Positions 1-64,000 of a stretch of 64,000 nucleotides of DNA are shown here, piece after piece. Under the pieces are notes generated by a model. The model had not been told where the DNA came from and made no database searches. It worked only from the letters and a program-made list of their open reading frames with translations. The position numbers and the translations under genes were made by a program. Location: positions 1-64,000 of the forward strand of contig CAKUED010000017.1 in NCBI GenBank assembly GCA_934646005.1, in the 5' to 3' direction. Every line of letters begins with the position of its first letter. Positions within the stretch are counted from its first letter, which is position 1. The DNA comes from an uncultured Oscillospiraceae bacterium (GTDB taxonomy: Bacteria; Bacillota; Clostridia; Oscillospirales; Oscillospiraceae).

Positions 1-1131
1 ATGCACCATCACCGCCAGGGCGACAAGTGGTGCATCTACCCGATGTACGACTTTGCTCACCCCATTCAGGACGCGCTGGAGGGCATCACGCACTCGCTGT
101 GCTCGCTGGAGTTTGAGGCGCACCGCCCGCTGTATGACTGGGTCGTGAGCAATATCTCCATTCCCTACCACAAGCCCCGCCAGATCGAATTTGCCCGCCT
201 CGGCATCGACCATACCGTTATGTCCAAGCGCAAGCTGCGCCTGCTGGTGGAGACCGGGCGCGTCAGCGGCTGGGACGATCCGCGGATGCCCACGCTCTGC
301 GGTCTGCGCCGCCGCGGCTACACCGCCGCGTCCATCCGCAATTTCTGCGAGCGCATCGGCGTTGCCAAGTCTGCAAACACCGTGGAATACGCGTTTTTGG
401 AGCACTGCCTGCGCGAGGACCTCAACGACACCGCCGAGCGCGTCATGGCGGTCCTGCACCCGGTGAAGCTCGTCATCACGAACTACCCCGAGGGGCAGTC
501 GGAGACGTTCAGCGTCGAAAATAACCCCGTCCATCCCGAGCAGGGCACGCACGAGATCACCTTCTCGCGCGAGGTCTGGATCGAGGCGGACGATTTTATG
601 GAAGAGCCGATCCCGAAGTATAAGCGCCTGTATCCGAACGGACCGGAGTGCCGCCTGAAGGGCGCGTATCTCATCCGCTGCACCGGCTGCAAAAAGACCC
701 CCGACGGCTCGATCGCCGAGGTCTATGCCGAGTATGACCCCGATTCGCGCGGCGGCGACCCCGCCGACGGGCGCAAGGTCAAGGGCGCGACCATCCACTG
801 GGTGGACGCCGCCACGGCGGTGGACGCCGAGGTGCGCGTGTATGACGATCTCTTCCTCGACGAGCAGCCCGACGCTGCTGACAAGGACTTTTTGGAGTGC
901 ATGAACCCCGCTTCTTTGCAAGTGCTCACCGGCTGCAAGGTCGAGCGCGCGCTCGTTGCGGAGGCGGAAAAGTACGACGCCGAGGGCGGCGACCGTGCCG
1001 CCAGGACCGCGCCGGGCTTCCAGTTCATGCGCGTGGGCTACTTCTGCCTCGACAGCCGCGACTGCCACAAAGACCACCTCGTCTTCAACCGCAGCGTCAG
1101 CCTGAAGGACAGCTTTAAGCCCAGCAAGTAA
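1..1131 (+). CDS. glnS: Glutaminyl-tRNA synthetase, C-terminal two thirds (5' end outside window)
   Basis: Charges tRNA-Gln with glutamine in the cytoplasm. The 376 visible residues align by eye with bacterial GlnRS: GDKWCIYPMYDF, then DALEGITHSLCSLEFE, the class I KMSKS-type loop as VMSKRKL (about residues 73-79), WDDPRMPTLCGLRRRGYTAASI, and the C-terminal anticodon-binding beta barrels with DPADGRKVKG and FNRSVSLKDS. Family members are about 550 residues, so roughly 170 N-terminal residues with the HIGH motif lie upstream. The ATG at base 1 is an internal Met, not the start. A strong terminator follows the stop. Confidence 0.96.
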   Translation: MHHHRQGDKWCIYPMYDFAHPIQDALEGITHSLCSLEFEAHRPLYDWVVSNISIPYHKPRQIEFARLGIDHTVMSKRKLRLLVETGRVSGWDDPRMPTLCGLRRRGYTAASIRNFCERIGVAKSANTVEYAFLEHCLREDLNDTAERVMAVLHPVKLVITNYPEGQSETFSVENNPVHPEQGTHEITFSREVWIEADDFMEEPIPKYKRLYPNGPECRLKGAYLIRCTGCKKTPDGSIAEVYAEYDPDSRGGDPADGRKVKGATIHWVDAATAVDAEVRVYDDLFLDEQPDAADKDFLECMNPASLQVLTGCKVERALVAEAEKYDAEGGDRAARTAPGFQFMRVGYFCLDSRDCHKDHLVFNRSVSLKDSFKPSK

Positions 1132-1141
1132 GTTGCCGCAA

Positions 1142-1182
1142 AATTGGGATGTTTTCCATGTGGAAAACATCCCAATTTTTCT
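1142..1182 (+). terminator. Rho-independent terminator of glnS
   Basis: A near-perfect stem of about 17 bp (AAATTGGGATGTTTTCC with its complement) around a 4-base loop, followed by TTTTTC, 10 bases after the glnS stop. An A-run on the other side means it could also stop transcription from the minus-strand flavodoxin gene. Confidence 0.9.
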
Positions 1183-1219
1183 GTCTATCGTCCGCAGGGA
1201 AATCCCCGGGCTTTGTATT

Positions 1220-1642
1220 TTATTCCGCCAGCATTTTGCCAAGGGCACAGCACGCGCCGAGGGCTGCATCATCCGGCGCTTCGCAGCAGGTCACGCTCTC
1301 GCACGAGAGCTTCGCACCCGCCGCGCGGCAGTCGTCCTCCCACGCGCGCATCCATTCGCCGTCGCCCCAGCCGTAAGAGCCGAACAGCGCGATGGGCTTG
1401 CCCGCGAGCTGCGCCTTCCAGCCGTCGAACGCCGGAGCGAACACTTCTTCCTCCAGCACCTCCGCGCCCATTGCGGGGCAGCCGAACGCGATCGCGTCGT
1501 AGCCCGACACGTCCGACGGCGCGCCGTCCACCTCAAAGCACGCGGCGTCCGCGCCCGCCTGCTTCATGCCCTCCAGAACGGCGTTCGCCATCGACTCGGT
1601 GTTGCCCGTGCCGCTCCAATAGATCACTGCTGTCTTTTTCAT
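1220..1642 (-). CDS. Flavodoxin
   Basis: Small FMN-binding electron carrier, 140 residues, the usual short-chain flavodoxin length. The N-terminal phosphate loop WSGTGNTESMA (residues 9-19) is the flavodoxin signature. Later segments FGCPAMGAEVLEEE and LFGSYGWGDGEW match the two FMN-stacking loops. A good ribosome site (AGGAGGAATTTG) precedes the ATG. It lies 188 bases downstream of the DUF3793 gene on the same strand and is probably co-transcribed with it. That pairing is common in Clostridia and is generally thought to relate to iron or redox metabolism (inference). Confidence 0.9.
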   Translation of the reverse strand: MKKTAVIYWSGTGNTESMANAVLEGMKQAGADAACFEVDGAPSDVSGYDAIAFGCPAMGAEVLEEEVFAPAFDGWKAQLAGKPIALFGSYGWGDGEWMRAWEDDCRAAGAKLSCESVTCCEAPDDAALGACCALGKMLAE

Positions 1643-1671
1643 AACAAATTCCTCCTGTTGATTTCTCAGGC

Positions 1672-1830
1672 AGCACCGCGCAATTCGGCAAGCCGATTCG
1701 GCGAGAGATTTTTCGCCAGGTCAAGGTTTGAAAAGCGCAGGAATACTTTGTGTATTTCGCGCTTTTCAAACCGAAGAGATGGTGGAAAATATCCGCCGAA
1801 GCGCGCCGGCGCAGCTGCGCGGTATTGCCC
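1672..1830. repeat. Long imperfect palindrome between flavodoxin and DUF3793 genes
   Basis: The centre is a hairpin at 1725-1772 with 14-bp perfect arms (GGTTTGAAAAGCGC), and a nested pair GAATAC/GTATTT in the loop. Outside it the two flanks stay similar when one is reversed: GGCG..TTTTCGCCA-type blocks and CCGCGCA/TGCGCGG near the edges, giving a self-complementary structure of about 150 bases. It is not a simple terminator because there is no U-tract. It could be a MITE-like insertion or an RNA stem controlling the downstream flavodoxin. Confidence 0.6.
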
Positions 1831-2382
1831 TTAGCCCACCACCGCCAGCCGTTCCAGCGAAACGCCCGCGCGGTAGAGTCTGCAATAGATTTGTGTACAC
1901 TGCCGGTATTTTTGGAAGGTCGCCTGCGCACGTTCGGCGTCGCCGTAGACCTTCCACAGTCCGGCGCAGCGGAAGCCTCCGGCGCGGTTCTGGATGAAGC
2001 CCTGCACATCCTCCGGCGGATAGCTCAGAAACAGCCCCACCTCGTGCGGAAATTCCCCGCCCGCCTGCAAGCGCCGGATGAGCTGTGCGATGCAGCGCCC
2101 GCAGCTCTCGCAGCCGTAGCCGCTCTGCCGCAGCAGCGCCTGTGCGCCGCCGTCCGCCAGATCGCGCCGAAGCCGTGCCGGGCGGTAGAGATACAGCAGC
2201 GCCCGCCCCTCCGTCTGCCGCAGCAGGAGCAGACACAGCCCGCGCGGCGCGAGCATTCGGTTCAGCCGCCGCAGCTCCTTGCGCAGTGCGGCGGCATCGC
2301 CGCACGCGCACGAAAAGAGGCTTCCCGTTTTCATGCCCGCCAGCGTCGGCGCGCCGTGGCGCACCAGCAGTTCCTCCGACAT
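1831..2382 (-). CDS. DUF3793 family protein
   Basis: 183 residues. The family is widespread in Clostridia and has no established function. Visible features are an N-terminal arm (LLVRHGAPTLAGMKTGSLF), a Leu/Arg-rich middle, a YGCESCGRCI cysteine cluster and the family's conserved LFLSYPPEDVQGFI block, then KVYGDAERAQATFQKYRQC. The conserved cysteines and recurrent pairing with flavodoxin suggest a redox or metal-linked role (inference). It is the first gene of a two-gene unit with the flavodoxin, and a perfect palindrome lies 19-38 bases before its ATG. Confidence 0.85.
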   Translation of the reverse strand: MSEELLVRHGAPTLAGMKTGSLFSCACGDAAALRKELRRLNRMLAPRGLCLLLLRQTEGRALLYLYRPARLRRDLADGGAQALLRQSGYGCESCGRCIAQLIRRLQAGGEFPHEVGLFLSYPPEDVQGFIQNRAGGFRCAGLWKVYGDAERAQATFQKYRQCTQIYCRLYRAGVSLERLAVVG

Positions 2383-2400
2383 TGCCGCACCATCCCTTCG

Positions 2401-2420
2401 TAGTTAGAGTTATCTAACTA
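2401..2420. promoter_or_regulatory. Palindromic operator upstream of DUF3793
   Basis: Perfect 8-bp inverted repeat TAGTTAGA / TCTAACTA with a 4-base spacer (GTTA), ending 19 bases before the ATG at 2382. Size, AT-richness and TTAG/CTAA half-sites resemble metalloregulator boxes of the DtxR/IdeR/MntR type. The identity of the regulator is inferred. Confidence 0.7.
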
Positions 2421-2477
2421 ACAGCTTTTCAAAAAAGCGGTCTCCCCGCTCCTTTGTGTACAGTATAGCAAAAACCG

Positions 2478-2507
2478 GGCGGGCTGTCCGCTCCAAAACA
2501 GCCCGCC
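2478..2507 (-). terminator. Hairpin downstream of the AraC-type gene
   Basis: 10-bp perfect stem GGCGGGCTGT/ACAGCCCGCC with a 10-base loop. On the minus strand it is followed by GGTTTTTGC. It lies about 100 bases past the AraC stop and is the only good terminator candidate for that gene. Confidence 0.6.
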
Positions 2508-2606
2508 ATAGCTCCATTTTTAAGCGGAAACGCAGATTCGAGCAGCGGCGGCCTTCGCCGAATGTTCTTGCCGTTCAAATCAGCATTCCCCTATTTTTGC
2601 GTTTTA

Positions 2607-3590
2607 TCAGTCCGCCCCGGCTTCCTCCGGCGCGCAGCTGTCGCGCTCCGCGCCCGCGCGGTATGCGTTCGGGGTCACGCCGATGATGCCGCGGAAGGCT
2701 TTGGCGAATTTGCTGCCGTTGTCATAACCGAACTGCCCCGCAATGTCCAGCACCGTGCGATCGGTCGTGCGCAGCAGCTCCGCCGCCGCGTGCATCTTCT
2801 GCGCACGCAGGTACGCCGCCGGCGACATCCCATAAACGCCCCGGAAGCACGTCGTGAGCTGCGCCGCCGACACACCGAGCTCCGCCGCCAGCGCCGCCAC
2901 GGTCCACTTGCCCTCCGTCTGCACCGCCAGCTGCTCGCCTGCCGCCTTTGCCAGCGCCACCTGCGCGCCGGTGTAGCTCCTGCGCGGCGGCTCGGCGGGC
3001 AGCGCGCTCAAAAACAGCAGCAGCTCCAATATCTTTACCTTGAAATAGCCCCGCCGGATGTCCTCCGGCACGCTGTACAGCTCCGAAAAAATATGCTCCA
3101 CCCGTGCCGACGACCGCGCGGCAAAATACTCCGACCCCGCGCAGAATTTTTCCGCCAGCGCCGCCGGGCGCACGTTCACATCCTGCAAAATGCAGGACAA
3201 ACACTGCGGCGCGCGCTGCGGATCGACCATCACGGAAATGCCGTGATAGTGCCCCGTCGGGAAGCTCACCGCGCTGCGCGCCGCGTCGCACCGCAGCACC
3301 GCCAGATCACCCGGCGCGAGGAAAAAGTGCGCCTGCCCATACTGAAATTCCAGCCGCCCCTCGCGGCAGTGGTCGATCTCCAGAAGCCCCGCCGTGCTCG
3401 CCGCCACGGGGATGTGGATGCCCGCGTGCACGTCGCGGTACAGCAGCCAGATGCCCGGAAACACCGCGTACTGCGTGATCTGCACGCGCCCGTCCGACCC
3501 GCTGAGGGTGTAGACGCAGCGGTCGTCCGCGCGGTGTAAGATCTGCGCCCCCGCCGCAAAAATGATCTCGTCCTGTGCGCCCCGCGCCAT
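2607..3590 (-). CDS. AraC-family transcriptional regulator
   Basis: Transcription factor of 327 residues with an N-terminal effector/cupin-like region and a C-terminal AraC double helix-turn-helix (VAALAAELGVSAAQLTTCF, then VLDIAGQFGYDNGSKFAKAFR and GVTPNAYR). No ligand can be assigned. The ATG at 3590 is preferred over the GTG at 3608 because AAAGGAG sits 8 bases upstream. It is monocistronic, with a sigma-A-type promoter upstream. Its targets may include the neighbouring DUF3793/flavodoxin unit, but nothing in the sequence proves this. Confidence 0.9.
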   Translation of the reverse strand: MARGAQDEIIFAAGAQILHRADDRCVYTLSGSDGRVQITQYAVFPGIWLLYRDVHAGIHIPVAASTAGLLEIDHCREGRLEFQYGQAHFFLAPGDLAVLRCDAARSAVSFPTGHYHGISVMVDPQRAPQCLSCILQDVNVRPAALAEKFCAGSEYFAARSSARVEHIFSELYSVPEDIRRGYFKVKILELLLFLSALPAEPPRRSYTGAQVALAKAAGEQLAVQTEGKWTVAALAAELGVSAAQLTTCFRGVYGMSPAAYLRAQKMHAAAELLRTTDRTVLDIAGQFGYDNGSKFAKAFRGIIGVTPNAYRAGAERDSCAPEEAGAD

Positions 3591-3622
3591 GCCGACCGCT
3601 CCTTTCACAAAAAACTGACGCT

Positions 3623-3651
3623 ATCATATTCGATTTTTCCCAGATTTTCAA
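3623..3651 (-). promoter_or_regulatory. Sigma-A-type promoter of the AraC gene
   Basis: On the minus strand TTGAAA, 17 bases, TATGAT, ending about 30 bases before the ATG at 3590. Confidence 0.65.
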
Positions 3652-3802
3652 GCCGCGCGGCATTTGTTTGCAGTTTGTTTTCATTTCGCTGCCAGCGCAA
3701 GGATACTTTGGCAGACATAAAGCGAGCGGCGCGGGAAAAGCTATGGCTGTGGAAAGCAAAAACCGTTTTCTACGAGCTTTATAAGAAGGAGATGTAACAG
3801 CA

Positions 3803-4066
3803 ATGACGAACCGTAACAGCAATTCTATCAACATTCCCGAAGCCCGCGAGGCGATGGACAAGTTCAAGATGGAAGCCGCGTCCGAGGTCGGCGTCGACCT
3901 GCGCCAGGGCTACAACGGTCACCTCACCTCCCGTGAGGCAGGCTCCGTCGGCGGTCAGATGGTCAAGAACGTGTGCCCCATACGAACCACGAGATTTACA
4001 AGAAATGATAGGACGGCAGTGGGGCATACGGTCGAGGTACGGTACATAGCGACACTGACAGTATAA
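3803..4066 (+). pseudogene. alpha/beta-type small acid-soluble spore protein, 5' part (split gene)
   Basis: DNA-coating spore protein made in the forespore. The visible N-terminus has the SASP hallmarks FKMEAASEVGVDL, LTSREAGSVGGQMVK. Host codons run 3803-3966. From 3967 the frame continues into an inserted element (NVCPIRTT... to the stop at 4066), which does not resemble SASP. The true C-terminus (KKMIEAYERSMK) is at 9560-9596. Joining 3803-3966 to 9560-9596 at the shared AA gives exactly 201 bases, a 66-residue intact SASP. A strong AAGGAG ribosome site precedes the ATG. Integrated as seen, the product lacks the last 12 residues. Confidence 0.93.
3949..3990 (+). other. Left attachment site of the SASP element
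   Basis: The host sequence CAGATGGTC is followed by the core AA (3965-3966) and the element arm GAACGTGTGCCCCATACGA. The arm is the inverted repeat of the right end's arm. TCAAGAA (3963-3969) is shared with 9556-9562. Confidence 0.88.
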
Positions 4067-4069
4067 AGG

Positions 4070-4115
4070 AATCCCCAGCAGATTGCAGAAATCGCAGCCT
4101 GCCGGGGATTTTCGA
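4070..4115 (+). terminator. Terminator just inside the left end of the SASP element
   Basis: AATCCCC.GCAG pairs with CTGC.GGGGATT and is followed by TTTCGATTTT. It starts 3 bases after the stop at 4066. In the excised circle that stop ends the recombinase gene, so this is best read as the recombinase terminator. Confidence 0.8.
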
Positions 4116-4203
4116 TTTTGAAGATTTCTCGTTGCGAACACCTCAGAATTATGGTAAGATAGGCAAACGAAGAATATATATCCAGGATAAAGCAGGGATT
4201 ATA

Positions 4204-5121
4204 GTGAAACAAACCAGAAATGGATTTACATTGATGGAAATGCTGATCGTCATTGCAATCATCGCTGTATTGATCGCAATTGCAATTCCGGTATTTGCAT
4301 CACATCTTGAAAAAACCAGAGAAGCGGCAGACCTTGCAAATGTACGCTCTGCTTATGCGCAGGTATCCGCAGAGGCACTGCTTGAAAATCCAACTGCCAC
4401 CGTGACCGTCGACCTAAAGCAGAAGCAGGCCGACTGGCAATCGTTGGACCCTGTGAATATCGGCGGTATCGTCCATTACAAAAATCAAGGAGACACAGAT
4501 AATTGGAAAGGCGTTGCCGCGCCGAACGGAACCTGTGTCATATCGTATAAGGAAGATTGCGGAATCATTCTCACTTGGAGCGGAAAAGCCGACCCATCTG
4601 CCCCCAAGTATCCGTTTAACACAAGCGTAACGGATTTCTTCCCGATTCTATATGGTACGGACTTTTGGAAAAACGGCAGCATGAAAAACAACACAAATTT
4701 TGAGTTTGACTCCAGATGTCCGAAGTCAGATTTTGTCCCGGCTATTTTCGAAGCGATCGGAAAGCTGGACAACAGTCTTTTACAGCAGCCGGACTGTACC
4801 TGGGCTTATCTCGGCAGCGGAAAAGATGGGCAGAAAGCAAATCGGTATCTCTTCTGGACATCTCTGAATACGGACAAAGTCGGAGTCGGAAAGAGCATCC
4901 CCGTGATCATCCAAACCGGCGACGGAAAATATTATGTTTCCGAAACCACGACCGGCCAGCGGAATGGCAAAGACTATGTCACCATCTCGGAATCGCTCAC
5001 GCCGAACCAGTATAAGCAAACACTGAGAAATGGAGAAAAATATTCCTCCTTGGAAGCAGCCTACGATGCCTATCTCAAAGCTTTGGCGGATTCCAAGTAT
5101 GATTCGGTTCGCCAGCCTTAA
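4204..5121 (+). CDS. Type IV prepilin-like protein
   Basis: A pilin/pseudopilin-type protein with the class III prepilin leader: short basic start (VKQTRNG), cleavage after Gly before FTLMEML (Phe+1, Glu+5), then the hydrophobic helix IVIAIIAVLIAIAIPVFASHLEKTREAADLANVRSAYAQ. The 306-residue body is unusually long, with a globular C-terminal domain not recognised. The GTG at 4204 gives the expected short leader; the upstream ATG at 4132 would add 24 atypical residues. No prepilin peptidase, ATPase or membrane platform gene is nearby, so it would need machinery encoded elsewhere. Confidence 0.85.
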   Translation: MKQTRNGFTLMEMLIVIAIIAVLIAIAIPVFASHLEKTREAADLANVRSAYAQVSAEALLENPTATVTVDLKQKQADWQSLDPVNIGGIVHYKNQGDTDNWKGVAAPNGTCVISYKEDCGIILTWSGKADPSAPKYPFNTSVTDFFPILYGTDFWKNGSMKNNTNFEFDSRCPKSDFVPAIFEAIGKLDNSLLQQPDCTWAYLGSGKDGQKANRYLFWTSLNTDKVGVGKSIPVIIQTGDGKYYVSETTTGQRNGKDYVTISESLTPNQYKQTLRNGEKYSSLEAAYDAYLKALADSKYDSVRQP

Positions 5122-5272
5122 GGTGCTTTGTTCCGCTATAACCGCTGATGCCGGGAAGCGTCGTATTTCAAATCGAAGCTGCCAAATTGACATGAGGTAA
5201 TTTGCATGTGACTGTTCCACAAAACAGGATTCGAAAAACAAATGGTATGGCAGTTATCTGACTGGATCGTTT

Positions 5273-5318
5273 ACAAATGGGTGTGTGCCGTTCAGGCACA
5301 CACCCATTTGTTTTTGTG
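5273..5318 (+). terminator. Terminator of the prepilin gene
   Basis: 17-bp perfect stem ACAAATGGGTGTGTGCC and its complement with a 5-base loop, then TTTTTGT. It separates the prepilin gene from the convergent Fic gene and probably stops transcription from both sides. Confidence 0.88.
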
Positions 5319-5348
5319 TCCGATTTGCAGATAGCTTCTACTTGTATG

Positions 5349-5954
5349 TTACAGGTTTTCTGCCTTAAACGTCGTATACCCCTCATAATAATAGCTGTGG
5401 TCGATGCCCCTCATAAAGATCTCGCAGCTATTCACATCATCCGTCAGCGCGGCTTTCAGCAGCACCTTGATCTCCACGTCCTTAATCGGGCTGCGCTCCA
5501 TTGCAAGCAGATAGTCCTCCTTATCGACCTTGCTCCAATCCACGACCTGACCAATGCCATTTTTTAGCATCAAATCAAGCCAGATGCGCATACTGCGCCC
5601 ATTCCCCTCGCGGAAAGGGTGCGCGACGTTCATTTCCACATATTTTTCGATGATCTCATCAAACGTGTCCTGCGGCATTTTCTCGATGTTGGTCAGCGCC
5701 GCTTCCAGATACATAAGCGGCGCAAAGCGGAAGTTGCCTTTCGCTAAGTTAACCGTGCGAAGCTCGCCCGCAAAGTCATAAATGTCCTCAAAAAGTGCTT
5801 TATGAATCGCCTTGAGCGACGCAAACGTGCCGACAGACAGCTTGTCCAGCATGCCGCTCTCGAACAGCCACACAGCCTTTTTCTTGCTGATCCGCTCTTC
5901 CTCCCGCGCAAGGTCGGCAGAACTCGTCAGCCCCAATTTATTTTCCAGCGCCAT
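5349..5954 (-). CDS. Fic-domain protein (AMP transferase, class III autoinhibited)
   Basis: Fic enzymes transfer AMP from ATP to target-protein hydroxyls. The 201-residue protein has the intact active-site loop HPFREGNGR (residues 112-120) with catalytic His112. It also has SYYYEG at 187-192, matching the inhibitory helix motif (S/T)xxxE(G/N) at the C-terminus, as in class III Fic proteins, where the Glu blocks the ATP site until relieved by autoadenylylation. The substrate is unknown. The gene follows the AlbA_2/RecG-like gene by 14 bases and is probably co-transcribed. Good GAGGTG ribosome site. It may act as a toxin-like maintenance or host-control function on the element. Confidence 0.92.
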
Positions 5955-5968
5955 ATTGCACCTCCTCG

Positions 5969-7282
5969 TTACTTCAATCTATACTTCTTTTCCGCCCCTC
6001 TGCCGACGACCTCGATCAGCCCTTCCTCGCTCATCTGGCGGGTCAGCAGGTAGGCTCTGGTTTTTTTGATATGCAGCAGCTCCTGCAAGTCCTCGTCGCG
6101 CATTTCGCCATATTCCTTGAGATAGTCCAGAACGATTTTCATCTGCGGCGTAATGACCGGCGCGGCGGGCTTTGATTCTGCCGCAATTTCTGCGCCCGCA
6201 GAAACGGCGTTCATGTTCGGCAGCACGATTCTAAATGCATTTGTCGTTGCCTCGATGCTGGGCTGGACGGGGCAGCTTGCGTAGAGCTTGAAAATGCGGC
6301 GGATGCCGGTGCCGTAGCTTTCAATCAGGCGCAGACGATGAAAGATCTCCGCCAGCTTTTTATTCCTCGGCTGAGAAACGCCGAGACGGATATCCTCCGT
6401 GGAAAGACCGGGCAGGAGACCGCCCAGAGAAATAAACTCCATTTTGCTGTCGTTCACGTTGATGATAATGCTGCCGCTGAAGCTGTAGTCCCGATGCACC
6501 AGCGCATTGAGCAGCGCTTCGCGGATGGCTTCCTCGGGATAGTCCTGTTTATCCGTGCGGACGACACCCTTGATGGTAGAGACTGTCCTGTTGCACAGCG
6601 CCAGATAGTTGATCGAGTTTTCAAACTGCTTGAAGATCGAGCCGCCAAACTCCTTGCTGTCCCGGAACTCTGTGCAGGATTCATCGTTGAATACGGCGAT
6701 TTTCGTCGTGTGCTGGCACTGGTCGGACAGGAGCAGCGCCAGATTGGTGTACTGGTCGTCGTGGATGTTCCGAAGCCCCAGCGCAATATACTTGTCCTCT
6801 GAAAAGTCCACCTTGTATCGCTTGAACGCCGTCGCAGCCTCGTCAAAAGTCAGATCCTGCCGCACGGTGCGCATTTCTTCAAACACGTCGCCATCCGAAT
6901 CCTTGATCATCTGTCGAATCTGTTCTGGCGATGCCTGCACACTCGTCGCGCCCTGCCGGACGTAAACGCCAGCGGGCTTCAGTCCTTTGCCCTTCAGATA
7001 ATACGGCTTATAGCTGCCCTCACCGACTTCAATGCGGATGACCTTGTTCTCCTGCAGCACATAGCGCACGAACATCGTCACATCCGGTTGAATGGCGTCG
7101 CGGATGCCGTTTGTCAGCCGCGTGTATGTCTCGTCCACATTGTCAATACCTGTCACATTGCCCTGATCGTCAATGCCGATATAGATCACACCGCCATCCG
7201 TGTTCGTAAAGGCGATGACTTCCTTGTAAATATCATCTGTCAGCTGGGATTTAAATTCCATGCGCTCGTTTTCGTACTGCAT
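5969..7282 (-). CDS. AlbA_2 (schlafen-like) / RecG-like ATP-binding regulator
   Basis: 437 residues. The N-terminal AlbA_2 domain ([37 protein letters not shown]) is typical of putative DNA/RNA-binding transcriptional regulators. The middle has HATPase_c_4/RecG-associated motifs ([43 protein letters not shown]), and the C-terminus a winged-helix-like segment ([30 protein letters not shown]). Start: ATG at 7282 with GGAGG 8 bases upstream; TTG at 7285 rejected. It is the first gene of a unit with the Fic gene, and its promoter is overlapped by a perfect inverted repeat, so it may repress itself. Exact function is unknown. Confidence 0.85.
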
Positions 7283-7310
7283 CAATCACACCTCCGTGTT
7301 GGTTATTTTT

Positions 7311-7359
7311 ATTATACCACTATTTTCACATGAAACAAGTGAAAATAGTGAAAATTCAC
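7311..7359 (-). promoter_or_regulatory. Promoter with overlapping palindromic operator for the AlbA_2-Fic unit
   Basis: Minus strand: TTGTTT (7333-7338), 16 bases, TATAAT (7311-7316). A 12-bp perfect inverted repeat CACTATTTTCAC (7318-7329)/GTGAAAATAGTG (7339-7350) covers the spacer and -35, and a second palindrome GTGAAAATTCAC (7348-7359) overlaps it. Confidence 0.75.
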
Positions 7360-7399
7360 ATAAAAATTTACAGGACTTGAACATTCAAAACTTCTCTGC

Positions 7400-7629
7400 T
7401 TGAACATAAAGGCCCGCACTGCTTTTTTACCAGTGCGGGTTCGATTTTTATATGCTGCCGCACATCGACAGCAAGCGCCGGAAGAAGCTCAAGCAAAAGA
7501 AAGCTGCCCTCGGTCATGCCGAGGACGATTACGAAGGAATGCGAGTGGACACGATGTAGCCGTTGGGGGTGGCGAAGAAGAACTGCATGATTCCAATTCC
7601 CGCTGGGAATACTTACAACAAAAAAGGAG
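7400..7629 (+). other. Gene-poor stretch with terminator and degenerate coding remnant
   Basis: A hairpin CCCGCACTG (7413-7421)/CAGTGCGGG (7431-7439) with TTCGATTTTT looks like a plus-strand terminator, but no intact plus-strand gene precedes it. At about 7451-7558 an open stretch reads MLPHIDSKRRKKLKQ..DYEGMRVDTM before a stop, and further on MIPIPAGNTYNKKGG in another phase. This looks like remnants of a former mobile-element gene. No function assigned. Confidence 0.4.
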
Positions 7630-7833
7630 GTGGACAGCATCAGCACGCAGAAAAAGCCGTCACCGAAGCAGGCAAAGAAGGAGCTTGCCGAACAGCTCTG
7701 GCTGAGCTACTACAATCAGGTTCTGTTTGAAGCCGGACTGATTACGGAGACGGAACGCAACCGCATGAAAAACAAAATCAGCGCATTGGCGCCGTCCGCC
7801 TCCAATGGAGTTGACAGGAGCATCCTGACGTGA
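7630..7833 (+). CDS. Small protein upstream of recombinase (SHOCT-like), candidate accessory factor
   Basis: 67 codons from a GTG. The sequence PKQAKKELAEQLWLSYYNQVLFEAGLITETERNRMKNKI resembles the short SHOCT-type proteins often found just before serine recombinases in Clostridia. Start uncertain: GGAGG lies directly on the GTG, with no in-frame ATG/GTG/TTG at ideal spacing downstream. Its stop is inside a strong hairpin. Small basic partners of large serine recombinases act as directionality factors in some phages, so this is a candidate (inference only). Confidence 0.55.
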   Translation: MDSISTQKKPSPKQAKKELAEQLWLSYYNQVLFEAGLITETERNRMKNKISALAPSASNGVDRSILT

Positions 7834-7844
7834 TGCTCCTGTCA
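7812..7844 (+). terminator. Strong hairpin between small ORF and recombinase
   Basis: 13-bp perfect stem TGACAGGAGCATC/GATGCTCCTGTCA, 7-base loop, overlapping the small ORF's stop codon. No U-tract follows, so it could be an attenuator or RNA-stabilising stem. A second weaker repeat, CACACTTGC/GCAGGTGTG, lies at 7851-7877. Confidence 0.6.
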
Positions 7845-7925
7845 GAAACTCACACTTGCTTGTTTCACGCAGGTGTGATATGGTAGAAAAAACATGATAA
7901 AACGAAAAACGAAGGAGCGCACCAA

Positions 7926-9596
7926 ATGGACATACATACGATCAGAATGGAGCTAAGAACAAAGTCCATTTACGATTTGCCGCTGCGCGTGACCTACTAT
8001 GCGCGCGTGTCGTCCGAGAGTGACGAGCAGCTGAACTCACTGGGTAATCAGGTTTCCTACTATGAGGATCTGATCCGAAGGAATCTCCCGTGGACATTCG
8101 TGCCGGGCTACATTGACGAGGGTCTGTCCGGCATCTCTACGAAGAAGCGTGAGAACTTTAACCGCATGATCGAGGACGCCGCCGAAGGTCAATTCGATCT
8201 GGTTATCACCAAGGAAATTTCCCGCTTTGCCCGAAACACGCTTGATTCCATTCGGTACACGCGCCAGCTGCTAAGCTGCGGCGTGGGCGTATTTTTTCAG
8301 AATGACAACATCAATACATTCGATGAGGATGCCGAACTGCGCCTGTCCATCATGTCGTCTATCGCGCAGGATGAACTGCGCAAGCTGTCCTCGCGTGTAA
8401 AATTCGGTCACCAGCAGGCCATCAAGTCGAGCGTCGTGCTCGGCAACAGCCGCATCTTCGGCTACACAAAAGCGGACGGAAAGCTGGTCATTGACGAAGC
8501 GGAAGCGCCGATGGTGCGGGAGCTGTTTGAGCTGTATGCCACCGGCGAATACTCCATGAAGCAGTTGGAAACGCTGTTCTGGGAAAAAGGCTATCACAAC
8601 CACAACGGCAAAAAAATCGCCCACACCACCATGTCCAACCTGATTTCCAACCCCAAATACAAGGGCTACTACGTCGGCAACAAGGTCAAGGTCGTGGATA
8701 TGTTCACGAAAAAGCAGAAGTTCCTCCCGCCGGAGGAATGGGTCATGTTCAAGGACGAAACGGGCGAAATTGTGCCAGCCATCGTGAGCGAGGAAGTCTG
8801 GGACACGGCAAACGCTGTCCTGAAAAAGCGCAGCGAGGACGTGAAGGCGCGGCAGGGCGTCTGCAATCACGCCAATCTCCTGACCGGGAAGCTCTTCTGC
8901 ACGCACTGCGGCGCTGCCTATTACCGGCGCGACACCGTGGACCGCTCCGGGCAGAAGAACAGCAAGTGGGTCTGCTCCGGCAAAATCAAAAACGGCAGCG
9001 ACTCGTGTCCGTCGTTTGCGATTTATGAAAGCGAAATCAAGCCGGTGCTGCTGGAGGTTCTGCGTGACACGGGCGCGGACGCAAAAGCGATGATTGACCG
9101 CTACATGGAGCTGTACCGCGAGATTCACACGGATGGCAGTTCATCGAAAAAAATCGAGGAGCAGGAGCAAATCATCGAGCTTGGCGAGAAGAAAAAACAG
9201 AAACTGCTCCAGCTTGCCGCAACGGGCAACCTGAGCGACCACGACTTCTTCTCCATGAATAAGCAGTGTACCGCGGAAATCGAACAGGCGCAGGAAGCAC
9301 TCCGGGCGCTGTGTGAGCAGCGTGACTCCGCAAGCGACTTCAAAAAGCACATGGATACCATTCGCAATGTCTTACAGGCAGCCGAACGCGACGCCGCCTG
9401 CGGGGTCATCAACAAGGATTTCGTGGACAAGTATATCGACAAAATCTACGCCACGATGGAGGATGCCCACACCATGCACCTGCAAATCAAGATATTTACG
9501 GGCGAAACGACGGACAAATATCTCTCGAATCTCAGAAGTCGCACGGGTCACACGTTCAAGAAAATGATCGAGGCTTACGAGCGCTCCATGAAGTAA
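7926..9596 (+). CDS. Large serine recombinase of the SASP element
   Basis: Catalyses recombination between the element ends. 556 residues as integrated: resolvase domain with YYARVSSE (catalytic Ser), GISTKKRENFNRMIEDA, KEISRFARNTLDSI; a recombinase domain (RIFGYTKADGKLVIDEAEAPMVRELFELYATGEYS..); a zinc ribbon CTHCGAAYYRR...WVCSGK...DSCPS; then a coiled-coil-rich C-terminus. The last 12 codons (after the core AA at 9558-9559) are the SASP 3' end in the same frame, including the SASP stop. In the excised circle, 7926-9559 plus 3967-4066 gives 1,734 bases, a 577-residue protein with a different tail and its own terminator. GAAGGAG precedes the ATG. Confidence 0.93.
   Translation: MDIHTIRMELRTKSIYDLPLRVTYYARVSSESDEQLNSLGNQVSYYEDLIRRNLPWTFVPGYIDEGLSGISTKKRENFNRMIEDAAEGQFDLVITKEISRFARNTLDSIRYTRQLLSCGVGVFFQNDNINTFDEDAELRLSIMSSIAQDELRKLSSRVKFGHQQAIKSSVVLGNSRIFGYTKADGKLVIDEAEAPMVRELFELYATGEYSMKQLETLFWEKGYHNHNGKKIAHTTMSNLISNPKYKGYYVGNKVKVVDMFTKKQKFLPPEEWVMFKDETGEIVPAIVSEEVWDTANAVLKKRSEDVKARQGVCNHANLLTGKLFCTHCGAAYYRRDTVDRSGQKNSKWVCSGKIKNGSDSCPSFAIYESEIKPVLLEVLRDTGADAKAMIDRYMELYREIHTDGSSSKKIEEQEQIIELGEKKKQKLLQLAATGNLSDHDFFSMNKQCTAEIEQAQEALRALCEQRDSASDFKKHMDTIRNVLQAAERDAACGVINKDFVDKYIDKIYATMEDAHTMHLQIKIFTGETTDKYLSNLRSRTGHTFKKMIEAYERSMK
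9541..9575 (+). other. Right attachment site of the SASP element
   Basis: Element arm CGGGTCACACGTTC, core AA (9558-9559), then host GAAAATGATC. The arm mirrors the left arm GAACGTGTGCCCC with one mismatch over 13 bases. Confidence 0.88.
9560..9596 (+). pseudogene. alpha/beta-type SASP, 3' part (split gene)
   Basis: Encodes the end of the split spore protein: with the two core bases it reads KKMIEAYERSMK and stop, the expected continuation of GGQMVK at 3966. While integrated, these codons serve as the last codons of the recombinase. The terminator at 9624 is probably that of the SASP gene. Confidence 0.9.
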
Positions 9597-9623
9597 TTGC
9601 CCTTCCCTTCGGGGAGGACGGAG

Positions 9624-9662
9624 GCAGGCTGTGTCTGCGGGTGCGGATGCAGCCTGCTTTTT
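9624..9662 (+). terminator. Terminator after the SASP 3' half / recombinase
   Basis: GCAGGCTG/CAGCCTGC 8-bp stem with an 18-base loop followed by TTTTTTCG, 28 bases past the shared stop codon. Confidence 0.85.
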
Positions 9663-9839
9663 CGGGCGCAGAGTCCTTATTTTGCACGGTTTTGGGCGTC
9701 AGGATACACAATTCGACCATTTTTGCGGCTTTGTTTACAAATCGTTCGTTCCAAATTCACAGTTTGGACATGATTGTCCCGTATCCTAAAGCCATGGAAA
9801 CCAACGTTTTCCTCTCTTTTCTCTTTCTCTTTTCTCTCT

Positions 9840-9879
9840 AATGCAAATGCCTGCGGCACGTGCCGCAGGCATTTGCATT
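9840..9879. repeat. 40-bp perfect palindrome
   Basis: AATGCAAATGCCTGCGGCAC (9840-9859) is followed at once by its exact complement (9860-9879) with no spacer. A CT-rich tract lies to the left, so on the minus strand the hairpin is followed by a purine run rather than U. It sits 58 bases before the YesL-like start. Role unknown: recombination scar, terminator variant or 5' UTR stem. Confidence 0.8.
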
Positions 9880-9936
9880 TCTGCGCGCTTGCTTTTTGCC
9901 GCATTTTCGCCTATACTTACTTGCAGGAAAGGGCAG

Positions 9937-10623
9937 GTGGAAATTTTGTTTTCATATGATTCCAAGCTGATGCAGACGCTGACGTTCGTCGCCGATCTCA
10001 TCCTTCTGAATATTTTATATCTGCTGTTCTGTATCCCGGTGTTCACCATCGGCGCGGCGCAGGCAGCGCTGTACAGCGGCATCCGCACGCTGCTGGATAA
10101 AACGGACGACAGCTCCTGCGCCGCCGCGTTTTTCCGCAGCTTCCGCACGGGCTTCGGCTCGATCACGCTGGCGTGGCTCATTTTCGCTGTGCTCATGGCG
10201 CTGGCGGGCTGGAGTCTCGTCCTCGTGCTGGTCTACAAGTACGCCGCCTCCGGCGTGCCGCTGTGGCTGAGCGTGGCGTCGGTGTGCGTGTGCGCGCTGT
10301 TTCAGGCGCAGCTCTCGCTGTTCCACGCGCGCTTTTCCTGCACCGTCTGGCAGCTCATCCGCAACAGCTTCCTGATGTGCGCCCTGCACCCGCTGCGCGC
10401 CGTGCTCTGCGCCGCGTTCGTCTGGCTGCCCGTGGGTGTCGCGCTGGCGGACCTCACCGTGTTCCTGCGGCTCGTGCCGCTGTGGCTGTGCGGCTATTTC
10501 AGCCTCGCGCTCCTGCTGAACTTCCTGCTGATGAAAAAGCCGTTCCAAAAGCTCATCGACCAATACCGCCAAGCCCACCCGGACGAATCAAGCGAAGCCG
10601 AACCGTCCGACGAACCCGCATAA
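9937..10623 (+). CDS. YesL-family (DUF624) membrane protein
   Basis: 228-residue integral membrane protein with four or five hydrophobic segments. The N-terminal block LMQTLTFVADLILLNILYLLFCIPVFTIGAAQAALYS is the YesL/DUF624 signature. Family members usually sit beside sugar ABC transporters or glycosidases, but their role is not established. Here it stands alone between a SASP locus and the pyrophosphatase. GTG at 9937 chosen because AGGAAAGGG precedes it and the protein then begins like known YesL; the in-frame ATG at 9841 falls inside a palindrome. The tail is acidic (DESSEAEPSDEPA). Confidence 0.82.
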   Translation: MEILFSYDSKLMQTLTFVADLILLNILYLLFCIPVFTIGAAQAALYSGIRTLLDKTDDSSCAAAFFRSFRTGFGSITLAWLIFAVLMALAGWSLVLVLVYKYAASGVPLWLSVASVCVCALFQAQLSLFHARFSCTVWQLIRNSFLMCALHPLRAVLCAAFVWLPVGVALADLTVFLRLVPLWLCGYFSLALLLNFLLMKKPFQKLIDQYRQAHPDESSEAEPSDEPA

Positions 10624-10630
10624 AAACACC

Positions 10631-10667
10631 GCCCCGCAGCCAAACCGGCTGCGGGGCGAGCTTTTTT
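10631..10667. terminator. Bidirectional terminator between YesL-like and pyrophosphatase genes
   Basis: GCCCCGCAGCC/GGCTGCGGGGC 11-bp stem; GAGCTTTTTTG on the plus side and GGTGTTTTTA on the minus side. Confidence 0.9.
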
Positions 10668-10674
10668 GAAAATT

Positions 10675-12291
10675 TTAACCCCAAAGGGCAGAAAGCATCG
10701 GCACGATCTGCTTTTTGCGCGAAACGACCTTCGGCAGAAAGCAGGTATGGTCCTTGAGCGGAACGCTGAACGCCTGCGTGAAAATATCCTCGTCGCCGAG
10801 ATACAGGATCTGCGTGCCCTCCACGAGCACATCCGTCAGCATCAGGATCATCAGGCTGTAGCCGCGCTCCGCCATCGTGCGCTGCATGAGCTGCAAAAAT
10901 TCGTCCTTGCGCTGAAGCATCCGGCTGGAATCGACGCAGGTGATCTGGCTGATACCGAAATCGTGCCCCGCGATGTGAAAATCCTTGAAATCCGCAAACA
11001 GCAGGCTGTCCGCCGACTTGTCGTCCGCATTCGACGCGGCGAAGATCTCCTTGCCCAGCTCCTCAAGCGAGACGTTCGCGATGCGCGCCATGCGCTCCGC
11101 CATGCGGTGGTCCTTGGGCGTGGACGTGGGCGATTTGAACATGACGGTGTCCGCCACGATCGCCGACGCGATCAGCCCCGCCAGCTTGTCAGACGGCATA
11201 AGCCCCTTTTCCTGATACATCGACGCGATGATCGTCGCCGTTGAGCCGACCGGCTCATTGCGGAAATAGATCGGGTTGCCCGTCTGAATGTCCGCCAGCC
11301 GGTGATGGTCGATGATCTCCAAAATTTCCGCCTGTTCCAGACCAGGCACGGACTGCGCCGCCTCGTTGTGGTCCACCAGCACCACGCGCTTGCGGCGCGG
11401 CTTGATGAGGTGATAGCGCGAGAGCGTGCCCACGACCTTGTCGTTTTCGTCCAGAATCGGATAGCTGCGGTGGCGGCTTTTGAGCACGATCTCCTTGACG
11501 TCGTCCACAAAATCCGTCAGGTGGAACGCCTCCAGGTCCTCCGTCCGGCAGATGCGCTGGATGGGGATGGCGTAGTAGATCATCCGCGCCGTGCGCACCG
11601 CGTCAAACGGCGTTGCGATGATGCACGTCTCGGTCGGCAGCTCGTAAAGCTCCTTCGGCAGCTCCGCCTGACACACGATCAGGCAGTTGACGTTTTCCTC
11701 CAGTGCGCGGCGCGCCAGCGCCGGCTGTTCGCCGCAGATGACAATGGACTGCTTGCTGCGGAACACAAGATTGGCGTTGCTCTGCGGCAGCGCGATGCAC
11801 ACCTCGCCGCTCACGCTGTCCACCAGATGCCCCGCCTCGTTGAGAATTTTGCCGTCGAGCACGCTGAGGAGATTAAAAACAGGAATTTTCTGCACGACCG
11901 GCTCGCTGACGGTGTTCATATCATACGCCGCCACCTCCGTCGGCGAGAGCATCCCGTAGAGGCTGCCGTCGTCATTCGTCACCGGCAGCGCCGGGATGGC
12001 GCGGTTCGAGCGCAGCGTGTCCCACGCCCGGCTGAGCGTCACGGCGCTGCTGAGTGCGGGCGGCGTGTCGAACGCCAGATCGCGCACCTGCGTGCGCATG
12101 GTCTGAATGCGCAGCGGCGGCTCAAAGCCGAAGCGCGCCAGCACGAGCTGCGTCTCGTCGCTGATATGCCCCAGCCGCGCCGGAACAAATTCGCGGTCGC
12201 CCAGCGCGTTCCGCAGCGCGGCGTACGCCATCGCGGATACGATCGAATCCGTGTCGGGATTGCGGTGACCGGTCACATAAATCGGGTCCAT
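10675..12291 (-). CDS. ppaC: Manganese-dependent inorganic pyrophosphatase with CBS and DRTGG domains
   Basis: Hydrolyses pyrophosphate to phosphate in the cytosol. 538 residues is the length of the regulated family II enzymes. N-terminal DHH motif GHRNPDTDSIVSAMAY (8-23); CBS (about 75-130, LPVTNDDGSLYGMLSPTEVA); DRTGG region (about 140-250); second CBS (HRSYPILDENDKVVGTLSRYHLI); then the rest of the catalytic domain with VLVDHNE and EIIDHHRLADIQ, and DHHA2 near the end. CBS-PPases are inhibited by AMP/ADP and activated by ATP or diadenosine polyphosphates (family knowledge). It follows a hypothetical gene by 11 bases. Confidence 0.95.
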   Translation of the reverse strand: MDPIYVTGHRNPDTDSIVSAMAYAALRNALGDREFVPARLGHISDETQLVLARFGFEPPLRIQTMRTQVRDLAFDTPPALSSAVTLSRAWDTLRSNRAIPALPVTNDDGSLYGMLSPTEVAAYDMNTVSEPVVQKIPVFNLLSVLDGKILNEAGHLVDSVSGEVCIALPQSNANLVFRSKQSIVICGEQPALARRALEENVNCLIVCQAELPKELYELPTETCIIATPFDAVRTARMIYYAIPIQRICRTEDLEAFHLTDFVDDVKEIVLKSRHRSYPILDENDKVVGTLSRYHLIKPRRKRVVLVDHNEAAQSVPGLEQAEILEIIDHHRLADIQTGNPIYFRNEPVGSTATIIASMYQEKGLMPSDKLAGLIASAIVADTVMFKSPTSTPKDHRMAERMARIANVSLEELGKEIFAASNADDKSADSLLFADFKDFHIAGHDFGISQITCVDSSRMLQRKDEFLQLMQRTMAERGYSLMILMLTDVLVEGTQILYLGDEDIFTQAFSVPLKDHTCFLPKVVSRKKQIVPMLSALWG

Positions 12292-12302
12292 AGCGTCTCC
12301 TT

Positions 12303-13067
12303 TCAGGCTTCGGGGAATTTCACGCCGTTGAATTTCATTAAAAACCGCACGGGATAGTAGCGGTCGAGATAGTATGTGCTGTACCAGTCGAATGTAGCCT
12401 GCGGCAGGCTTCGCAGCTCCGGCGCATCGCAGCGGAAGCGGCAGAACGTCTGTTCATCGCCGCTGAGCAGCGCTGCCAGCAGCTCTCTCTGCCCCTCGTC
12501 CGCCAGCCGCTTCAGGCACGCGTCCATGATCTCCGCGCAGTCCTGCTCCTCCTGCGGCGCACACCACTGCTTGTTTCCGAGCCACAGCAGAAAATCATCC
12601 ATATCCAGCAGCGTCTGCGCGGCGGCGTGCGAGAGCTTGGCAAACTCGTCCGTGTCATGGCGCTTGACCACGTCGATCAGGTACTCGACCAGACGGTCGT
12701 CCAGACACACGCTGTCCAGAAAGACCTCGTAAATGTCCCGGATTTCGGACTTGACCGGTTCTTCCGGCTCACTTGACTCTTCCGCCGCCTCCGGCTGCGC
12801 ATCCGGCGCACCTTGCGCCAGTGCGCCGCCGAGCACCCCAAGCGTCGCCGGGTCGTAGTTTTCAAATGTCGCCGGGTCAATTTCATCGCCGCGCGCCGCC
12901 GCGCACAGCCGCACAAACTCCGGGATACCCAGCGCCGCGATCTGCCTCTGTAATTCCTCCGCGCGCCCGTCCGCGTCCGCCGCCGTGAGCGTCAGCCCCT
13001 TCGGCGCAGGGAACGTTCCCTCGCAAAGCTCCTGAAAATATTGCAGAAAATATTGAAGAATTTCCAT
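12303..13067 (-). CDS. Hypothetical protein co-transcribed with the pyrophosphatase
   Basis: 254 residues, not recognised. It starts MEILQYFLQYFQELCEGTFPAPKGLTLT, has a low-complexity acidic stretch near residue 95 (AEESSEPEEPVKSE), and a helical C-terminus rich in Asp/Glu and aromatic residues (FDWYSTYYLDRYYPVRFLMKFNG). No signal peptide or membrane segment. ATG at 13067 preferred over 13142 because GGGAG sits 7 bases upstream and the longer version would overlap the promoter. The pyrophosphatase follows after 11 bases, so a link to phosphate/pyrophosphate control is possible but unproven. Confidence 0.72.
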   Translation of the reverse strand: MEILQYFLQYFQELCEGTFPAPKGLTLTAADADGRAEELQRQIAALGIPEFVRLCAAARGDEIDPATFENYDPATLGVLGGALAQGAPDAQPEAAEESSEPEEPVKSEIRDIYEVFLDSVCLDDRLVEYLIDVVKRHDTDEFAKLSHAAAQTLLDMDDFLLWLGNKQWCAPQEEQDCAEIMDACLKRLADEGQRELLAALLSGDEQTFCRFRCDAPELRSLPQATFDWYSTYYLDRYYPVRFLMKFNGVKFPEA

Positions 13068-13095
13068 AAATGCTCCCGTAAAATTTGGTACTTTG

Positions 13096-13124
13096 AGTCT
13101 ACCACCTTTCCGGGCGAAAGTCAA
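13096..13124 (-). promoter_or_regulatory. Promoter of the hypothetical-ppaC operon
   Basis: Minus strand TTGACT, 17 bases, TAGACT, about 30 bases before the ATG at 13067. Confidence 0.7.
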
Positions 13125-13143
13125 AGCAAAATCTGCCGCCAAG

Positions 13144-13640
13144 TTTCGTCGTAACGTAGGAGCGAGGCTTGCCCCGCCCGCCTGTTGCAGGTTTAGATTG
13201 CATTTCTTATCAAGCCGTAGGGGCGGGGTTCTACCCTACCCGCGCGGATACACCATCAAAATCGTACAACGACCGGCGACCTCGCACGATGTCCGTAGGG
13301 GTCGATGCCCACATCGACCCGGCGGTGCGCAATCGCAAAATTGCACGACGTTCGGCGAAATTGCAAAATGTTCTGTAGGGGCGGACGACTCTGTCCGCCC
13401 GTTGGGTACGTCCGTTTTTGCCGCAATGTTTCGTAAAACCGATTGTGTCTGCTGCACGGGTCGATGTGGGCATCGACCCCTACAAACGTTGTGCGGATTC
13501 GCATTGGTGCGTCCGTGTTCGTAGGTGCGTGCCGCCGGGCGGACAGGGTCGTCCGCCCCTACGGGTGCGTGCGTGTTCGCATCGGTGCATTCAATTTTCC
13601 CGCGTGATACCGCGCGGGAGGGGCAGAGCCCCTCCCCTAC
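13144..13640. repeat. Palindromic repeat island 1 (GTAGGGGCGG family)
   Basis: About 500 bases without a gene. The left end TTTCGTCGTAACGTAGGAG is a variant of the terminal repeat seen at 28118 and 30138. Inside are several hairpins built from GTAGGGGCGGAC..GTCCGCCC(CTAC) and GGTCGATG..CATCGACC units, and the right end CCCTCCCCTACGGC is a degraded inverted copy. Short open frames here are artefacts of GC-rich repeats. Confidence 0.75.
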
Positions 13641-13737
13641 GGCTTGATTGCCGGTACAGGCAAAATCCGTGATTGACATCTCTCCGCCCACCATATATCA
13701 TAATCCTGTACCATTTCTTTCTGAAGAGGTGTTCCGT

Positions 13738-13920
13738 ATGAGCAACGAACCCTTAAAGATCCATCGCCGTGGGGAGGATGGCAACCGCATGATCTCTGTG
13801 CGCATCCGCGAGGAGACGCTTGCCGAGCTGGACCGGCTGGCGGCGGAAACAAATTACTCGCGCAACGAACTTATCAACATCATTCTCGCGCACGGTGTCA
13901 AGAACGTCGAGATCGAATAG
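13738..13920 (+). CDS. Ribbon-helix-helix (CopG-like) DNA-binding protein
   Basis: 60 residues: a short basic arm (MSNEPLKIHRRGEDGN), then a beta strand RMISVRIREETLAELDRLAAETNYSRNELINIILAHGVKNVEIE typical of RHH dimers. It probably binds a palindromic operator as a repressor; its target is unknown and no toxin gene adjoins it. GAAGAGGTG precedes the ATG. A strong terminator follows directly. Confidence 0.85.
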   Translation: MSNEPLKIHRRGEDGNRMISVRIREETLAELDRLAAETNYSRNELINIILAHGVKNVEIE

Positions 13921-13933
13921 CTTTACACGCGCA

Positions 13934-13967
13934 AAAAAGCCCGCTGGAATCTTCCAGCGGGCTTTTT
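13934..13967. terminator. Bidirectional terminator between RHH gene and ABC operon
   Basis: 16-bp perfect stem AAAAAGCCCGCTGGAA and its complement with a 2-base loop; T-runs on both strands, so it ends both the RHH gene and the convergent ABC operon. Confidence 0.93.
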
Positions 13968-13974
13968 CCTGTTT

Positions 13975-14475
13975 TTATCCAGCCATATCCGACAGATCAG
14001 CCGTTTCGTCGGTCATTTCGGTGATGCCGAACTCGTCCGTTACCGGCTCTTCGTCCACATCCTCTTCCACGATCGTCTGCACGAACTCACTTAAGTAAGC
14101 CTCCTCCGGCAGACCTGCGAACAGACCCGGGAGGTTGATGATGATGCCGTCCATGTTGTACGGCAGCGCGAAGCGGTACGACACGATGGTCTCGTCGCCG
14201 CCCTTTTCCTGCGTGATCTTGAACGTGATGTCGAGCGTCTGCCCGATCACCGTGGTCATGGCGCGCTCTTTGTCGTAGAGCTTGCCGACCTGCTCGTCGC
14301 CGTCGATGACCACGACCTTATACGGCGTGTCGATCGTCGAGCCGTTATATTCGAGCTTTTTGTTGTCAAAATACACCGTGTGCCCGCGTCCGACCACGAA
14401 CATGACCGCCGCGATTGCCAGCAGCACGACCACCGTGCCCACCTTAAAGAGGATGGAAGTCGTTTTCTTACTCAC
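13975..14475 (-). CDS. DUF6672-like membrane-anchored protein of the DUF3798 ABC operon
   Basis: 166 residues: one N-terminal membrane helix (ILFKVGTVVVLLAIAAVMFVVG) and an extracytoplasmic domain (GHTVYFDNKKLEYNGSTIDTPYKVVVIDGDEQVGKLYDKERAM...), ending in an acidic tail. It is the last gene of the five-gene importer unit, overlapping the permease gene by 4 bases. Such a protein repeatedly accompanies these ABC genes in gut Clostridia; function unknown. It may be an accessory of the permease complex on the outer face of the membrane. Confidence 0.7.
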   Translation of the reverse strand: MSKKTTSILFKVGTVVVLLAIAAVMFVVGRGHTVYFDNKKLEYNGSTIDTPYKVVVIDGDEQVGKLYDKERAMTTVIGQTLDITFKITQEKGGDETIVSYRFALPYNMDGIIINLPGLFAGLPEEAYLSEFVQTIVEEDVDEEPVTDEFGITEMTDETADLSDMAG

Positions 14476-15593
14476 GCCTGACCCTCCTCTCGCTGCGCCT
14501 GCGCAAGCTCCTGACCGAGGCGGTTCTTCTGCTTGCGCTTTTTCATCTCATACATCACCAGTGCCACCGCGATGACGAAGTACGACGCGAACACGCGGAA
14601 ATACTCGCCGATCATGGAGTCGCCCGTGATCGCCGCGCCGGTCGAGGGCGCAACGATGAACATCGTATGGAACAGGATGACGCCAAGGAAGACGTTTCCG
14701 ATGGACGCCTTGTCCACGGACGCGCCGCCGACGAGCAGCGCCGCGATGCAGAACATACCGATCTGCGAATGCGCGCTGTAGGTAGCAATGTTGCCCATGT
14801 TCTGGAGATACAGGATCATGCCGAAGCCGGAGAGCACCGTGGACATCACGATGGACAGCACGCGCGTGCGGTCCACATTGATGCCGGCGTCGCGCGCAAC
14901 GTCCATATCCTGCCCGACGGCGCGCATATCCTGCCCGAGCTTGGTCTTGCGGAACCAGACGATGAACAGGCACAGCAGCCCGATGAGGATGAACGACAGC
15001 ACCGGGATCTTCACGCCGCCGATGTTCACCGCCAGCAGATTGTCGATGCACTGGCGCATATTGAGAAGGCTGACGGTATTGCGGATGCCGTAGCCGCGCG
15101 GCAGGCGGATGGACGCGTGCTTGATGGGGATGATGCTGCCCATGGCGAACAGCACGATGAGCTGATATACGCCGTTCATGAAGAAGCTGATGATGTAGCT
15201 CGTGATCATTTCGCGCCCCTTGGCGTGGTTGAGGATCGTGCCGCACAGCAGCCCCAGCAGCGCCGAGAGCGGAATGGACACGATCATTGCCAGCACAACG
15301 CCCGGGATGCCCCAGATCTGCCAGTCGGCGACGAAGATCAGCGCGATCTCCGCGCCCATCGCGCCCAGCGTCATGGCGAAGTTCAGACCCATTCCCGCCA
15401 TAATGGGGATGAGCAGACCCATCACGAGGAAAATGTTGCGCCCCATGCGCGTCACGATCTCGTTGAGCAGGTAGCTCGCCGAGAAGCCGGACACCGGGAT
15501 GCACGCCGCGCAGATCAGCACGAACAGGATCGGCACGGAGTTGTCTTGAATAAATTGCAGCGGACTCTTTTTAAGCGTATTATTCCTTTTCAT
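14472..15593 (-). CDS. ABC transporter permease (BPD_transp_2 family), second subunit
   Basis: 373-residue integral membrane permease with about ten hydrophobic segments, of the RbsC/nucleoside-type family (GGASVDKASIGNVFLGVILFHTMF near the C-terminus; DAGINVDRTRVLSIVMSTVLSG coupling region). It forms a heterodimer with the upstream permease. Overlaps of 4 bases with both neighbours show translational coupling. The substrate cannot be read from sequence. Confidence 0.92.
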   Translation of the reverse strand: MKRNNTLKKSPLQFIQDNSVPILFVLICAACIPVSGFSASYLLNEIVTRMGRNIFLVMGLLIPIMAGMGLNFAMTLGAMGAEIALIFVADWQIWGIPGVVLAMIVSIPLSALLGLLCGTILNHAKGREMITSYIISFFMNGVYQLIVLFAMGSIIPIKHASIRLPRGYGIRNTVSLLNMRQCIDNLLAVNIGGVKIPVLSFILIGLLCLFIVWFRKTKLGQDMRAVGQDMDVARDAGINVDRTRVLSIVMSTVLSGFGMILYLQNMGNIATYSAHSQIGMFCIAALLVGGASVDKASIGNVFLGVILFHTMFIVAPSTGAAITGDSMIGEYFRVFASYFVIAVALVMYEMKKRKQKNRLGQELAQAQREEGQA

Positions 15594-16675
15594 TTCGAGC
15601 CCCCCGATTTTCTGGTCAGCGCGTACAGGATCATGCCCTGAGTCACGATGATACGCACGATCTCACTGATGTCCGCGTGGATGATGGAGTTGATGACAGT
15701 CGGCGTCATGGTCGTCAGGCCCTGGAACACGAACGTGCCGAGCACAACGTTAAAGATGCTCGCCTTATTCGCGCTCGCGCCGCCGATGAGCAGCGCCGCG
15801 ACCGACGGCAGTGCCATATAGAACGGCGCGTTGTAAAGCTGAATGAAGCCGAAGCCCTGCTGATACACCAGAATGCCGATCGCGCCGAGCCAGGTGGACA
15901 TCACCACGGACAGAAGCCGCATCTTGTCCACATTGATGCCCGCCGCCTTGGCGAACACCGGGTTCGAGCCGACGGCAGTCATCGCCGTGCCGGTCTTGGT
16001 GTGGAAGAACGCCCACACAAGGAAGCACAGCAGCGCGATAAACAGCAGCGTGCCGGTGGGGATGACGAGGTTGCCGAGCTTGATCTGCCACAGATTCGCC
16101 AGCACGCCTTCGTAATAGCCCTCCAGCGTGATGGTGGTACGCAGACCCTTGCCGGACAGACCCCAGACCATGTTCGGGCTGGTATACGGCAGCAGCAGCC
16201 ACATCATGCACATGAACGCCACCGACGCGAAACCGACATAGGTCGCGATCATCATTTCGCCGCCCTTGATCTTATTGAGCAGCCAGCCGTACAGCGCGCC
16301 GAGGATCAGCGCGAACGGCGTTGCCATCAGCGCCGCCATCACAAAGCCGCCCACGCCGGTAAAGCCGAACTGGACCGACAGCGTTGCGCCGAGCAGACCC
16401 GCGATAATACCGAGCGGCAGACCGAAGTTCAGACCGCAGCCCGAAAGCACCATCGGCACCATCGCCAGCACGAGCACCGCGTTCCAACTGAAGCGGTTGA
16501 TGGTGTTGGTGAGCTGCGTGAGGAAGTCCGCGCCCACGATCGGCGCCATAATAAACATCAGGATCAAAAAGCCCGTGATGATCATACGCGCCGGACCGAA
16601 CGAGGACGCCAGCGAGCTTATTTCGCGGTTAAACTTTTCAGGACCCCAGATATGATCTTTTTGTGTCTTTTTCAT
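15590..16675 (-). CDS. ABC transporter permease (BPD_transp_2 family), first subunit
   Basis: 361 residues, multi-spanning. VGSNPVFAKAAGINVDKMRLLSVVMSTWLGAIG is the cytoplasmic coupling helix and ALLIGGASANKASIFNVVLGTFVFQGL the conserved C-terminal block also found in its partner. It lies 10 bases after the ATPase gene and overlaps the second permease by 4 bases. It is paralogous to that partner, as in simple-sugar and nucleoside importers. Confidence 0.92.
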   Translation of the reverse strand: MKKTQKDHIWGPEKFNREISSLASSFGPARMIITGFLILMFIMAPIVGADFLTQLTNTINRFSWNAVLVLAMVPMVLSGCGLNFGLPLGIIAGLLGATLSVQFGFTGVGGFVMAALMATPFALILGALYGWLLNKIKGGEMMIATYVGFASVAFMCMMWLLLPYTSPNMVWGLSGKGLRTTITLEGYYEGVLANLWQIKLGNLVIPTGTLLFIALLCFLVWAFFHTKTGTAMTAVGSNPVFAKAAGINVDKMRLLSVVMSTWLGAIGILVYQQGFGFIQLYNAPFYMALPSVAALLIGGASANKASIFNVVLGTFVFQGLTTMTPTVINSIIHADISEIVRIIVTQGMILYALTRKSGGSK

Positions 16676-16685
16676 GGTGTCCTCC

Positions 16686-18275
16686 TTATCTTACCTTGCT
16701 GACCATCAGCGCGCCGAACTCTTCGGACGGGCGCTGTGCCGGCAGAATACCCGCGACCTCGCCGCCGGAGACGATGGCGATGCGGTCGCAGATCTGGCGC
16801 AGCTCTTCAAGCTCCGAGGAGATCATCACGACGGTGACGCCCGACTCGCGGTTGAATTTTTTCAGTGCGTCCAGCACCAGCGACTTCGCGCCCACGTCGA
16901 TGCCGCGCGTCGGCTCGGACACGAACAGGAACTTCGGGTGCAGCGCGAACGCGCGCGCCAGACAGATCTTCTGCTGGTTGCCGCCCGAAAGCTCGCGCGC
17001 CTTCTGCTGCGAGCCGGTACACTTGATGGCGAGCTCGTCGATGTACTGATTCGTCAGCGCGTGGATCGCCTTGCTGTCGCGCCACTTGATAAGCCCGCCC
17101 AGCAGGTTCTTGAGCAGTTTATTCTGCGACTGCATGAGCGTGAACGAAACGTTCCATTCCAGCGACTCATCCAGCAGCAGACCCACGCCGCGCCGGTCCT
17201 CCGACACGAACGCGAGCGAGGCGCTCAGGCACGCCTTGGGGTCGTTCAGCGGGATCTGCTTACCGTCAAATTCGACCGTGCCGCCCGCGTCGTACAGACC
17301 CATCACGCCGTTCGGGATGCCGAGCTTGCCCTGACCGGCGAGACCGCCGATGCCGAGGATCTCGCCCTCGCGCACATCCAGATCCACGTCCCGGACGATC
17401 TCGCCCGGCATATCGACCCACAGTCTGCGGATGGACATAATGGTCTTCGCGTTCGGCAGCTCGCGCGCCTCGGCGACCGCCGAGACATCGACCTGACGAC
17501 CGACCATCCACTTGGTGATGCTGTCAACATTGGTTTCCTTTGCCGCGACGTCCTGCACGACCTTGCCGTCGCGCATGACCACGACCTTGTCGCACACGTC
17601 CAGGATCTCATGCAGACGGTGCGTAATAAAGATCACAGCGATTCCCTTTTCCGCCATGCTGCGGATGGAAGCGAGCAGCGCTTCGGCTTCCTTTTCCGTC
17701 AGGACCGCCGTCGGCTCATCAAGGATCAGCAGCTTTAACTGTTCCTTGCTCAGCTCACGGGCGATCTCTGTAAATTGCTTGTGTCCGACGGGCATTTGAT
17801 TGATGACCATATGCGGGTCGATGGCAAAGCCCATCTTCTCGATCGCAGCGTCCGCGCGACGGTCCATCTCTGCATAGTCCAGCGTGTTCAGACGCGGTCC
17901 GAACACCTGTGCCGCGAGCGTCTTTTTCTGCGGCTCGCGGTTGAGCAGGATGTTTTCCGCAGCGGTGAATCCGGGAATCAGGGAAAACTCCTGATGGACC
18001 ATGCCGATACCGGCGGCAAGCGCATCATGCGGCGTGCGGAAGCTGACCTTTTCGCCGTTCAGCAGCACATCGCCGCCGTAACCGCCGGTCTCCTGGATCA
18101 TGGTCATGCCGAACAGGATCCGCATCAGCGTGCTTTTGCCCGCGCCGTTTTCGCCCACAAGACCCATGACCTCGCCGGCGCGCAGGGTAAAGCTGATGTC
18201 CGTCAGCACCTGGTTGCCGTAGAAATCCTTCTGAATATTTTTCATCTCCAGCAGCGGAGGATTGTTATTTGTCAT
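16686..18275 (-). CDS. ABC transporter ATP-binding protein (tandem nucleotide-binding domains)
   Basis: 529-residue double ATPase that powers the importer. First domain: Walker A GENGAGKS at 41-48, LILDEPTAVLTE Walker B and FITHRLHE switch. Second domain: P-loop region is GLAGQGKLGI, lacking the GK(S/T), but it keeps the signature LSGGNQQKI and SEPTRGIDVGAKS. A degenerate second P-loop is typical of the RbsA/nucleoside ABC group. It follows the binding-protein gene by 78 bases that hold a hairpin. Confidence 0.94.
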   Translation of the reverse strand: MTNNNPPLLEMKNIQKDFYGNQVLTDISFTLRAGEVMGLVGENGAGKSTLMRILFGMTMIQETGGYGGDVLLNGEKVSFRTPHDALAAGIGMVHQEFSLIPGFTAAENILLNREPQKKTLAAQVFGPRLNTLDYAEMDRRADAAIEKMGFAIDPHMVINQMPVGHKQFTEIARELSKEQLKLLILDEPTAVLTEKEAEALLASIRSMAEKGIAVIFITHRLHEILDVCDKVVVMRDGKVVQDVAAKETNVDSITKWMVGRQVDVSAVAEARELPNAKTIMSIRRLWVDMPGEIVRDVDLDVREGEILGIGGLAGQGKLGIPNGVMGLYDAGGTVEFDGKQIPLNDPKACLSASLAFVSEDRRGVGLLLDESLEWNVSFTLMQSQNKLLKNLLGGLIKWRDSKAIHALTNQYIDELAIKCTGSQQKARELSGGNQQKICLARAFALHPKFLFVSEPTRGIDVGAKSLVLDALKKFNRESGVTVVMISSELEELRQICDRIAIVSGGEVAGILPAQRPSEEFGALMVSKVR

Positions 18276-18297
18276 GGTTTTTCCCTACCTAAAGCAG

Positions 18298-18329
18298 CGG
18301 CAGGAGGAGAGATCACCCTCCCCCTGCCG
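18298..18329 (-). promoter_or_regulatory. Intercistronic hairpin after the binding-protein gene
   Basis: CGGCAGG..CCTGCCG with an AGGAG/CTCC inner pair and no U-tract, in the 78-base gap. Stems like this often protect the upstream mRNA so the binding protein is made in excess over the membrane parts (inference). Confidence 0.6.
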
Positions 18330-18353
18330 GATTTTGAGTTCGTATTCGGTGAA

Positions 18354-19652
18354 TTACTTCAGCGTGAAGTACTTCTCAGGAACTTCCACGTCGGTCGAGC
18401 CCATGAAGAAGCCCGGATTGCCCATGATGTAGGTATCCTGATAGACGAGGAACACGTTGTCCAGCTTGACGCCGGTGTCGGCGTTGGTGTAGTTGGAGCC
18501 GTTCCAGCTTGCCTTCGGGGAGTACTTCGTGAACGCCTTGGCGATGTCGTCCACATCGCAGAGCTCGCTCTCGCCGTTGATGACGTTCAGAGCGTGCTGC
18601 GCAAGACCGGCGGAGACAGTGTAGCCGTAGGAGTAAGCCCATGTGCCGAAGCGGCCCGCGCCGCCCTTTTCACAGACAGCCTCTTCGACCTTCGCAAGGA
18701 TCTTGTCGAAGTCGCCGGCTTCTTCCGTCAGGTCCAGACCCAGAGCGCCGGGATAGCCCATCAGCGGGGAGGGCAGGTCCGCCTCGATGAAGTAGCCGCC
18801 GTACTCGAGCAGGCTCTTCAGCAGCGGCTCGGTGTGCGCGTCGTTGGTGCAGAAGTAAGCAGCGTTCTGACCATACTTTTCGACCCACTCGGGGACCTTC
18901 TCAAGGATGTACGCCTGAGCGCCCGGAACGCCAACGTCGGACGTGGGGTCGGGAGCGGTCTCAAGCACGAACTTCATGCCGAACTCGTCACACGCAGCCT
19001 GCATGATCGCCACGCGGCGGCTCATGGTCTCATAGGACATATGGCGCGGGAAGGAGATGTGCACGAAGGTGTCGCAGCCCAGCTCGTGGGCGGTGCGGAT
19101 GATGAGGTAGCCACGGGCAACGAAGTCGTTGTTCGTGACGAGGTCGGCAGCGCTGCCGATCTCGGGCAGGTCCTCGTGGGACTCACCGGCGATGCAGATG
19201 ATGTCGGGGCGGCGTTCCTTGATCTGACGGAACGCTTCGGTCGTGCCGGGGATCGCCTGGTTGACGATGATCGCCTTCATGTCGGGGTCATCGGACATAT
19301 TGACGATGGTCTGGATAGTCGTCTCCAGCTCTTCGGTGAAGTTATCCGGGTAGATAGCCAGCTTCACCATGTCCTCGCCGTATTCCGCCTGGAAGGCTTC
19401 CGCGCCGCGGCGGTCGTCCTCAGACTGCGAGACAGAGCCGGTGACGATGCCGATATGCACAGCGCCGTCGGAAGCCGCAGGGGTCTCCTCGTCGGCAGCC
19501 GCCGGAGTCTCCTCAGCGGGAGCGGCGTCGGTGCTGGTATCGGTGCTCGTGTTCGTGCTGGTGGCGGGGGTGGTCTGCGTGGTCTTGCCTGCACAGGCAG
19601 CCAGGGACAGAACCATGACCAGAGCCAGAAGCAGTGCTACGATCTTTTTCAT
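18354..19652 (-). CDS. DUF3798 substrate-binding lipoprotein
   Basis: 432 residues: lipoprotein signal peptide ending LAAC (Cys20), a Thr/Ser/Ala/Glu-rich linker to about residue 65, then a DUF3798 domain starting AVHIGIVTGSVSQSEDDRRGAEAF, with periplasmic-binding-protein features (PDIICIAGESHED, RGYLIIRTAHELGCDTFVHISFPRHM, NDAHTEPLLKSLLEYGGYFIEADLPSP). It captures the importer's substrate outside the cell. The ligand of this family is not established; a nucleoside, sugar or small metabolite is possible. First gene of the operon, with a good promoter. Confidence 0.9.
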   Translation of the reverse strand: MKKIVALLLALVMVLSLAACAGKTTQTTPATSTNTSTDTSTDAAPAEETPAAADEETPAASDGAVHIGIVTGSVSQSEDDRRGAEAFQAEYGEDMVKLAIYPDNFTEELETTIQTIVNMSDDPDMKAIIVNQAIPGTTEAFRQIKERRPDIICIAGESHEDLPEIGSAADLVTNNDFVARGYLIIRTAHELGCDTFVHISFPRHMSYETMSRRVAIMQAACDEFGMKFVLETAPDPTSDVGVPGAQAYILEKVPEWVEKYGQNAAYFCTNDAHTEPLLKSLLEYGGYFIEADLPSPLMGYPGALGLDLTEEAGDFDKILAKVEEAVCEKGGAGRFGTWAYSYGYTVSAGLAQHALNVINGESELCDVDDIAKAFTKYSPKASWNGSNYTNADTGVKLDNVFLVYQDTYIMGNPGFFMGSTDVEVPEKYFTLK

Positions 19653-19707
19653 GTTCTTTCCTCCTTATAATTGCCTTTCCCAATTTTTGCTTGGGTCGGT
19701 AAAGCCT

Positions 19708-19736
19708 ATTTTATCATTTAAAGTGCCATCTGACAA
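19708..19736 (-). promoter_or_regulatory. Promoter of the DUF3798 ABC operon
   Basis: Minus strand TTGTCA, 17 bases, TAAAAT, 56 bases before the ATG at 19652; AAGGAGGAAAG is the ribosome site. Confidence 0.8.
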
Positions 19737-19962
19737 GAGTTTTTTTGAAAAAAATGCAACCCGCGCTCGTCTGCGCTGCATCGGCGCGGCGGAGCTTTGT
19801 TGTTTCCATGCGGACAGTTTTGTATTTATATACTTTTTCCCGTGGATTTTCGGTGGAAAATCGGTTCGTTTGCATATTCAGTCGCTTTTTCTGCATGAGT
19901 ATGACATTGCATATTCATTCTCCAACTGCCCGTTTGGGTGAATTTCCTGCAAGCCGCGGCGA

Positions 19963-20004
19963 AAAAAATCCCCTCCGCCGCAGCCGAATGTCTGCGCGGA
20001 GGGG
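19963..20004 (-). terminator. Terminator of the ATP synthase operon
   Basis: CCCCTCCGC/GCGGAGGGG stem; on the minus strand it is followed by ATTTTTTTCG, 22 bases after the atpC stop. The rest of 19737-19962 shows no gene. Confidence 0.88.
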
Positions 20005-20026
20005 AATTTATCGGTTTTTTGCCGCA

Positions 20027-22693
<2,667 letters not shown>

Positions 22694-22709
22694 GCAAACG
22701 CCTCCTTTC

Positions 22710-24224
22710 TCACGGATTTGTCAAAAACTGCGCGGTGTAGCGCTCGAGCGCCTGCTTGAGCTGCTCCTCGTCGGCGCTTTCCAGCTTGCCGGTCGAGCGG
22801 ATGCTCTGCAAAACGGGCAGCGCGTTCGTATCCAGATACGGATACAGCCCCGCCTCATACGCGCGGATGTCCGCCACGGCGACGTCCTTGAGGCAGCCGT
22901 TGACCACCGCATAGAGGATGCACACCTGATGCGCCACATCCACAGGGCTGTTGCGGTCCTGCTTGAGCACCTCCACGATGCGCGCGCCCTGATCGAGGCG
23001 GTCGCGCGTATCGCGGTCGAGATCCGAACCGAACTGCGCAAAGCTCTGTAATTCACGATACTGCGAATACAGCAGCTTCAGGTTGCCCGCGACCTTCTTC
23101 ATCGCCTTGATCTGGGCGTTGCCGCCCACACGCGACACAGAGATACCGGGGTTCACCGCCGGCATGACGCCCGCGTGGAACAGCTCGGTCTCCAGGAAGA
23201 TCTGCCCGTCGGTGATGGAGATGACGTTCGTCGGGATATACGCCGACACGTCGCCTGCCTGCGTCTCGATGATCGGCAGCGCCGTCAGTGAGCCGCCGCC
23301 GTATTCCGGGGCAAGCCGCGCCGCGCGCTCGAGCAGTCTCGAATGCAGATAGAACACATCGCCGGGGTACGCTTCGCGTCCGGGCGGTCTGCGGATCAGC
23401 AGAGAAAGCGTGCGGTACGCCACGGCGTGCTTACTGAGGTCGTCATAAATGACCAGCACGTCCTTGCCCTGCTTCATGAAATATTCGCCCATCGTGCAGC
23501 CGGAATACGGCGCGATGTATTGCAGCGACGGCAGCTCCGACGCGGTGGCAGACACGATGGTCGTGTAGTCCATCGCTCCGGCGCTCGTCAGCAGCTCCGC
23601 CACCTGCGCCACCGTCGAGCGCTTCTGCCCGATGGCGACGTAGATGCAGATAACATCCTTGCCCTTCTGGTTGATGATGGTATCGACCGCGATGGCGGTC
23701 TTGCCGGTCTGGCGGTCGCCGATGATGAGCTCGCGCTGACCGCGGCCGATGGGGATCATGGAGTCGATCGCCTTGATGCCGGTCTGCAGCGGCACGGAGA
23801 CGCTCTTTCGCTCGATGATGCCGGGCGCGGGCGACTCGATGGCGGCATAGCCCGCCGCGTCGATCGGTCCTCTGCCGTCAATGGGCTGCCCCAGCGCGTC
23901 CACAACGCGCCCCAGGACAGCGTCCCCCACCGGGACGGAGACGACTCTGCCGGTGCGCTTGACGGTATCGCCCTCGCGCACGCCCTCGTCGCTGCCGAGC
24001 ATGACGATGGAAACGGAGTTTTCCTCCAGATTCTGCGCCATGCCGTATGCGCCGTTCGGAAATTCCACCAGCTCGCCCGCCATGCACTGATCCAGCCCCG
24101 CGGCGCGGGCAATGCCGTCGCCGATCAGGACCAGCGTGCCGGTCTCGGACTGGTTGATCGCCGTTTCATAATGCTTGATCTGCGCTCGGATGATCTTGGA
24201 GATCTCGTCCGGTCGTAATTCCAT
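22710..24224 (-). CDS. atpA: ATP synthase F1 alpha subunit
   Basis: 504-residue non-catalytic nucleotide-binding subunit. P-loop [49 protein letters not shown] and [19 protein letters not shown] are intact. Start [16 protein letters not shown] at 24224 is the family start; the longer frame to 24263 is not supported. The 88-base gap to atpH holds no gene. Confidence 0.97.
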
Positions 24225-24312
24225 GGGTTCACCAACTTTCGTTTTGGGGACCGCCCCTCGCAATCATGTCGCCATGATCGTTCGGCGCAGTCATTGTTGT
24301 CGATTTTATCGG

Positions 24313-24852
24313 TTAGATCGTAGTCTCTCGCAGTTGCTTTTTGAGCTGCTGCAGGTGCATCTGGACGCTGCCGTCGAGCTGCCGGTCGGGGAGCTCCAGC
24401 CGGACGCCGCCGATGAGGCGTTCGTCCACGCGTGTTGTCAGCTCCACCTGTTTTCCCGTCAGGCGCTCCAGCTTGTCCTTCAGCCGCTGTGCCAGCGCGT
24501 CCGGCATCGGCACGGCGCTCACGGCGCACGCCTCCAGAATGCCGTGTGCCTCGTTATAGCGCACACGGTACTGCCGCGCGCAGTCCGAAAACTGCACCAT
24601 CGTCCCGTTTTCGCACAGGAGCTTCAAAAAGTGCAGCGTATAGGGATGCACACTCTCGCGCAGCGCCTCGTCCAGCAAGCCGCAGCGCTCCTTTTTGGGG
24701 ATCGACGGCGTGCACAGCAGCCGCAGATAGTCGCCGTTCTCGCGCAGAAGCTGCGAAAAGAGCGCAAGATCGCCCAAAATGCGGTCCTCCAGACCCTCGC
24801 TGCTCGCCAGATCGTACAGCGCCCCGGCGTAAACTCTGGCTGTCTGTGTCAT
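24313..24852 (-). CDS. atpH: ATP synthase F1 delta subunit
   Basis: 179 residues: N-terminal six-helix domain (TARVYAGALYDLASSEGLEDRILGDLALFSQLLREN) and the C-terminal OSCP-type domain (VELTTRVDERLIGGVRLELPDRQLDGSVQMHLQQLKKQL). Joins the peripheral stalk to the alpha subunits. Overlaps atpF by 4 bases. Confidence 0.94.
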   Translation of the reverse strand: MTQTARVYAGALYDLASSEGLEDRILGDLALFSQLLRENGDYLRLLCTPSIPKKERCGLLDEALRESVHPYTLHFLKLLCENGTMVQFSDCARQYRVRYNEAHGILEACAVSAVPMPDALAQRLKDKLERLTGKQVELTTRVDERLIGGVRLELPDRQLDGSVQMHLQQLKKQLRETTI

Positions 24853-25352
24853 GACGGATCACCCAGCTCGTCGATGAATTTCCCGATCAGCGCCTCGTGC
24901 GCCTTTTCGTCGATCTCCTTTTCGGCGACCTTCCCGGCGATCTCCACCGCCAGATCGGAAATTTCATTCTTCATGTCGTTGACCGCTTTTTTGCGCTCCA
25001 ACTGAATATCGCTCTCCGCCTTCGCGCGGATGGACGCCGCCTCCGCCTTCGCGCTGCTCACCAGCTCGTCGGCGCGGGTCTGCGCCGCCTTTGCCGCGCG
25101 CGCGGTGATCTCGGCAGCCTCGTCCTGCGCGGTGGCAAGATGGCGCTCGTAGTCCTCCTTGGACTGCTCGGCTTCGCTGCGCGCGGTGTTCGCCGCGTCA
25201 TACAGCCCGTCGATCTCCTCCTGGCGCTTTGTCAGGATGTTCTTGATGGGCTTAAAAAGGAAGCGCTTGAACAGGTACATCTGAAGCAGCAGATTGCAGA
25301 TCTGCGCGATCGTTGTCCACGGTGCAAGCTCTACCAGGGACTGAAAGCTCAT
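24849..25352 (-). CDS. atpF: ATP synthase F0 b subunit
   Basis: 167 residues: one N-terminal membrane helix (TIAQICNLLLQMYLFKRFLF) and a long charged coiled coil with Ala-rich heptads (DAANTARSEAEQSKEDYERHLATAQDEAAEITARAAKAAQTRADEL). Peripheral stalk that holds F1 against rotation. Confidence 0.94.
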   Translation of the reverse strand: MSFQSLVELAPWTTIAQICNLLLQMYLFKRFLFKPIKNILTKRQEEIDGLYDAANTARSEAEQSKEDYERHLATAQDEAAEITARAAKAAQTRADELVSSAKAEAASIRAKAESDIQLERKKAVNDMKNEISDLAVEIAGKVAEKEIDEKAHEALIGKFIDELGDPS

Positions 25353-25388
25353 GGTCAGTCCTCCTTCCGTGTGAAATGCCGCCGCGAA

Positions 25389-25688
<300 letters not shown>

Positions 25689-25697
25689 CTATATCAT

Positions 25698-26441
25698 TTA
25701 CTCTGCCGCCGTGCGGATGAAGATCATCGTCAGCATACAGAATATAAATGCCTGCATTGCACTGGAGAACCAGTCAAAATACAGCGACAGCACCGCCGGA
25801 ACGCCCACGGCAAGGAACGGGATGTCGCCCAGGATCTCCCCGACCACGCCGGGGATGAGCCCAAAGAGGGCGTTGTTCGCCAGGATGAGCGCTGCGTACA
25901 CGAGCGAGCTGATGACCATACCCGACAGGACGTTGCCGAAATGACGGAACGACATCGAGATGGGCTTAAAGACCTCGCCCAGCAGGTTAAACGGCGCCAT
26001 CACGAACACCGGGTCACAGAAGCCCTTGAGATAGCCGCCGAAGCCGTTCGTTTTGATCTTGGTGTAGGTGATGAGCACGAACACGACCAGCGCCCAGCCC
26101 AGCAGCACCGACACGTCCGCCGTCGGCGCGAAAAAGCCGAGCAGCGACGACAGGCTGCATCCGAGCGACAGCCCGAAGATCGCCGAAATGAGCGGCACCA
26201 TGTGCATCCATTTTTCGCCCATGTTGCTGCGCACAAAGCTCTCCGCCGTCAGCACGATCTTTTCGGCGATCGCCTGCCGCTTGGAGATATTTTTGACCTT
26301 GAGGTCATGCGTCAGCCAGATGCAGAGCCCCGTCAGCACCAGCATCACGCCCCACGACACGACAAGGCTCGCCGTGATGGGGATGCCGCCGAAGATGGGG
26401 ATGGTAAAGTAAATCGGCGCACCGTGAATATCTACATTCAT
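25698..26441 (-). CDS. atpB: ATP synthase F0 a subunit
   Basis: 247-residue membrane stator with the ion half-channels. Conserved MVPLISAIFGLSLGCSLSSLLGFFAPTADVS, the stator arginine region PISMSFRHFGNVLSGMVI (Arg in SFRHFGN), and LSLYFDWFSSAMQAFIFCMLTMIFI. Start MNVDIHGAPIYFTIPIFGG at 26441 overlaps the upstream gene as ATGA; the long 5' extension of the frame is the upstream gene read out of phase. Confidence 0.96.
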   Translation of the reverse strand: MNVDIHGAPIYFTIPIFGGIPITASLVVSWGVMLVLTGLCIWLTHDLKVKNISKRQAIAEKIVLTAESFVRSNMGEKWMHMVPLISAIFGLSLGCSLSSLLGFFAPTADVSVLLGWALVVFVLITYTKIKTNGFGGYLKGFCDPVFVMAPFNLLGEVFKPISMSFRHFGNVLSGMVISSLVYAALILANNALFGLIPGVVGEILGDIPFLAVGVPAVLSLYFDWFSSAMQAFIFCMLTMIFIRTAAE

Positions 26442-26851
26442 TCGTTTGTAGCCTCCTTTTGCGCCCTGCGCGATGTGATCGCGCGCCGCAGCAGCATCAC
26501 CGGCTGCGGCACTAAAAACGGGACGAGCGCGGCGATATAGTTGAGAAACGGCAGCGCGATGCCCGCCACGACCGCCGCGACTAAAATCAGCATTCTGACA
26601 AAATACGACGAGCGCAGGCGCTTCTGCGCCAGCTCCTTTTCCGCCTCGCCGCTCGCGGCGACCGCCTGCACACGCCGCGCCAGCAGATACATCCGCAAAA
26701 ACGCGAACACGCTGCCCCACAGCGCCCCAAGCGGCACGGTATAGTCAAATTTTCCGACCAGCGCGAACACGACGCACATCACCGCATCGCACACGATCAG
26801 CCCCGCCGCGACGTACCAAAGCTCCGCGCGGACGGACTTGTCCAGCTTCAT
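26438..26851 (-). CDS. ATP synthase subunit I-like membrane protein
   Basis: 137 residues with four hydrophobic segments (YVAAGLIVCDAVMCVVFALVG, PLGALWGSVFAFLRMYLLA, MLILVAAVVAGIALPFLNYIAALVPFLVPQPVML). Position directly before atpB and topology match AtpI, which helps assemble the c ring in Na+ and H+ synthases. Weakly conserved, so assignment leans on context. Confidence 0.8.
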   Translation of the reverse strand: MKLDKSVRAELWYVAAGLIVCDAVMCVVFALVGKFDYTVPLGALWGSVFAFLRMYLLARRVQAVAASGEAEKELAQKRLRSSYFVRMLILVAAVVAGIALPFLNYIAALVPFLVPQPVMLLRRAITSRRAQKEATNE

Positions 26852-26863
26852 GGCATCACTTCC

Positions 26864-27124
26864 TCAAATGTGGTCGTTAAAATTCTGACCCTCCGGCTTT
26901 TTCGGCTTCTCCGACTCAGAAAAGCCGCGCATCAGCCGCCAAGCGCTCGTCAGTCCCGTGATGAGCCCCACCACGATCGCGGCGATCATCACCCACGCGC
27001 CCCAGCCGAGCTTTGTCTGCGCCAGCCGCGCCAGCCAGATCAGCACCAGCGGCGGCGTGATGAGTGAAAAGCCGACCTGCCCGACAAATGAGATCGCGCG
27101 CGCCAGCCGTTCCAGTGACCGCAT
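26864..27124 (-). CDS. AtpZ-like small membrane protein
   Basis: 86 residues, two membrane helices (FVGQVGFSLITPPLVLIWLA and GWGAWVMIAAIVVGLITGLTSAWRLM) with a charged C-terminus. Matches AtpZ-type proteins that precede atpI in many Firmicute operons and are implicated in cation supply or assembly. ATG at 27124 chosen for GAGGAGGG just upstream. First gene of the ATP synthase operon. Confidence 0.78.
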   Translation of the reverse strand: MRSLERLARAISFVGQVGFSLITPPLVLIWLARLAQTKLGWGAWVMIAAIVVGLITGLTSAWRLMRGFSESEKPKKPEGQNFNDHI

Positions 27125-27170
27125 CTGCCGCCCTCCTCGCCGCGCAGGCATATCCCGCAAATTCGGTTTC

Positions 27171-27199
27171 ATTCTACCATCGCTGACGCAAAAAAGCAA
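27171..27199 (-). promoter_or_regulatory. Promoter of the ATP synthase operon
   Basis: Minus strand TTGCTT, 17 bases, TAGAAT, 47 bases before the ATG at 27124. Confidence 0.75.
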
Positions 27200-27232
27200 T
27201 GGACATTTTCCCGCCGCTGTCCGAAAATCCTC

Positions 27233-27261
27233 TTGCCGCGCGCCGCCACATCGCGTATAAT
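27233..27261 (+). promoter_or_regulatory. Promoter of the small-protein/LOG unit
   Basis: TTGCCG, 17 bases, TATAAT, 32 bases before the ATG at 27293. Divergent from the ATP synthase promoter. Confidence 0.75.
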
Positions 27262-27292
27262 AAAACGCAGAAAAAACGCGGGAGGCGACGAC

Positions 27293-27463
27293 ATGGAACA
27301 GGTCCTTCACGGCTACTGCCGCACGCTGGACGCGGCGCGCGCCGTCCTTGTGGAGCGCGACGGCGCGGAGATCGACATCGACTGCGATTACGAGGTCTGC
27401 CCGCACCGCCCCGTCTGCGAGATCGCGCGCGCGATCACGGCGCTTTTGGAGCAGCCAGAATAA
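27293..27463 (+). CDS. Small conserved-looking hypothetical protein
   Basis: 56 residues with a CxxxxxC pair (DYEVCPHRPVCEIARAI) near the middle. The compact acidic N-terminal sheet-like half and cysteine pair hint at metal or disulfide chemistry, but the family is not recognised. GGGAGG ribosome site; followed after 23 bases by the LOG-family gene, probably one transcript. Confidence 0.7.
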   Translation: MEQVLHGYCRTLDAARAVLVERDGAEIDIDCDYEVCPHRPVCEIARAITALLEQPE

Positions 27464-27486
27464 GTTTTTCCAACAGGAGGTATCCT

Positions 27487-28062
27487 ATGCAGATCTGTCT
27501 TTACGGCGCGTCGAGCAACGTCCTCGCGCAGAGCTATCTGGACGCGGCATACGACGCCGGTCGCCTGCTGGCGCAGCGCGGTCACGCGCTCGTCTACGGC
27601 GGCGGCGCGCAGGGCGTGATGGGCGCGGCGGCGCGCGGCGTGCACGAAAACGGCGGCAAAGTCATCGGCGTCGCCCCGTCGTTTTTTAATGTGGATGGCA
27701 TTTTGTATGACCAGTGCGACGAATTTATCTACACCGAGACCATGCGCGAGCGCAAGGGCATCATGGACGAAAAAGCCGAAGGCTTCCTGCTCGCCCCGGG
27801 CGGCATCGGCAGCTTTGAGGAATTTTTCGAGATCCTGACGCTCAAGCAGCTCGGCAAGCACAACCGCCCCATCGCCGTTCTGAACACCAACAACTATTAC
27901 GCGCCCCTGCACGCCATGCTGGAGCACGCCGTCAAAGAACGCTTCGCCACCGCCCCCTGCCTGAAGCTCTATCAGCTCTGCGATACCCCGGCGGAAGCCG
28001 TCGAGTACCTGGAGCACTACGACGCCGCCGCGCTGGATGTCAAACACCTGAAAAACATCTAA
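27487..28062 (+). CDS. LOG-family (TIGR00730) nucleoside 5'-monophosphate phosphoribohydrolase-like protein
   Basis: 191 residues, Rossmann fold. N-terminal ICLYGASS, GHALVYGGGAQGVMGAAARGV nucleotide-binding loop, and PGGIGSFEEFFEIL, matching the LOG motif PGGxGTxxE with Ser for Thr. LOG enzymes cleave base from AMP-type nucleotides; in bacteria many are broad nucleotide hydrolases. ATG has AGGAGG 8 bases upstream. A perfect terminator follows. Confidence 0.92.
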   Translation: MQICLYGASSNVLAQSYLDAAYDAGRLLAQRGHALVYGGGAQGVMGAAARGVHENGGKVIGVAPSFFNVDGILYDQCDEFIYTETMRERKGIMDEKAEGFLLAPGGIGSFEEFFEILTLKQLGKHNRPIAVLNTNNYYAPLHAMLEHAVKERFATAPCLKLYQLCDTPAEAVEYLEHYDAAALDVKHLKNI

Positions 28063-28071
28063 GAATAACGC

Positions 28072-28105
28072 AGCCCCCGCGGCAACTCGCCGCGGGGGCT
28101 TTTTC
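28072..28105 (+). terminator. Terminator of the LOG-family gene
   Basis: AGCCCCCGCGGC/GCCGCGGGGGCT 12-bp stem, 5-base loop, then TTTTC. Confidence 0.92.
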
Positions 28106-28117
28106 AGCATTCCCAGA

Positions 28118-28628
28118 TTTCGTCGTAACGTAGGGGCGGGGCTTGCCCCGCCCGGCAGGATGCAATTGCAGAATTGTACGCACCAATGCGGAAAGAGATG
28201 CACAAAAGCCTTCCCCATGTGGGGAAGGTGGCTCGCGCAGCGAGACGGATGAGGAGAAGGGTGGTACGTTTTGAGCTGTAGCGCGTTTGCACAGCACAAA
28301 GGCTTCCCTTGGTGATCAAGGGAAGCTGTCAGCGAAGCTGACTGATGAGATCAGAAGGTCGCAGGTTTGCAGAGCGCCTTCTCACGGAGATACGGCAGAA
28401 TGTACACCTTCTCATCCCTTCCGGCGCTTCGCGCCACCTCCCCTTGGTCACCAAGGGGAGGCTTTGGTGCGGTCAAAACGCGCGGCATCTCAGAAATAAG
28501 GTCCCTTCTCCTCATCAGTCACCTTCGGTGACAGCTTCCCCTCAAGGGGAAGCCTTGGACTTGAGCAAATCGGCACTGCTTCAAAAAAGCGGCGGTCGTG
28601 GCAAGCCCCGCCCCTACGTTACGACGAA
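28118..28628. repeat. Palindromic repeat island 2 with terminal inverted repeats
   Basis: Begins TTTCGTCGTAACGTAGGGG (28118-28136) and ends with its complement CCCCTACGTTACGACGAA (28611-28628). Inside are several two-hairpin modules: CTTCCC..GGGAAG or CCTCCCCTTGG/CCAAGGGGAGG next to TCACC..GGTGA-type loops and the tag CTCATCAGT. No gene. The arrangement is that of nested MITE-like units. Confidence 0.75.
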
Positions 28629-28643
28629 TTACTGACTGCTTGC

Positions 28644-30044
28644 TTACCCATACTGCTCCGCCATATACAGGCTCACTCTCGCCTGAATATTCTTCGCCGC
28701 CTGTTCCGGCGTGACCTCGCCGCGCAGCATCGGGGCGCACTCGTCCCGCAGGATGTCCATCACGCTCTCGTCGCGGTAGCCCATCACGCGGCACGCCTGC
28801 GCGGCGGCGATGTACGTCTGCACATCCTCTTCCGTTGCCTTCGTGTATTGTCCGGCCTCCTCGTTTCGCAGCGCGACCTGCTCGCGCATGAGCGGCGCGT
28901 AGACCGGCGAGCCGTAATACGCCGCGTCCGCGCCGTTTTGTACGGCATATTGGATAAATTCCCAGCACCCCTCCGGGCTTGCCGTGGCTGCAAACGCACC
29001 AACGTCGCCATACAGCCGCATCACCGAGCCGCAGCTCCCGTCCGCCGTCGGGTAGCCGATGTACGCGAGCGTTTTGCCGCCCCGTATGCGATCAAACGTC
29101 ACGCTACCGGGCGCGTCCAGCCACGTCGCACAGCACATCAGCTCGCCATCCCCCAGCCGCCGGGCGGCAGGCTTCCCGGCGTAGTCCAGTGCCTCATACC
29201 GCCCGCATTCCAGCGCACCGTTCAGGATGCCGATAAATTCGGCGTTGTCAAAATCGCACGTCCCCGCGTCCAGATCGAGCGCCTTTGCCAGATACCCGCC
29301 GCCCATCTGCTCCAGAAATTCCTCCGGCGACATATAGTAGATCATCTGCTGATCGCTGCGCAGCCCGCGCTCGATCTCCAGATAATCCGCCACGGTCCAG
29401 CCCTTGTGCGCGTCGTAAAAATCCTGCGAGCACATGAGCGTCTCCACCACGAACTGCCGCGCCAGCATATACAGCCCGCCGTACTCATGCAGCGCGTCCC
29501 AGCCCAGAATGTCCTCCGGCGAAATGTCCGCAGCCGCCGCCAGATACGGGTCGAGGTCGAGCAGCAGTCCCTTACCGAGATACGGCAGCGGTGAGAGCGC
29601 GTCAAACACGATCATATCCGGCGCATTCCCGGCAATGATGTCCGTATGCAGGCGGGTTTTCGCATCCGCGAGATCTGCGCGGTAGCGGTCCATCTCCTCC
29701 TCGCTCGGCACGCTGCCGCCCTCCACGACCTCGCCGGTAAAATAGTCGCGCAGCTCTACGATGTAGTCCGCGCTCTGCGCGTTAAACTGTTTGATGAGCG
29801 CATCCCAGCCGTAGTCCTGTAAGCGCACACCTGCCAGCGTGAGTACCGTCTTGCCGCTCGCCTCGTCAATCACCGCTTCGCGCGCGGGCGCGGAAGTTTC
29901 CGCAGGAGGGGGTGTAGTCTCCGCATTTGTCACAGGCGCAGCCGCCGCACCGTCAGCAGGTTCCACCGGCGCAGCCGTTTGTGTTACGCAGCCAGTCAAA
30001 AGCAGCGCCAAAAGAAGCAGGATCGCTAATATTCTCCGTTTCAT
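28644..30044 (-). CDS. Extracellular solute-binding-protein-like lipoprotein (orphan)
   Basis: 466 residues: signal peptide with lipobox LTGC (Cys19), low-complexity Ala/Pro/Thr linker to about residue 58, then a family 1 solute-binding-like fold (SGKTVLTLAGVRLQDYGWDALIKQFNAQSADYIVELRDYF, DIIAGNAPDMIVFDALSPLPYLGKGLLLDLDPYL, and GYPTADGSCGSVMRLYGDVGAFAATASPEGCWEFIQYAV). It probably binds sugar or oligosaccharide on the cell surface. No permease or ATPase adjoins it, so it either serves a transporter elsewhere or is a sensor. ATG at 30044 has GGAGG 6 bases away. Confidence 0.85.
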   Translation of the reverse strand: MKRRILAILLLLALLLTGCVTQTAAPVEPADGAAAAPVTNAETTPPPAETSAPAREAVIDEASGKTVLTLAGVRLQDYGWDALIKQFNAQSADYIVELRDYFTGEVVEGGSVPSEEEMDRYRADLADAKTRLHTDIIAGNAPDMIVFDALSPLPYLGKGLLLDLDPYLAAAADISPEDILGWDALHEYGGLYMLARQFVVETLMCSQDFYDAHKGWTVADYLEIERGLRSDQQMIYYMSPEEFLEQMGGGYLAKALDLDAGTCDFDNAEFIGILNGALECGRYEALDYAGKPAARRLGDGELMCCATWLDAPGSVTFDRIRGGKTLAYIGYPTADGSCGSVMRLYGDVGAFAATASPEGCWEFIQYAVQNGADAAYYGSPVYAPLMREQVALRNEEAGQYTKATEEDVQTYIAAAQACRVMGYRDESVMDILRDECAPMLRGEVTPEQAAKNIQARVSLYMAEQYG

Positions 30045-30137
30045 GTCCAACCTCCCTGCACACAGTTCGTTCCGTTCGAGTCCAGTATACCATATGTTTG
30101 CGGCAGGACAGGTCTGAAAAATTCTTAAATTTCAATA

Positions 30138-30393
30138 TTTCGTCGTAATGTAGGGGCGGGGCTTGCCCCGCCCGCGCGGTACGCACCAACAATTTTGCAC
30201 AATGAACGGCGACCATGCAAAATGTCCGTAGGGGTGCGGATTCGCATTGGTGCGTCCGTGTTTGCGCGTGCGCACCGCCGGGCGGACAGAGGCGTCCGCC
30301 CCTACGGGCGCGTGCCGTTTCGCATCGGTGCGTGGGGTTTTTCAATATTGTGCCGCCGGGAGGGGCAAGCCCCTCCCCTACGTTACGACGAAA
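30138..30393. repeat. Palindromic repeat island 3 with terminal inverted repeats
   Basis: TTTCGTCGTAATGTAGGGG (30138-30156) at the left and CCCCTACGTTACGACGAAA (30375-30393) at the right bound a block containing GGCGGACAGAGGCGTCCGCC and GCACCGCC-type hairpins. Closest in structure to island 2. Confidence 0.78.
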
Positions 30394-30414
30394 CGTGGCG
30401 GCAGCTCAAAACGT

Positions 30415-30482
30415 ACAACTTCTCATCCCTTCCGGGTTCGCTACGCTCACCCACCTCCCCTTGGTCACCAAGGGGAGGCTTT
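30415..30482. repeat. CTCATCCCTTCCGG..CTCCCCTTGG hairpin module
   Basis: Starts CTTCTCATCCCTTCCGG, contains GGGTTCGCTACGCTCACCC and CCTCCCCTTGG/CCAAGGGGAGG. A near copy lies at 28405-28466 inside island 2. Confidence 0.75.
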
Positions 30483-30491
30483 TCTGCACAA

Positions 30492-30525
30492 AAAATACGC
30501 GAAGGTGTTCGCCTTCGCGTATTTT
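30492..30525 (-). terminator. Terminator of gdhA
   Basis: 14-bp perfect stem AAAATACGCGAAGG/CCTTCGCGTATTTT, loop TGTTCG; the minus strand continues TTTTGTGC. 16 bases after the gdhA stop. Confidence 0.9.
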
Positions 30526-30541
30526 CTGTACTGCTTTGAAA

Positions 30542-31891
30542 TTAGAACATACCCTGCTGGTACATCGCCTCGGCGACCTTCTTGAAGCCCGCGATGTTCG
30601 CGCCGGCGACCAGGTCGTAGCCCAGACCGTACTCCTCGGCAGCTTCCGCCGAGACCTTGTGGATGTTGACCATCATCTTGTGGAGCTGTGCGTCCACTTC
30701 TTCCGCCGTCCAGACCAGACGCTCGGAGTTCTGGCTCATTTCGAGACCCGAAACGCCGACGCCGCCGGCGTTGACAGCCTTGGAGGGCGCGACGACCATG
30801 TGCTTCTGCTCACGCAGGAAGTTCAGAGCGTCGTTCGTGGTGGGCATATTGGCGACCTCGATGTAGTACTTCACGCCGGAAGCCGCGATCTTCTGGGCGG
30901 ACTCCATCTTGACGTCGTTCTGGGTAGCGGCGGGCATATAGATGTCCACGTCCTTCACGCCCCAGCACTTCTCGCCTGCAACGAACTCCACGCCGTACTT
31001 GTCGGCATAGGGCTTGCAGTGCATCGGGTCTTTCGCGCGCATCTCAAGGATATAGTCGAGCTTTTCGCCGGTGACGCCATCCGGGTCGTGGATGTAGCCG
31101 TCAGGACCTGCGAAGTAGGTGACCTTCGCGCCGAGCTCGGCAGCCTTCTTCATGATGCCCCAGCCCACGTTGCCGTAGCCGGAGATGGCAATGCGCTTGC
31201 CCTCGATGGTGTCGTTCTCGTGCTTCAGGACTTCCTGCAGATAGTACACAGCGCCGTAGCCGGTGGCTTCGGGACGAATCAGGGAGCCGCCGAAGCTCAT
31301 GCCCTTGCCGGTGAGAACGCCGTTCTCCCACACGCCCTTCAGGCGGCGGTACTGACCGTACAGGTAGCCGATCTCACGGCCACCAACGCCCATATCGCCC
31401 GCGGGAACGTCGATGTCCGGTCCAATATAACGGTACAGAGCCGTCATGAAGCTCTGGCAGAAACGCATGACTTCCGCGTCGGACTTGCCGGCGGGGTCAA
31501 AGTCAGAGCCGCCCTTCGCGCCGCCCATGGGCAGACCCGTCAGGGAGTTCTTGAAGGTCTGCTCAAAGCCGAGGAACTTGATGATGCCTTCATAAACGTT
31601 CTTCTGGAAACGCAGACCGCCCTTGTACGGACCGATCGCGCCGTTGAACTGGCAGCGCCAGCCACGGTTGGTGTGATATTCGCCCTTGTCGTCCATCCAG
31701 CAGACGCGGAAGGTGAACATACGCTCCGGCTCGACCATACGCTTCAGCAGGTCGACCTTCTCATATTCGGGATGTGCATCCATGATTGGCGAGATGGAAG
31801 TGAAAACCTCCTCGACGGTCTGGACGAACTCCGGCTGGCTCGCGTGCGTTTTCTTTACATAATCGATAACGCTTGCAACATACGCATTCAT
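30542..31891 (-). CDS. gdhA: NADP-type glutamate dehydrogenase
   Basis: 449 residues, the hexameric bacterial GDH length. Catalyses 2-oxoglutarate + NH4+ + NAD(P)H to glutamate. Visible motifs: PYKGGLRFQKNVYEGIIKFLGFEQTFKNSLTGLPMGGAKGGSDFDP (substrate-binding lysines and catalytic Lys in the GGAKGG loop), DVPAGDMGVGGREIGYLYGQY, nucleotide fold ISGYGNVGWG. Next to serA/serC, it links ammonium assimilation and serine synthesis through glutamate. Its own promoter lies upstream. Confidence 0.97.
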   Translation of the reverse strand: MNAYVASVIDYVKKTHASQPEFVQTVEEVFTSISPIMDAHPEYEKVDLLKRMVEPERMFTFRVCWMDDKGEYHTNRGWRCQFNGAIGPYKGGLRFQKNVYEGIIKFLGFEQTFKNSLTGLPMGGAKGGSDFDPAGKSDAEVMRFCQSFMTALYRYIGPDIDVPAGDMGVGGREIGYLYGQYRRLKGVWENGVLTGKGMSFGGSLIRPEATGYGAVYYLQEVLKHENDTIEGKRIAISGYGNVGWGIMKKAAELGAKVTYFAGPDGYIHDPDGVTGEKLDYILEMRAKDPMHCKPYADKYGVEFVAGEKCWGVKDVDIYMPAATQNDVKMESAQKIAASGVKYYIEVANMPTTNDALNFLREQKHMVVAPSKAVNAGGVGVSGLEMSQNSERLVWTAEEVDAQLHKMMVNIHKVSAEAAEEYGLGYDLVAGANIAGFKKVAEAMYQQGMF

Positions 31892-31956
31892 GTTTTCGTT
31901 CCTCCTAAAAAATACACCTTAACGATCTATACGGCTTTCCCTTTCCGTACAAAACA

Positions 31957-31985
31957 ATCATACCGCAGCTTTCGGGAAAATTCAA
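31957..31985 (-). promoter_or_regulatory. Promoter of gdhA
   Basis: Minus strand TTGAAT, 17 bases, TATGAT; the mRNA leader is about 60 bases and AGGAGGAACG precedes the ATG. Confidence 0.78.
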
Positions 31986-32014
31986 TCCTTGTGTTTGTCT
32001 GCTGCGTACAAATT

Positions 32015-32926
32015 TTAACAGCTAAAATTGTTGATAATGTCCACAATTTCCGTGCCGATACGCTTCTGCGCTTCCACGGTGGCAGCGCCGATGTGCGGCG
32101 TGCAGGAGACCATGGGGTGGCTGTAGAGCGCCTTGTTGGAGGCGGGCTCGTCCGCGTACACGTCCAGACCCGCGCTGCGGACCTTGCCGCTGTTGAGCGC
32201 GTCCAGCAGAGCAGCCTCGTCCACGTTCGTGCCGCGGGAGGTGTTGATGATGACCACGCCGTCCTTCATCCTGGCAATGCGCTCGGCATTGATGAGCGCG
32301 CCGCCGTCCACTGCCGGCGCGTGCACGGAGATGAAGTCGGACTTCGCCAGCAGCTCATCCATCTCAACGTACGGAATGCCAAGCTGCTCTTCGATGCCGG
32401 GGATGTGGAAGATGTCGAACGCGATGACATTCATGCCGATCGCCTTCGCCATCACGCCCAGGTGCTGACCGATACGACCGAAGCCAACGATGCCCAGGGT
32501 CTTGCCCTGCAGCTCGATGCCCTTGCCGTAGGCTTTCTTTTCCCACTTGTCCTCACGCATGGTGCTGCCCGCGACGGAAATGTAGCGTGCACAGGAGAAC
32601 ATATGCGCCATTGCCAGCTCCGCAACGGACTGCGAGGAAGCGCGCGGGGTGTTCTTCACGGTGATGCCGCAGGACTCGGCATACTTCACGTCGATGTTGT
32701 CAACGCCGACGCCGCCGCGGATGATGAGCTTGAGCTTGCCGCCCTTGGCCTCGTCGATGTGGTTCTGACGGACCTTGGTCTTGGAGCGGACGACGACCGC
32801 GTCAAACTCACGCAGCGCAGCGCCCAGCTCTTCGGGGGCGTAGAACTGCTCCACGACCTCGTGCCCCTGATCGCGCAGGGTCTGCATGGCGGACTTGTCC
32901 ATACCGTCGGTAACAAGAATACGCAT
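32015..32926 (-). CDS. serA: D-3-phosphoglycerate dehydrogenase, short form
   Basis: 303 residues, so it lacks the C-terminal ACT domain of longer SerA and should not be feedback-inhibited through one. Rossmann motif GKTLGIVGFGRIGQHLGVMAKAIGMNVIAFD, RGGVGVDNIDVKYAESCGI, VVIINTSRGTNVDEAAL and catalytic region VSCTPHIGAATVEAQ (His) are intact. First step of serine synthesis from 3-phosphoglycerate. It follows serC by 100 bases. Confidence 0.95.
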   Translation of the reverse strand: MRILVTDGMDKSAMQTLRDQGHEVVEQFYAPEELGAALREFDAVVVRSKTKVRQNHIDEAKGGKLKLIIRGGVGVDNIDVKYAESCGITVKNTPRASSQSVAELAMAHMFSCARYISVAGSTMREDKWEKKAYGKGIELQGKTLGIVGFGRIGQHLGVMAKAIGMNVIAFDIFHIPGIEEQLGIPYVEMDELLAKSDFISVHAPAVDGGALINAERIARMKDGVVIINTSRGTNVDEAALLDALNSGKVRSAGLDVYADEPASNKALYSHPMVSCTPHIGAATVEAQKRIGTEIVDIINNFSC

Positions 32927-33026
32927 GATAAACTCTCCTTATTTTATATGTGTAAAATTCGTCTGCCGCCGTATCCGGCAGCGCGGAAACAAGGCGCGAC
33001 AGATATGCCGCGCCTCGTTCATTTGC

Positions 33027-34115
33027 TTATTTGCCGTAATTCTGCTCGAACTTGCGCAGGAAATCGACCAGCGCCTCCACGCCTTCCTTCGGCATGGCGT
33101 TGTAGATAGACGCACGCAGACCGCCCACGGACTTGTGACCCTTGAGGTTATCAAAGCCCGCAGCCTTCGTCGCGGCGACGACCTCGGCGTCCAGCTCCTT
33201 GGACTCGGTGACGAACGGGATGTTCATCAGGCTGCGCACGCTCTTTTCGACCGTGCCGGTGAACATCCTGGAGCTGTCGAGGAAGTCATACATGACCTTT
33301 GCCTTGTCGATGTTGCGCTTGTGCATCTCTTCCAGACCGCCGATGGACTTCAGGTACTTAAAGACCTTGCCGCAGCAATAGATCGCCCAGCAGTTCGGCG
33401 TGTTGTACATCGAACCGGCGTCGGCGTGGGTCTTATACTGCATATAGATGGGGAGGTTCTCCAGATCGTCGCGGATGAGATCCTCGCGGATGATGACGAC
33501 CACCATGCCGGCAGGACCGACGTTCTTCTGCACGCCTGCGTAGATCATGCCGTAATCGGACACGTTGCACGGCTGGGAGAGGAACATGGACGACTGGTCG
33601 GACACGAGCACATGACCCTTGGTGTTGGGCAGCTTCTGCCACGTCACACCGTGGATGGTCTCGTTTTCGCAAATGTAGACATAGTCGGTATCCTCGGGGA
33701 TGTCCAGATCGGAGCAATCGGGGATGTAGCTGTAGTTCTTATCCTTGGAGGACGCAGCGACGATGACCTCGCCGACCTTCTGCGCTTCCTTGATCGCCTT
33801 CTTGGACCATGCGCCGGTCTCGATGTAAACGGCCTTGCCGTTCTTCATCAGGTTCATCGGGATCATGGAGAACTGGAGCGTCGCGCCGCCTTGGATGAAC
33901 AGGACCTTGTAATTATCGGGAATGCCCATCAGATCGCGCAGATCCTGCTCCGCCTCGTCAATGATCTGCTGGAACACCTTGGAGCGGTGGGACATCTCCA
34001 TGACGCACATACCGCTGCCGCGGTAGTTCATCATTTCATCGCGGATCTCCTCCAGAACAGGTTCCGGCATCATGGCGGGACCTGCGGAGAAGTTGAAGGT
34101 ACGACCGTATTTCAT
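33027..34115 (-). CDS. serC: Phosphoserine aminotransferase
   Basis: 362-residue PLP enzyme converting 3-phosphohydroxypyruvate + glutamate to phosphoserine + 2-oxoglutarate. MKYGRTFNFSAGPAMMPEPVLEEI start, MEMSHRSKVF, FIQGGATLQFSMIPMNL, and the PLP lysine in YAGVQKNVGPAGMVVV. The ATG at 34115 has GGGAGG upstream; the longer frame to 34220 would overlap the promoter. Two-gene unit with serA. serB is not here. Confidence 0.96.
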   Translation of the reverse strand: MKYGRTFNFSAGPAMMPEPVLEEIRDEMMNYRGSGMCVMEMSHRSKVFQQIIDEAEQDLRDLMGIPDNYKVLFIQGGATLQFSMIPMNLMKNGKAVYIETGAWSKKAIKEAQKVGEVIVAASSKDKNYSYIPDCSDLDIPEDTDYVYICENETIHGVTWQKLPNTKGHVLVSDQSSMFLSQPCNVSDYGMIYAGVQKNVGPAGMVVVIIREDLIRDDLENLPIYMQYKTHADAGSMYNTPNCWAIYCCGKVFKYLKSIGGLEEMHKRNIDKAKVMYDFLDSSRMFTGTVEKSVRSLMNIPFVTESKELDAEVVAATKAAGFDNLKGHKSVGGLRASIYNAMPKEGVEALVDFLRKFEQNYGK

Positions 34116-34179
34116 ACTACTTTGCCTCCCAAACACAGTAATTCTTTTGTTCTCAAAACGGCAGTTTTCTGCCATGTCC

Positions 34180-34208
34180 AGTATATACCCTTCCGCACAA
34201 AGAATCAA
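34180..34208 (-). promoter_or_regulatory. Promoter of serC-serA
   Basis: Minus strand TTGATT, 17 bases, TATACT, 65 bases before the ATG at 34115. Confidence 0.78.
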
Positions 34209-34308
34209 CCAGTTTCTCAAAAAATTTTTTCTAAGCTGACAAATTTTTAGACAGTATGCTGAACAGTGCCGATTTTCAGTGCCTGCGGACGTCTTTGGGC
34301 ATAATTTT

Positions 34309-34334
34309 GCCCCGGCGGAGCGTTCCGCCGGGGC
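34309..34334. terminator. Hairpin after the spoIIID 3' half
   Basis: 11-bp perfect stem GCCCCGGCGGA/TCCGCCGGGGC, 4-base loop. 22 bases past the spoIIID stop on the minus strand, with only a weak A/T tail, so termination strength is uncertain. Confidence 0.65.
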
Positions 34335-34355
34335 ACTGTTTGATTCAGCGGTTAC

Positions 34356-34493
34356 TTACAGTCCCTTGTATTTTCTCCGGGTGGCGATGCCGCCGCGGAT
34401 GTGGCGCTCCGCCTTATTGCGGTCGAGTATTTCCTTGACCTGAACATACAAAGAGCGGTTACACTGCAAAAGCCGCTCCGACAGGTCCTTGTG
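34356..34493 (-). pseudogene. spoIIID: Sporulation regulator SpoIIID, 3' part (split gene)
   Basis: On the minus strand from the core CA (34492-34493) the frame reads KDLSERLLQCNRSL, VKEILDRNKAERHIRGG, ATRRKYKGL and stop: the C-terminal half of SpoIIID, a mother-cell transcription factor of the sigma-E regulon (Bacillus SpoIIID has VHKDLTERLPEINPDLANE and RHLRGGEATK in the same places). The N-terminal half is 18.9 kb away at 53361-53473. Joining 53473-53361 to 34491-34356 gives 249 bases, an 82-residue SpoIIID without a frameshift. As integrated, this half has no start codon. Confidence 0.94.
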
Positions 34494-36024
34494 TGTGGAG
34501 GTCTGGAACCAGAACGGTTTCGTCCAGCCCGAGCCTGTCCAGCACGCGCAGGTAAATATCCACATTCCCGTCCTTGTCCACCGTGATTTTGTCCACAATG
34601 CGCCGCAGCTGCGCGTTCGTCATCTGCCGCACGTCCGTCACATCCTCCAGTGTCCGGAATGTCTGGTGCAGCAGGCTGTCCAGCATGTCGGCGCGCGTCA
34701 GATTATTCGTGACCAGCTTGAGCTCTCCCTCCAGCTGCTCCGTACACTTTTTGATTGCGTCGAGCTTTTGCCGCAGTTCTTCTTTTGTGACAAGCTCTTC
34801 CGCGTACATATCCAGATATTTCTGCCGCGTTTTCTGCTGCTTTGCAAGCTGTGCGCGCAAGTCCTTTTCCTGCCGCATATTATCGTCCTTGGATTTGTAG
34901 AGCTTTTTGAATTTCTCCACGATGTTCTGAATGACAATGTCCTTTTCGCGCAGCAGCGATGCAAAATACGCTTGCAGCGTGTCGATAAGCTCGTCTTCGT
35001 CAATGGACACCGCATTCGGGCAGGCATCCACCCCCTTTCCATTCCGCCCGGAGCACACCCAGCGGACGTAGGTGTTTTTATAACTGCGCACGGTCCTGCG
35101 GAACGACCACCCGCACTCTTTGCAGCGGATAATCGTGGAAAACAGGTGTTGGTTGCTCTGCCGCTGCTTGTCCACCTTGAACGCCTTTCCGCGCGCGGAC
35201 ATAATGTCCTGTGCCCGGTCAAATGACTCCTGTGAGATGACGCGGAAGTCCTCACGCTCCACGACCATCCAGTCCTCCTCGTCCCGGCTCTTGCGCTTGC
35301 TGGTCAGGAAGTCCTCGATTTCCTCCTTCCCATTGATGACCTTGCCCGTGTAGAGCGGGTTCGTCAGGATGCGCTTCACGCCGTTCTGATTCCACTCCGC
35401 ATCGCGCTTCGTCCGCAGTCCGCGCTCGTTCAGAAATGCCGCAATTTTGTTTGTGCCGTAGCCCTCGTCAACATACCAGCGGAAAATCTGCCGAACGACC
35501 TCTGCTTCCGCTTCGTTGATACAAAGATTAAAATAGTCGCCCTTGGTCTTGTCATAGCCATAGACAAGGTTTGGCACACGCCCCTTTTCAGCGTTCATCT
35601 TTTTGCCGAATTTGACGCGCTTGGAGGTGTTTGCGCTCTCCTCCTGCGCCAGCGCGCCGAACATCGTGAGCAAAAATTCGCTGTCGCCCATGCTCTTCAT
35701 GTTCGCGGTCAGAAACTGCGTTTCAATGCCAAGCGATTTCAGCTTGCGGACGCTTTCCAGCAAATCAACGGTGTTTCTCGCAAAACGGGAAATATCCTTG
35801 ACCAGTACCTGCTCAAACAGTCCGCGCTCCGCGTCTGCCATCATACGCAGAAACTCCGCGCGTTTTTTGATTTTTGTACCGGAAATGCCTTCGTCCGCAT
35901 AAATGCATACCAGCGTATCTCCGCTTTTTTTCGCATATTCATAGAAAAATTTTTTCTGCGCCTCCAGACTGTTGAGCTGGTCGGTCTTATCCGTGGAAAC
36001 GCGACAATATGCGGCAATTCTCAT
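34459..36024 (-). CDS. Large serine recombinase of the spoIIID element
   Basis: 521 residues as integrated: catalytic domain MRIAAYCRVSTDKTDQLNSLE (Ser10), EGISGTKIKKRAEFLRMM, KDISRFARNTVDLLESVRKL, EESANTSKRVKFGK; recombinase domain with YGYDKTKGDYFNLCINEAEAEVVRQIFRWYVDEGYGTNKI; zinc ribbon CKECGWSFRR..WVCSGRNGKGVDACPN; coiled coil; C-terminal DKDGNVDIYLRVLDRLGLDETVLVPDLHT. The final codons (from 34491 down) lie in spoIIID DNA in a different frame from SpoIIID. In the circle, 36024-34492 plus 53360-53316 gives 1,578 bases, 525 residues, with a terminator directly behind. Excision should restore spoIIID. Confidence 0.93.
   Translation of the reverse strand: MRIAAYCRVSTDKTDQLNSLEAQKKFFYEYAKKSGDTLVCIYADEGISGTKIKKRAEFLRMMADAERGLFEQVLVKDISRFARNTVDLLESVRKLKSLGIETQFLTANMKSMGDSEFLLTMFGALAQEESANTSKRVKFGKKMNAEKGRVPNLVYGYDKTKGDYFNLCINEAEAEVVRQIFRWYVDEGYGTNKIAAFLNERGLRTKRDAEWNQNGVKRILTNPLYTGKVINGKEEIEDFLTSKRKSRDEEDWMVVEREDFRVISQESFDRAQDIMSARGKAFKVDKQRQSNQHLFSTIIRCKECGWSFRRTVRSYKNTYVRWVCSGRNGKGVDACPNAVSIDEDELIDTLQAYFASLLREKDIVIQNIVEKFKKLYKSKDDNMRQEKDLRAQLAKQQKTRQKYLDMYAEELVTKEELRQKLDAIKKCTEQLEGELKLVTNNLTRADMLDSLLHQTFRTLEDVTDVRQMTNAQLRRIVDKITVDKDGNVDIYLRVLDRLGLDETVLVPDLHTQGPVGAAFAV
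34484..34520 (-). other. Attachment site at the spoIIID 3' half
   Basis: Minus strand: element arm GACCTCCACA (34503-34494), core CA (34493-34492), host CAAGGACCTG. The arm is the exact complement of the arm at the other end. Confidence 0.9.
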
Positions 36025-36148
36025 GCTTTGCCCCCCTTTTCTGGAATATCTCCAGTATCACATGGCTGTGCCCGTTTGTCATTGAAGCTGTGCTTCAAAA
36101 ATATACAAAATTCGCCCGGCTGCACCTGAAATGCAGCCGGGCGATATA

Positions 36149-36331
36149 TCAGACGGCTTCCGATATTTTGTGATACTCTTGTGTGCCTTCTGGGCTCTCA
36201 TAGGCTTTTTGCAGCGCGGCGTCGATTTTCTTCTGGTCGACCTCCAGAAAGAGCTTCAGCAGGAAGTCAGCAGTTTTGGCAGGGGGATTCGGGTCATGGA
36301 ACGTATAGTGCAGCGTCTGCTTTTTCGCCAT
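36149..36331 (-). CDS. TnpW-like small transposon protein
   Basis: 60 residues (MAKKQTLHYTFHDPNPPAKTADFLLKLFLEVDQKKIDAALQKAYES..), resembling the TnpW-type proteins that sit beside TnpX-like large serine recombinases of the Tn4451 group. Role not established; as a small partner encoded just upstream of the recombinase it is a candidate directionality factor (inference). ATG at 36331 chosen for the GGGGG ribosome site and family start; upstream extension not supported. Confidence 0.75.
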   Translation of the reverse strand: MAKKQTLHYTFHDPNPPAKTADFLLKLFLEVDQKKIDAALQKAYESPEGTQEYHKISEAV

Positions 36332-36486
36332 CGCAGCCGAACCCCCTTTCTGCTCCATCGTATGAACTTGTCCGCTCTGGCTAGAACGTTTTTCTTGCAC
36401 CGAAAAACGGCATAAAAAATCGCCAGACACAAAGCGCGTCCGGCGAAAAATCTCATAAATTATACAGTTAAACTATTTCCACATTA

Positions 36487-36515
36487 AGTGTATCGCATTT
36501 TCTTGTGGAAAGCAA
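36487..36515 (-). promoter_or_regulatory. Promoter of the TnpW-like/recombinase unit
   Basis: Minus strand TTGCTT, 17 bases, TACACT. A further TATAAT is at about 36460-36465, so two start points are possible. Confidence 0.6.
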
Positions 36516-36519
36516 TGTT

Positions 36520-36951
36520 TATTTTATTTTCTTTTATTTCGTTATTTTGGCAGGAGTTTTTGAATTAGCTAACTGCCAGAGAAATTGCAACACCGTGGAT
36601 ATTTGATTTTCCCTTAATTAAATTGGAAACGGGATTGTTTCTATGCGAAATAATTCGAAAATCTGTTTTAGCCATTTTCGGTGTGCGATAACACAGAAAG
36701 GCAGGACTCCAAGCGAGTCCTGCCCGAAATCAATCTACAGCTTTACATACTAAGAGTAGCATACGTCCGGATGGATTGCAATTATTTTTTTATTTTCATC
36801 TATTTCTCATATTTTTATTTTTATTTTTTCACATAACCAGCATTTCACGTTTTCTGCTGCATATTTTTCCAGTTCAGACATTCCAACACTAGCATTTGCG
36901 ACTGTAGAGCCGAGCAATGTGTTCCACTGCACATTGCTTGGTTCTACACAT
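36520..36951. other. AT-rich gene-free stretch with two hairpins
   Basis: No coding signal. A terminator-like stem GGCAGGACTC (36700-36709)/GAGTCCTGCC (36715-36724) and a longer imperfect stem 36903-36948 (TGTAGA..CAATGTG / CACATTG..TCTACA, 8-base loop) that ends 4 bases before the tyrosine recombinase stop. The latter could terminate that gene or be a recombination site for it. Confidence 0.55.
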
Positions 36952-37947
36952 TTAGATAGCAAGTAGATAGTTAGCCACAGTTACATCGTGCCTCCAATGG
37001 GCGAGATGATAGACCGACACTGCGAGAAGTGCCAGACGGTCATACGATACCGGCAGGCCGTTTTTCAATGCCAATTCTCGGTTGTGACCACGTAAGACAT
37101 AATTTCCGTTGACTTTACAATCTGTCCAACGCTTTGGACGGTAGCCATTCTCCACACGGACCTCATCGTCTTTTTCCCAAGTATGCTTAATCTCAGCTAT
37201 GAGTTGTTCCCGATAACTCGTTTCGGTGCGAATACGCTCTAAATAGTAATTGTACATCTGCTGTGCTCGTAAAGCACGAAGATGATGCAAGTCTATTTTA
37301 TTGTTCAGCTCGTCACGGCTGAATAAATGCTCCTCATCAGCAGGGGCATCAAAGACAGCTTTTATAGCAGGCAGTTCCTCTGGCAATATATGTTGGAGTT
37401 GACGTTTCCCGCCCTTGCCTTTGCGAACAAGTATACACGGATGACCAAAATCATCGGATACAAGGTCATCTGGACGCAGATGCAGATATTCGTTCCGCCG
37501 GATACCAACAATGCTGGCGAAATCATACAGGCGCGGCGATGCGTCGCGCCCAGCATCTTTGCGCTCATCTACCGCTTTTGCGCCACGCGACCGTGTATTA
37601 TGGGCAACCACACGAATTGGCTTGTTAATATCCGACAACGAAATATCGAGCACGCGGCAAATGCTAGCCAAATAAGTATGCGTCGTCGAAGGCGTTTTTC
37701 CGCTGGTGGTCAAATAATTCGCATAGTCCTGAATATGGGACTTACATTCCTCTAATGTTTTACATCGGTATGTAGCCTTGCAGTATTCCGCAAATTTTAA
37801 AGCGTGCTTTTTGTATTGCCGTTCCGTTTTTGCCAGCATCGGCATACCCTTTTTCTCTTTACGACTTAGTTCTAAATGTTTAATCTGGTATGTAAGACTC
37901 CCGATTTTTTGCTTTTGGGGTACAGAACACCTATGCTTTTTACTCAT
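36952..37947 (-). CDS. Tyrosine recombinase / phage-type integrase
   Basis: 331 residues: N-terminal SAM-like DNA-binding domain (KHALKFAEYCKATYRCKTLEECKSHIQDYANYLTTSGKTPSTTHTYLASICRVL) and catalytic domain with Arg in VGIRRNEYLHL, Lys in RKGKGGKRQ, HxxR in HHLRALRAQ, His/Trp in YHLAHWRHDV and Tyr in VANYLL. All catalytic positions look present. It has a clearly lower GC content than the neighbouring chromosome. The gene borders about 1 kb of hairpin-rich DNA on its upstream side; its own attachment sites are not identified. Confidence 0.88.
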   Translation of the reverse strand: MSKKHRCSVPQKQKIGSLTYQIKHLELSRKEKKGMPMLAKTERQYKKHALKFAEYCKATYRCKTLEECKSHIQDYANYLTTSGKTPSTTHTYLASICRVLDISLSDINKPIRVVAHNTRSRGAKAVDERKDAGRDASPRLYDFASIVGIRRNEYLHLRPDDLVSDDFGHPCILVRKGKGGKRQLQHILPEELPAIKAVFDAPADEEHLFSRDELNNKIDLHHLRALRAQQMYNYYLERIRTETSYREQLIAEIKHTWEKDDEVRVENGYRPKRWTDCKVNGNYVLRGHNRELALKNGLPVSYDRLALLAVSVYHLAHWRHDVTVANYLLAI

Positions 37948-37975
37948 TTATATCAACTACCTTATAATTCAAAAT

Positions 37976-38398
37976 CAGCACAATGTGCTGCCAGCCGCGG
38001 AGCGGCGTGTTAAATACAGCTCAGACTTTTGGCGAGGTGTCCGCTAACCTAAGTGACGGGAACTTGCTAAAGGTCTCCCACACTGCCGGTTTCATTTGCT
38101 TCACTGGTTATTTTCCATGCGCCCGCATGTCAAATAACCAGTTCACCGAGGATTCTTTGTAAGTAAGAACCATTTCATTGATAGGAGTCCACCGGCAGAG
38201 GCTCCTATCGTTCGCAAGAATTCATTGCAGCTCAGAATTCCTATGTGCCTGTCGCTGCGGTTCAGACACACTCCAGAGTAGATTTGCGATAATTGTCAGG
38301 CTGTGTTATTCTTCTGCAAACACAGCGTAAGCAGGGACGGTTAAGTTCCTAAACACATACGCGCATGCGCCGCGGCTCGGTTTTAACGTCCACCGAGC
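37976..38398. other. Hairpin-rich non-coding segment, candidate structured RNA or recombination locus
   Basis: No credible gene. Successive stems: 37976-37990 (CAGCAC/GTGCTG), 37994-38006 (GCCGC/GCGGC), 38103-38142 (ACTGGTTATTT, then CATGCG/CGCATG, then AAATAACCAGT), 38180-38209 (GATAGGAG/CTCCTATC), 38245-38269 (GTG.CTG/CAG.CAC), 38300-38326 (GCTGTGTT/AACACAGC), 38375-38398 (GCTCGG/CCGAGC). This density over 420 bases resembles a large structured RNA, but I could not match it to RNase P, tmRNA, group I/II introns or a riboswitch. Strand unknown. Confidence 0.5.
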
Positions 38399-38538
38399 AG
38401 GATGGGGAGGCACTTGATTCATCTCTCAGACCTCAATTCCTAACAGGAGCAAAACCAGACAATATCACACGTTGCGGATGGTTTGGTTTTGAAAAAGGAA
38501 ATTCGTTTTTTTCGTGGAGAAAATGCTATCTATATGAA

Positions 38539-38625
38539 AAGAGCGTAAGAGAATCGATTTTCTCCTACGCTCTTGAACTGTTATCTCATTAAAACAAGCA
38601 GCTTCCCAGAAATCGGAAAGCTGCT
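38539..38625. terminator. Two strong hairpins downstream of the hairpin-rich segment
   Basis: AAGAGCGTA (38539-38547)/TACGCTCTT (38566-38574) with GAGAA/TTCTC inside, and AGCAGCTT (38597-38604)/AAGCTGCT (38618-38625). Both could act as terminators. Short frames on either strand here look spurious. Confidence 0.5.
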
Positions 38626-38804
38626 CGGAATTTATTTCAGTAAAGAATATAGCAAAGCCCAGCTCTGCGGGAAGAAACGACGACGGTTTTGTCAAAATAG
38701 AAACTCTATATTTTTATTGTACGTGCGATGAAGCAAATGTCAAGCTTTTTACGTTCAGGGGTATCAACGTTCTCAGATATTATGCTTACACACAGTCATC
38801 AGAG

Positions 38805-38848
38805 AAAGCCCATCCCCGCATCGGAAAACCGGTTAAGGGATGGGCTTT
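38805..38848. terminator. Terminator-like hairpin after the SLH gene
   Basis: 12-bp perfect stem AAAGCCCATCCC/GGGATGGGCTTT with a 20-base loop, 57 bases past the SLH gene stop. A TTTTTT run follows on the plus strand; the minus strand side is weaker. Confidence 0.7.
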
Positions 38849-38904
38849 GCTGCGTGATTTTTTAGTGCTGCTATGATCAGCTCGTCAGCAGCAATTGTTG
38901 TAAT

Positions 38905-40479
38905 TTAGTTTGCCCGATAAAGGAATGTGACGATCTGTGCTCGCGTGCAGGCAGCGGCAGGACCAAATGCTCCACTGCTCACGCCCGTGGTGATGCCTTT
39001 GGCAAATGCCCAGTCAACAGCCCTGGCGAAGTAGTCCTTGCCGCTGACATCGCGGAAGCTGCCGGCTTCTGCGGCGGGCTGCCCCTGCGCTCTCCAAAGG
39101 AGCGTCACGACCTGCGCGCGCGTGACCGTCGCATTAGGGCTGAAGGTCGTTGCACTCGTGCCGTTGGTGATGCCGTTTTCAACTGCCCACAGGACGGCGT
39201 TATAGAAGTAATCCCCTGTGTGTACATCGGTGAAGGGACTGACCTCGGCGGACGGTCGCGGGCAGCCGGCAGCTCTCCAAAGGAAGGTCACGACCTGTGC
39301 GCGGGTGCAGACTGCGTCGGGGTCAAAGGTGAACCGGCTGACACCGCTTGTAATGTCATTGTCCACTGCCCACTTGACCGCATCGTAGTAATAATCCTTG
39401 AACGATACATCGCGGAACGGGAGACCTGCGCCCGCGATTGCAATGAGGATCGGGTCGATGTCATCTGTGTCCGGCTCATCCTGCTTTGCCGGTGTGACGG
39501 TGACGGCGCAGGTCGCGGTAATGCTCCGATCCGCAGCGCTGGTGACTGTGATGTACGTTTTGCCGGCGGCACGCCCTCTGACACGACCGTTTGCATCGAC
39601 CGTCGCGATGGTCTCGTCGGCGCTGCTCCACATGACGTCGCGCTGCGTGGTATCCGCGGGAGTGAAGCGCGGGGTCAACTGAACGCTCCCGCCAACAGAG
39701 ACTTGTGTGTCGGTCAGCGCAATGCCGGTAATAGGGACAGGTCTGGCGCTGACCGTGACGGCGCAGGTCGCCGTCTTGCCGCCGTCTGCCGTGGTGACGG
39801 TGATGGTCGCCGTGCCGGCGCCGACTGCCTTCACAACGCCGTTACTGACCGTCGCAACGGCAGGATCGCTGGTGCTCCAGGTAACATCCTTATCATCGGC
39901 GTTATCCGGGGAGACCGTGGCGGTCAGAGCTTCCGAATCGCCGGCGGTCAGGGAAATACTCGTTTTGTCGAGGGAAACGCCGGAAACGTGGACAGGCGCG
40001 GGCTTAACGGTAAGCGTAGCTGAAACCGGCGTATTCGCCCAAGAACGATCATTGTTGAAGTCGTAGGTGGACAAGCTAAGATCCTTAACACCAATGTTAT
40101 ATGTGCCGGCAGCAACAGAGGACGGAACACGGACAACGATCTTGGAAAACACAGTCGTCATAGCGTTATCGATCGACGGTACATACCAACTGACTTTTCC
40201 GATGCTCAAATTATAAAAACCTTCATAGGAAATTGCGTCTGTACCCGACGAAATGGATACAAGAGAAAACTCACTGGGCAGATCAACAAGATAAGAAACA
40301 CTGGAAAGACCGAACTCCTTAGACAATTTCAGCGTCAGCGTGATCTCCTGTTCCGTTCCGCTCGTAATGGTTTGCTTGTCCAACTCCGCAAGGGCAGTCG
40401 GTGCATCCACTGCAAAGGCAGTAATGCCAAGTGACAGGCATAGTGCCACTGCCAAGATCAAAGCAACCAGTTTTTTCAT
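38905..40479 (-). CDS. Cohesin-like / Big_2 / SLH cell-wall anchor protein
   Basis: 524 residues: signal peptide (to about AFA, residue 23); a cohesin-like beta-sandwich, about 30-160 (QTITSGTEQEITLTLKLSKEFGLSSVSYLVDLPSEFSLVSI..); two Big_2 immunoglobulin-like domains, about 165-335 (VSGVSLDKTSISLTAGDSEALTATVSPDNADDKDVTWSTSDPAVATVS); three SLH repeats, about 350-524 (PFRDVSFKDYYYDAVKWAVDNDITSG..). SLH repeats bind pyruvylated wall polymer. As last gene of the cohesin/dockerin set, 18 bases after the adaptor gene, it should tether a dockerin-bearing partner. The cohesin assignment is weaker than for the adaptor. Confidence 0.85.
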   Translation of the reverse strand: MKKLVALILAVALCLSLGITAFAVDAPTALAELDKQTITSGTEQEITLTLKLSKEFGLSSVSYLVDLPSEFSLVSISSGTDAISYEGFYNLSIGKVSWYVPSIDNAMTTVFSKIVVRVPSSVAAGTYNIGVKDLSLSTYDFNNDRSWANTPVSATLTVKPAPVHVSGVSLDKTSISLTAGDSEALTATVSPDNADDKDVTWSTSDPAVATVSNGVVKAVGAGTATITVTTADGGKTATCAVTVSARPVPITGIALTDTQVSVGGSVQLTPRFTPADTTQRDVMWSSADETIATVDANGRVRGRAAGKTYITVTSAADRSITATCAVTVTPAKQDEPDTDDIDPILIAIAGAGLPFRDVSFKDYYYDAVKWAVDNDITSGVSRFTFDPDAVCTRAQVVTFLWRAAGCPRPSAEVSPFTDVHTGDYFYNAVLWAVENGITNGTSATTFSPNATVTRAQVVTLLWRAQGQPAAEAGSFRDVSGKDYFARAVDWAFAKGITTGVSSGAFGPAAACTRAQIVTFLYRAN

Positions 40480-40497
40480 TCTACCAGCCCTCCATTT

Positions 40498-41850
<1,353 letters not shown>

Positions 41851-41896
41851 TTATAAAAATGTGTTGTATCACAGGATACATGAATTGAGTGTGTCT

Positions 41897-41932
41897 CTGC
41901 CGGAGAATATGTCCCTGCATATTCTCCGGCAG
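41897..41932 (-). promoter_or_regulatory. Intercistronic hairpin between dockerin cargo and adaptor genes
   Basis: 15-bp perfect stem CTGCCGGAGAATATG/CATATTCTCCGGCAG with a 6-base loop, 13 bases past the cargo stop. No U-tract follows on the minus strand, so it is an mRNA-stabilising or attenuating stem rather than a clear terminator. Confidence 0.7.
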
Positions 41933-41944
41933 GTGGATACCAGG

Positions 41945-44900
41945 TCAGTCCTCGTAGCCAGCCAGACGTCTCTGGAGTGCCCAGACATCAAAGATGTCAA
42001 CCTCTCCGTCGCCGTTAACGTCGCCGTTGGCAGGGATGATCCCATCGACCGCATAGCCCGCAAAATAGCGTCTGAGTGCGTAAACATCGAAAATGTCAAC
42101 ATCCCCGTCTCCATTGACATCGCCCGCTTCAAACGCGGGGGTCGCAAAGCGCTCGTCCAGCCTATCAATGCGCTGTGTGAGCCAGCTCTGCATATCGGCA
42201 AGCACGGACGCATACGTCGCGTTCTGCCAAATGTGACCGGCACTCTCTGGGCTGCCGACCCGGATGTAGCTCCAAAGAACGAAGTTCATTTTCGCACTGT
42301 CCGTAAGACGGGCGGCATAGTTGCTGACCGCGCCGTCCTGCGCCAGCAGCTCCTTTGCCAATGGTGCGAAGCTCTCCGTGTAGCAGCGGTACACCGCATC
42401 GCGGAAATCCGGGATCTGGATCAGCGCCTCCGCCAGATAGTGATAGTCGGTAGTATCCGGCGTGATCTGCTTGGTCCAGCCCGTGCCGAGCGTCATATCC
42501 TGATCCCAGACAGGACCGGCATACAGGATGCCATCCGCGTCCTTGTAGAAGTAGAGCGAGGAGATGAAGCCATCCGGGTTGAGTGCAAGCTCCTGCATCA
42601 GGAAGATCTTTACGAGTGAGTCGCGGTCAACATAGTCGTAATAGTGCTTCCCGGTCGCCTCGTTATAGCCCGTGTACGCGCCGTTTTCGTCCACGGCATA
42701 GACAGCGTCCTCAAATTCCTGATAGTATTCGCTGATATACCGCATGGCCTCCTCGCCGCACCATCCCGGGCTCTTGACGTTCATGCCCTTGCCCTTTCGG
42801 GTGATAAAGCCGCTGACCTCGTCGGGCCGGTCATGATTCAGCTCCAGCAGATAGCCGCCCGTGATATTCTCCGGCTCAGTCAGACCCGTCGTGTAGGAAT
42901 AGGTCATGCCATAGGCGTTTTCGCCGCTGGACGTCTGCATATTCTTTCCATACTCTGGATTCAGCGCCTCATACGCCTCTTCCATATCGGTGATGTCAAT
43001 ACCGGTCGACTTGACAGCATTCTTCTCGCTCAGCAGATACACGCCGCGGTATTCGCCATCATAGTACAGGTTCACCCAGTCGCAGCTTGCCGTGTAAGGC
43101 ATTTGCAGGTCAGCCGCCAGATCCTTGAACAGCTTGTCGTGCATCAGCGTCGCGTCAAAGTAGTTTGCAAGCAAGACCCACGTCCTGACGCTTTCATCGC
43201 TTTGCAGCAGATCGGCCGCCGTTTCCAGCTTGATCTGATAGGACTTCTTCTGTGCGTAGGTGAAGGTGGAATTGCCGCGCGCCTTCAGCTCGGTGATGTT
43301 CGTCGCGGCGATCTCGCCGCCGTTCGCATCCAACATCCTGAGCGCTGCGGCTGTGCTGTGTTCCTTGCTCGCATCAATGTAGGCGCGATCCTCCGCGCTG
43401 CTGCCGCTCGTCAGATACAGGGTCGGCAGCTCTGCCGCCTGCATAATACGGACACGCAGCGCCGCGCCATTGCCGACTGCCGCTATAACGGTGTAATAGC
43501 CGTCGGTCTCTGTTGCCAGCGCGGAAACATCCAGCGTTTGCTCTTCACCCATGGTCCGGCTGCTGCGGTCGCCTCTCACGATCAGGCTGCCCTGCTCCGG
43601 GCGGCACGTGAAGGAGACCTCAAGGTCCGTAATATCTGCCGAGGCGGGCAGGAAGAGGTAATTTAGATCGCCTGCCTTAACAGCCGGGAGCTGCACGCCG
43701 TCCACCGTCGCGCACATTGCCGTTACATCCGCCGAAACCGGCGTCGTCATTGCACAGAGGATATTGGACCAGCGCGGGCTTGTGTAGACCTTATTGTTTT
43801 CCGCTGCGACCTTGGCTCGACCGGCAGCCACAAAGTAATACTCCGTTTCCGCCTTCAGTCCCGTGACCGTAAAGCTGGTTTGGTCGGTCGTCCCCAGAGA
43901 GCTTCGGCTTCCGTTATTCCTGTCACACTGGAAAACCTCATAATATTCCGCGCCGGGCGCTGCGCTCCATGCAAGCCTCAGGGAATCTACCGCAGCGGAC
44001 GTGCAGCGCAGATCCTTCACATCGTTCGGAACGATGTAGTAGGTCAGCGTCTTCGTCCCGTAGTAATCTGCCCGACCCTCGTACTTGATCTCGGCTTTGC
44101 CGACATTCCGGCTGTCCGGCCACTCGACATACAGATTGGGGATGCGCCCGCCGATGAGGTTTGCGTCATTGTTCTGCGTCAGCACATAGTCGCCGCGCTT
44201 GGCAAAGCTGCCGGGACGGACGCCTTCGCCGGTGTAGTAATAGTTGGGTGCAGGCTCGATCTCACGCGGATTCTCGGGGCTTCCGAATTTGAATACAATG
44301 CCTGCGTCGTTAATATCCGCGCCCTTCGTATGACAGACCGTACAGACATGGTCTGCATCCCACTCATGACCGACAGGACGCTGAATGTCCGACCGATCCG
44401 CTGCCTTGCATTGCGGGCAGGTATAGGTGATATAGCCGGCGGTCACGCAGGTGCGGCTGTCGCTTTGCTCGGTGAGATAGGCATAGCCATCGGCGCAGGC
44501 GTGGTATCTGCCGCCCAGCGATACGAACTTGTTCCGTTCCGCCACGCCGCCCGTGAGGATGACCTGCTTGCTGTCCGTGGTGGCGAGCAGACCGCTGAAG
44601 GCATAGTCGCCCTCGGGCGTCAGCTCCGCGCCGCAGCGTGCGCAGGTGATCTTTCCGGCGGTCATATCATACTTGCTGGTGTTATCCACCCGGTGTCTGC
44701 CCAGCTCACAGTCGGTGCGCGTTTCGGTGTAGGAGTCCAGCACGCTGCCGCTGACATCGATCGCCTTGACCGTAAAGCTCTCCTCCGTCGCGCTCACCGT
44801 GAGATACATACCGCCGTAGTCATTGTGCGCGATCGCTTTTACATACTCCGCGCGCTCATGGAACGCATTGCTCTTGCCGCTGAGGTCGCCGCAGACATAG

Positions 44901-47900
44901 TACACGACGCCCTTTCTGCTGTCTTCCGCCTGCTTCACACCGCCAAGCATGGGATAGGTGCGGGCATAGGCATGGTCGTCGCCGCCGAAGACGAAGTCGA
45001 AGCCTGCCTTTTCGATACTGGAAAGGATCTCCGACGTTGCGGAAACGGACTCAGTGCCGTAGATCGGCTCATGCGCCACAAGAACCTTCCAGATGCAGTC
45101 GGTAGTCAGGTTTTCGGCAATGTCCGCCAGTGCGTCGGATAGCTTTGTGCCGTTGTTCACGACCACCACGCAGACCTTGCCGTATTCCATCTTGTACCAG
45201 CTGTTCTGCGTGCTTTCGGGCAGATCATAAATTGCCTTGCTGATTTTTCCGTCCGCGTCGCCGTAATACTCATGGTTACCCAGCACATGGATCAGGTCTA
45301 CACCATCCAGATTTTCGCCATTGACTCTGGTCAGGAATGGACGCCAGTTCTTGATGTATTCCGTCACATTGTCGATGGCGTCGCCGGTCTGAACGGCAAA
45401 GTCATAAGAAACTGTGTCCTTCTTGAGGTCTTCCAGCACATGGGCAAGATTCGCGGTATCCGAGGACTGAATGTCGCCGAGAATAAAGAAGTTCGTGGCT
45501 TCCGCGTCCGCGGCAGGCGTTTTGAAGCTCTGTGTATCAGACCATGTCAGCCCATCGCCCACCTGATAGTAGTAGGTAGTGTCAGGTGTCAGATCGGTGA
45601 GCGTCACCTGATTGCTCCGCAGTGCATCGCCGCGGCTGCTCTGTACAAAGGTTTGAAGCGCAGATGTGCCATCCACCGTGACGGCATTGCTGAGGTCGCG
45701 GCTGGCAGAGTACCTTATCTGCGCCTTTTCCGCAGAGCCGTCGATCTGGGTGAGCCATGTAATACTCTTGGTTCCGGGCACTGTCACGCCGTTGGTGAGG
45801 ATACCAAAGGGCTTTCCGTCATTTTCCGTCGTTCTTTCGCAGACGATCACGCGCTGATCCCAGGAGCGTCCGCTGCCGGGCTTCTCGGCGTAGAGGGTAT
45901 ACTCGCCCGGTGTGTCAAAGATGTGCTTGAATATACCCTTCATGCTGGTGCTGCCCAGCCTCTGACTTGTGCCGCCGCTCACCTGATAGACTGCCGCGCG
46001 GGAAACGGGCGCTCCGTTGGCATCCGTCACCGCCAGCGTAGCTTGCATTCCGGCGATCGCCTGCGCACAGGTGAGCTGATAGCTCGCCGTCATGGGGATG
46101 ATCTTTTCCGTGCCGGAGAACGTATAGGCAGCTCCGTCTTCACTGCCGTCCGCAACGGTGTAGCTGCCCTGTGTCACCGTACATCTCAGCGCGCTGTCCG
46201 ACGCGGCATTCTCAGGGATCGTGATGATGAGATAGCCCAACTCGGAAACATAGTTATAATCCGTGCTCTGCGCGCCGGTCAGCATCGCCCGCCGCGTCTG
46301 TATGACCGGCTGCTTCGTGACCGTGATCCTCGCAAGTCCCTTTGCCAGCGCCGCTTGCTCCAGCGTCAGCGTATAGCCGTCCCCGAACGCCTCGACGCTC
46401 GCGCCGGCAAGGTATTTTTCCGCGCCGCTCATGGTGCTGAAATCCACCGTCAGCTCCGCCTGCGTAACATCCTCGCCGGTGTTATTCACGATGGCGAAAA
46501 CATACTGCTTGCCGATCTCCGGCGGCTCAGGCTGCGGCAGGATGTCGATGGCGGACTGTATCCCCTGCGCGTCCTCCACACGGAAGGTGCGCGTCTCGGT
46601 GGTCACATTGCCGTAGAAATCCTTGAGACGGACGGTGAGCGTATGCGTGCCGTTGCGGAGGCTTATGCCCTTGAGATAAAGCGAGCCGTCATTGATCTCC
46701 AGCTTGCCGGTGTAGTCCGTGCCGTCCAGCAGCACGCGGATGCCGCTCGTATCAATGCCGGTGGCATACTTATCGGTCTGCTCACTGTCTGAGTAGACGG
46801 CGTTGAAGGTGAGATTGCCGCTGCTCAACACGGTGGAGCCGTCACTCTCCAACGCCATGCCGGAGGAGGTCTCCGTGACCGATTCCAGCACCGGCCGGGT
46901 CACGTCGTTGGTGTTCGTGCCGTAGATGAACTGGACATTATCCACCAGAATATTGCCTGTGGACAATGTGGACATCGTCGCTGTCTTGACAACGCGGAAG
47001 GTATAGGCGCGATAGACAGCAATGGGCATCTGCATGGAGGAAATATCCGCCTCGACCCAGATCCAGCCCTTACCCGCCATGTCACCCAGCGTGGTCAGTG
47101 TTACTGTCTCCAGCTTGCCATCTTCATTTTTTACTTGAGCAGTTCCATAGTACTGGGTATACATTGTCGTGCCCTTGGGAATCTTCCCTTTTCCGCCATT
47201 TGTACCGAAGTCTTTGTATGTGAAGCTTCCGTCGGCATTCAGCTCGTTATGACCGCCATCGGTCTTGGCTTCCGTCATTCCGGTCACGCCACCTGCCATG
47301 ATAGCTTTCAAAAGGTAAGGACAGTCTTTCAAGTCTGCCGGTACATTGACCCACATACCGATTTTGGTAGGCTGTACTTTATTTACGTAAAGGTCACAGG
47401 AAAAGCCGCCGTCCGCCGCTGCTGTCGAAGTAGGCGAACAGCCCGTGAAGTCAAAGCAGAGCTTAAAAGCCTTTTCGCCGAAACGAACACGCTCATCCTG
47501 TGCCGCACTGACCACACCAGAGCCGTCAAAAACAACGCCGGCATTGGTTGCCGTCCGCACCCAAAGACCACTCTGCTGAATATGCTCGTTTGACAACTGA
47601 CCAAATGTGGTATTGTCGCCCTGTCCTCCGTTGCTTTTATTGGTGATGTAGGTATTCCAATTCACACCGGTGCGGTCCTCAAAGTCCATGAGCACCAACG
47701 GTTCCAAGCCCACGACCAGCTCGATCTCGCCAGTCACAGCGGTATTGTTTTGCAGGGAAACCTTCGCTGTGGCTCGCAGAGAGTTCTTTTCGTCCGCAGT
47801 GAAGATGTTGCCAACAAACTTGCCAACTGTGAAAGCGTGGCTTAGATTCACATTCTCTGCATTTTGTTCTGCGGTACACTCTGCCCATGTATTTGTGCGC

Positions 47901-49504
47901 ATATCAAGCATTTCAGCTTTATCATGTGTCAGAGTCGCGTTGATGCCGATTGTCCCATCTTCATAACTGACAGTGCGATTGACCTCGGTAAAGTAAGTGT
48001 AATAGGTTCTGGCTTCCGTGGAACCCCACTCTATTTTTTGCTGCACACCGATGCTGCCGGTAAGCGACATATAGACTTTACCATTGGAATCAGAGTATTT
48101 CCATTTTGGGAAACCTACCGAGGCGACATCTCGTCCCTCCCAAGCTTTTTCTTCCACCAACGCATTATACTTATAGCTGATGGGTTTACTTTCATCCAGC
48201 GTCCAGACAAAGTCCCCATCCTTATAATGGACCGCTCTGCCCTGCCAGGTGGGATTGAAGGTCAGGTCGCTCGTCTGACCGAAATCGATGGAAACGCTGC
48301 TGTTGGTAAAGCCCAGCTTGTCCGGCCATTGCACCTGAATGGTGGTCTGACCAACGGTCTCCCCGCCGGCAGTCAGACCGACAGTGACTGCGCCGCAGGT
48401 ATCGGTCGCCGTATAAAGTCCGTTCGCGTCAATGCTGCCGCCGCCGGAAAGAACTGCCCAGGAAGCGCCCGCAGGGATTGCCGCGCTGCCGCCGGCAGCG
48501 TCAACGCCGGAGGCGGAAAACTGCACCGTGCTGCCGGGCGTGTAGACTGCATCGTTGGGCGTCAGCACTGCATGGGCAAACTGTCCTGTGGGCTTCGCTG
48601 TGGAGAGCACCATGACTGTGTTTGATACCTTGCGCTCGTAGCCGTCAGACGGGCGGCAGCGCAGGGTAAGACCAGCGGAAGTGCTATTCTCAGGTTCGCC
48701 CTCGCGCTGGGTGGCAAAGGTCGAAGAGCCGCCGCCATCCAAATTGACCGCCTCCACGCAGCCAAGCTCCTCCATGGCGGCAGCGACCTCCGCCATGGTC
48801 ATGCCGACGGAATAGGGCGCTTGCCGCCCGTCCACCATGAACATCACCACCGTGCCGTCCGCCTTAATGCCGATGGCTGTGCGGGAAGCGCGAGTGGTAT
48901 CGTCAAGCCCGCTGCGGGCATGACCGTTTTCAAAAATATCGCCGAAGCTTGCAACCGCTTCCACGACATTTCCGGCTGCAAAGGCGGCATTGCATTCCTG
49001 TGCGCTCGTGATATGCGCATTGCCGTCCTTGTCGATCCAGAAGGTCGTGCCAGTCGGGGCGTTGATCTGCGTCCCGCTCATGATGAACGCGCCGCTGGGG
49101 CGACCGTTGCTCATATCATAGCCGCCGGCATTGATCGCGCCGACGACATTGGTGCTGCGGTTGGTCTGCATACTCTGCGCCTGCCTGGTTGTCTCCGTCA
49201 TGGCCCAGTTTCTGCCGCCTGCAATGGCGTCGATGTTGTCGTCGCCGTAGCCGACTGCAATGGAAGCAGTCGAGCCGCTGCTGACCTTGACCTCCATGAC
49301 GTGACCGACCATCTGCTCGGTCAGACCGTTGTTGTTGAGCAGCCACGCATACTCCGTCACGCCAGGCGCAACGTTGTATTGTGTCTTTGAAATTTCGCGA
49401 ATGCCCTGCGCTGTCATGGCGCTGCCCACAGCGCGCGCAGTTGGCGGCAGCACCGCAAGCATCAGAATCAATGCCAGAAGTACTGAACAAATGCGTCTTT
49501 TCAT
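41945..49504 (-). CDS. Giant secreted dockerin protein: phosphodiester glycosidase, metallophosphatase, CotH kinase
   Basis: 2,519 residues. Signal peptide (1-26). Phosphodiester glycosidase (NAGPA-type) domain about 60-300, with NLDGGGSSTFATQ near 250. Ig-like domain, then a carbohydrate-binding-like region with an FEDRTG start (about 605-860). Purple-phosphatase-like Fn3 about 1240-1330. Calcineurin-type metallophosphatase about 1335-1560: GDIQSSD (1343), TGDAIDN, GNHEYY (1407), GGDDHAYAR (1507). Fn3 about 1830-1905. CotH domain about 1990-2400 (KARGNSTF; YDGEYRGVYLLSEK near 2146). C-terminal dockerin with two DVNGDGxVDIFD loops (2460, 2500). Substrates unknown; phosphorylated or phosphodiester-linked glycans are plausible. 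Good AGGAGGAGAGG ribosome site. Confidence 0.88.
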   Translation of the reverse strand: MKRRICSVLLALILMLAVLPPTARAVGSAMTAQGIREISKTQYNVAPGVTEYAWLLNNNGLTEQMVGHVMEVKVSSGSTASIAVGYGDDNIDAIAGGRNWAMTETTRQAQSMQTNRSTNVVGAINAGGYDMSNGRPSGAFIMSGTQINAPTGTTFWIDKDGNAHITSAQECNAAFAAGNVVEAVASFGDIFENGHARSGLDDTTRASRTAIGIKADGTVVMFMVDGRQAPYSVGMTMAEVAAAMEELGCVEAVNLDGGGSSTFATQREGEPENSTSAGLTLRCRPSDGYERKVSNTVMVLSTAKPTGQFAHAVLTPNDAVYTPGSTVQFSASGVDAAGGSAAIPAGASWAVLSGGGSIDANGLYTATDTCGAVTVGLTAGGETVGQTTIQVQWPDKLGFTNSSVSIDFGQTSDLTFNPTWQGRAVHYKDGDFVWTLDESKPISYKYNALVEEKAWEGRDVASVGFPKWKYSDSNGKVYMSLTGSIGVQQKIEWGSTEARTYYTYFTEVNRTVSYEDGTIGINATLTHDKAEMLDMRTNTWAECTAEQNAENVNLSHAFTVGKFVGNIFTADEKNSLRATAKVSLQNNTAVTGEIELVVGLEPLVLMDFEDRTGVNWNTYITNKSNGGQGDNTTFGQLSNEHIQQSGLWVRTATNAGVVFDGSGVVSAAQDERVRFGEKAFKLCFDFTGCSPTSTAAADGGFSCDLYVNKVQPTKIGMWVNVPADLKDCPYLLKAIMAGGVTGMTEAKTDGGHNELNADGSFTYKDFGTNGGKGKIPKGTTMYTQYYGTAQVKNEDGKLETVTLTTLGDMAGKGWIWVEADISSMQMPIAVYRAYTFRVVKTATMSTLSTGNILVDNVQFIYGTNTNDVTRPVLESVTETSSGMALESDGSTVLSSGNLTFNAVYSDSEQTDKYATGIDTSGIRVLLDGTDYTGKLEINDGSLYLKGISLRNGTHTLTVRLKDFYGNVTTETRTFRVEDAQGIQSAIDILPQPEPPEIGKQYVFAIVNNTGEDVTQAELTVDFSTMSGAEKYLAGASVEAFGDGYTLTLEQAALAKGLARITVTKQPVIQTRRAMLTGAQSTDYNYVSELGYLIITIPENAASDSALRCTVTQGSYTVADGSEDGAAYTFSGTEKIIPMTASYQLTCAQAIAGMQATLAVTDANGAPVSRAAVYQVSGGTSQRLGSTSMKGIFKHIFDTPGEYTLYAEKPGSGRSWDQRVIVCERTTENDGKPFGILTNGVTVPGTKSITWLTQIDGSAEKAQIRYSASRDLSNAVTVDGTSALQTFVQSSRGDALRSNQVTLTDLTPDTTYYYQVGDGLTWSDTQSFKTPAADAEATNFFILGDIQSSDTANLAHVLEDLKKDTVSYDFAVQTGDAIDNVTEYIKNWRPFLTRVNGENLDGVDLIHVLGNHEYYGDADGKISKAIYDLPESTQNSWYKMEYGKVCVVVVNNGTKLSDALADIAENLTTDCIWKVLVAHEPIYGTESVSATSEILSSIEKAGFDFVFGGDDHAYARTYPMLGGVKQAEDSRKGVVYYVCGDLSGKSNAFHERAEYVKAIAHNDYGGMYLTVSATEESFTVKAIDVSGSVLDSYTETRTDCELGRHRVDNTSKYDMTAGKITCARCGAELTPEGDYAFSGLLATTDSKQVILTGGVAERNKFVSLGGRYHACADGYAYLTEQSDSRTCVTAGYITYTCPQCKAADRSDIQRPVGHEWDADHVCTVCHTKGADINDAGIVFKFGSPENPREIEPAPNYYYTGEGVRPGSFAKRGDYVLTQNNDANLIGGRIPNLYVEWPDSRNVGKAEIKYEGRADYYGTKTLTYYIVPNDVKDLRCTSAAVDSLRLAWSAAPGAEYYEVFQCDRNNGSRSSLGTTDQTSFTVTGLKAETEYYFVAAGRAKVAAENNKVYTSPRWSNILCAMTTPVSADVTAMCATVDGVQLPAVKAGDLNYLFLPASADITDLEVSFTCRPEQGSLIVRGDRSSRTMGEEQTLDVSALATETDGYYTVIAAVGNGAALRVRIMQAAELPTLYLTSGSSAEDRAYIDASKEHSTAAALRMLDANGGEIAATNITELKARGNSTFTYAQKKSYQIKLETAADLLQSDESVRTWVLLANYFDATLMHDKLFKDLAADLQMPYTASCDWVNLYYDGEYRGVYLLSEKNAVKSTGIDITDMEEAYEALNPEYGKNMQTSSGENAYGMTYSYTTGLTEPENITGGYLLELNHDRPDEVSGFITRKGKGMNVKSPGWCGEEAMRYISEYYQEFEDAVYAVDENGAYTGYNEATGKHYYDYVDRDSLVKIFLMQELALNPDGFISSLYFYKDADGILYAGPVWDQDMTLGTGWTKQITPDTTDYHYLAEALIQIPDFRDAVYRCYTESFAPLAKELLAQDGAVSNYAARLTDSAKMNFVLWSYIRVGSPESAGHIWQNATYASVLADMQSWLTQRIDRLDERFATPAFEAGDVNGDGDVDIFDVYALRRYFAGYAVDGIIPANGDVNGDGEVDIFDVWALQRRLAGYED

Positions 49505-49698
49505 TTCCTCTCCTCCTGCTTTTCTTTTGGGTCATGCCGAAGGTACAGTTCCGTTCGGAACATTTTGGATACAAAAGTACACATTTTTATCTGAATTAAA
49601 GTGGAATAAGGTCTTGCAAAACATATATAAAACTGTTATTATTTAGATGTATCCAAGGCTGCCGAAGAAACGGTCTCCCTTTGGGTAACAAACTGTAC
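49505..49698. promoter_or_regulatory. Gap between cargo gene and resolvase, with inverted TTGGATACA repeats
   Basis: TTGGATACA (49565-49573) and TGTATCCAA (49648-49656) face each other around 74 AT-rich bases that should hold the cargo operon promoter (TATATA-type boxes near 49625, no clear -35). A short GTTCC/GGAAC stem lies at about 49551-49560. A small invertible promoter is conceivable. Confidence 0.5.
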
Positions 49699-50292
49699 TT
49701 ATGTATCAGATGGGTCTCTTGCCCACCGAAGGAAGGTTCGGTGGGTGATTTTTAGCGCCTTGGCAGCTTGGCAGGCGGAAAGCTCGCCTTTGCTCCACCG
49801 CTCCCGCAATTCCGGAAATTCCGCCGGTCTTGGTGAAGGACGGCGGCCAAACTGGACGCCCCGCGCCTTTGCCGCCGCGATGCCCTCTGCCTGTCGCTGC
49901 CGGATGAACTCACGCTCCGTCTGCGCAACGTAGCTGAGTAGCTGCAAGACGATGTCCGCGATCAGCGTGCCGGTCAGGTCGCGGTTCTGCCGCGTGTCCA
50001 GCAGCGGCATATCCAGCACCACGATGGCCGCGTGCTTTTCCTTGGTGATGATGCGCCACTGCTCCAGAATCTCCTCATAGTTCCTGCCCAAACGGTCGAT
50101 GCTCTTGACAACAAGCGTATCGCCGTTTTTCAGTTTGCGCATCAGCCGTCGGTACTGCGTCCGCTCGAAATCCTTTCCGGACTGCTTGTCCACGAAAATT
50201 GCGCTTTCCGCAATTCCAAACCCAGTCAACGCAATCAATTGCCGCTCCGCGTTCTGTTCCTTTGTAGATACACGTGCATACCCATATTCCAT
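49699..50292 (-). CDS. Hin/Tn3-type serine resolvase-invertase
   Basis: 197 residues: catalytic domain MEYGYARVSTKEQNAERQL (Ser9), SGKDFERTQYRRLMRKLKNGDTLVVKSIDRLGRNYEEILEQW, then TEREFIRQRQAEGIAAAKARGVQFGRRP and a C-terminal helix-turn-helix (ELSACQAAKALKITHRTFLRWA). Small recombinases of this type resolve cointegrates or invert segments. GGATAC sites surround the gene at 49567, 49650, 50316 and 51070. Good GGGGG ribosome site. Confidence 0.92.
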   Translation of the reverse strand: MEYGYARVSTKEQNAERQLIALTGFGIAESAIFVDKQSGKDFERTQYRRLMRKLKNGDTLVVKSIDRLGRNYEEILEQWRIITKEKHAAIVVLDMPLLDTRQNRDLTGTLIADIVLQLLSYVAQTEREFIRQRQAEGIAAAKARGVQFGRRPSPRPAEFPELRERWSKGELSACQAAKALKITHRTFLRWARDPSDT

Positions 50293-50304
50293 TTTTCAGA
50301 CCCC

Positions 50305-50330
50305 CAATCTATTTCGGATACAATAGATTG
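50305..50330. promoter_or_regulatory. Palindrome with GGATACAA upstream of resolvase
   Basis: CAATCTA (50305-50311)/TAGATTG (50324-50330) frames TTTCGGATACAA, 13-38 bases before the resolvase ATG. Candidate res subsite or operator. Confidence 0.55.
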
Positions 50331-50446
50331 TAAGTCAGCTGTTAACCACGCCGTTTTAAGAATGCGTTCCCATGTTCACCTCACCCAAATTACCGAAGTC
50401 AATATAACTCTATAACAACTCTGTTTTGGATTTTTTGACAAGGCGA

Positions 50447-50474
50447 AAAGTTATTATGAGTCCATAATAACTTT
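50447..50474. promoter_or_regulatory. Palindromic operator of the RHH gene
   Basis: 12-bp perfect arms AAAGTTATTATG/CATAATAACTTT with a 4-base spacer, 16 bases before the ATG at 50491. A TTGACA lies at 50435-50440, so the palindrome overlaps the presumed promoter. Fits autorepression by an Arc-like dimer. Confidence 0.7.
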
Positions 50475-50490
50475 AATCGGAGATGGTAAC

Positions 50491-50664
50491 ATGGATAAAA
50501 CAAACGAAAAGCACTTCGGCTTGCGCGTGGACGGCGATATTTTGGCAAAGTTCCGCTATGTTTGCGGGTTCGAAGGACGTTCAGCCAACGCGCAGATTAT
50601 TCAGCTGATGCTGAAGTTCATTGCGGATTATGAGAAAGAGCACGGAAAAATCCAGTTAGACTGA
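50491..50664 (+). CDS. Arc/RHH-type DNA-binding protein
   Basis: 57 residues (MDKTNEKHFGLRVDGDILAKFRYVCGFEGRSANAQIIQLMLKFIADYEKEHGKIQLD), too short for most gene finders. HFGLRVDGDILAKF is the ribbon strand and first helix; SANAQIIQLMLKFIADYEK the second helix. It is the kind of antitoxin or repressor found on mobile elements. Its palindromic operator lies just upstream and a terminator-like stem (50683-50711) follows. It could regulate itself or the MazF/PemK unit 415 bases downstream. Confidence 0.8.
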   Translation: MDKTNEKHFGLRVDGDILAKFRYVCGFEGRSANAQIIQLMLKFIADYEKEHGKIQLD

Positions 50665-50682
50665 CAGATAAACAAAAATCCA

Positions 50683-51045
50683 CCGCACATCAGAACAAGT
50701 CTGGCGTGCGGCGGGTTTTGATACATTGCACAATTTGCCCATTTAATATTTGTTGATTATGCTGATACGAAACATGAAAATAACTTGCAACATCGGTTGC
50801 AGGAGCGTTTGCGGTGCTTTATACTGGTTGTAGAAAACAAAACAACGGCAGCCTATGGGAGTTGCAGCTCCCATAGACCTGCGCAGGTGAGAACACCACC
50901 TACACAACGGCATGACGCCGCACCGTACCCTCAGTATACCCTTTTGAATCCCTTTTGGCAAGGCTGGGAATGGATCGGTTGTGCATTTTGTCGCGGATTT
51001 GATTTTCCAACGTGTAGGCAAAAACAGCCTGCACGTTGTTTTGGT
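50683..51045 (+). other. Leader region with three hairpins before MazF/PemK gene
   Basis: Stems: CCGCAC/GTGCGG (50683-50711, then CGGGTTTTG); CTATGGGAG/CTCCCATAG (50853-50876); CAACGTG.AGGC/GCCT.CACGTTG (51008-51038) followed by TTTTGGTTTT. The last is a terminator-like stem only 40 bases before the MazF/PemK start, suggesting attenuation. Open frames across it are not convincing. Confidence 0.55.
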
Positions 51046-51078
51046 TTTCAAAACTATATTTTAAGGAGCGTATCCAAA

Positions 51079-51495
51079 ATGAAAACCATTCAGTATCCGC
51101 AGAACAAACCCATGACCGCAGCCGGTGTCGGTTGTACCAGATTGGAACTCTGGCTCGTTGACATGCCCAAGCCCAGCGATGACACGCACGTACAGTATGG
51201 TGTGCGCCCGGCAATCGTCATCAGCAACGACGCGGCGAACGAAAACAGTCCTGCTATTACGGTTATTCCTTTGACAAGTAATCGCAAAAAGGGGCAGCTG
51301 CCGACGCACGTTTTCATTTCCAACGCCGGCCTTTCTCGCAGCAGCATCACCCTGGGCGAACAGATTCACACGCTCGACAAGGGGCGTATGTTGAAGAAAC
51401 TTGGTCAAATCACGAACCCGTTCACCATCAAGACTGTTGAATATGGTTTGGCAGTCCAGCTTGGACTGGTCAGCCTCCTGTGCCCGGCGGCTTGA
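51079..51495 (+). CDS. MazF/PemK-family protein (type II toxin-like endoribonuclease)
   Basis: 138 residues. MazF/PemK fold signs: GCTRLELWLVDMPKPSDDTHVQYGVRPAIVISNDAANENSPAITVIPLTSNRKKGQLPTHVFI..GLSRSSITLGEQIHTLDKGRMLKKLGQI. The start has the usual R-G-D/E-ish loop altered to TRLELWLVD, while GVRPAIVISND and EQIHTLDK are conserved. No adjacent antitoxin of matching phase; the nearest DNA-binding protein is the RHH gene at 50491. The ATG at 51079 has AAGGAG upstream and lies in a repeated GTATCCAAAATG site. Followed after 13 bases by a helicase gene. Confidence 0.85.
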   Translation: MKTIQYPQNKPMTAAGVGCTRLELWLVDMPKPSDDTHVQYGVRPAIVISNDAANENSPAITVIPLTSNRKKGQLPTHVFISNAGLSRSSITLGEQIHTLDKGRMLKKLGQITNPFTIKTVEYGLAVQLGLVSLLCPAA

Positions 51496-51508
51496 AGGAG
51501 GTGCGACT

Positions 51509-53026
51509 ATGAGACGGTATTTTAATTACGAACACAAGGCGCGCGGAGCGTATATTTTGACCGCATTGGAGAAATATTTGAGAAACGGCGACGCCTTTTT
51601 TGCAAGCGAAGCCGACGCCATCCGCATTTGCCAGCGGAAATACAAGAATGTATCTCTGAGTAAGCTGAAAGCGGATTTCGACTATCTGTTGGAAAATGGA
51701 GACTTGGTGTTTGAGGGGTCTCGGCTGTATCTATACAAAGTGCAGCGCTATGAGGACTTTGTGGCTTCCGAACTGGCCTCCATCTTGCCCCACAATGTTG
51801 TACCCACCCATCCGATGGTGGACTTGGACGTCAGCGCTGGTGTACGGCTGAATGAGTTGCAGAAAGAAGCCATTCAGATGGCGCGCAGCAACCATCTGAG
51901 CATGATTCTCGGCGGCGCTGGGTCAGGCAAGACGACGCTCGTGCAGGCGCTTTGTCTCGAATATTTTGTCGATGGGAAACTCGTTCTGGCAGCGCCGACT
52001 GGCAAGGCTGCCCGCAATCTCACGGAGCGTACCGGACTTCCTGCCAGAACCGTCCACAGCGCTCTCGGTAAGATTCCGGATGAAGACTTTCTTGACCCCG
52101 TGAAATGGTCTACGATTCGCATGGTGGTCGTTGATGAGGCCAGTATGCTGTCGCTGGAGCTTTTTGCCGGACTGCTCAGCAAGCTTCCTGCAAATTGCAG
52201 CCTTGTTTTAGTAGGCGACCCGAATCAGCTGGGTTCTGTCGGTACAGGCAATCTGATTCCGGAGCTGCTGGAGCTCGGCTGCCCTGTCACGCGGCTGGAG
52301 CAGCAGTACCGCCAGTCGAACAATGAATCCGCGCTGTTTTACAATGTCGTGAACTATCCGAAGCTCTTTGATTCCGAAGAACTGAAGTTCGATGAGTCTT
52401 TCAAGCTGATTCCGACCAACGAAGGGGACATTTTTACGGTCATTCAGGAGGAAGCCGCGAAGCGGCATCTCGCTGGCGAGAATGTCCAGGTCATTGCCCC
52501 GACCAGAGATGATGTCAAAAGACTGAATGAGCAGCTCCAGCAGGTGGTCAATCCGCCTGCTGAAGGAAAACCGGAAGTCACACACAATAGCATTACCATC
52601 CGGGAGAATGACCGCACCATGATTCTCAAGAACAATCGTGAAGAGCGATGCTTTAACGGCGACATTGGCACGGCGCACGTAGAGCCGATGGAGGGCGGCA
52701 GCGCGTTTATTCACATTCCGCTCTCCGCGAACCGCCAGCCTAAGTTCTTCAGTGCCAAAATTGGGAGCACACTCGCGCTGGCTTATGCGTTGACCGTGCA
52801 CAAAAGTCAGGGCAGTCAGTACGATACGGTCATTATGCCAGCCAGCACAGACTGTCAAAAAATGCTTCGGCGCAATCTTTTCTACACAGCCATTTCGAGA
52901 GCGAAGAAGCAGGTCATCCTTGTTGGCTGCAAGGAGGCGCTGCACATTGCAATGGTCACACCGCCGGAGCCGCGCAAGAGTATGCTGGTTACCAAAACCC
53001 ACCAGAAGATGCATTTTGCCGCATGA
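51509..53026 (+). CDS. RecD2-like superfamily 1B helicase
   Basis: 505 residues. N-terminal winged-helix-like part, then Walker A MILGGAGSGKTTLVQAL (motif I), AAPTGKAARNLTERTG (Ia), VVVDEASMLSLELFAGLL (II), LVGDPNQLGSVGTGNL (III), LEQQYRQS (IV), and YALTVHKSQGSQYDTVIMP / FYTAISRAKKQVILVG (V, VI): all SF1B motifs intact. A stand-alone RecD-like enzyme without RecBC, shorter than housekeeping RecD2. GAAGGAG 8 bases before the ATG. Operon with MazF/PemK and HTH genes; possible role in element replication or defence. Confidence 0.9.
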   Translation: MRRYFNYEHKARGAYILTALEKYLRNGDAFFASEADAIRICQRKYKNVSLSKLKADFDYLLENGDLVFEGSRLYLYKVQRYEDFVASELASILPHNVVPTHPMVDLDVSAGVRLNELQKEAIQMARSNHLSMILGGAGSGKTTLVQALCLEYFVDGKLVLAAPTGKAARNLTERTGLPARTVHSALGKIPDEDFLDPVKWSTIRMVVVDEASMLSLELFAGLLSKLPANCSLVLVGDPNQLGSVGTGNLIPELLELGCPVTRLEQQYRQSNNESALFYNVVNYPKLFDSEELKFDESFKLIPTNEGDIFTVIQEEAAKRHLAGENVQVIAPTRDDVKRLNEQLQQVVNPPAEGKPEVTHNSITIRENDRTMILKNNREERCFNGDIGTAHVEPMEGGSAFIHIPLSANRQPKFFSAKIGSTLALAYALTVHKSQGSQYDTVIMPASTDCQKMLRRNLFYTAISRAKKQVILVGCKEALHIAMVTPPEPRKSMLVTKTHQKMHFAA

Positions 53027-53265
53027 GCATGAGCTTCAAATATCCAGTAATTGATATGCACGCGACTGGCACGCATATCAAAGAGCTGATGGACGCGCAG
53101 GAAGTTACGGTTCAGGATGTCCAAGATGCAATGGGACTTGCCTCACCACAGGCAGTATATCGTTGGCTGCGCGGCAGCAATATGCCAAGCGTGGACAATT
53201 TGTACGCGCTCAGTCGGTATCTGGACATTTCAATGGAAGATGTGATTGTAGAGAAAGCAGCATAA
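53023..53265 (+). CDS. Xre-like helix-turn-helix protein
   Basis: 80 residues; HTH VTVQDVQDAMGLASPQAVYRWLRGSNMPSVDNLYALSRYLDISMEDVIVEKA is Cro/CI-like. ATG overlaps the helicase stop as ATGA. It may control the helicase/MazF unit or excision. Its 3' end overlaps the tail of the truncated spoIIID frame on the other strand. Confidence 0.88.
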   Translation: MSMSFKYPVIDMHATGTHIKELMDAQEVTVQDVQDAMGLASPQAVYRWLRGSNMPSVDNLYALSRYLDISMEDVIVEKAA

Positions 53266-53268
53266 CGC

Positions 53269-53303
53269 AAAAAACGGGCGGGAAGCGATTTGCTTCCCGC
53301 CCG
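53269..53303. terminator. Terminator at the inner end of the spoIIID element
   Basis: 12-bp perfect stem CGGGCGGGAAGC/GCTTCCCGCCCG, 5-base loop; TTTTTT on the minus strand. In the circle it lies 13 bases after the recombinase's own stop (TAG at 53318-53316), mirroring the SASP element. Confidence 0.88.
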
Positions 53304-53339
53304 TGCTGCGTCTTCCTACGCGACAGCCCACCAGAAACG

Positions 53340-53375
53340 TTCTGAACCATGACCTCCACATGCACGGTCGATTTG
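53340..53375 (-). other. Attachment site at the spoIIID 5' half
   Basis: Minus strand: host CGACCGTG, core CA (53362-53361), element arm TGTGGAGGTC, then ATGGTTCAGAACG. The arm is the exact inverted repeat of that at 34494-34503. Confidence 0.9.
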
Positions 53376-53473
53376 GAAACGCCGAAATGCTTCGCCGCGT
53401 CACGGATGGTGGTGCGGTGTTCGATGATGTACACAGCAAGCTCCTGCGCTCGTGTCTCGAGATCTTCTTTCAT

Positions 53474-53665
53474 GTGGGCACCTCCAAGCTGTGTATGCTA
53501 CAACATCCTATGCCCGCAAACAGCCCAGTATACGCCCCCGCTCCCCTGCCACGCACAGGCATCCGGGATTGACAGAGGGGCATGAGCCGGTATATGATAC
53601 AAAAAGGGCGTCTGCGTGACAGGCTTTCACCATCTGGAGTTCTTTGGAGATCTATATAAGGAGAA
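53474..53665. promoter_or_regulatory. Divergent control region of spoIIID and the oxidoreductase gene
   Basis: On the minus strand CATACACA at about 53489-53496 resembles a sigma-E -10 box before spoIIID; no matching -35 was found at normal spacing, so this is tentative. On the plus strand TATGATAC at about 53593 may serve the oxidoreductase. No gene seen. Confidence 0.35.
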
Positions 53666-53671
53666 ATGCGT

Positions 53672-54721
53672 ATGAAAAAAGTTCGCTGGGGCGTGATCGG
53701 CTGCGGCGGGATCGCGCGCACGCGCACCATCCCGGGAATGCTGCTGACGGAAAACGCGCAGCTCGTATCGGTGATGGCGCGTGACCTCGCGTCCGCGCAG
53801 GCGGTGCAGGCGCAGTTCGGCGCGGAGCGGTCGTATGATTCCGCGGAGCAGCTGCTCAAAAATGACGAGCTGGACGCGGTGTATATCGCCACGCCCGTCT
53901 TTACGCATTCGGAACTGACGCGCCTCGCCGCGGATCACGGCAAGCACGTCCTGTGCGAAAAGCCGCTGGGACTGAACGCCGACGACGCGCTGCGCACCGT
54001 GGAATACTGCCGGGAAAAGGGCGTTTTGCTGTCGGTCGATCTGATGATGCGCCACGGCGCGCACATCAACCGCATCCGCGAGGCGGTCGCCGCCGGGGAG
54101 ATCGGGCAGGTCGTCTCCGCCGACGCGCGCTTTTCGTGCTGGATGCCGAACGCGTGCTGGCTCACCGATCCGGCGTGCGCGGGCGGCGGTCCGCTCATGG
54201 ACACAGGCATCCACCTGATCGATCTGCTGCGCTATGTGACGGGGCAGGAGGTCACAGCGGTCACGGCGATGAATGAGCGCATCACCTTCCCGCCGGAGGG
54301 CTACGGCGTGGAGGATTCCTCCACCGTGCTCATGCGGATGGAAAACGGCGCGCAGTGCACCGTGTTCACGAATTTCAACATCCCCGACAGCGCGGGCAAG
54401 TGGACGGTGAATCTGTTCGGCACGCGCGGGCGTCTGCTCGGCGACAAGATCATCGGGCAGCTCGACGAAGGCACGCTCTGGGAGATGGCGCTGCGCGAGG
54501 GCGAGGATGATTTTTACGCCGAGCCGGTCGCGGGCAACGCCGTGGGCACGGAGCTGACGGCGCAGTTCGGCAACCTGTACACCCGGACGCTGCACGATTT
54601 CGGCGAGGCGATCCTGCACGGCGGCACGGCGTACATCGACCCCATGGAGTGCGTGCGCGACCAGCGCGTCATCGACGCCGCATATGAGAGCAGCCGCACC
54701 GGCAGGACGGTCTTTTTGTAA
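53672..54721 (+). CDS. Gfo/Idh/MocA-family oxidoreductase
   Basis: 349-residue NAD(P)-dependent sugar/polyol oxidoreductase. N-terminal Rossmann fold VRWGVIGCGGIARTRTIPGML, conserved CEKPLGLNADDALRTVEYC (Lys of the EKP motif), GGGPLMDTGIHLIDLLRYVTG. Substrate unknown; neighbours point to sugar or polyol metabolism. ATG at 53672 preferred over 53666, as AAGGAG is 8 bases upstream of the former and 2 of the latter. It converges on the GH32 gene; a terminator lies between. Confidence 0.92.
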   Translation: MKKVRWGVIGCGGIARTRTIPGMLLTENAQLVSVMARDLASAQAVQAQFGAERSYDSAEQLLKNDELDAVYIATPVFTHSELTRLAADHGKHVLCEKPLGLNADDALRTVEYCREKGVLLSVDLMMRHGAHINRIREAVAAGEIGQVVSADARFSCWMPNACWLTDPACAGGGPLMDTGIHLIDLLRYVTGQEVTAVTAMNERITFPPEGYGVEDSSTVLMRMENGAQCTVFTNFNIPDSAGKWTVNLFGTRGRLLGDKIIGQLDEGTLWEMALREGEDDFYAEPVAGNAVGTELTAQFGNLYTRTLHDFGEAILHGGTAYIDPMECVRDQRVIDAAYESSRTGRTVFL

Positions 54722-54730
54722 CAAAACGCA

Positions 54731-54782
54731 GAAAAAGCAGCGCGGACAGCGGAGTTTTCCGCCGTCCGTGCTGCTTTTTTGA
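54731..54782 (+). terminator. Terminator after the oxidoreductase
   Basis: AAAGCAGC..GGAC.GCGGA with TCCGC.GTCC..GCTGCTTT and then TTTTT. Long imperfect stem, likely bidirectional towards the GH32 gene. Confidence 0.85.
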
Positions 54783-54785
54783 TAT

Positions 54786-56213
54786 TTATCGGAGCTGCCA
54801 CGCCTGAAGCGTCCGAAGCTGCGGCGCGCCGTCGTGCGGGAGAATGCTGACAGGGCGCTGCGGCGCTGTGTCAAAGAAGTTCACGGACAGGCACTGACCG
54901 TCCGCAAAAATTTCGGCGGAGCACCGATCCAAAAAGATCCGCGCCTGCACCGGCGCGTCCGGCGGCAATTGCAGCGCGCCGCAATCGTGCATGGTCTGCT
55001 CGCCGGTGTCCTTGGCATACGCGCGGAGCGTCCGGGATGAAAGCGTGAGCTCCATAGAAAAGCAGTCTCCGACCTGAAGCCGCAGCGTGCCTGCCTGCTG
55101 CGCCGGAAGCTCGATCAAGATCTCCCACGCTGTGTCCGCCGTATCCGGCAGCGTCCACGGCGCGGTCAGCGCCGCCTGCTCGCAGCGGAACGCCTGGCTA
55201 CGCAGCGCCTCCAATTGCGGATGCGGGGAAAAGCGCGGCAGACCGTCCGCGCCCGCCGTCACCACGCGCGGCAGCGTGAACCAGCCGCGCCAGAAGCCCT
55301 GCTCCGCCACGCCCCAGCGCCGGAACGCGGGCATCCAGTCCCAGCCGTTCGCCCAGGCGACCTGCACGCGCCGCCCCGCTTCGTCGGTGAACGACTGCGC
55401 CGCGTAATAGTCAGGACCTTCGTCCGGGCAGACCGGCTGCGCGTTCAGGAGCTTTCCTTCTTCGCGTGAAAATGTTCCGATCAGGCACACGTTGCGGTAT
55501 GCCGGGCAGTGCATCGGCGAGACGCAGAGCATATGCCTGCCGCCGAGCGGGATCAGGTCGGGGCACTCCCACATCGTGCCGAAGCGCCCCTCGCCGCGCG
55601 CCAGCACGCCGCGATACTGCCAGTGAAGCAGATCCTGCGAGGCAAACAGCAGCGCCGCGCCGTCACCGCTCAGGCTCGCGCCGCAGACGAAGTAAAACGT
55701 GCCGTCCGCCTCGCGCCAGAGCTTTGGGTCGCGGAAATTTGCCGGATCGACACCCTCCGGCGCGCAGGCGACCGGGTTGTGTTCGTATTTCTGAAACGTC
55801 ACGCCGTCGTCGCTCCACGCGAGGCACTGCGCCTGCACGCAGCGCCCGTCCCGATAGCACACGCCCGTGTACAGAAGATACAGCCGCTCGTCCACGACGA
55901 GTGCGCTGCCGGAAAAGCAGCCGCCCTGCTCGTGCATCTCATACGGCTCGCTCGGCACGAGCGCCGGCGGAAGCTGTGTCCAGTGGAGCAGATCGCGGCT
56001 GACCGCGTGCCCCCAGCACGGCTCGCCCCAGGTGACGCCGAAGGGGTTATACTGATAGAAAAAATGATAGTTTCCCTGATACCAGACCAGCCCGTTCGGG
56101 TCGTTGATCCAGCCCGGCTCGCCCATAAAATGATACCGCTGGCGCAGCGCCATCGGGTGCGGGCGCTGCCGCTCCTGCCGCAGGCGCGCGAGATAGGTTT
56201 GATCGTTCAGCAT
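54786..56213 (-). CDS. Glycoside hydrolase family 32 (beta-fructosidase)
   Basis: 475 residues. Cleaves terminal beta-fructosyl bonds (sucrose, sucrose-6-phosphate or fructans). Catalytic motifs: WINDPNG (nucleophile Asp38), NFRDPK (transition-state Asp), and WECPDL (acid/base Glu), and a C-terminal beta-sandwich. No signal peptide, so it acts inside the cell on imported substrate. ATG at 56213 chosen for AGGAGG upstream. Last gene of a unit with the glycyl radical enzyme (11-base gap). Confidence 0.95.
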   Translation of the reverse strand: MLNDQTYLARLRQERQRPHPMALRQRYHFMGEPGWINDPNGLVWYQGNYHFFYQYNPFGVTWGEPCWGHAVSRDLLHWTQLPPALVPSEPYEMHEQGGCFSGSALVVDERLYLLYTGVCYRDGRCVQAQCLAWSDDGVTFQKYEHNPVACAPEGVDPANFRDPKLWREADGTFYFVCGASLSGDGAALLFASQDLLHWQYRGVLARGEGRFGTMWECPDLIPLGGRHMLCVSPMHCPAYRNVCLIGTFSREEGKLLNAQPVCPDEGPDYYAAQSFTDEAGRRVQVAWANGWDWMPAFRRWGVAEQGFWRGWFTLPRVVTAGADGLPRFSPHPQLEALRSQAFRCEQAALTAPWTLPDTADTAWEILIELPAQQAGTLRLQVGDCFSMELTLSSRTLRAYAKDTGEQTMHDCGALQLPPDAPVQARIFLDRCSAEIFADGQCLSVNFFDTAPQRPVSILPHDGAPQLRTLQAWQLR

Positions 56214-56224
56214 AAAGTGCCTCC

Positions 56225-58477
56225 TTACACCGCTCTTTGGGCGCGGTTTGCGATCTCCACCTGCATCTCGCGGCTCAGATCGACAAAGCGCGCGCTGTAG
56301 CCGCACACGCGGATGACGAGCTGCTGATGGCGCTCCGGGTGCTCCAGCGCGTCGGCGATCGCGGCGCTGTCGAGCACGTCAAAATCCACCGCGCTGCCGC
56401 CGCAGGCTAAAAAGCAGCGGATCAGGCTTTCGCAGATCTGCACATTGTCGTTTGCCAGCGAGACCGGCATACAGAAATACGCCACCGCAGACTGCGGAAA
56501 CTGCGCGTAATCCACACCGTCCATCGTGTGCAGGATCGCGCTGAGCTCGGCGGGCGTCCGCTCCGCCGGATTGAGCCCGCGCGAGAGCGACTGCCCGCGC
56601 AGCCGCCCGTCCGGCAGCGCGCCGCAATGCGCCTTCATCCACTCATAGCCGTAAAACGACCAGATCGACGCCTCATACCGCCCGCCGCGTCCGTTCGGCA
56701 TCCAGCAGATAGCTTCGGCGACATCCTGCGAGACGCGGCGCACGAAGGCGTTCAGCTCCGGCGTGTCCGCGCCGACCTTGGGAATTTTGTTTTGCAGATA
56801 GAGCCGGTCCAGCTCAAAGCCCTCGTAATTTTTGCGCAGCATGGCGTTCAGCTCGGCAAGCGTGTAGCGCTTTTGCTCGTAAACAGCCTCCTTGACGGCG
56901 TAAAGCGAATCGATAAAATCCGCCAGCCCGACCAGCGCAAAGCCGCTGTTATTATAGACCGCCCCGCCCTGCGAAACATCCCGCGCCTGCTCGATGCAGC
57001 CGGTGATGGTCGAGGAAAAGAACGGGCAGGGGTTATACGCCGCCCAGCGCTTTTCAAAGCCGTTATAGTGCCACGCGACAGCGTTTACAATAGCCGAGAG
57101 ATTCTGCATCACGCGGCGGTAGAACGTCTCAAAATCCGACGCGGCGAGCACGTCATGCGGGACGATGTGCTCGCGGTCAAAAAACACCGTTCCGTCCGGC
57201 TGGAGCATCATCTCCAGATACCGGCAGGGGCTCAAATAGCACGTTGCGCGCGAGTTGACCTCCGTATCCGCAAGCAGGACCTCCTGGCAGCCGCCGTTTA
57301 CATACAGCCGGGCGTCCGCCTCGCGCTTGCCCATGCGCGTCTGCGCGGCGATGATCGTGCGGTCGTTGAATACGGACAGCACGTTCCTGCCGCTGGCGGC
57401 AAGCTGCGCGACCAGCCGGTAATATTCCGCCGGCGCATCCGGCGCAAAGCGCGCCTGCACCTTGGGGTTGATGAGCCCGCAGTCCAGATAGCATTGCAGC
57501 ACCCAGCGGGTGATGTCGTTAAAGACCGGCGCGCCGTCTGCGTCGCAGCCGCCGATGCTCATGGCGGTGTTCGTTCCGTAAAGTGCCTGCGACAGATCCC
57601 ATTTGGCGTCCGTCATGGCGCAGAACCAGTACACGAGCTCCCGCGCCTGCTCTGCGGTGAGCCTGCCGAGCTGCACATCGCGCACATAATACGGCGCAAG
57701 CACGCGGTCGATGTGCCCCAGGATCGCAAAGCCCATCGACTCCAGCCCGTTGCCCAGCTCCTTCAGGAGCAGCATCGTGTTCAGCGCCTCAAAAAACGTC
57801 TGCGCCGGTTCTGCCGGGCAGCGCCGCGCGCTGACGGCGATCCGCTCCAGACGCGCCCGAACGATCGGGTCGCGCTCCTCCGCACTAAGGCGCTCCGCTT
57901 CATCGGCAAAACGGGCGCAGAGCTGCATCACGGCGTCCTCCGCGCGGATCACGCAGCGCAGAAACGTCTGCTTTTCCGCGTCCGTCTCTGCTTGCAGACG
58001 TGCCTGCGCCTGCTGCTTGAGTCCGCTCAGACCGTATCGCAGCACATTGCCGACGCCCATCGCGTGGTGCGCGCAGTCAACGTACATCGTCGAGTTCAGC
58101 GCGTCCTCCTGCACATACGGCGCGATCCAGCTCTGAAAGTCCCGCTCTAGCCCGGAGGTGTCGCGGCGCATCAGCCAGCTTCCGAGTCCCGGAATGGGCG
58201 GGAAGCACGAGCCGGCAAGATTGCGCGGCGCGCCGGTATCCACCTCAAAATAAAACGGACAGTGCCGGAAGAGCTTCACCCGGCATTTTTCTGCCGCCAG
58301 CTCATAGATCCACGTCTTTTTCTCCATTGCGCCCGCCTGCGGGTTGCGGCGGCTTTTTTCGTCCAGCTCCCGCTCCAGCGCGCTGACGTCCGTGGGGTAG
58401 GCGGCGTAGTAGTCATCCAGCTCCTGACGGAAGGCGTCATATTCTTTTCCGAATTGCGTTTGTTTCCAGTCGTTCAT
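56225..58477 (-). CDS. Glycyl radical enzyme of unknown substrate (dehydratase-type)
   Basis: 750 residues of the pyruvate formate-lyase superfamily. The glycyl radical site RVCGYSARF places Gly726 near the C-terminus. The thiyl cysteine is in NGGCQEVLL (Cys397) followed by Glu two residues on, the CxE pattern of dehydratase/lyase members rather than the Cys-Cys of pyruvate formate-lyase. It needs the activase encoded two genes upstream. Beside GH32, zinc dehydrogenase and oxidoreductase genes, a sugar or polyol dehydratase role is plausible; choline, glycerol, propanediol and isethionate enzymes have other partners not seen here. Confidence 0.9.
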   Translation of the reverse strand: MNDWKQTQFGKEYDAFRQELDDYYAAYPTDVSALERELDEKSRRNPQAGAMEKKTWIYELAAEKCRVKLFRHCPFYFEVDTGAPRNLAGSCFPPIPGLGSWLMRRDTSGLERDFQSWIAPYVQEDALNSTMYVDCAHHAMGVGNVLRYGLSGLKQQAQARLQAETDAEKQTFLRCVIRAEDAVMQLCARFADEAERLSAEERDPIVRARLERIAVSARRCPAEPAQTFFEALNTMLLLKELGNGLESMGFAILGHIDRVLAPYYVRDVQLGRLTAEQARELVYWFCAMTDAKWDLSQALYGTNTAMSIGGCDADGAPVFNDITRWVLQCYLDCGLINPKVQARFAPDAPAEYYRLVAQLAASGRNVLSVFNDRTIIAAQTRMGKREADARLYVNGGCQEVLLADTEVNSRATCYLSPCRYLEMMLQPDGTVFFDREHIVPHDVLAASDFETFYRRVMQNLSAIVNAVAWHYNGFEKRWAAYNPCPFFSSTITGCIEQARDVSQGGAVYNNSGFALVGLADFIDSLYAVKEAVYEQKRYTLAELNAMLRKNYEGFELDRLYLQNKIPKVGADTPELNAFVRRVSQDVAEAICWMPNGRGGRYEASIWSFYGYEWMKAHCGALPDGRLRGQSLSRGLNPAERTPAELSAILHTMDGVDYAQFPQSAVAYFCMPVSLANDNVQICESLIRCFLACGGSAVDFDVLDSAAIADALEHPERHQQLVIRVCGYSARFVDLSREMQVEIANRAQRAV

Positions 58478-58486
58478 AGTGCTCCC

Positions 58487-59506
58487 TCAGAATGTCAGTG
58501 CGATCTTGATGCCTTCCCGGCTGCGGACGAGGCGCAGCCCTTCTTCAAACTCCTCCACGGGGATCCTGTGCGTCACAAACTCGCGAAGCGGCAGCCTGCC
58601 GCTCGTCACATAGCCGCAGACCTCGTCGTGTACGGCGCTCTCCTGCGCGGCGATGGGCCACTGCACCGTTTGCAGGATGCAGTTGTGCGGCAGCAGTGAC
58701 CAGTCGATCACCGCGTCCGCCCGCAGACCGAGCCCGTACAGACCGATCGTGCCCTCCTGCCGGATGAGGCGCATTCCATCCATCAGAAGATTCGGGTTGC
58801 CGACCGCGTCGATGTACAGATCGACGCCCTCCGGCATATAGCCGCGCACGGTGTCGGTCAGCGGCTGCTGCTTTGTGTCGAACGCGAGATCCGCGCCCAA
58901 GCGCTCCGCCGCCGCGATGCGCGCCGGATGGTGACCTGCCAGCGCGACCTTTGCAGCGCCCATGCACTTGGCAAGCGCCGCCATCGCGATGCCGACCGGT
59001 CCGCAGCCCGCCACCACAACGTTCTGTCCCGGCTGCAAACGAAGGCGGTGCAGGGCGCTTGCGACCTCCTTGAGCGTGATGAGCATCGTCGCCTCCACGG
59101 GATCGACCCCGGCGGGAACTAACTGCCGCGTGCTCGTTTCAATATCCGCGCCCGCATGATCGGCAAGGCGCGCGGCGTAATCGTCCGCGATGCCGTACTC
59201 GCTGAAGCCGCCCCAGAAGCTGTGATACCCCGGCAGACCGGGCAGCGCCGAGCGGAGGATATAGTCCCCCTCGCGGAAGCTGCGCACTTTTTTGCCCACC
59301 GCCACGACCTGCCCGACCGCCTCGTGCCCCAGCACGAACGGGTACTGGATAAACGGCATCTGCCCGCGTATGAGCTGCATATCCGTTCCGTTGCAGATCC
59401 CGCAGCCCACATTGCGGCACAGGACCTGATATTCGTCGATCTCCGGCAGCGGCAGATCGTCATGCAGACAGATATTTCCCGCCGACTCTACTACAAGACC
59501 CTTCAT
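58487..59506 (-). CDS. Zinc-type medium-chain alcohol/polyol dehydrogenase
   Basis: 339 residues. Catalytic zinc ligands in CGICNGTDMQLI and GHEAVGQVVAVG; nucleotide fold VVVAGCGPVGIAMAALAKCMGA; later VDLYIDAVGNPNLLMDGMRLI. The structural zinc cysteines of ADH are absent (PGLPGYHSFWGG in that region). Sorbitol/threonine-dehydrogenase-like; substrate unknown. It is 9 bases before the glycyl radical enzyme gene and overlaps the activase gene by 4 bases. Confidence 0.92.
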   Translation of the reverse strand: MKGLVVESAGNICLHDDLPLPEIDEYQVLCRNVGCGICNGTDMQLIRGQMPFIQYPFVLGHEAVGQVVAVGKKVRSFREGDYILRSALPGLPGYHSFWGGFSEYGIADDYAARLADHAGADIETSTRQLVPAGVDPVEATMLITLKEVASALHRLRLQPGQNVVVAGCGPVGIAMAALAKCMGAAKVALAGHHPARIAAAERLGADLAFDTKQQPLTDTVRGYMPEGVDLYIDAVGNPNLLMDGMRLIRQEGTIGLYGLGLRADAVIDWSLLPHNCILQTVQWPIAAQESAVHDEVCGYVTSGRLPLREFVTHRIPVEEFEEGLRLVRSREGIKIALTF

Positions 59507-60420
59507 CTGGTGTGATCCTCCTTTTTCTGCGCTCCGCCGGATACCACCGGCAGTCCAAGCTCTCGGAGCGTCTGCTCCGCGTGTTCACAGGCGGCGGCGT
59601 CCGGCACGGGAAATTGCCGCTGCGCGCGCCCCAGCTCGACGCATTTTTCCGCCCCGAGCGTATGATACGGTAAGACCTCCACGCGCCGCACGCGCGGAAG
59701 CTGCGTCAAAAATGCGCCGATCTGCCCGATCTGCTCCGTGTTGACGCCCGGGACGAACGGGATCCTGATCCAGATGTCCGCGCGCGTGCCGAGCCGCCGG
59801 AGATTGTCCAAAATCCGCTCGTTCCCCACGCCCGTCCACTGCCGGTGCGTCTGCGGGGAAAAGGCTTTTACATCGTAAAGAAACAGATCCGTCACCGGCA
59901 GCACCTGCTCAAAGGCTGCCCACGGGACGTTTCCCGCCGTATCGACGCAGGTATGCACGCCACGCCGGTGCATTTCCGTCAGAAAGCCCGTCACGGCGTC
60001 CGCCTGCAAAAGCGGCTCGCCGCCGGAGCACGTCACGCCGCCCGCCGTCGTCTGAAAGAGCTTTTCGTCGCGCAGGACCAGCTCCGTCAGCTCCCGGCAG
60101 GCGACCCTGCGCCCCGCCACGGCGATCGCGCCGGTGAGGCAGCTCTCTGCGCAGCGCCCGCAGAGCGTGCAGCGCGCCGCGTCCCGCACAGGACCGTCCG
60201 CCCCCATGGTGCGCGCGCCGACGGGACAGCTCTGCACGCACAGCCCGCACCGCACGCAGCGCTGCGCGCGGAAGAGCAGCTCCGGCTGCGGGTTCTGCGT
60301 CTCCGGGTTGTGACACCACGCGCAGCGGAGGTTACAGCCCTTCAAAAATACGGTCGTCCGCATTCCCGGTCCGTCGTGAAACGACATCCGCTGGATATTC
60401 GTGATCCGCAGCTCCGCCAT
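59503..60420 (-). CDS. Glycyl radical enzyme activase (radical SAM)
   Basis: 305 residues. FLKGCNLRCAWCHN holds the SAM cluster cysteines (29, 33, 36). Two ferredoxin-type 4Fe-4S motifs follow: CVRCGLCVQSCPVG and CTLCGRCAESCLTG. GGVTCSGGEPLLQ is the family's SAM-binding segment. It installs the radical on Gly726 of the enzyme at 56225. First gene of this operon; ATG at 60420 has GGAGGTG upstream. Confidence 0.94.
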   Translation of the reverse strand: MAELRITNIQRMSFHDGPGMRTTVFLKGCNLRCAWCHNPETQNPQPELLFRAQRCVRCGLCVQSCPVGARTMGADGPVRDAARCTLCGRCAESCLTGAIAVAGRRVACRELTELVLRDEKLFQTTAGGVTCSGGEPLLQADAVTGFLTEMHRRGVHTCVDTAGNVPWAAFEQVLPVTDLFLYDVKAFSPQTHRQWTGVGNERILDNLRRLGTRADIWIRIPFVPGVNTEQIGQIGAFLTQLPRVRRVEVLPYHTLGAEKCVELGRAQRQFPVPDAAACEHAEQTLRELGLPVVSGGAQKKEDHTR

Positions 60421-60446
60421 ATGGCTCACCTCCGTCCGTTTTTTCA

Positions 60447-60499
60447 TTGAAGTCGTGTAAAAAGTGTGATACAATACTGTAACAATCGATGATTCATCG
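60447..60499 (+). promoter_or_regulatory. LacI gene promoter with palindromic operator
   Basis: TTGAAG, 17 bases, TACAAT (60470-60475). Downstream CGATGATTCATCG (60487-60499) is a 13-base palindrome, 18 bases before the LacI ATG; LacI-type repressors bind such sites. It could control both this gene and the divergent activase operon. Confidence 0.75.
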
Positions 60500-60517
60500 G
60501 GGAATTGAGGATGGAAT

Positions 60518-61504
60518 ATGGTAAAATTAGATGATGTTGCAAAGCTCGCCGGCGTGTCCAAGGGGACAGCCTCGCGCGTTCTCAACAACCGCGGCTACAT
60601 CTCCCAGCAGACGCGCGAGCGCATCGAAGCCGCCGTCAAGGAGCTCAACTACTACCCCAATGAAAACGCGCGCAATCTGCTCAAGCGCCGCTCCGGCATG
60701 GTCGGCGTCGTTGTGCCGACCATCACCTACCCCTATTACGCCGAGATGATCTCCTACCTCGAGAAATTTCTCAAGGCGAGCGGATACAAAATTCTCCTGT
60801 GCAACACGTCGTTCAGCTCCGGCGCGTCGCAGGACTATATCAAGCTCCTCAACAACAACCGCGTCGATGGAGCAATTATTTTCAACTATAAATTGACCGA
60901 GCAGGACTATGCCAGCCTGTCCTTCCCGATCGTCTCCATTGACCGCCACGTCCGCGACGAAGCGTCGTATGTCGCCTCGGACCATGTGCAGGGCGGCACG
61001 CTGGCTGCCGACTGCCTGCTGCGCTGCGGCTGCCGCCGCGTCATTCAGATCGGCGGCTCGTTTGAGGACGACGCGCCCTGGAATATCCGCCATCAGGTCT
61101 TTCGTGACATCATGGCAAAGAACCATGTCCACTGCGTCTCCTATGAGCAGGTCCGCGATTCGCATACCTTCCATGATTACCGGCAGATCGTGCTCGACCT
61201 TTTGCGGGAGCACCCGCAGACGGACGGCATTTTCTGCAACGATCTGTGCGCCACGGCAGTGCTGAACGCGGCAATGACGCTGCAAAAGCGCGTGCCGGAG
61301 GACCTGAAGATCGTCGGCTATGACGGCACGTTTCTCTCCGAGATCGTGACGCCGTCGATCACGACCGTCTGGCAGAACACGGAAAAGATCGCCGCCTCCG
61401 CGGCGGAGTTTATCGTCAAAATGATCGACGATCCCGGCTTTTCCACCTGCCATCTGACGCTTGGTGTCAAGCTCATCGAGCGCGACAGTACGCGCTGCGG
61501 CTAA
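60518..61504 (+). CDS. LacI-family transcriptional regulator
   Basis: 328 residues: N-terminal HTH VKLDDVAKLAGVSKGTASRVLNNRGYISQQTRERIEAAVKELNYYPN with hinge helix, and a sugar-binding domain (GMVGVVVPTITYPYYAEMISYLEKF). Probable repressor of the flanking activase-GRE-dehydrogenase-GH32 operon and of the sugar importer; ligand unknown. GGAATTGAGG before the ATG. Confidence 0.94.
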   Translation: MVKLDDVAKLAGVSKGTASRVLNNRGYISQQTRERIEAAVKELNYYPNENARNLLKRRSGMVGVVVPTITYPYYAEMISYLEKFLKASGYKILLCNTSFSSGASQDYIKLLNNNRVDGAIIFNYKLTEQDYASLSFPIVSIDRHVRDEASYVASDHVQGGTLAADCLLRCGCRRVIQIGGSFEDDAPWNIRHQVFRDIMAKNHVHCVSYEQVRDSHTFHDYRQIVLDLLREHPQTDGIFCNDLCATAVLNAAMTLQKRVPEDLKIVGYDGTFLSEIVTPSITTVWQNTEKIAASAAEFIVKMIDDPGFSTCHLTLGVKLIERDSTRCG

Positions 61505-61576
61505 AACCGAAGACAGCTCACAGGAAAGGGGATGCTGCCCAGGCAGTATCCCCTTTGCGTATGTGTGTGTTGGGGC

Positions 61577-62407
61577 TTATCCCTTGACCGCGCCGACGGT
61601 CATGCCGTCCACCACATGGCGCTGGAAAATGCCATAGAATACGAGCTCCGGCAGCAGCACCATGACGCTGTAGGCGGCGAGCCCGCCGTAGTCGATATTG
61701 TACTGCCCCTGGAACGCCGCAATGCCGCGCGAGATCGTGTAATAGGCAGGCTTTTCGATCATGATGGAGGCGAACGGATATTCGTTCCAAATGTAGAGAA
61801 GGTTAAAGATAATGACCGTCGCCAGCACGGGCTTTGCGATCGGCACTAAGATCTTGGTGATGAGCTGCCATAAATTCACGCCGTCCATCAGCGCCGCCTC
61901 GTCAAGCTCTTTTGGGATGGTGCGCAGATACGCGGTAAACAGCAGCGTATTAAAAGAAATGGACGTTGCGATATACGGCAAAATCAGCGAGAGCTGCTGA
62001 CCGAAGCCAAAGAATCGATTGATCTTATAGATCGGGAACAGCAGGATAAACGGGCTGACCGCAAGTCCAAGCTGCAAAAAGCCCTGCAAGCCGCTGCGCA
62101 CAGAGTCCCTGCGAAAATGCAGCCGCGTCAGACCGACAGCGCTGGAAAACGTGATGACAATCTCCACGACAAGCGCGCAGAGCGCGATGAAAAACGTGTT
62201 TTTGTACAGCGTGAACAGGTCCAGCGTCCGCAGCGCGGAGGCGTAATTCTCCAGATTCAGCGAGCTCGGCAGCGAGAGCGGATCATTCAGGATCTCGCTG
62301 TTCGGCTTCATGGAGATAAAGACCAGCCAGATGATCGGGATCACGATTGCAGCGGTCAGAAGCACCATCAGGACGTAGCTCACGCCCAGCTTTTTTCTTG
62401 ATCTCAT
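61577..62407 (-). CDS. Sugar ABC transporter permease (MalG-type)
   Basis: 276 residues with six hydrophobic segments; EAA loop EAALMDGVNLWQLITKILVPIAKPVLATV; C-terminal AYSVMVLLPELVFYGIFQRHVVDGMTVGAVKG. Paired with the next permease, 10 bases upstream. An oligosaccharide importer; fructan-type sugars are plausible given GH32. No ATPase gene in the window: such importers usually share an MsmK-like ATPase. Confidence 0.93.
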   Translation of the reverse strand: MRSRKKLGVSYVLMVLLTAAIVIPIIWLVFISMKPNSEILNDPLSLPSSLNLENYASALRTLDLFTLYKNTFFIALCALVVEIVITFSSAVGLTRLHFRRDSVRSGLQGFLQLGLAVSPFILLFPIYKINRFFGFGQQLSLILPYIATSISFNTLLFTAYLRTIPKELDEAALMDGVNLWQLITKILVPIAKPVLATVIIFNLLYIWNEYPFASIMIEKPAYYTISRGIAAFQGQYNIDYGGLAAYSVMVLLPELVFYGIFQRHVVDGMTVGAVKG

Positions 62408-62417
62408 GGCAGAGCCC

Positions 62418-63287
62418 TCAGTCCTTTCTGCGCAGCAGCAGCGTATAGATCCCGATGAGGATGAGCGAGATCAGGAACGTCGCCGAAGCCAGCGCCATGC
62501 CGTAGCCGTATTCCCCGCGGGCAAATGTTGTGTTGTACGCATACGTTACGAGCGTTTCCGAGTAATGCGTTGGACCGCCGCCGGTGAGCTGCTGCACCGT
62601 CTCAAAAATTTTCATCGAGCCGGTGATGATGAGAATGCCGACGGATATGAACGTATCGCGCAGCGCCGGGATCGTCACGTGCAGCAGCCGCTGCCAGAAA
62701 TTCGTGCCATCGACCGCCGCCGCCTCCAGCATCTCGTGCGGGATCGTCTTGAGCCCGGCGAGATAGATCGCCGCAATATAGCCCGCCTGCTGCCAGAAAT
62801 AAACGAAGGCGATGCTGTACGGCGAGAGCGTCTTGCCGCCGATCCACTCCAGCGCCAGCTTGTCAAGACCGACGGCGCGCAGGACGTTGTTGACAAGTCC
62901 TGTCACCGGGTCGAGCAGATAGCCCCAGATGACGCCCGCGATGATGCTCGCGATGATGGCGGGCGCAAAGATCAGCGCCTTGCACACGTTTGTGCCGCGC
63001 ATCGGCTGGTTCAGGAGCATCGCCACGAAAAACGAGCCGATCCCGAGCAGAACGATGGAAATGCCGAGGATGATCGCCGTGTTTTTCAGCGCGATCCAGA
63101 AATACGGGTCATGCAGCAGCCGGACGTAGTTCTTCAGCCCGTACAGGCGCGGCTTGCTGATCCCGGAATACTTGGTAAAGCTGTAATAGAGTGAGACCAG
63201 GATCGGCAGGATGATGTAGACCGCGTACACCAGGCAGGTCGGCAAAAGCAGCATCAGCTTATTCTTTTTTGTACTGAGTAATTGCAT
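62418..63287 (-). CDS. Sugar ABC transporter permease (MalF-type)
   Basis: 289 residues, six membrane segments; EAA loop EAAAVDGTNFWQRLLHVTIPALRDTFI. ATG at 63287 chosen for GGAAGGAG just upstream. Second gene of the importer after the binding protein. Confidence 0.93.
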   Translation of the reverse strand: MQLLSTKKNKLMLLLPTCLVYAVYIILPILVSLYYSFTKYSGISKPRLYGLKNYVRLLHDPYFWIALKNTAIILGISIVLLGIGSFFVAMLLNQPMRGTNVCKALIFAPAIIASIIAGVIWGYLLDPVTGLVNNVLRAVGLDKLALEWIGGKTLSPYSIAFVYFWQQAGYIAAIYLAGLKTIPHEMLEAAAVDGTNFWQRLLHVTIPALRDTFISVGILIITGSMKIFETVQQLTGGGPTHYSETLVTYAYNTTFARGEYGYGMALASATFLISLILIGIYTLLLRRKD

Positions 63288-63357
63288 AGTCTCTCCTTCC
63301 GGCATATCTGCCCGGCGGCTGGTCTGCGATCATCCCGCCGTGAGTTCCTGCCGTATT

Positions 63358-64000
63358 TTACTGTGCCGCCTCGGCAAAAGCAGCGTCGATGGACGCGACT
63401 GCCTGCGCGCTGTCGATGTTGCCGAGCATGAGGCTGTTCATCGCGTCATAGAAGGTCTCGCTGACGGAGGCAGTCAGAGAAGCGACAGGGTTGCTCGCCG
63501 TGGTGCTTGCGTAGCCGCTTGCCAGCGCCTCAGAGATCGCGGCAAAGGCGGGGTTGGTGTTTTCCATCTGAAGGTCCGCATAGGTCGCGATGGGGATGTT
63601 GGAGTTGTCGAACAGGATGGACGAGCCTTCCTTGCCGAAGTAGAACGCGAGGAAGCGATAGACAGCAGCCTGCTTGGCTTCGTCCTTGGCAACATCCGCG
63701 CTCACAACGAACGGGCAGTTTGCGAACTGGCTGCTGGTTTCCTGCGAATAGTCGGAATCCGTGTAGGTCGGGCCCCACCAGAAGCCGACGTTCTCACCCA
63801 GCGCTTCGCCGATCTCACCGGCATCCCACTGGCCGGAGGTGAAGATGGCAGCCTGACCGGTCGTGAACAGGTTCTTTGCCTCAAAGTAGTCGATGGTCGC
63901 CATGTTTTCCGGGTATGCGCCGGCAGCGCCCAGCTCGGCGAGCTTGTCAAACATCTTGGAGAACACGGCGCTGCTCTGCGAGCCGTCGGAGATCGCGGCG
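63358..64000 (-). CDS. Sugar ABC transporter substrate-binding protein, C-terminal part
   Basis: About 214 residues visible, the 5' part lies beyond the window. Family 1 solute-binding fold: YFEAKNLFTTGQAAIFTSGQWDAGEIGEALGENVGFWWGP, QAAVYRFLAFYFGKEGSSILFDNSNIPI. Same strand and 70 bases before the permeases, so first of the operon. The frame runs unbroken to 64000; the Met at 63966 is internal. Confidence 0.9.
   Translation of the reverse strand, partial: AAISDGSQSSAVFSKMFDKLAELGAAGAYPENMATIDYFEAKNLFTTGQAAIFTSGQWDAGEIGEALGENVGFWWGPTYTDSDYSQETSSQFANCPFVVSADVAKDEAKQAAVYRFLAFYFGKEGSSILFDNSNIPIATYADLQMENTNPAFAAISEALASGYASTTASNPVASLTASVSETFYDAMNSLMLGNIDSAQAVASIDAAFAEAAQ

Follow-up and report, generated by a model that had tools for sequence, protein, structure and literature searches.

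The window, a 64,000-nucleotide stretch of DNA from an uncultured Oscillospiraceae bacterium, carries the sporulation gene spoIIID in two pieces, separated by an element that encodes its own large serine recombinase (LSR). The sequence-only reading had placed both halves on one strand 18.9 kb apart, with exact inverted repeats at the element ends around a common CA, and this is borne out: the halves lie at 53473-53361 and 34491-34356, both on the minus strand, and the ends read GACCTCCACA / TGTGGAGGTC. The gene, its promoter and the element boundaries are arranged as follows.

53361..53473, minus strand: spoIIID N-terminal half, 37 codons and two bases of codon 38, the final bases being the core CA
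34356..34491, minus strand: spoIIID C-terminal half, the remainder of codon 38, then KDLSERLL..KYKGL and the stop
53505..53533, minus strand: sigma-E-like promoter of spoIIID, GTATACT, N14, CATAGGAT, 16.0 bits, itself among the training sequences of the model
34492..53360, minus strand: spoIIID-intervening element, 18,869 bp with one core counted
53335..53362, minus strand: attL, core CA (53362-53361) and a 26-bp element arm
34492..34519, minus strand: attR, a 26-bp element arm and core CA (34493-34492), with similar arms in relatives

In-silico joining of the halves after the common CA leaves 249 bases and an uninterrupted SpoIIID of 82 residues with the C-terminus KYKGL, just as had been predicted for removal of the element. 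The break point in the window is codon 38. When the att arms are taken out to 26 bp, 20 of the 26 positions match, and none of 100,000 shuffles was as good. The G+C content is 44-58% in the element (2-kb bins) versus 57-66% in the flanks shown. The element itself carries the following genes and sites.

34459..36024, minus strand: LSR of 521 aa with Resolvase, Recombinase and Zn_ribbon_recom domains; its 3' end runs into spoIIID
36149..36331, minus strand: candidate recombination directionality factor (RDF), 60 aa from an inner ATG, with the open frame reaching back to a GTG at 36430
36357..36364, minus strand: possible -10 (CATACGAT) before the candidate RDF, a weak site of 6.1 bits with a poor -35
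36952..37947, minus strand: 331-aa protein, integron-integrase resemblance below threshold, no Pfam family
38905..40479, minus strand: cargo, surface protein with SLH and Big_2 domains (domain scan)
40498..41832, minus strand: cargo, protein with cohesin and dockerin domains; 15-bp tandem repeat in 30.7 copies
41945..49504, minus strand: cargo, 2,519-aa protein with NAGPA, metallophosphatase, CotH kinase and dockerin domains
49699..50292, minus strand: small serine resolvase of 197 aa (domain scan)
50785..51495, plus strand: cargo, ORF of uncertain start with a PemK/MazF-like toxin domain
51503..53026, plus strand: cargo, RecD-like helicase; these coordinates are the scanned stretch of an ORF open from 51401
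53023..53265, plus strand: cargo, Cro/C1-type HTH regulator (domain scan)

The Resolvase, Recombinase and zinc-ribbon domains place the recombinase among the large serine recombinases. Its frame crosses the junction, and its final residues are encoded by spoIIID DNA in a different frame. The longest PDB matches are the YokA and YokA-YotN entries of SP-beta (9dxh, 9dxd), a likeness to that prophage; YokA is presumably SprA, and YotN SprB. No phage structural families were found among the element proteins scanned with Pfam, which included part of the small ORFs, and in this the element may differ from skin. With a split sporulation gene that rejoins in frame, a common core with inverted-repeat att arms and a site-specific recombinase of its own, it probably belongs with the intervening elements of sporulation genes (skin, gin, vfbin, SP-beta/spsM and yin). 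It is not skin proper, since its target is spoIIID and not sigK.

The same split recurs in relatives. Pairs were counted where the tblastn alignment of the N-terminal half reached at least residue 36 and that of the C-terminal half began at residue 3 or earlier, and in all 40 such pairs, among them that of the window, the reading frame is restored at one and the same codon with no stop; 38 of the pairs lie on one contig. An assembly artefact, which had been named as one of the findings that would refute the reading, is unlikely because 39 other loci have this split. A stable split in which the two halves, or the N-terminal half alone, function as separate proteins would fit the promoter-like sequence retained by the N-terminal half and the frame of the window's C-terminal half, which is open from a TTG within the LSR gene. 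It is nevertheless very improbable, as the break falls between STVH and KDL, inside what we take to be the DNA-binding region of SpoIIID, and as separate proteins would not account for a break that lies always at the recombination core in the recovered pairs.

Among the LSR relatives, 75 of 80 genome loci have the SpoIIID C-terminal half directly after the recombinase, and three (L003, L007 and L022) are inserted elsewhere. Split spoIIID genes also house more distant LSRs (35-48% identical). Record titles of the split carriers name at least two families, Lachnospiraceae and Oscillospiraceae; a point against the predicted excision is that, to our knowledge, spore formation is not established in several of the hosts (Faecalibacterium, Blautia, R. 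torques). An ordinary integrative island that uses the conserved spoIIID as attB and inactivates the gene in hosts no longer sporulating is an unlikely explanation, but one in keeping with part of the distribution: many of the 120 LSR homologs listed run into genes other than spoIIID, the family also occurs in a Christensenella genome without spoIIID, and in a sample of 71 genomes from one family the split is patchy, with 10 cases among 61 spoIIID-bearing genomes. The state of the gene argues against such an island. No stop codons were found in 41 N-terminal halves (codons 7-38) or 86 C-terminal halves (first 41 codons), and the median dN/dS was 0.168 for rejoined split genes (10 pairs) versus 0.222 for intact genes (31 pairs), with 0.281 (71 pairs) and 0.304 (172 pairs) for the halves taken separately. 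By these measures both halves are under purifying selection. In a whole-genome search that took 20 of the 80 LSR loci, the window's own genome not being among them, no intact spoIIID was found; 18 of the 20 genomes have spoIIID, with both halves on one contig in 15, and all 18 retain spoIVA, which likewise speaks against hosts that have given up sporulation.

A small gene accompanies the recombinase. It was first noticed by eye and then profiled, and its unnamed product is about 59 aa long across the LSR loci. It is present in 58 of the 59 loci having more than 2.5 kb upstream and lies inside all 16 complete elements; L037 has none despite 3.6 kb upstream, and in L066 it is on the opposite strand. 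In the one-family sample it was found in 7 of 10 split genomes versus none of the 61 others (Fisher p = 9e-8, a value that overstates independence, the sequences being related). One of the seven matches, in G188, is weak (E 1.8e-4) and lies on the opposite strand beside the N-terminal half, and the three split genomes G191, G196 and G230 gave no match. Weak matches lie between the N-terminal half and the LSR in L121 and L125, and there was none in the four non-centre genomes of the class sample that carry the split, whose LSRs are more distant. The window's candidate RDF matched no Pfam or NCBIfam family at cut-off and has a low-confidence predicted structure (pLDDT 63.9, one helix); the small-protein family, unannotated and comprising 3,589 clusters, has no PDB sequence match, which sets it apart from the SP-beta system. 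Linkage, co-occurrence and the promoter described below make the small protein a candidate excision factor (RDF) of the LSR.

The sigma-E model was trained on spoIVA and spoIIID upstreams and on no small-gene upstreams; the training was uneven, with 5 of 16 spoIVA upstreams below 8 bits. The 72 small-gene upstreams have a median of 10.2 bits, compared with 2.5 for 1,561 control ORF upstreams and 2.3 for shuffles, whereas the 76 LSR upstreams have a median of 4.7 with none at 12 bits or more, a little above the controls (at least 10 bits in 9% versus 3%). Judged by these scores, the small gene, unlike the LSR, has a sigma-E-like promoter across the family, albeit a weak one in the window, and this linked gene with a mother-cell type promoter is a further point against the ordinary island, as are the N-terminal half upstreams, 15 of 16 of which score at least 14 bits, albeit as part of the training set. 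The RRACAR motif was conserved after the -10 in 39 of 68 promoters scoring at least 7 bits (14% in shuffles). It may be a SpoIIID box, judging from the consensus in Bacillus subtilis, for which no paper was found in the literature searched, or may reflect nothing more than the context of the start codon; we make no claim for it.

Another possibility is excision outside development, with random loss of the element and sporulation confined to the cells that have lost it. In its favour, the window's own candidate RDF promoter is weak, and G037 has two contigs whose overlap, exactly 127 bp, stops at the core, as for an alternative path, the sole LSR match there being 28% identical; yin of Clostridium botulinum was found excised at all time points (PMC10747680). 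We still regard random loss as rather unlikely, given the common sigma-E-like layout (KACTATT-N14-CATAG) that is typical before the small gene in diverged elements. For none of the elements did an excised product come to light, which weighs against the predicted excision, as does the weakness of the window's promoter.

The recombinases also point to movement between hosts. Those of Blautia glucerasea and Extibacter muris are 96% identical while SpoIVA is 56% identical, and transfer is indicated since the LSRs are far more alike than the hosts; the element family is thus likely to be horizontally mobile. Some vertical signal stands beside transfer in these distances, with a Mantel r of 0.45 between LSR and SpoIVA (15 of 18 genomes, three being dropped with SpoIVA short or unfound). 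Four viral contigs (L081-L084, of which L082 and L083 are identical across the stretch compared) carry members of the LSR family (61-62%) together with the small gene, adjoining an uninterrupted attP-like palindrome. These sites were read by eye and do not exactly fit the strict attP pattern, which had no match in the scan of viral contigs. PHROGs gave matches for 6 of 10 proteins of L081 and L082, including DNA polymerase, NrdD, PhoH and tail proteins, and the two are taken as phages on this gene content. When viral sequences were scanned with a single small-protein sequence, no relative turned up; that scan was insensitive, since the small-protein profile does match in L081-L084. LSR relatives occur in 615 phage records, the best 51% identical, and no small-protein match was found in phage records.

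Taken together, by far the most probable reading is that spoIIID, split as the sequence shows, houses a widespread, likely horizontally mobile family of LSR-bearing elements whose predicted excision in the mother cell would restore the intact gene. The skin-like interpretation of the sequence-only reading is strengthened by the rejoining, the selection on the halves, the lack of any uninterrupted copy in the 18 genomes found to have spoIIID, the retained spoIVA and the small-gene promoter; its single case has become a widespread family with signs of transfer. We propose that the LSR would integrate attP into the attB of spoIIID, that the small protein would act as its directionality factor, and that sigma-E would switch this factor on in the mother cell, where excision would rejoin spoIIID. 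In the forespore chromosome the element would stay, and so be inherited by the spore. Passage from sigma-E to SpoIIID, one step above sigma-K, would then be gated by a DNA rearrangement, and it is in this sense that we infer a developmental switch at spoIIID. The element could thus be tolerated in a sporulation regulator at little host cost, which would explain the repeated use of the same site.

Known intervening elements offer close parallels. The skin of C. difficile (LSR CD1231, RDF CD1234) is likewise an LSR element in a mother-cell regulator gene, and its LSR is constitutive while the small RDF is under sigma-E and SpoIIID (PMC5025042). The candidate RDF and its predicted promoter would resemble this arrangement, but the target there is sigK, one step later than spoIIID, and control by SpoIIID would be impossible for a first excision at spoIIID. 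In Bacillus cereus ATCC10987, gin (GirC, GirX) lies in gerE, a small transcription-factor gene, and is an island other than a prophage, with its own serine recombinase and RDF (PMC5595907); it is reported for one strain, whereas the spoIIID element occupies dozens of loci and shows signs of transfer. SP-beta in spsM combines a serine integrase (SprA) with an RDF under sporulation control (SprB; PMC6957869), but it is an active phage, and the gene it interrupts belongs to the spore envelope. The yin element interrupts a sporulation gene of C. botulinum V73 with a recombinase and putative RDF, and differs in being reported as unique to one isolate and in its target yabG, a coat protease gene (PMC10747680).

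The sequence-only reading knew of no described case in spoIIID, and we found no description of an interrupted spoIIID in the literature searched, which took in no bioRxiv and few subscription journals. The literature examined places intervening elements in sigK or gerE, or in genes concerned with spore structure and metabolism, while the switch predicted here concerns the mother-cell regulator directly below sigma-E. The split could account for spoIIID genes annotated as broken or missing, and the small-protein family constitutes a testable set of candidate excision factors for serine integrases. Cultured carriers exist, among them Extibacter muris DSM 28560 (L050), Schaedlerella arabinosiphila DSM 106076 (L053), Blautia massiliensis GD8 (L027) and Agathobaculum butyriciproducens DSM 100391 (L019), which makes the question directly testable. 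We lean, with some reserve, towards a broader view: mobile islands and phages throughout the spore-forming Clostridia would share spoIIID as their docking site, would carry defence genes and would be removed by a sigma-E-driven directionality factor in the mother cell alone, which is doomed. On this view, many gut spore formers would depend on an irreversible DNA excision to pass from sigma-E to SpoIIID.

The spoIIID gene of the window is interrupted, as the sequence-only reading had claimed. The N-terminal part (...AAATCGACCGTGCA) stops at 53361 and its continuation (CAAGGACCTG...) starts at 34491, both on the minus strand, and joining at CA yields 249 bases that encode an 82-residue SpoIIID without internal stop. 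The element between the halves spans 18,869 bp, with a G+C content in 2-kb bins of 44-58% versus 57-66% in the flanks. The inverted repeats claimed for its ends are indeed exact over 10 of 10 bases, and the longer arms match at 20 of 26 positions, a level reached in 0 of 100,000 shuffles. The element encodes:

34459-36024, large serine recombinase (LSR), 521 aa
36149-36331, small gene, candidate recombination directionality factor (RDF), profile match

Its cargo includes surface proteins and a PemK-like toxin. A 2,519-aa protein (41945-49504, minus strand) combines phosphodiester glycosidase, metallophosphatase, CotH kinase and dockerin domains and adjoins cohesin-dockerin and SLH proteins. 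Inside the element these form a surface set of an unusual kind.

The 3′ end of the LSR gene crosses the core, and its last residues are spoIIID DNA in another frame; the insertion targets of LSR relatives can therefore be read from their tails. Among LSR protein homologs 7,979 of 7,995 scored candidates passed, and tails were inspected among the 120 listed. In many of these the stop could be supplied by the spoIIID His codon CAT, or the tail is frame-shifted SpoIIID, and others read into unrelated genes. Eleven clusters among the matches listed (P0007-P0017; LSR relatives, 70-71% identical) run into a DUF362 (PF04015) gene, which indicates that the LSR family uses further targets besides spoIIID.

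Scanning one genome per species found 172 LSR relatives, and the best 80 of these, 64-72% identical to the window LSR, were kept. The SpoIIID C-half directly follows the LSR in 75 of these best 80 loci (74 within the set distance, plus L026, with a 43-base overlap between C-half and LSR end). The LSR ends in readable spoIIID sequence in L031 and at the core in L060, and the element is inserted elsewhere in L003, L007 and L022. Hosts named in titles among the 75 include Blautia, Extibacter, Schaedlerella, Mordavella, Pseudoflavonifractor, Flavonifractor, Agathobaculum, Angelakisella, Anaerotignum and a Faecalibacterium MAG. Judged from these loci, the spoIIID-splitting element is widespread. 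In L036 two C-halves (positions 2238 and 4870; 157 bp, 94% identical) lie 2.6 kb apart after the LSR, which suggests tandem insertion at one site.

Twenty of the 80 LSR loci, mostly from named isolates, were taken to a whole-genome search with a SpoIIID model; spoIIID was absent from two genomes, and the 18 spoIIID-bearing relatives held parts only, with no intact copy in any. Both halves lay on one contig and strand in 15, on two contigs in two, and the C-half stood alone in one. All 18 have kept spoIVA, in G001 (Pseudoflavonifractor sp. Marseille-P3106) as two distant pieces (C20:236830-237279 and C20:489491-489769, same contig and strand, 252 kb apart) with a break around profile position 150; this may be another interrupted sporulation gene or the result of a rearrangement.

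In a sample of 71 genomes from the family of G008, spoIIID is present in 61, near full length in 50 of these. Nine are split on one contig (one being the genome around which the sample was drawn), G230 has two overlapping pieces on two contigs and G215 the N-half only. An even sample of 147 genomes across the class of G018 has spoIIID in 112; besides G018 it is split in G061, G073 and G139 (one contig) and G071 (two contigs), and G100 has the N-half only.

L128 (G042:C1:588300-593000) has an intact spoIIID followed by two ORFs resembling an ATPase and partner and by extra copies of the spoIIID 3′ part (90% identical, 271 bp), the pattern expected of an island that carries a gene end of its own and so restores spoIIID when it enters. 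Two contigs of G037 (C93 and C105; loci L129 and L130) share an overlap of exactly 127 bp, which ends at the spoIIID core (GTACATA). The assembly branches here, at the att site, perhaps from mixed occupied and empty sites. In L131 (G159) an additional N-half, together with part of its upstream DNA (173 bp, 96% identical), lies on another contig, and G178 and G204 have second N-halves, seen as matches only.

When attL and attR, the element ends joined to the spoIIID halves, were compared side by side for the window and 39 other loci (the count excludes another three, whose genes are intact), rejoining was in frame in 40 of 40. The junction follows ...STVH or STIH and uses the same His codon in each. 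Arms such as AACCGTTCTAATT and TAGAACGGTT are typical. Selection on the split gene is evident in the codons compared, with no stops in 41 N-halves or 86 C-halves and a dN/dS of 0.168 for rejoined genes (10 pairs), similar to 0.222 for intact ones (31 pairs); the halves taken apart gave medians of 0.281 and 0.304. Three of the 39 (G061, G073, G139) have more distant LSRs, 35-37% identical and just before the C-half in G061 and G073, and 48% identical beside the N-half in opposite orientation in G139. G071 has a 48% identical LSR 2.4 kb from the C-half. Several LSR lineages have thus used spoIIID, with the same codon in three of these four cases.

LSR and host have diverged unequally. LSR identity lies far above SpoIVA identity in several pairs, such as Blautia glucerasea and Extibacter muris (96% versus 56%) and Angelakisella and Extibacter (90% versus 47%). 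Cargo also varies: eight proteins scanned from non-window elements included AbiL-like genes (L046, L053, L062), an IetS-like protease (L050) and methyltransferases (L002, L014). In L081-L084, of which L082 and L083 are identical, LSR and small gene lie beside an uninterrupted palindrome resembling attP, the site of the circular element, and L081 and L082 additionally have genes for phage replication or tail proteins.

Sixteen complete elements, 3.8-10.8 kb long, revealed the small gene (about 59 aa, KLNYRFHNPNP..ADYLLKIFMEAN). Its linkage to the LSR is close: a profile matched it in 71 of the 80 loci, in 58 of the 59 where over 2.5 kb precede the LSR and inside 16 of 16 complete elements, and also in the four viral loci (L081-L084). 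It occurred in 7 of the 71 family-sample genomes, all split (one weak match on the other strand), and in 2 of the 147 class-sample genomes, the split centre and a Christensenella genome with the element elsewhere. No family reached cut-off in a Pfam and NCBIfam scan, and a PDB sequence search gave no match. The protein family comprises 3,589 clusters, and of the few names given among the 120 listed, almost all read hypothetical or uncharacterized protein.

Training of a two-box sigma-E model used 16 spoIVA upstreams, 5 of which fit poorly, and 16 upstreams of the spoIIID N-half, small-gene upstreams not being included. The 72 small-gene upstreams scored (5 of 77 matches with less than 150 bp upstream were left out) had a median of 10.2 bits; other ATG ORFs on both strands, not confirmed as genes, gave 2.5 (1,561 upstreams) and shuffled sequences 2.3. 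For the LSR the upstream median was 4.7 bits, with none at 12 or more. The window upstream scored 6.1 bits and its −35 is poor, evidence against a sigma-E-driven small gene in this copy.

Interrupted sigK, spsM, spoVFB, spoVR, gerE, kamA and yabG are described in PMC5595907, PMC6957869 and PMC10747680. The available part of PMC3416734 makes no mention of an interrupted spoIIID, and no report of one was recognised in the literature searched, largely at title level and without bioRxiv and most subscription journals. It is inferred that the LSR integrates the element at attB, the joined spoIIID site, that sigma-E would drive expression of the small protein, and that this would act as RDF, the element then being excised in the mother cell and spoIIID rejoined. 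In the skin element of C. difficile, the RDF CD1234 is under sigma-E and SpoIIID, and the LSR is constitutive (PMC5025042). Here, in contrast, SpoIIID input on the RDF would be impossible for the first rejoining of spoIIID itself, so that sigma-E alone would have to suffice.
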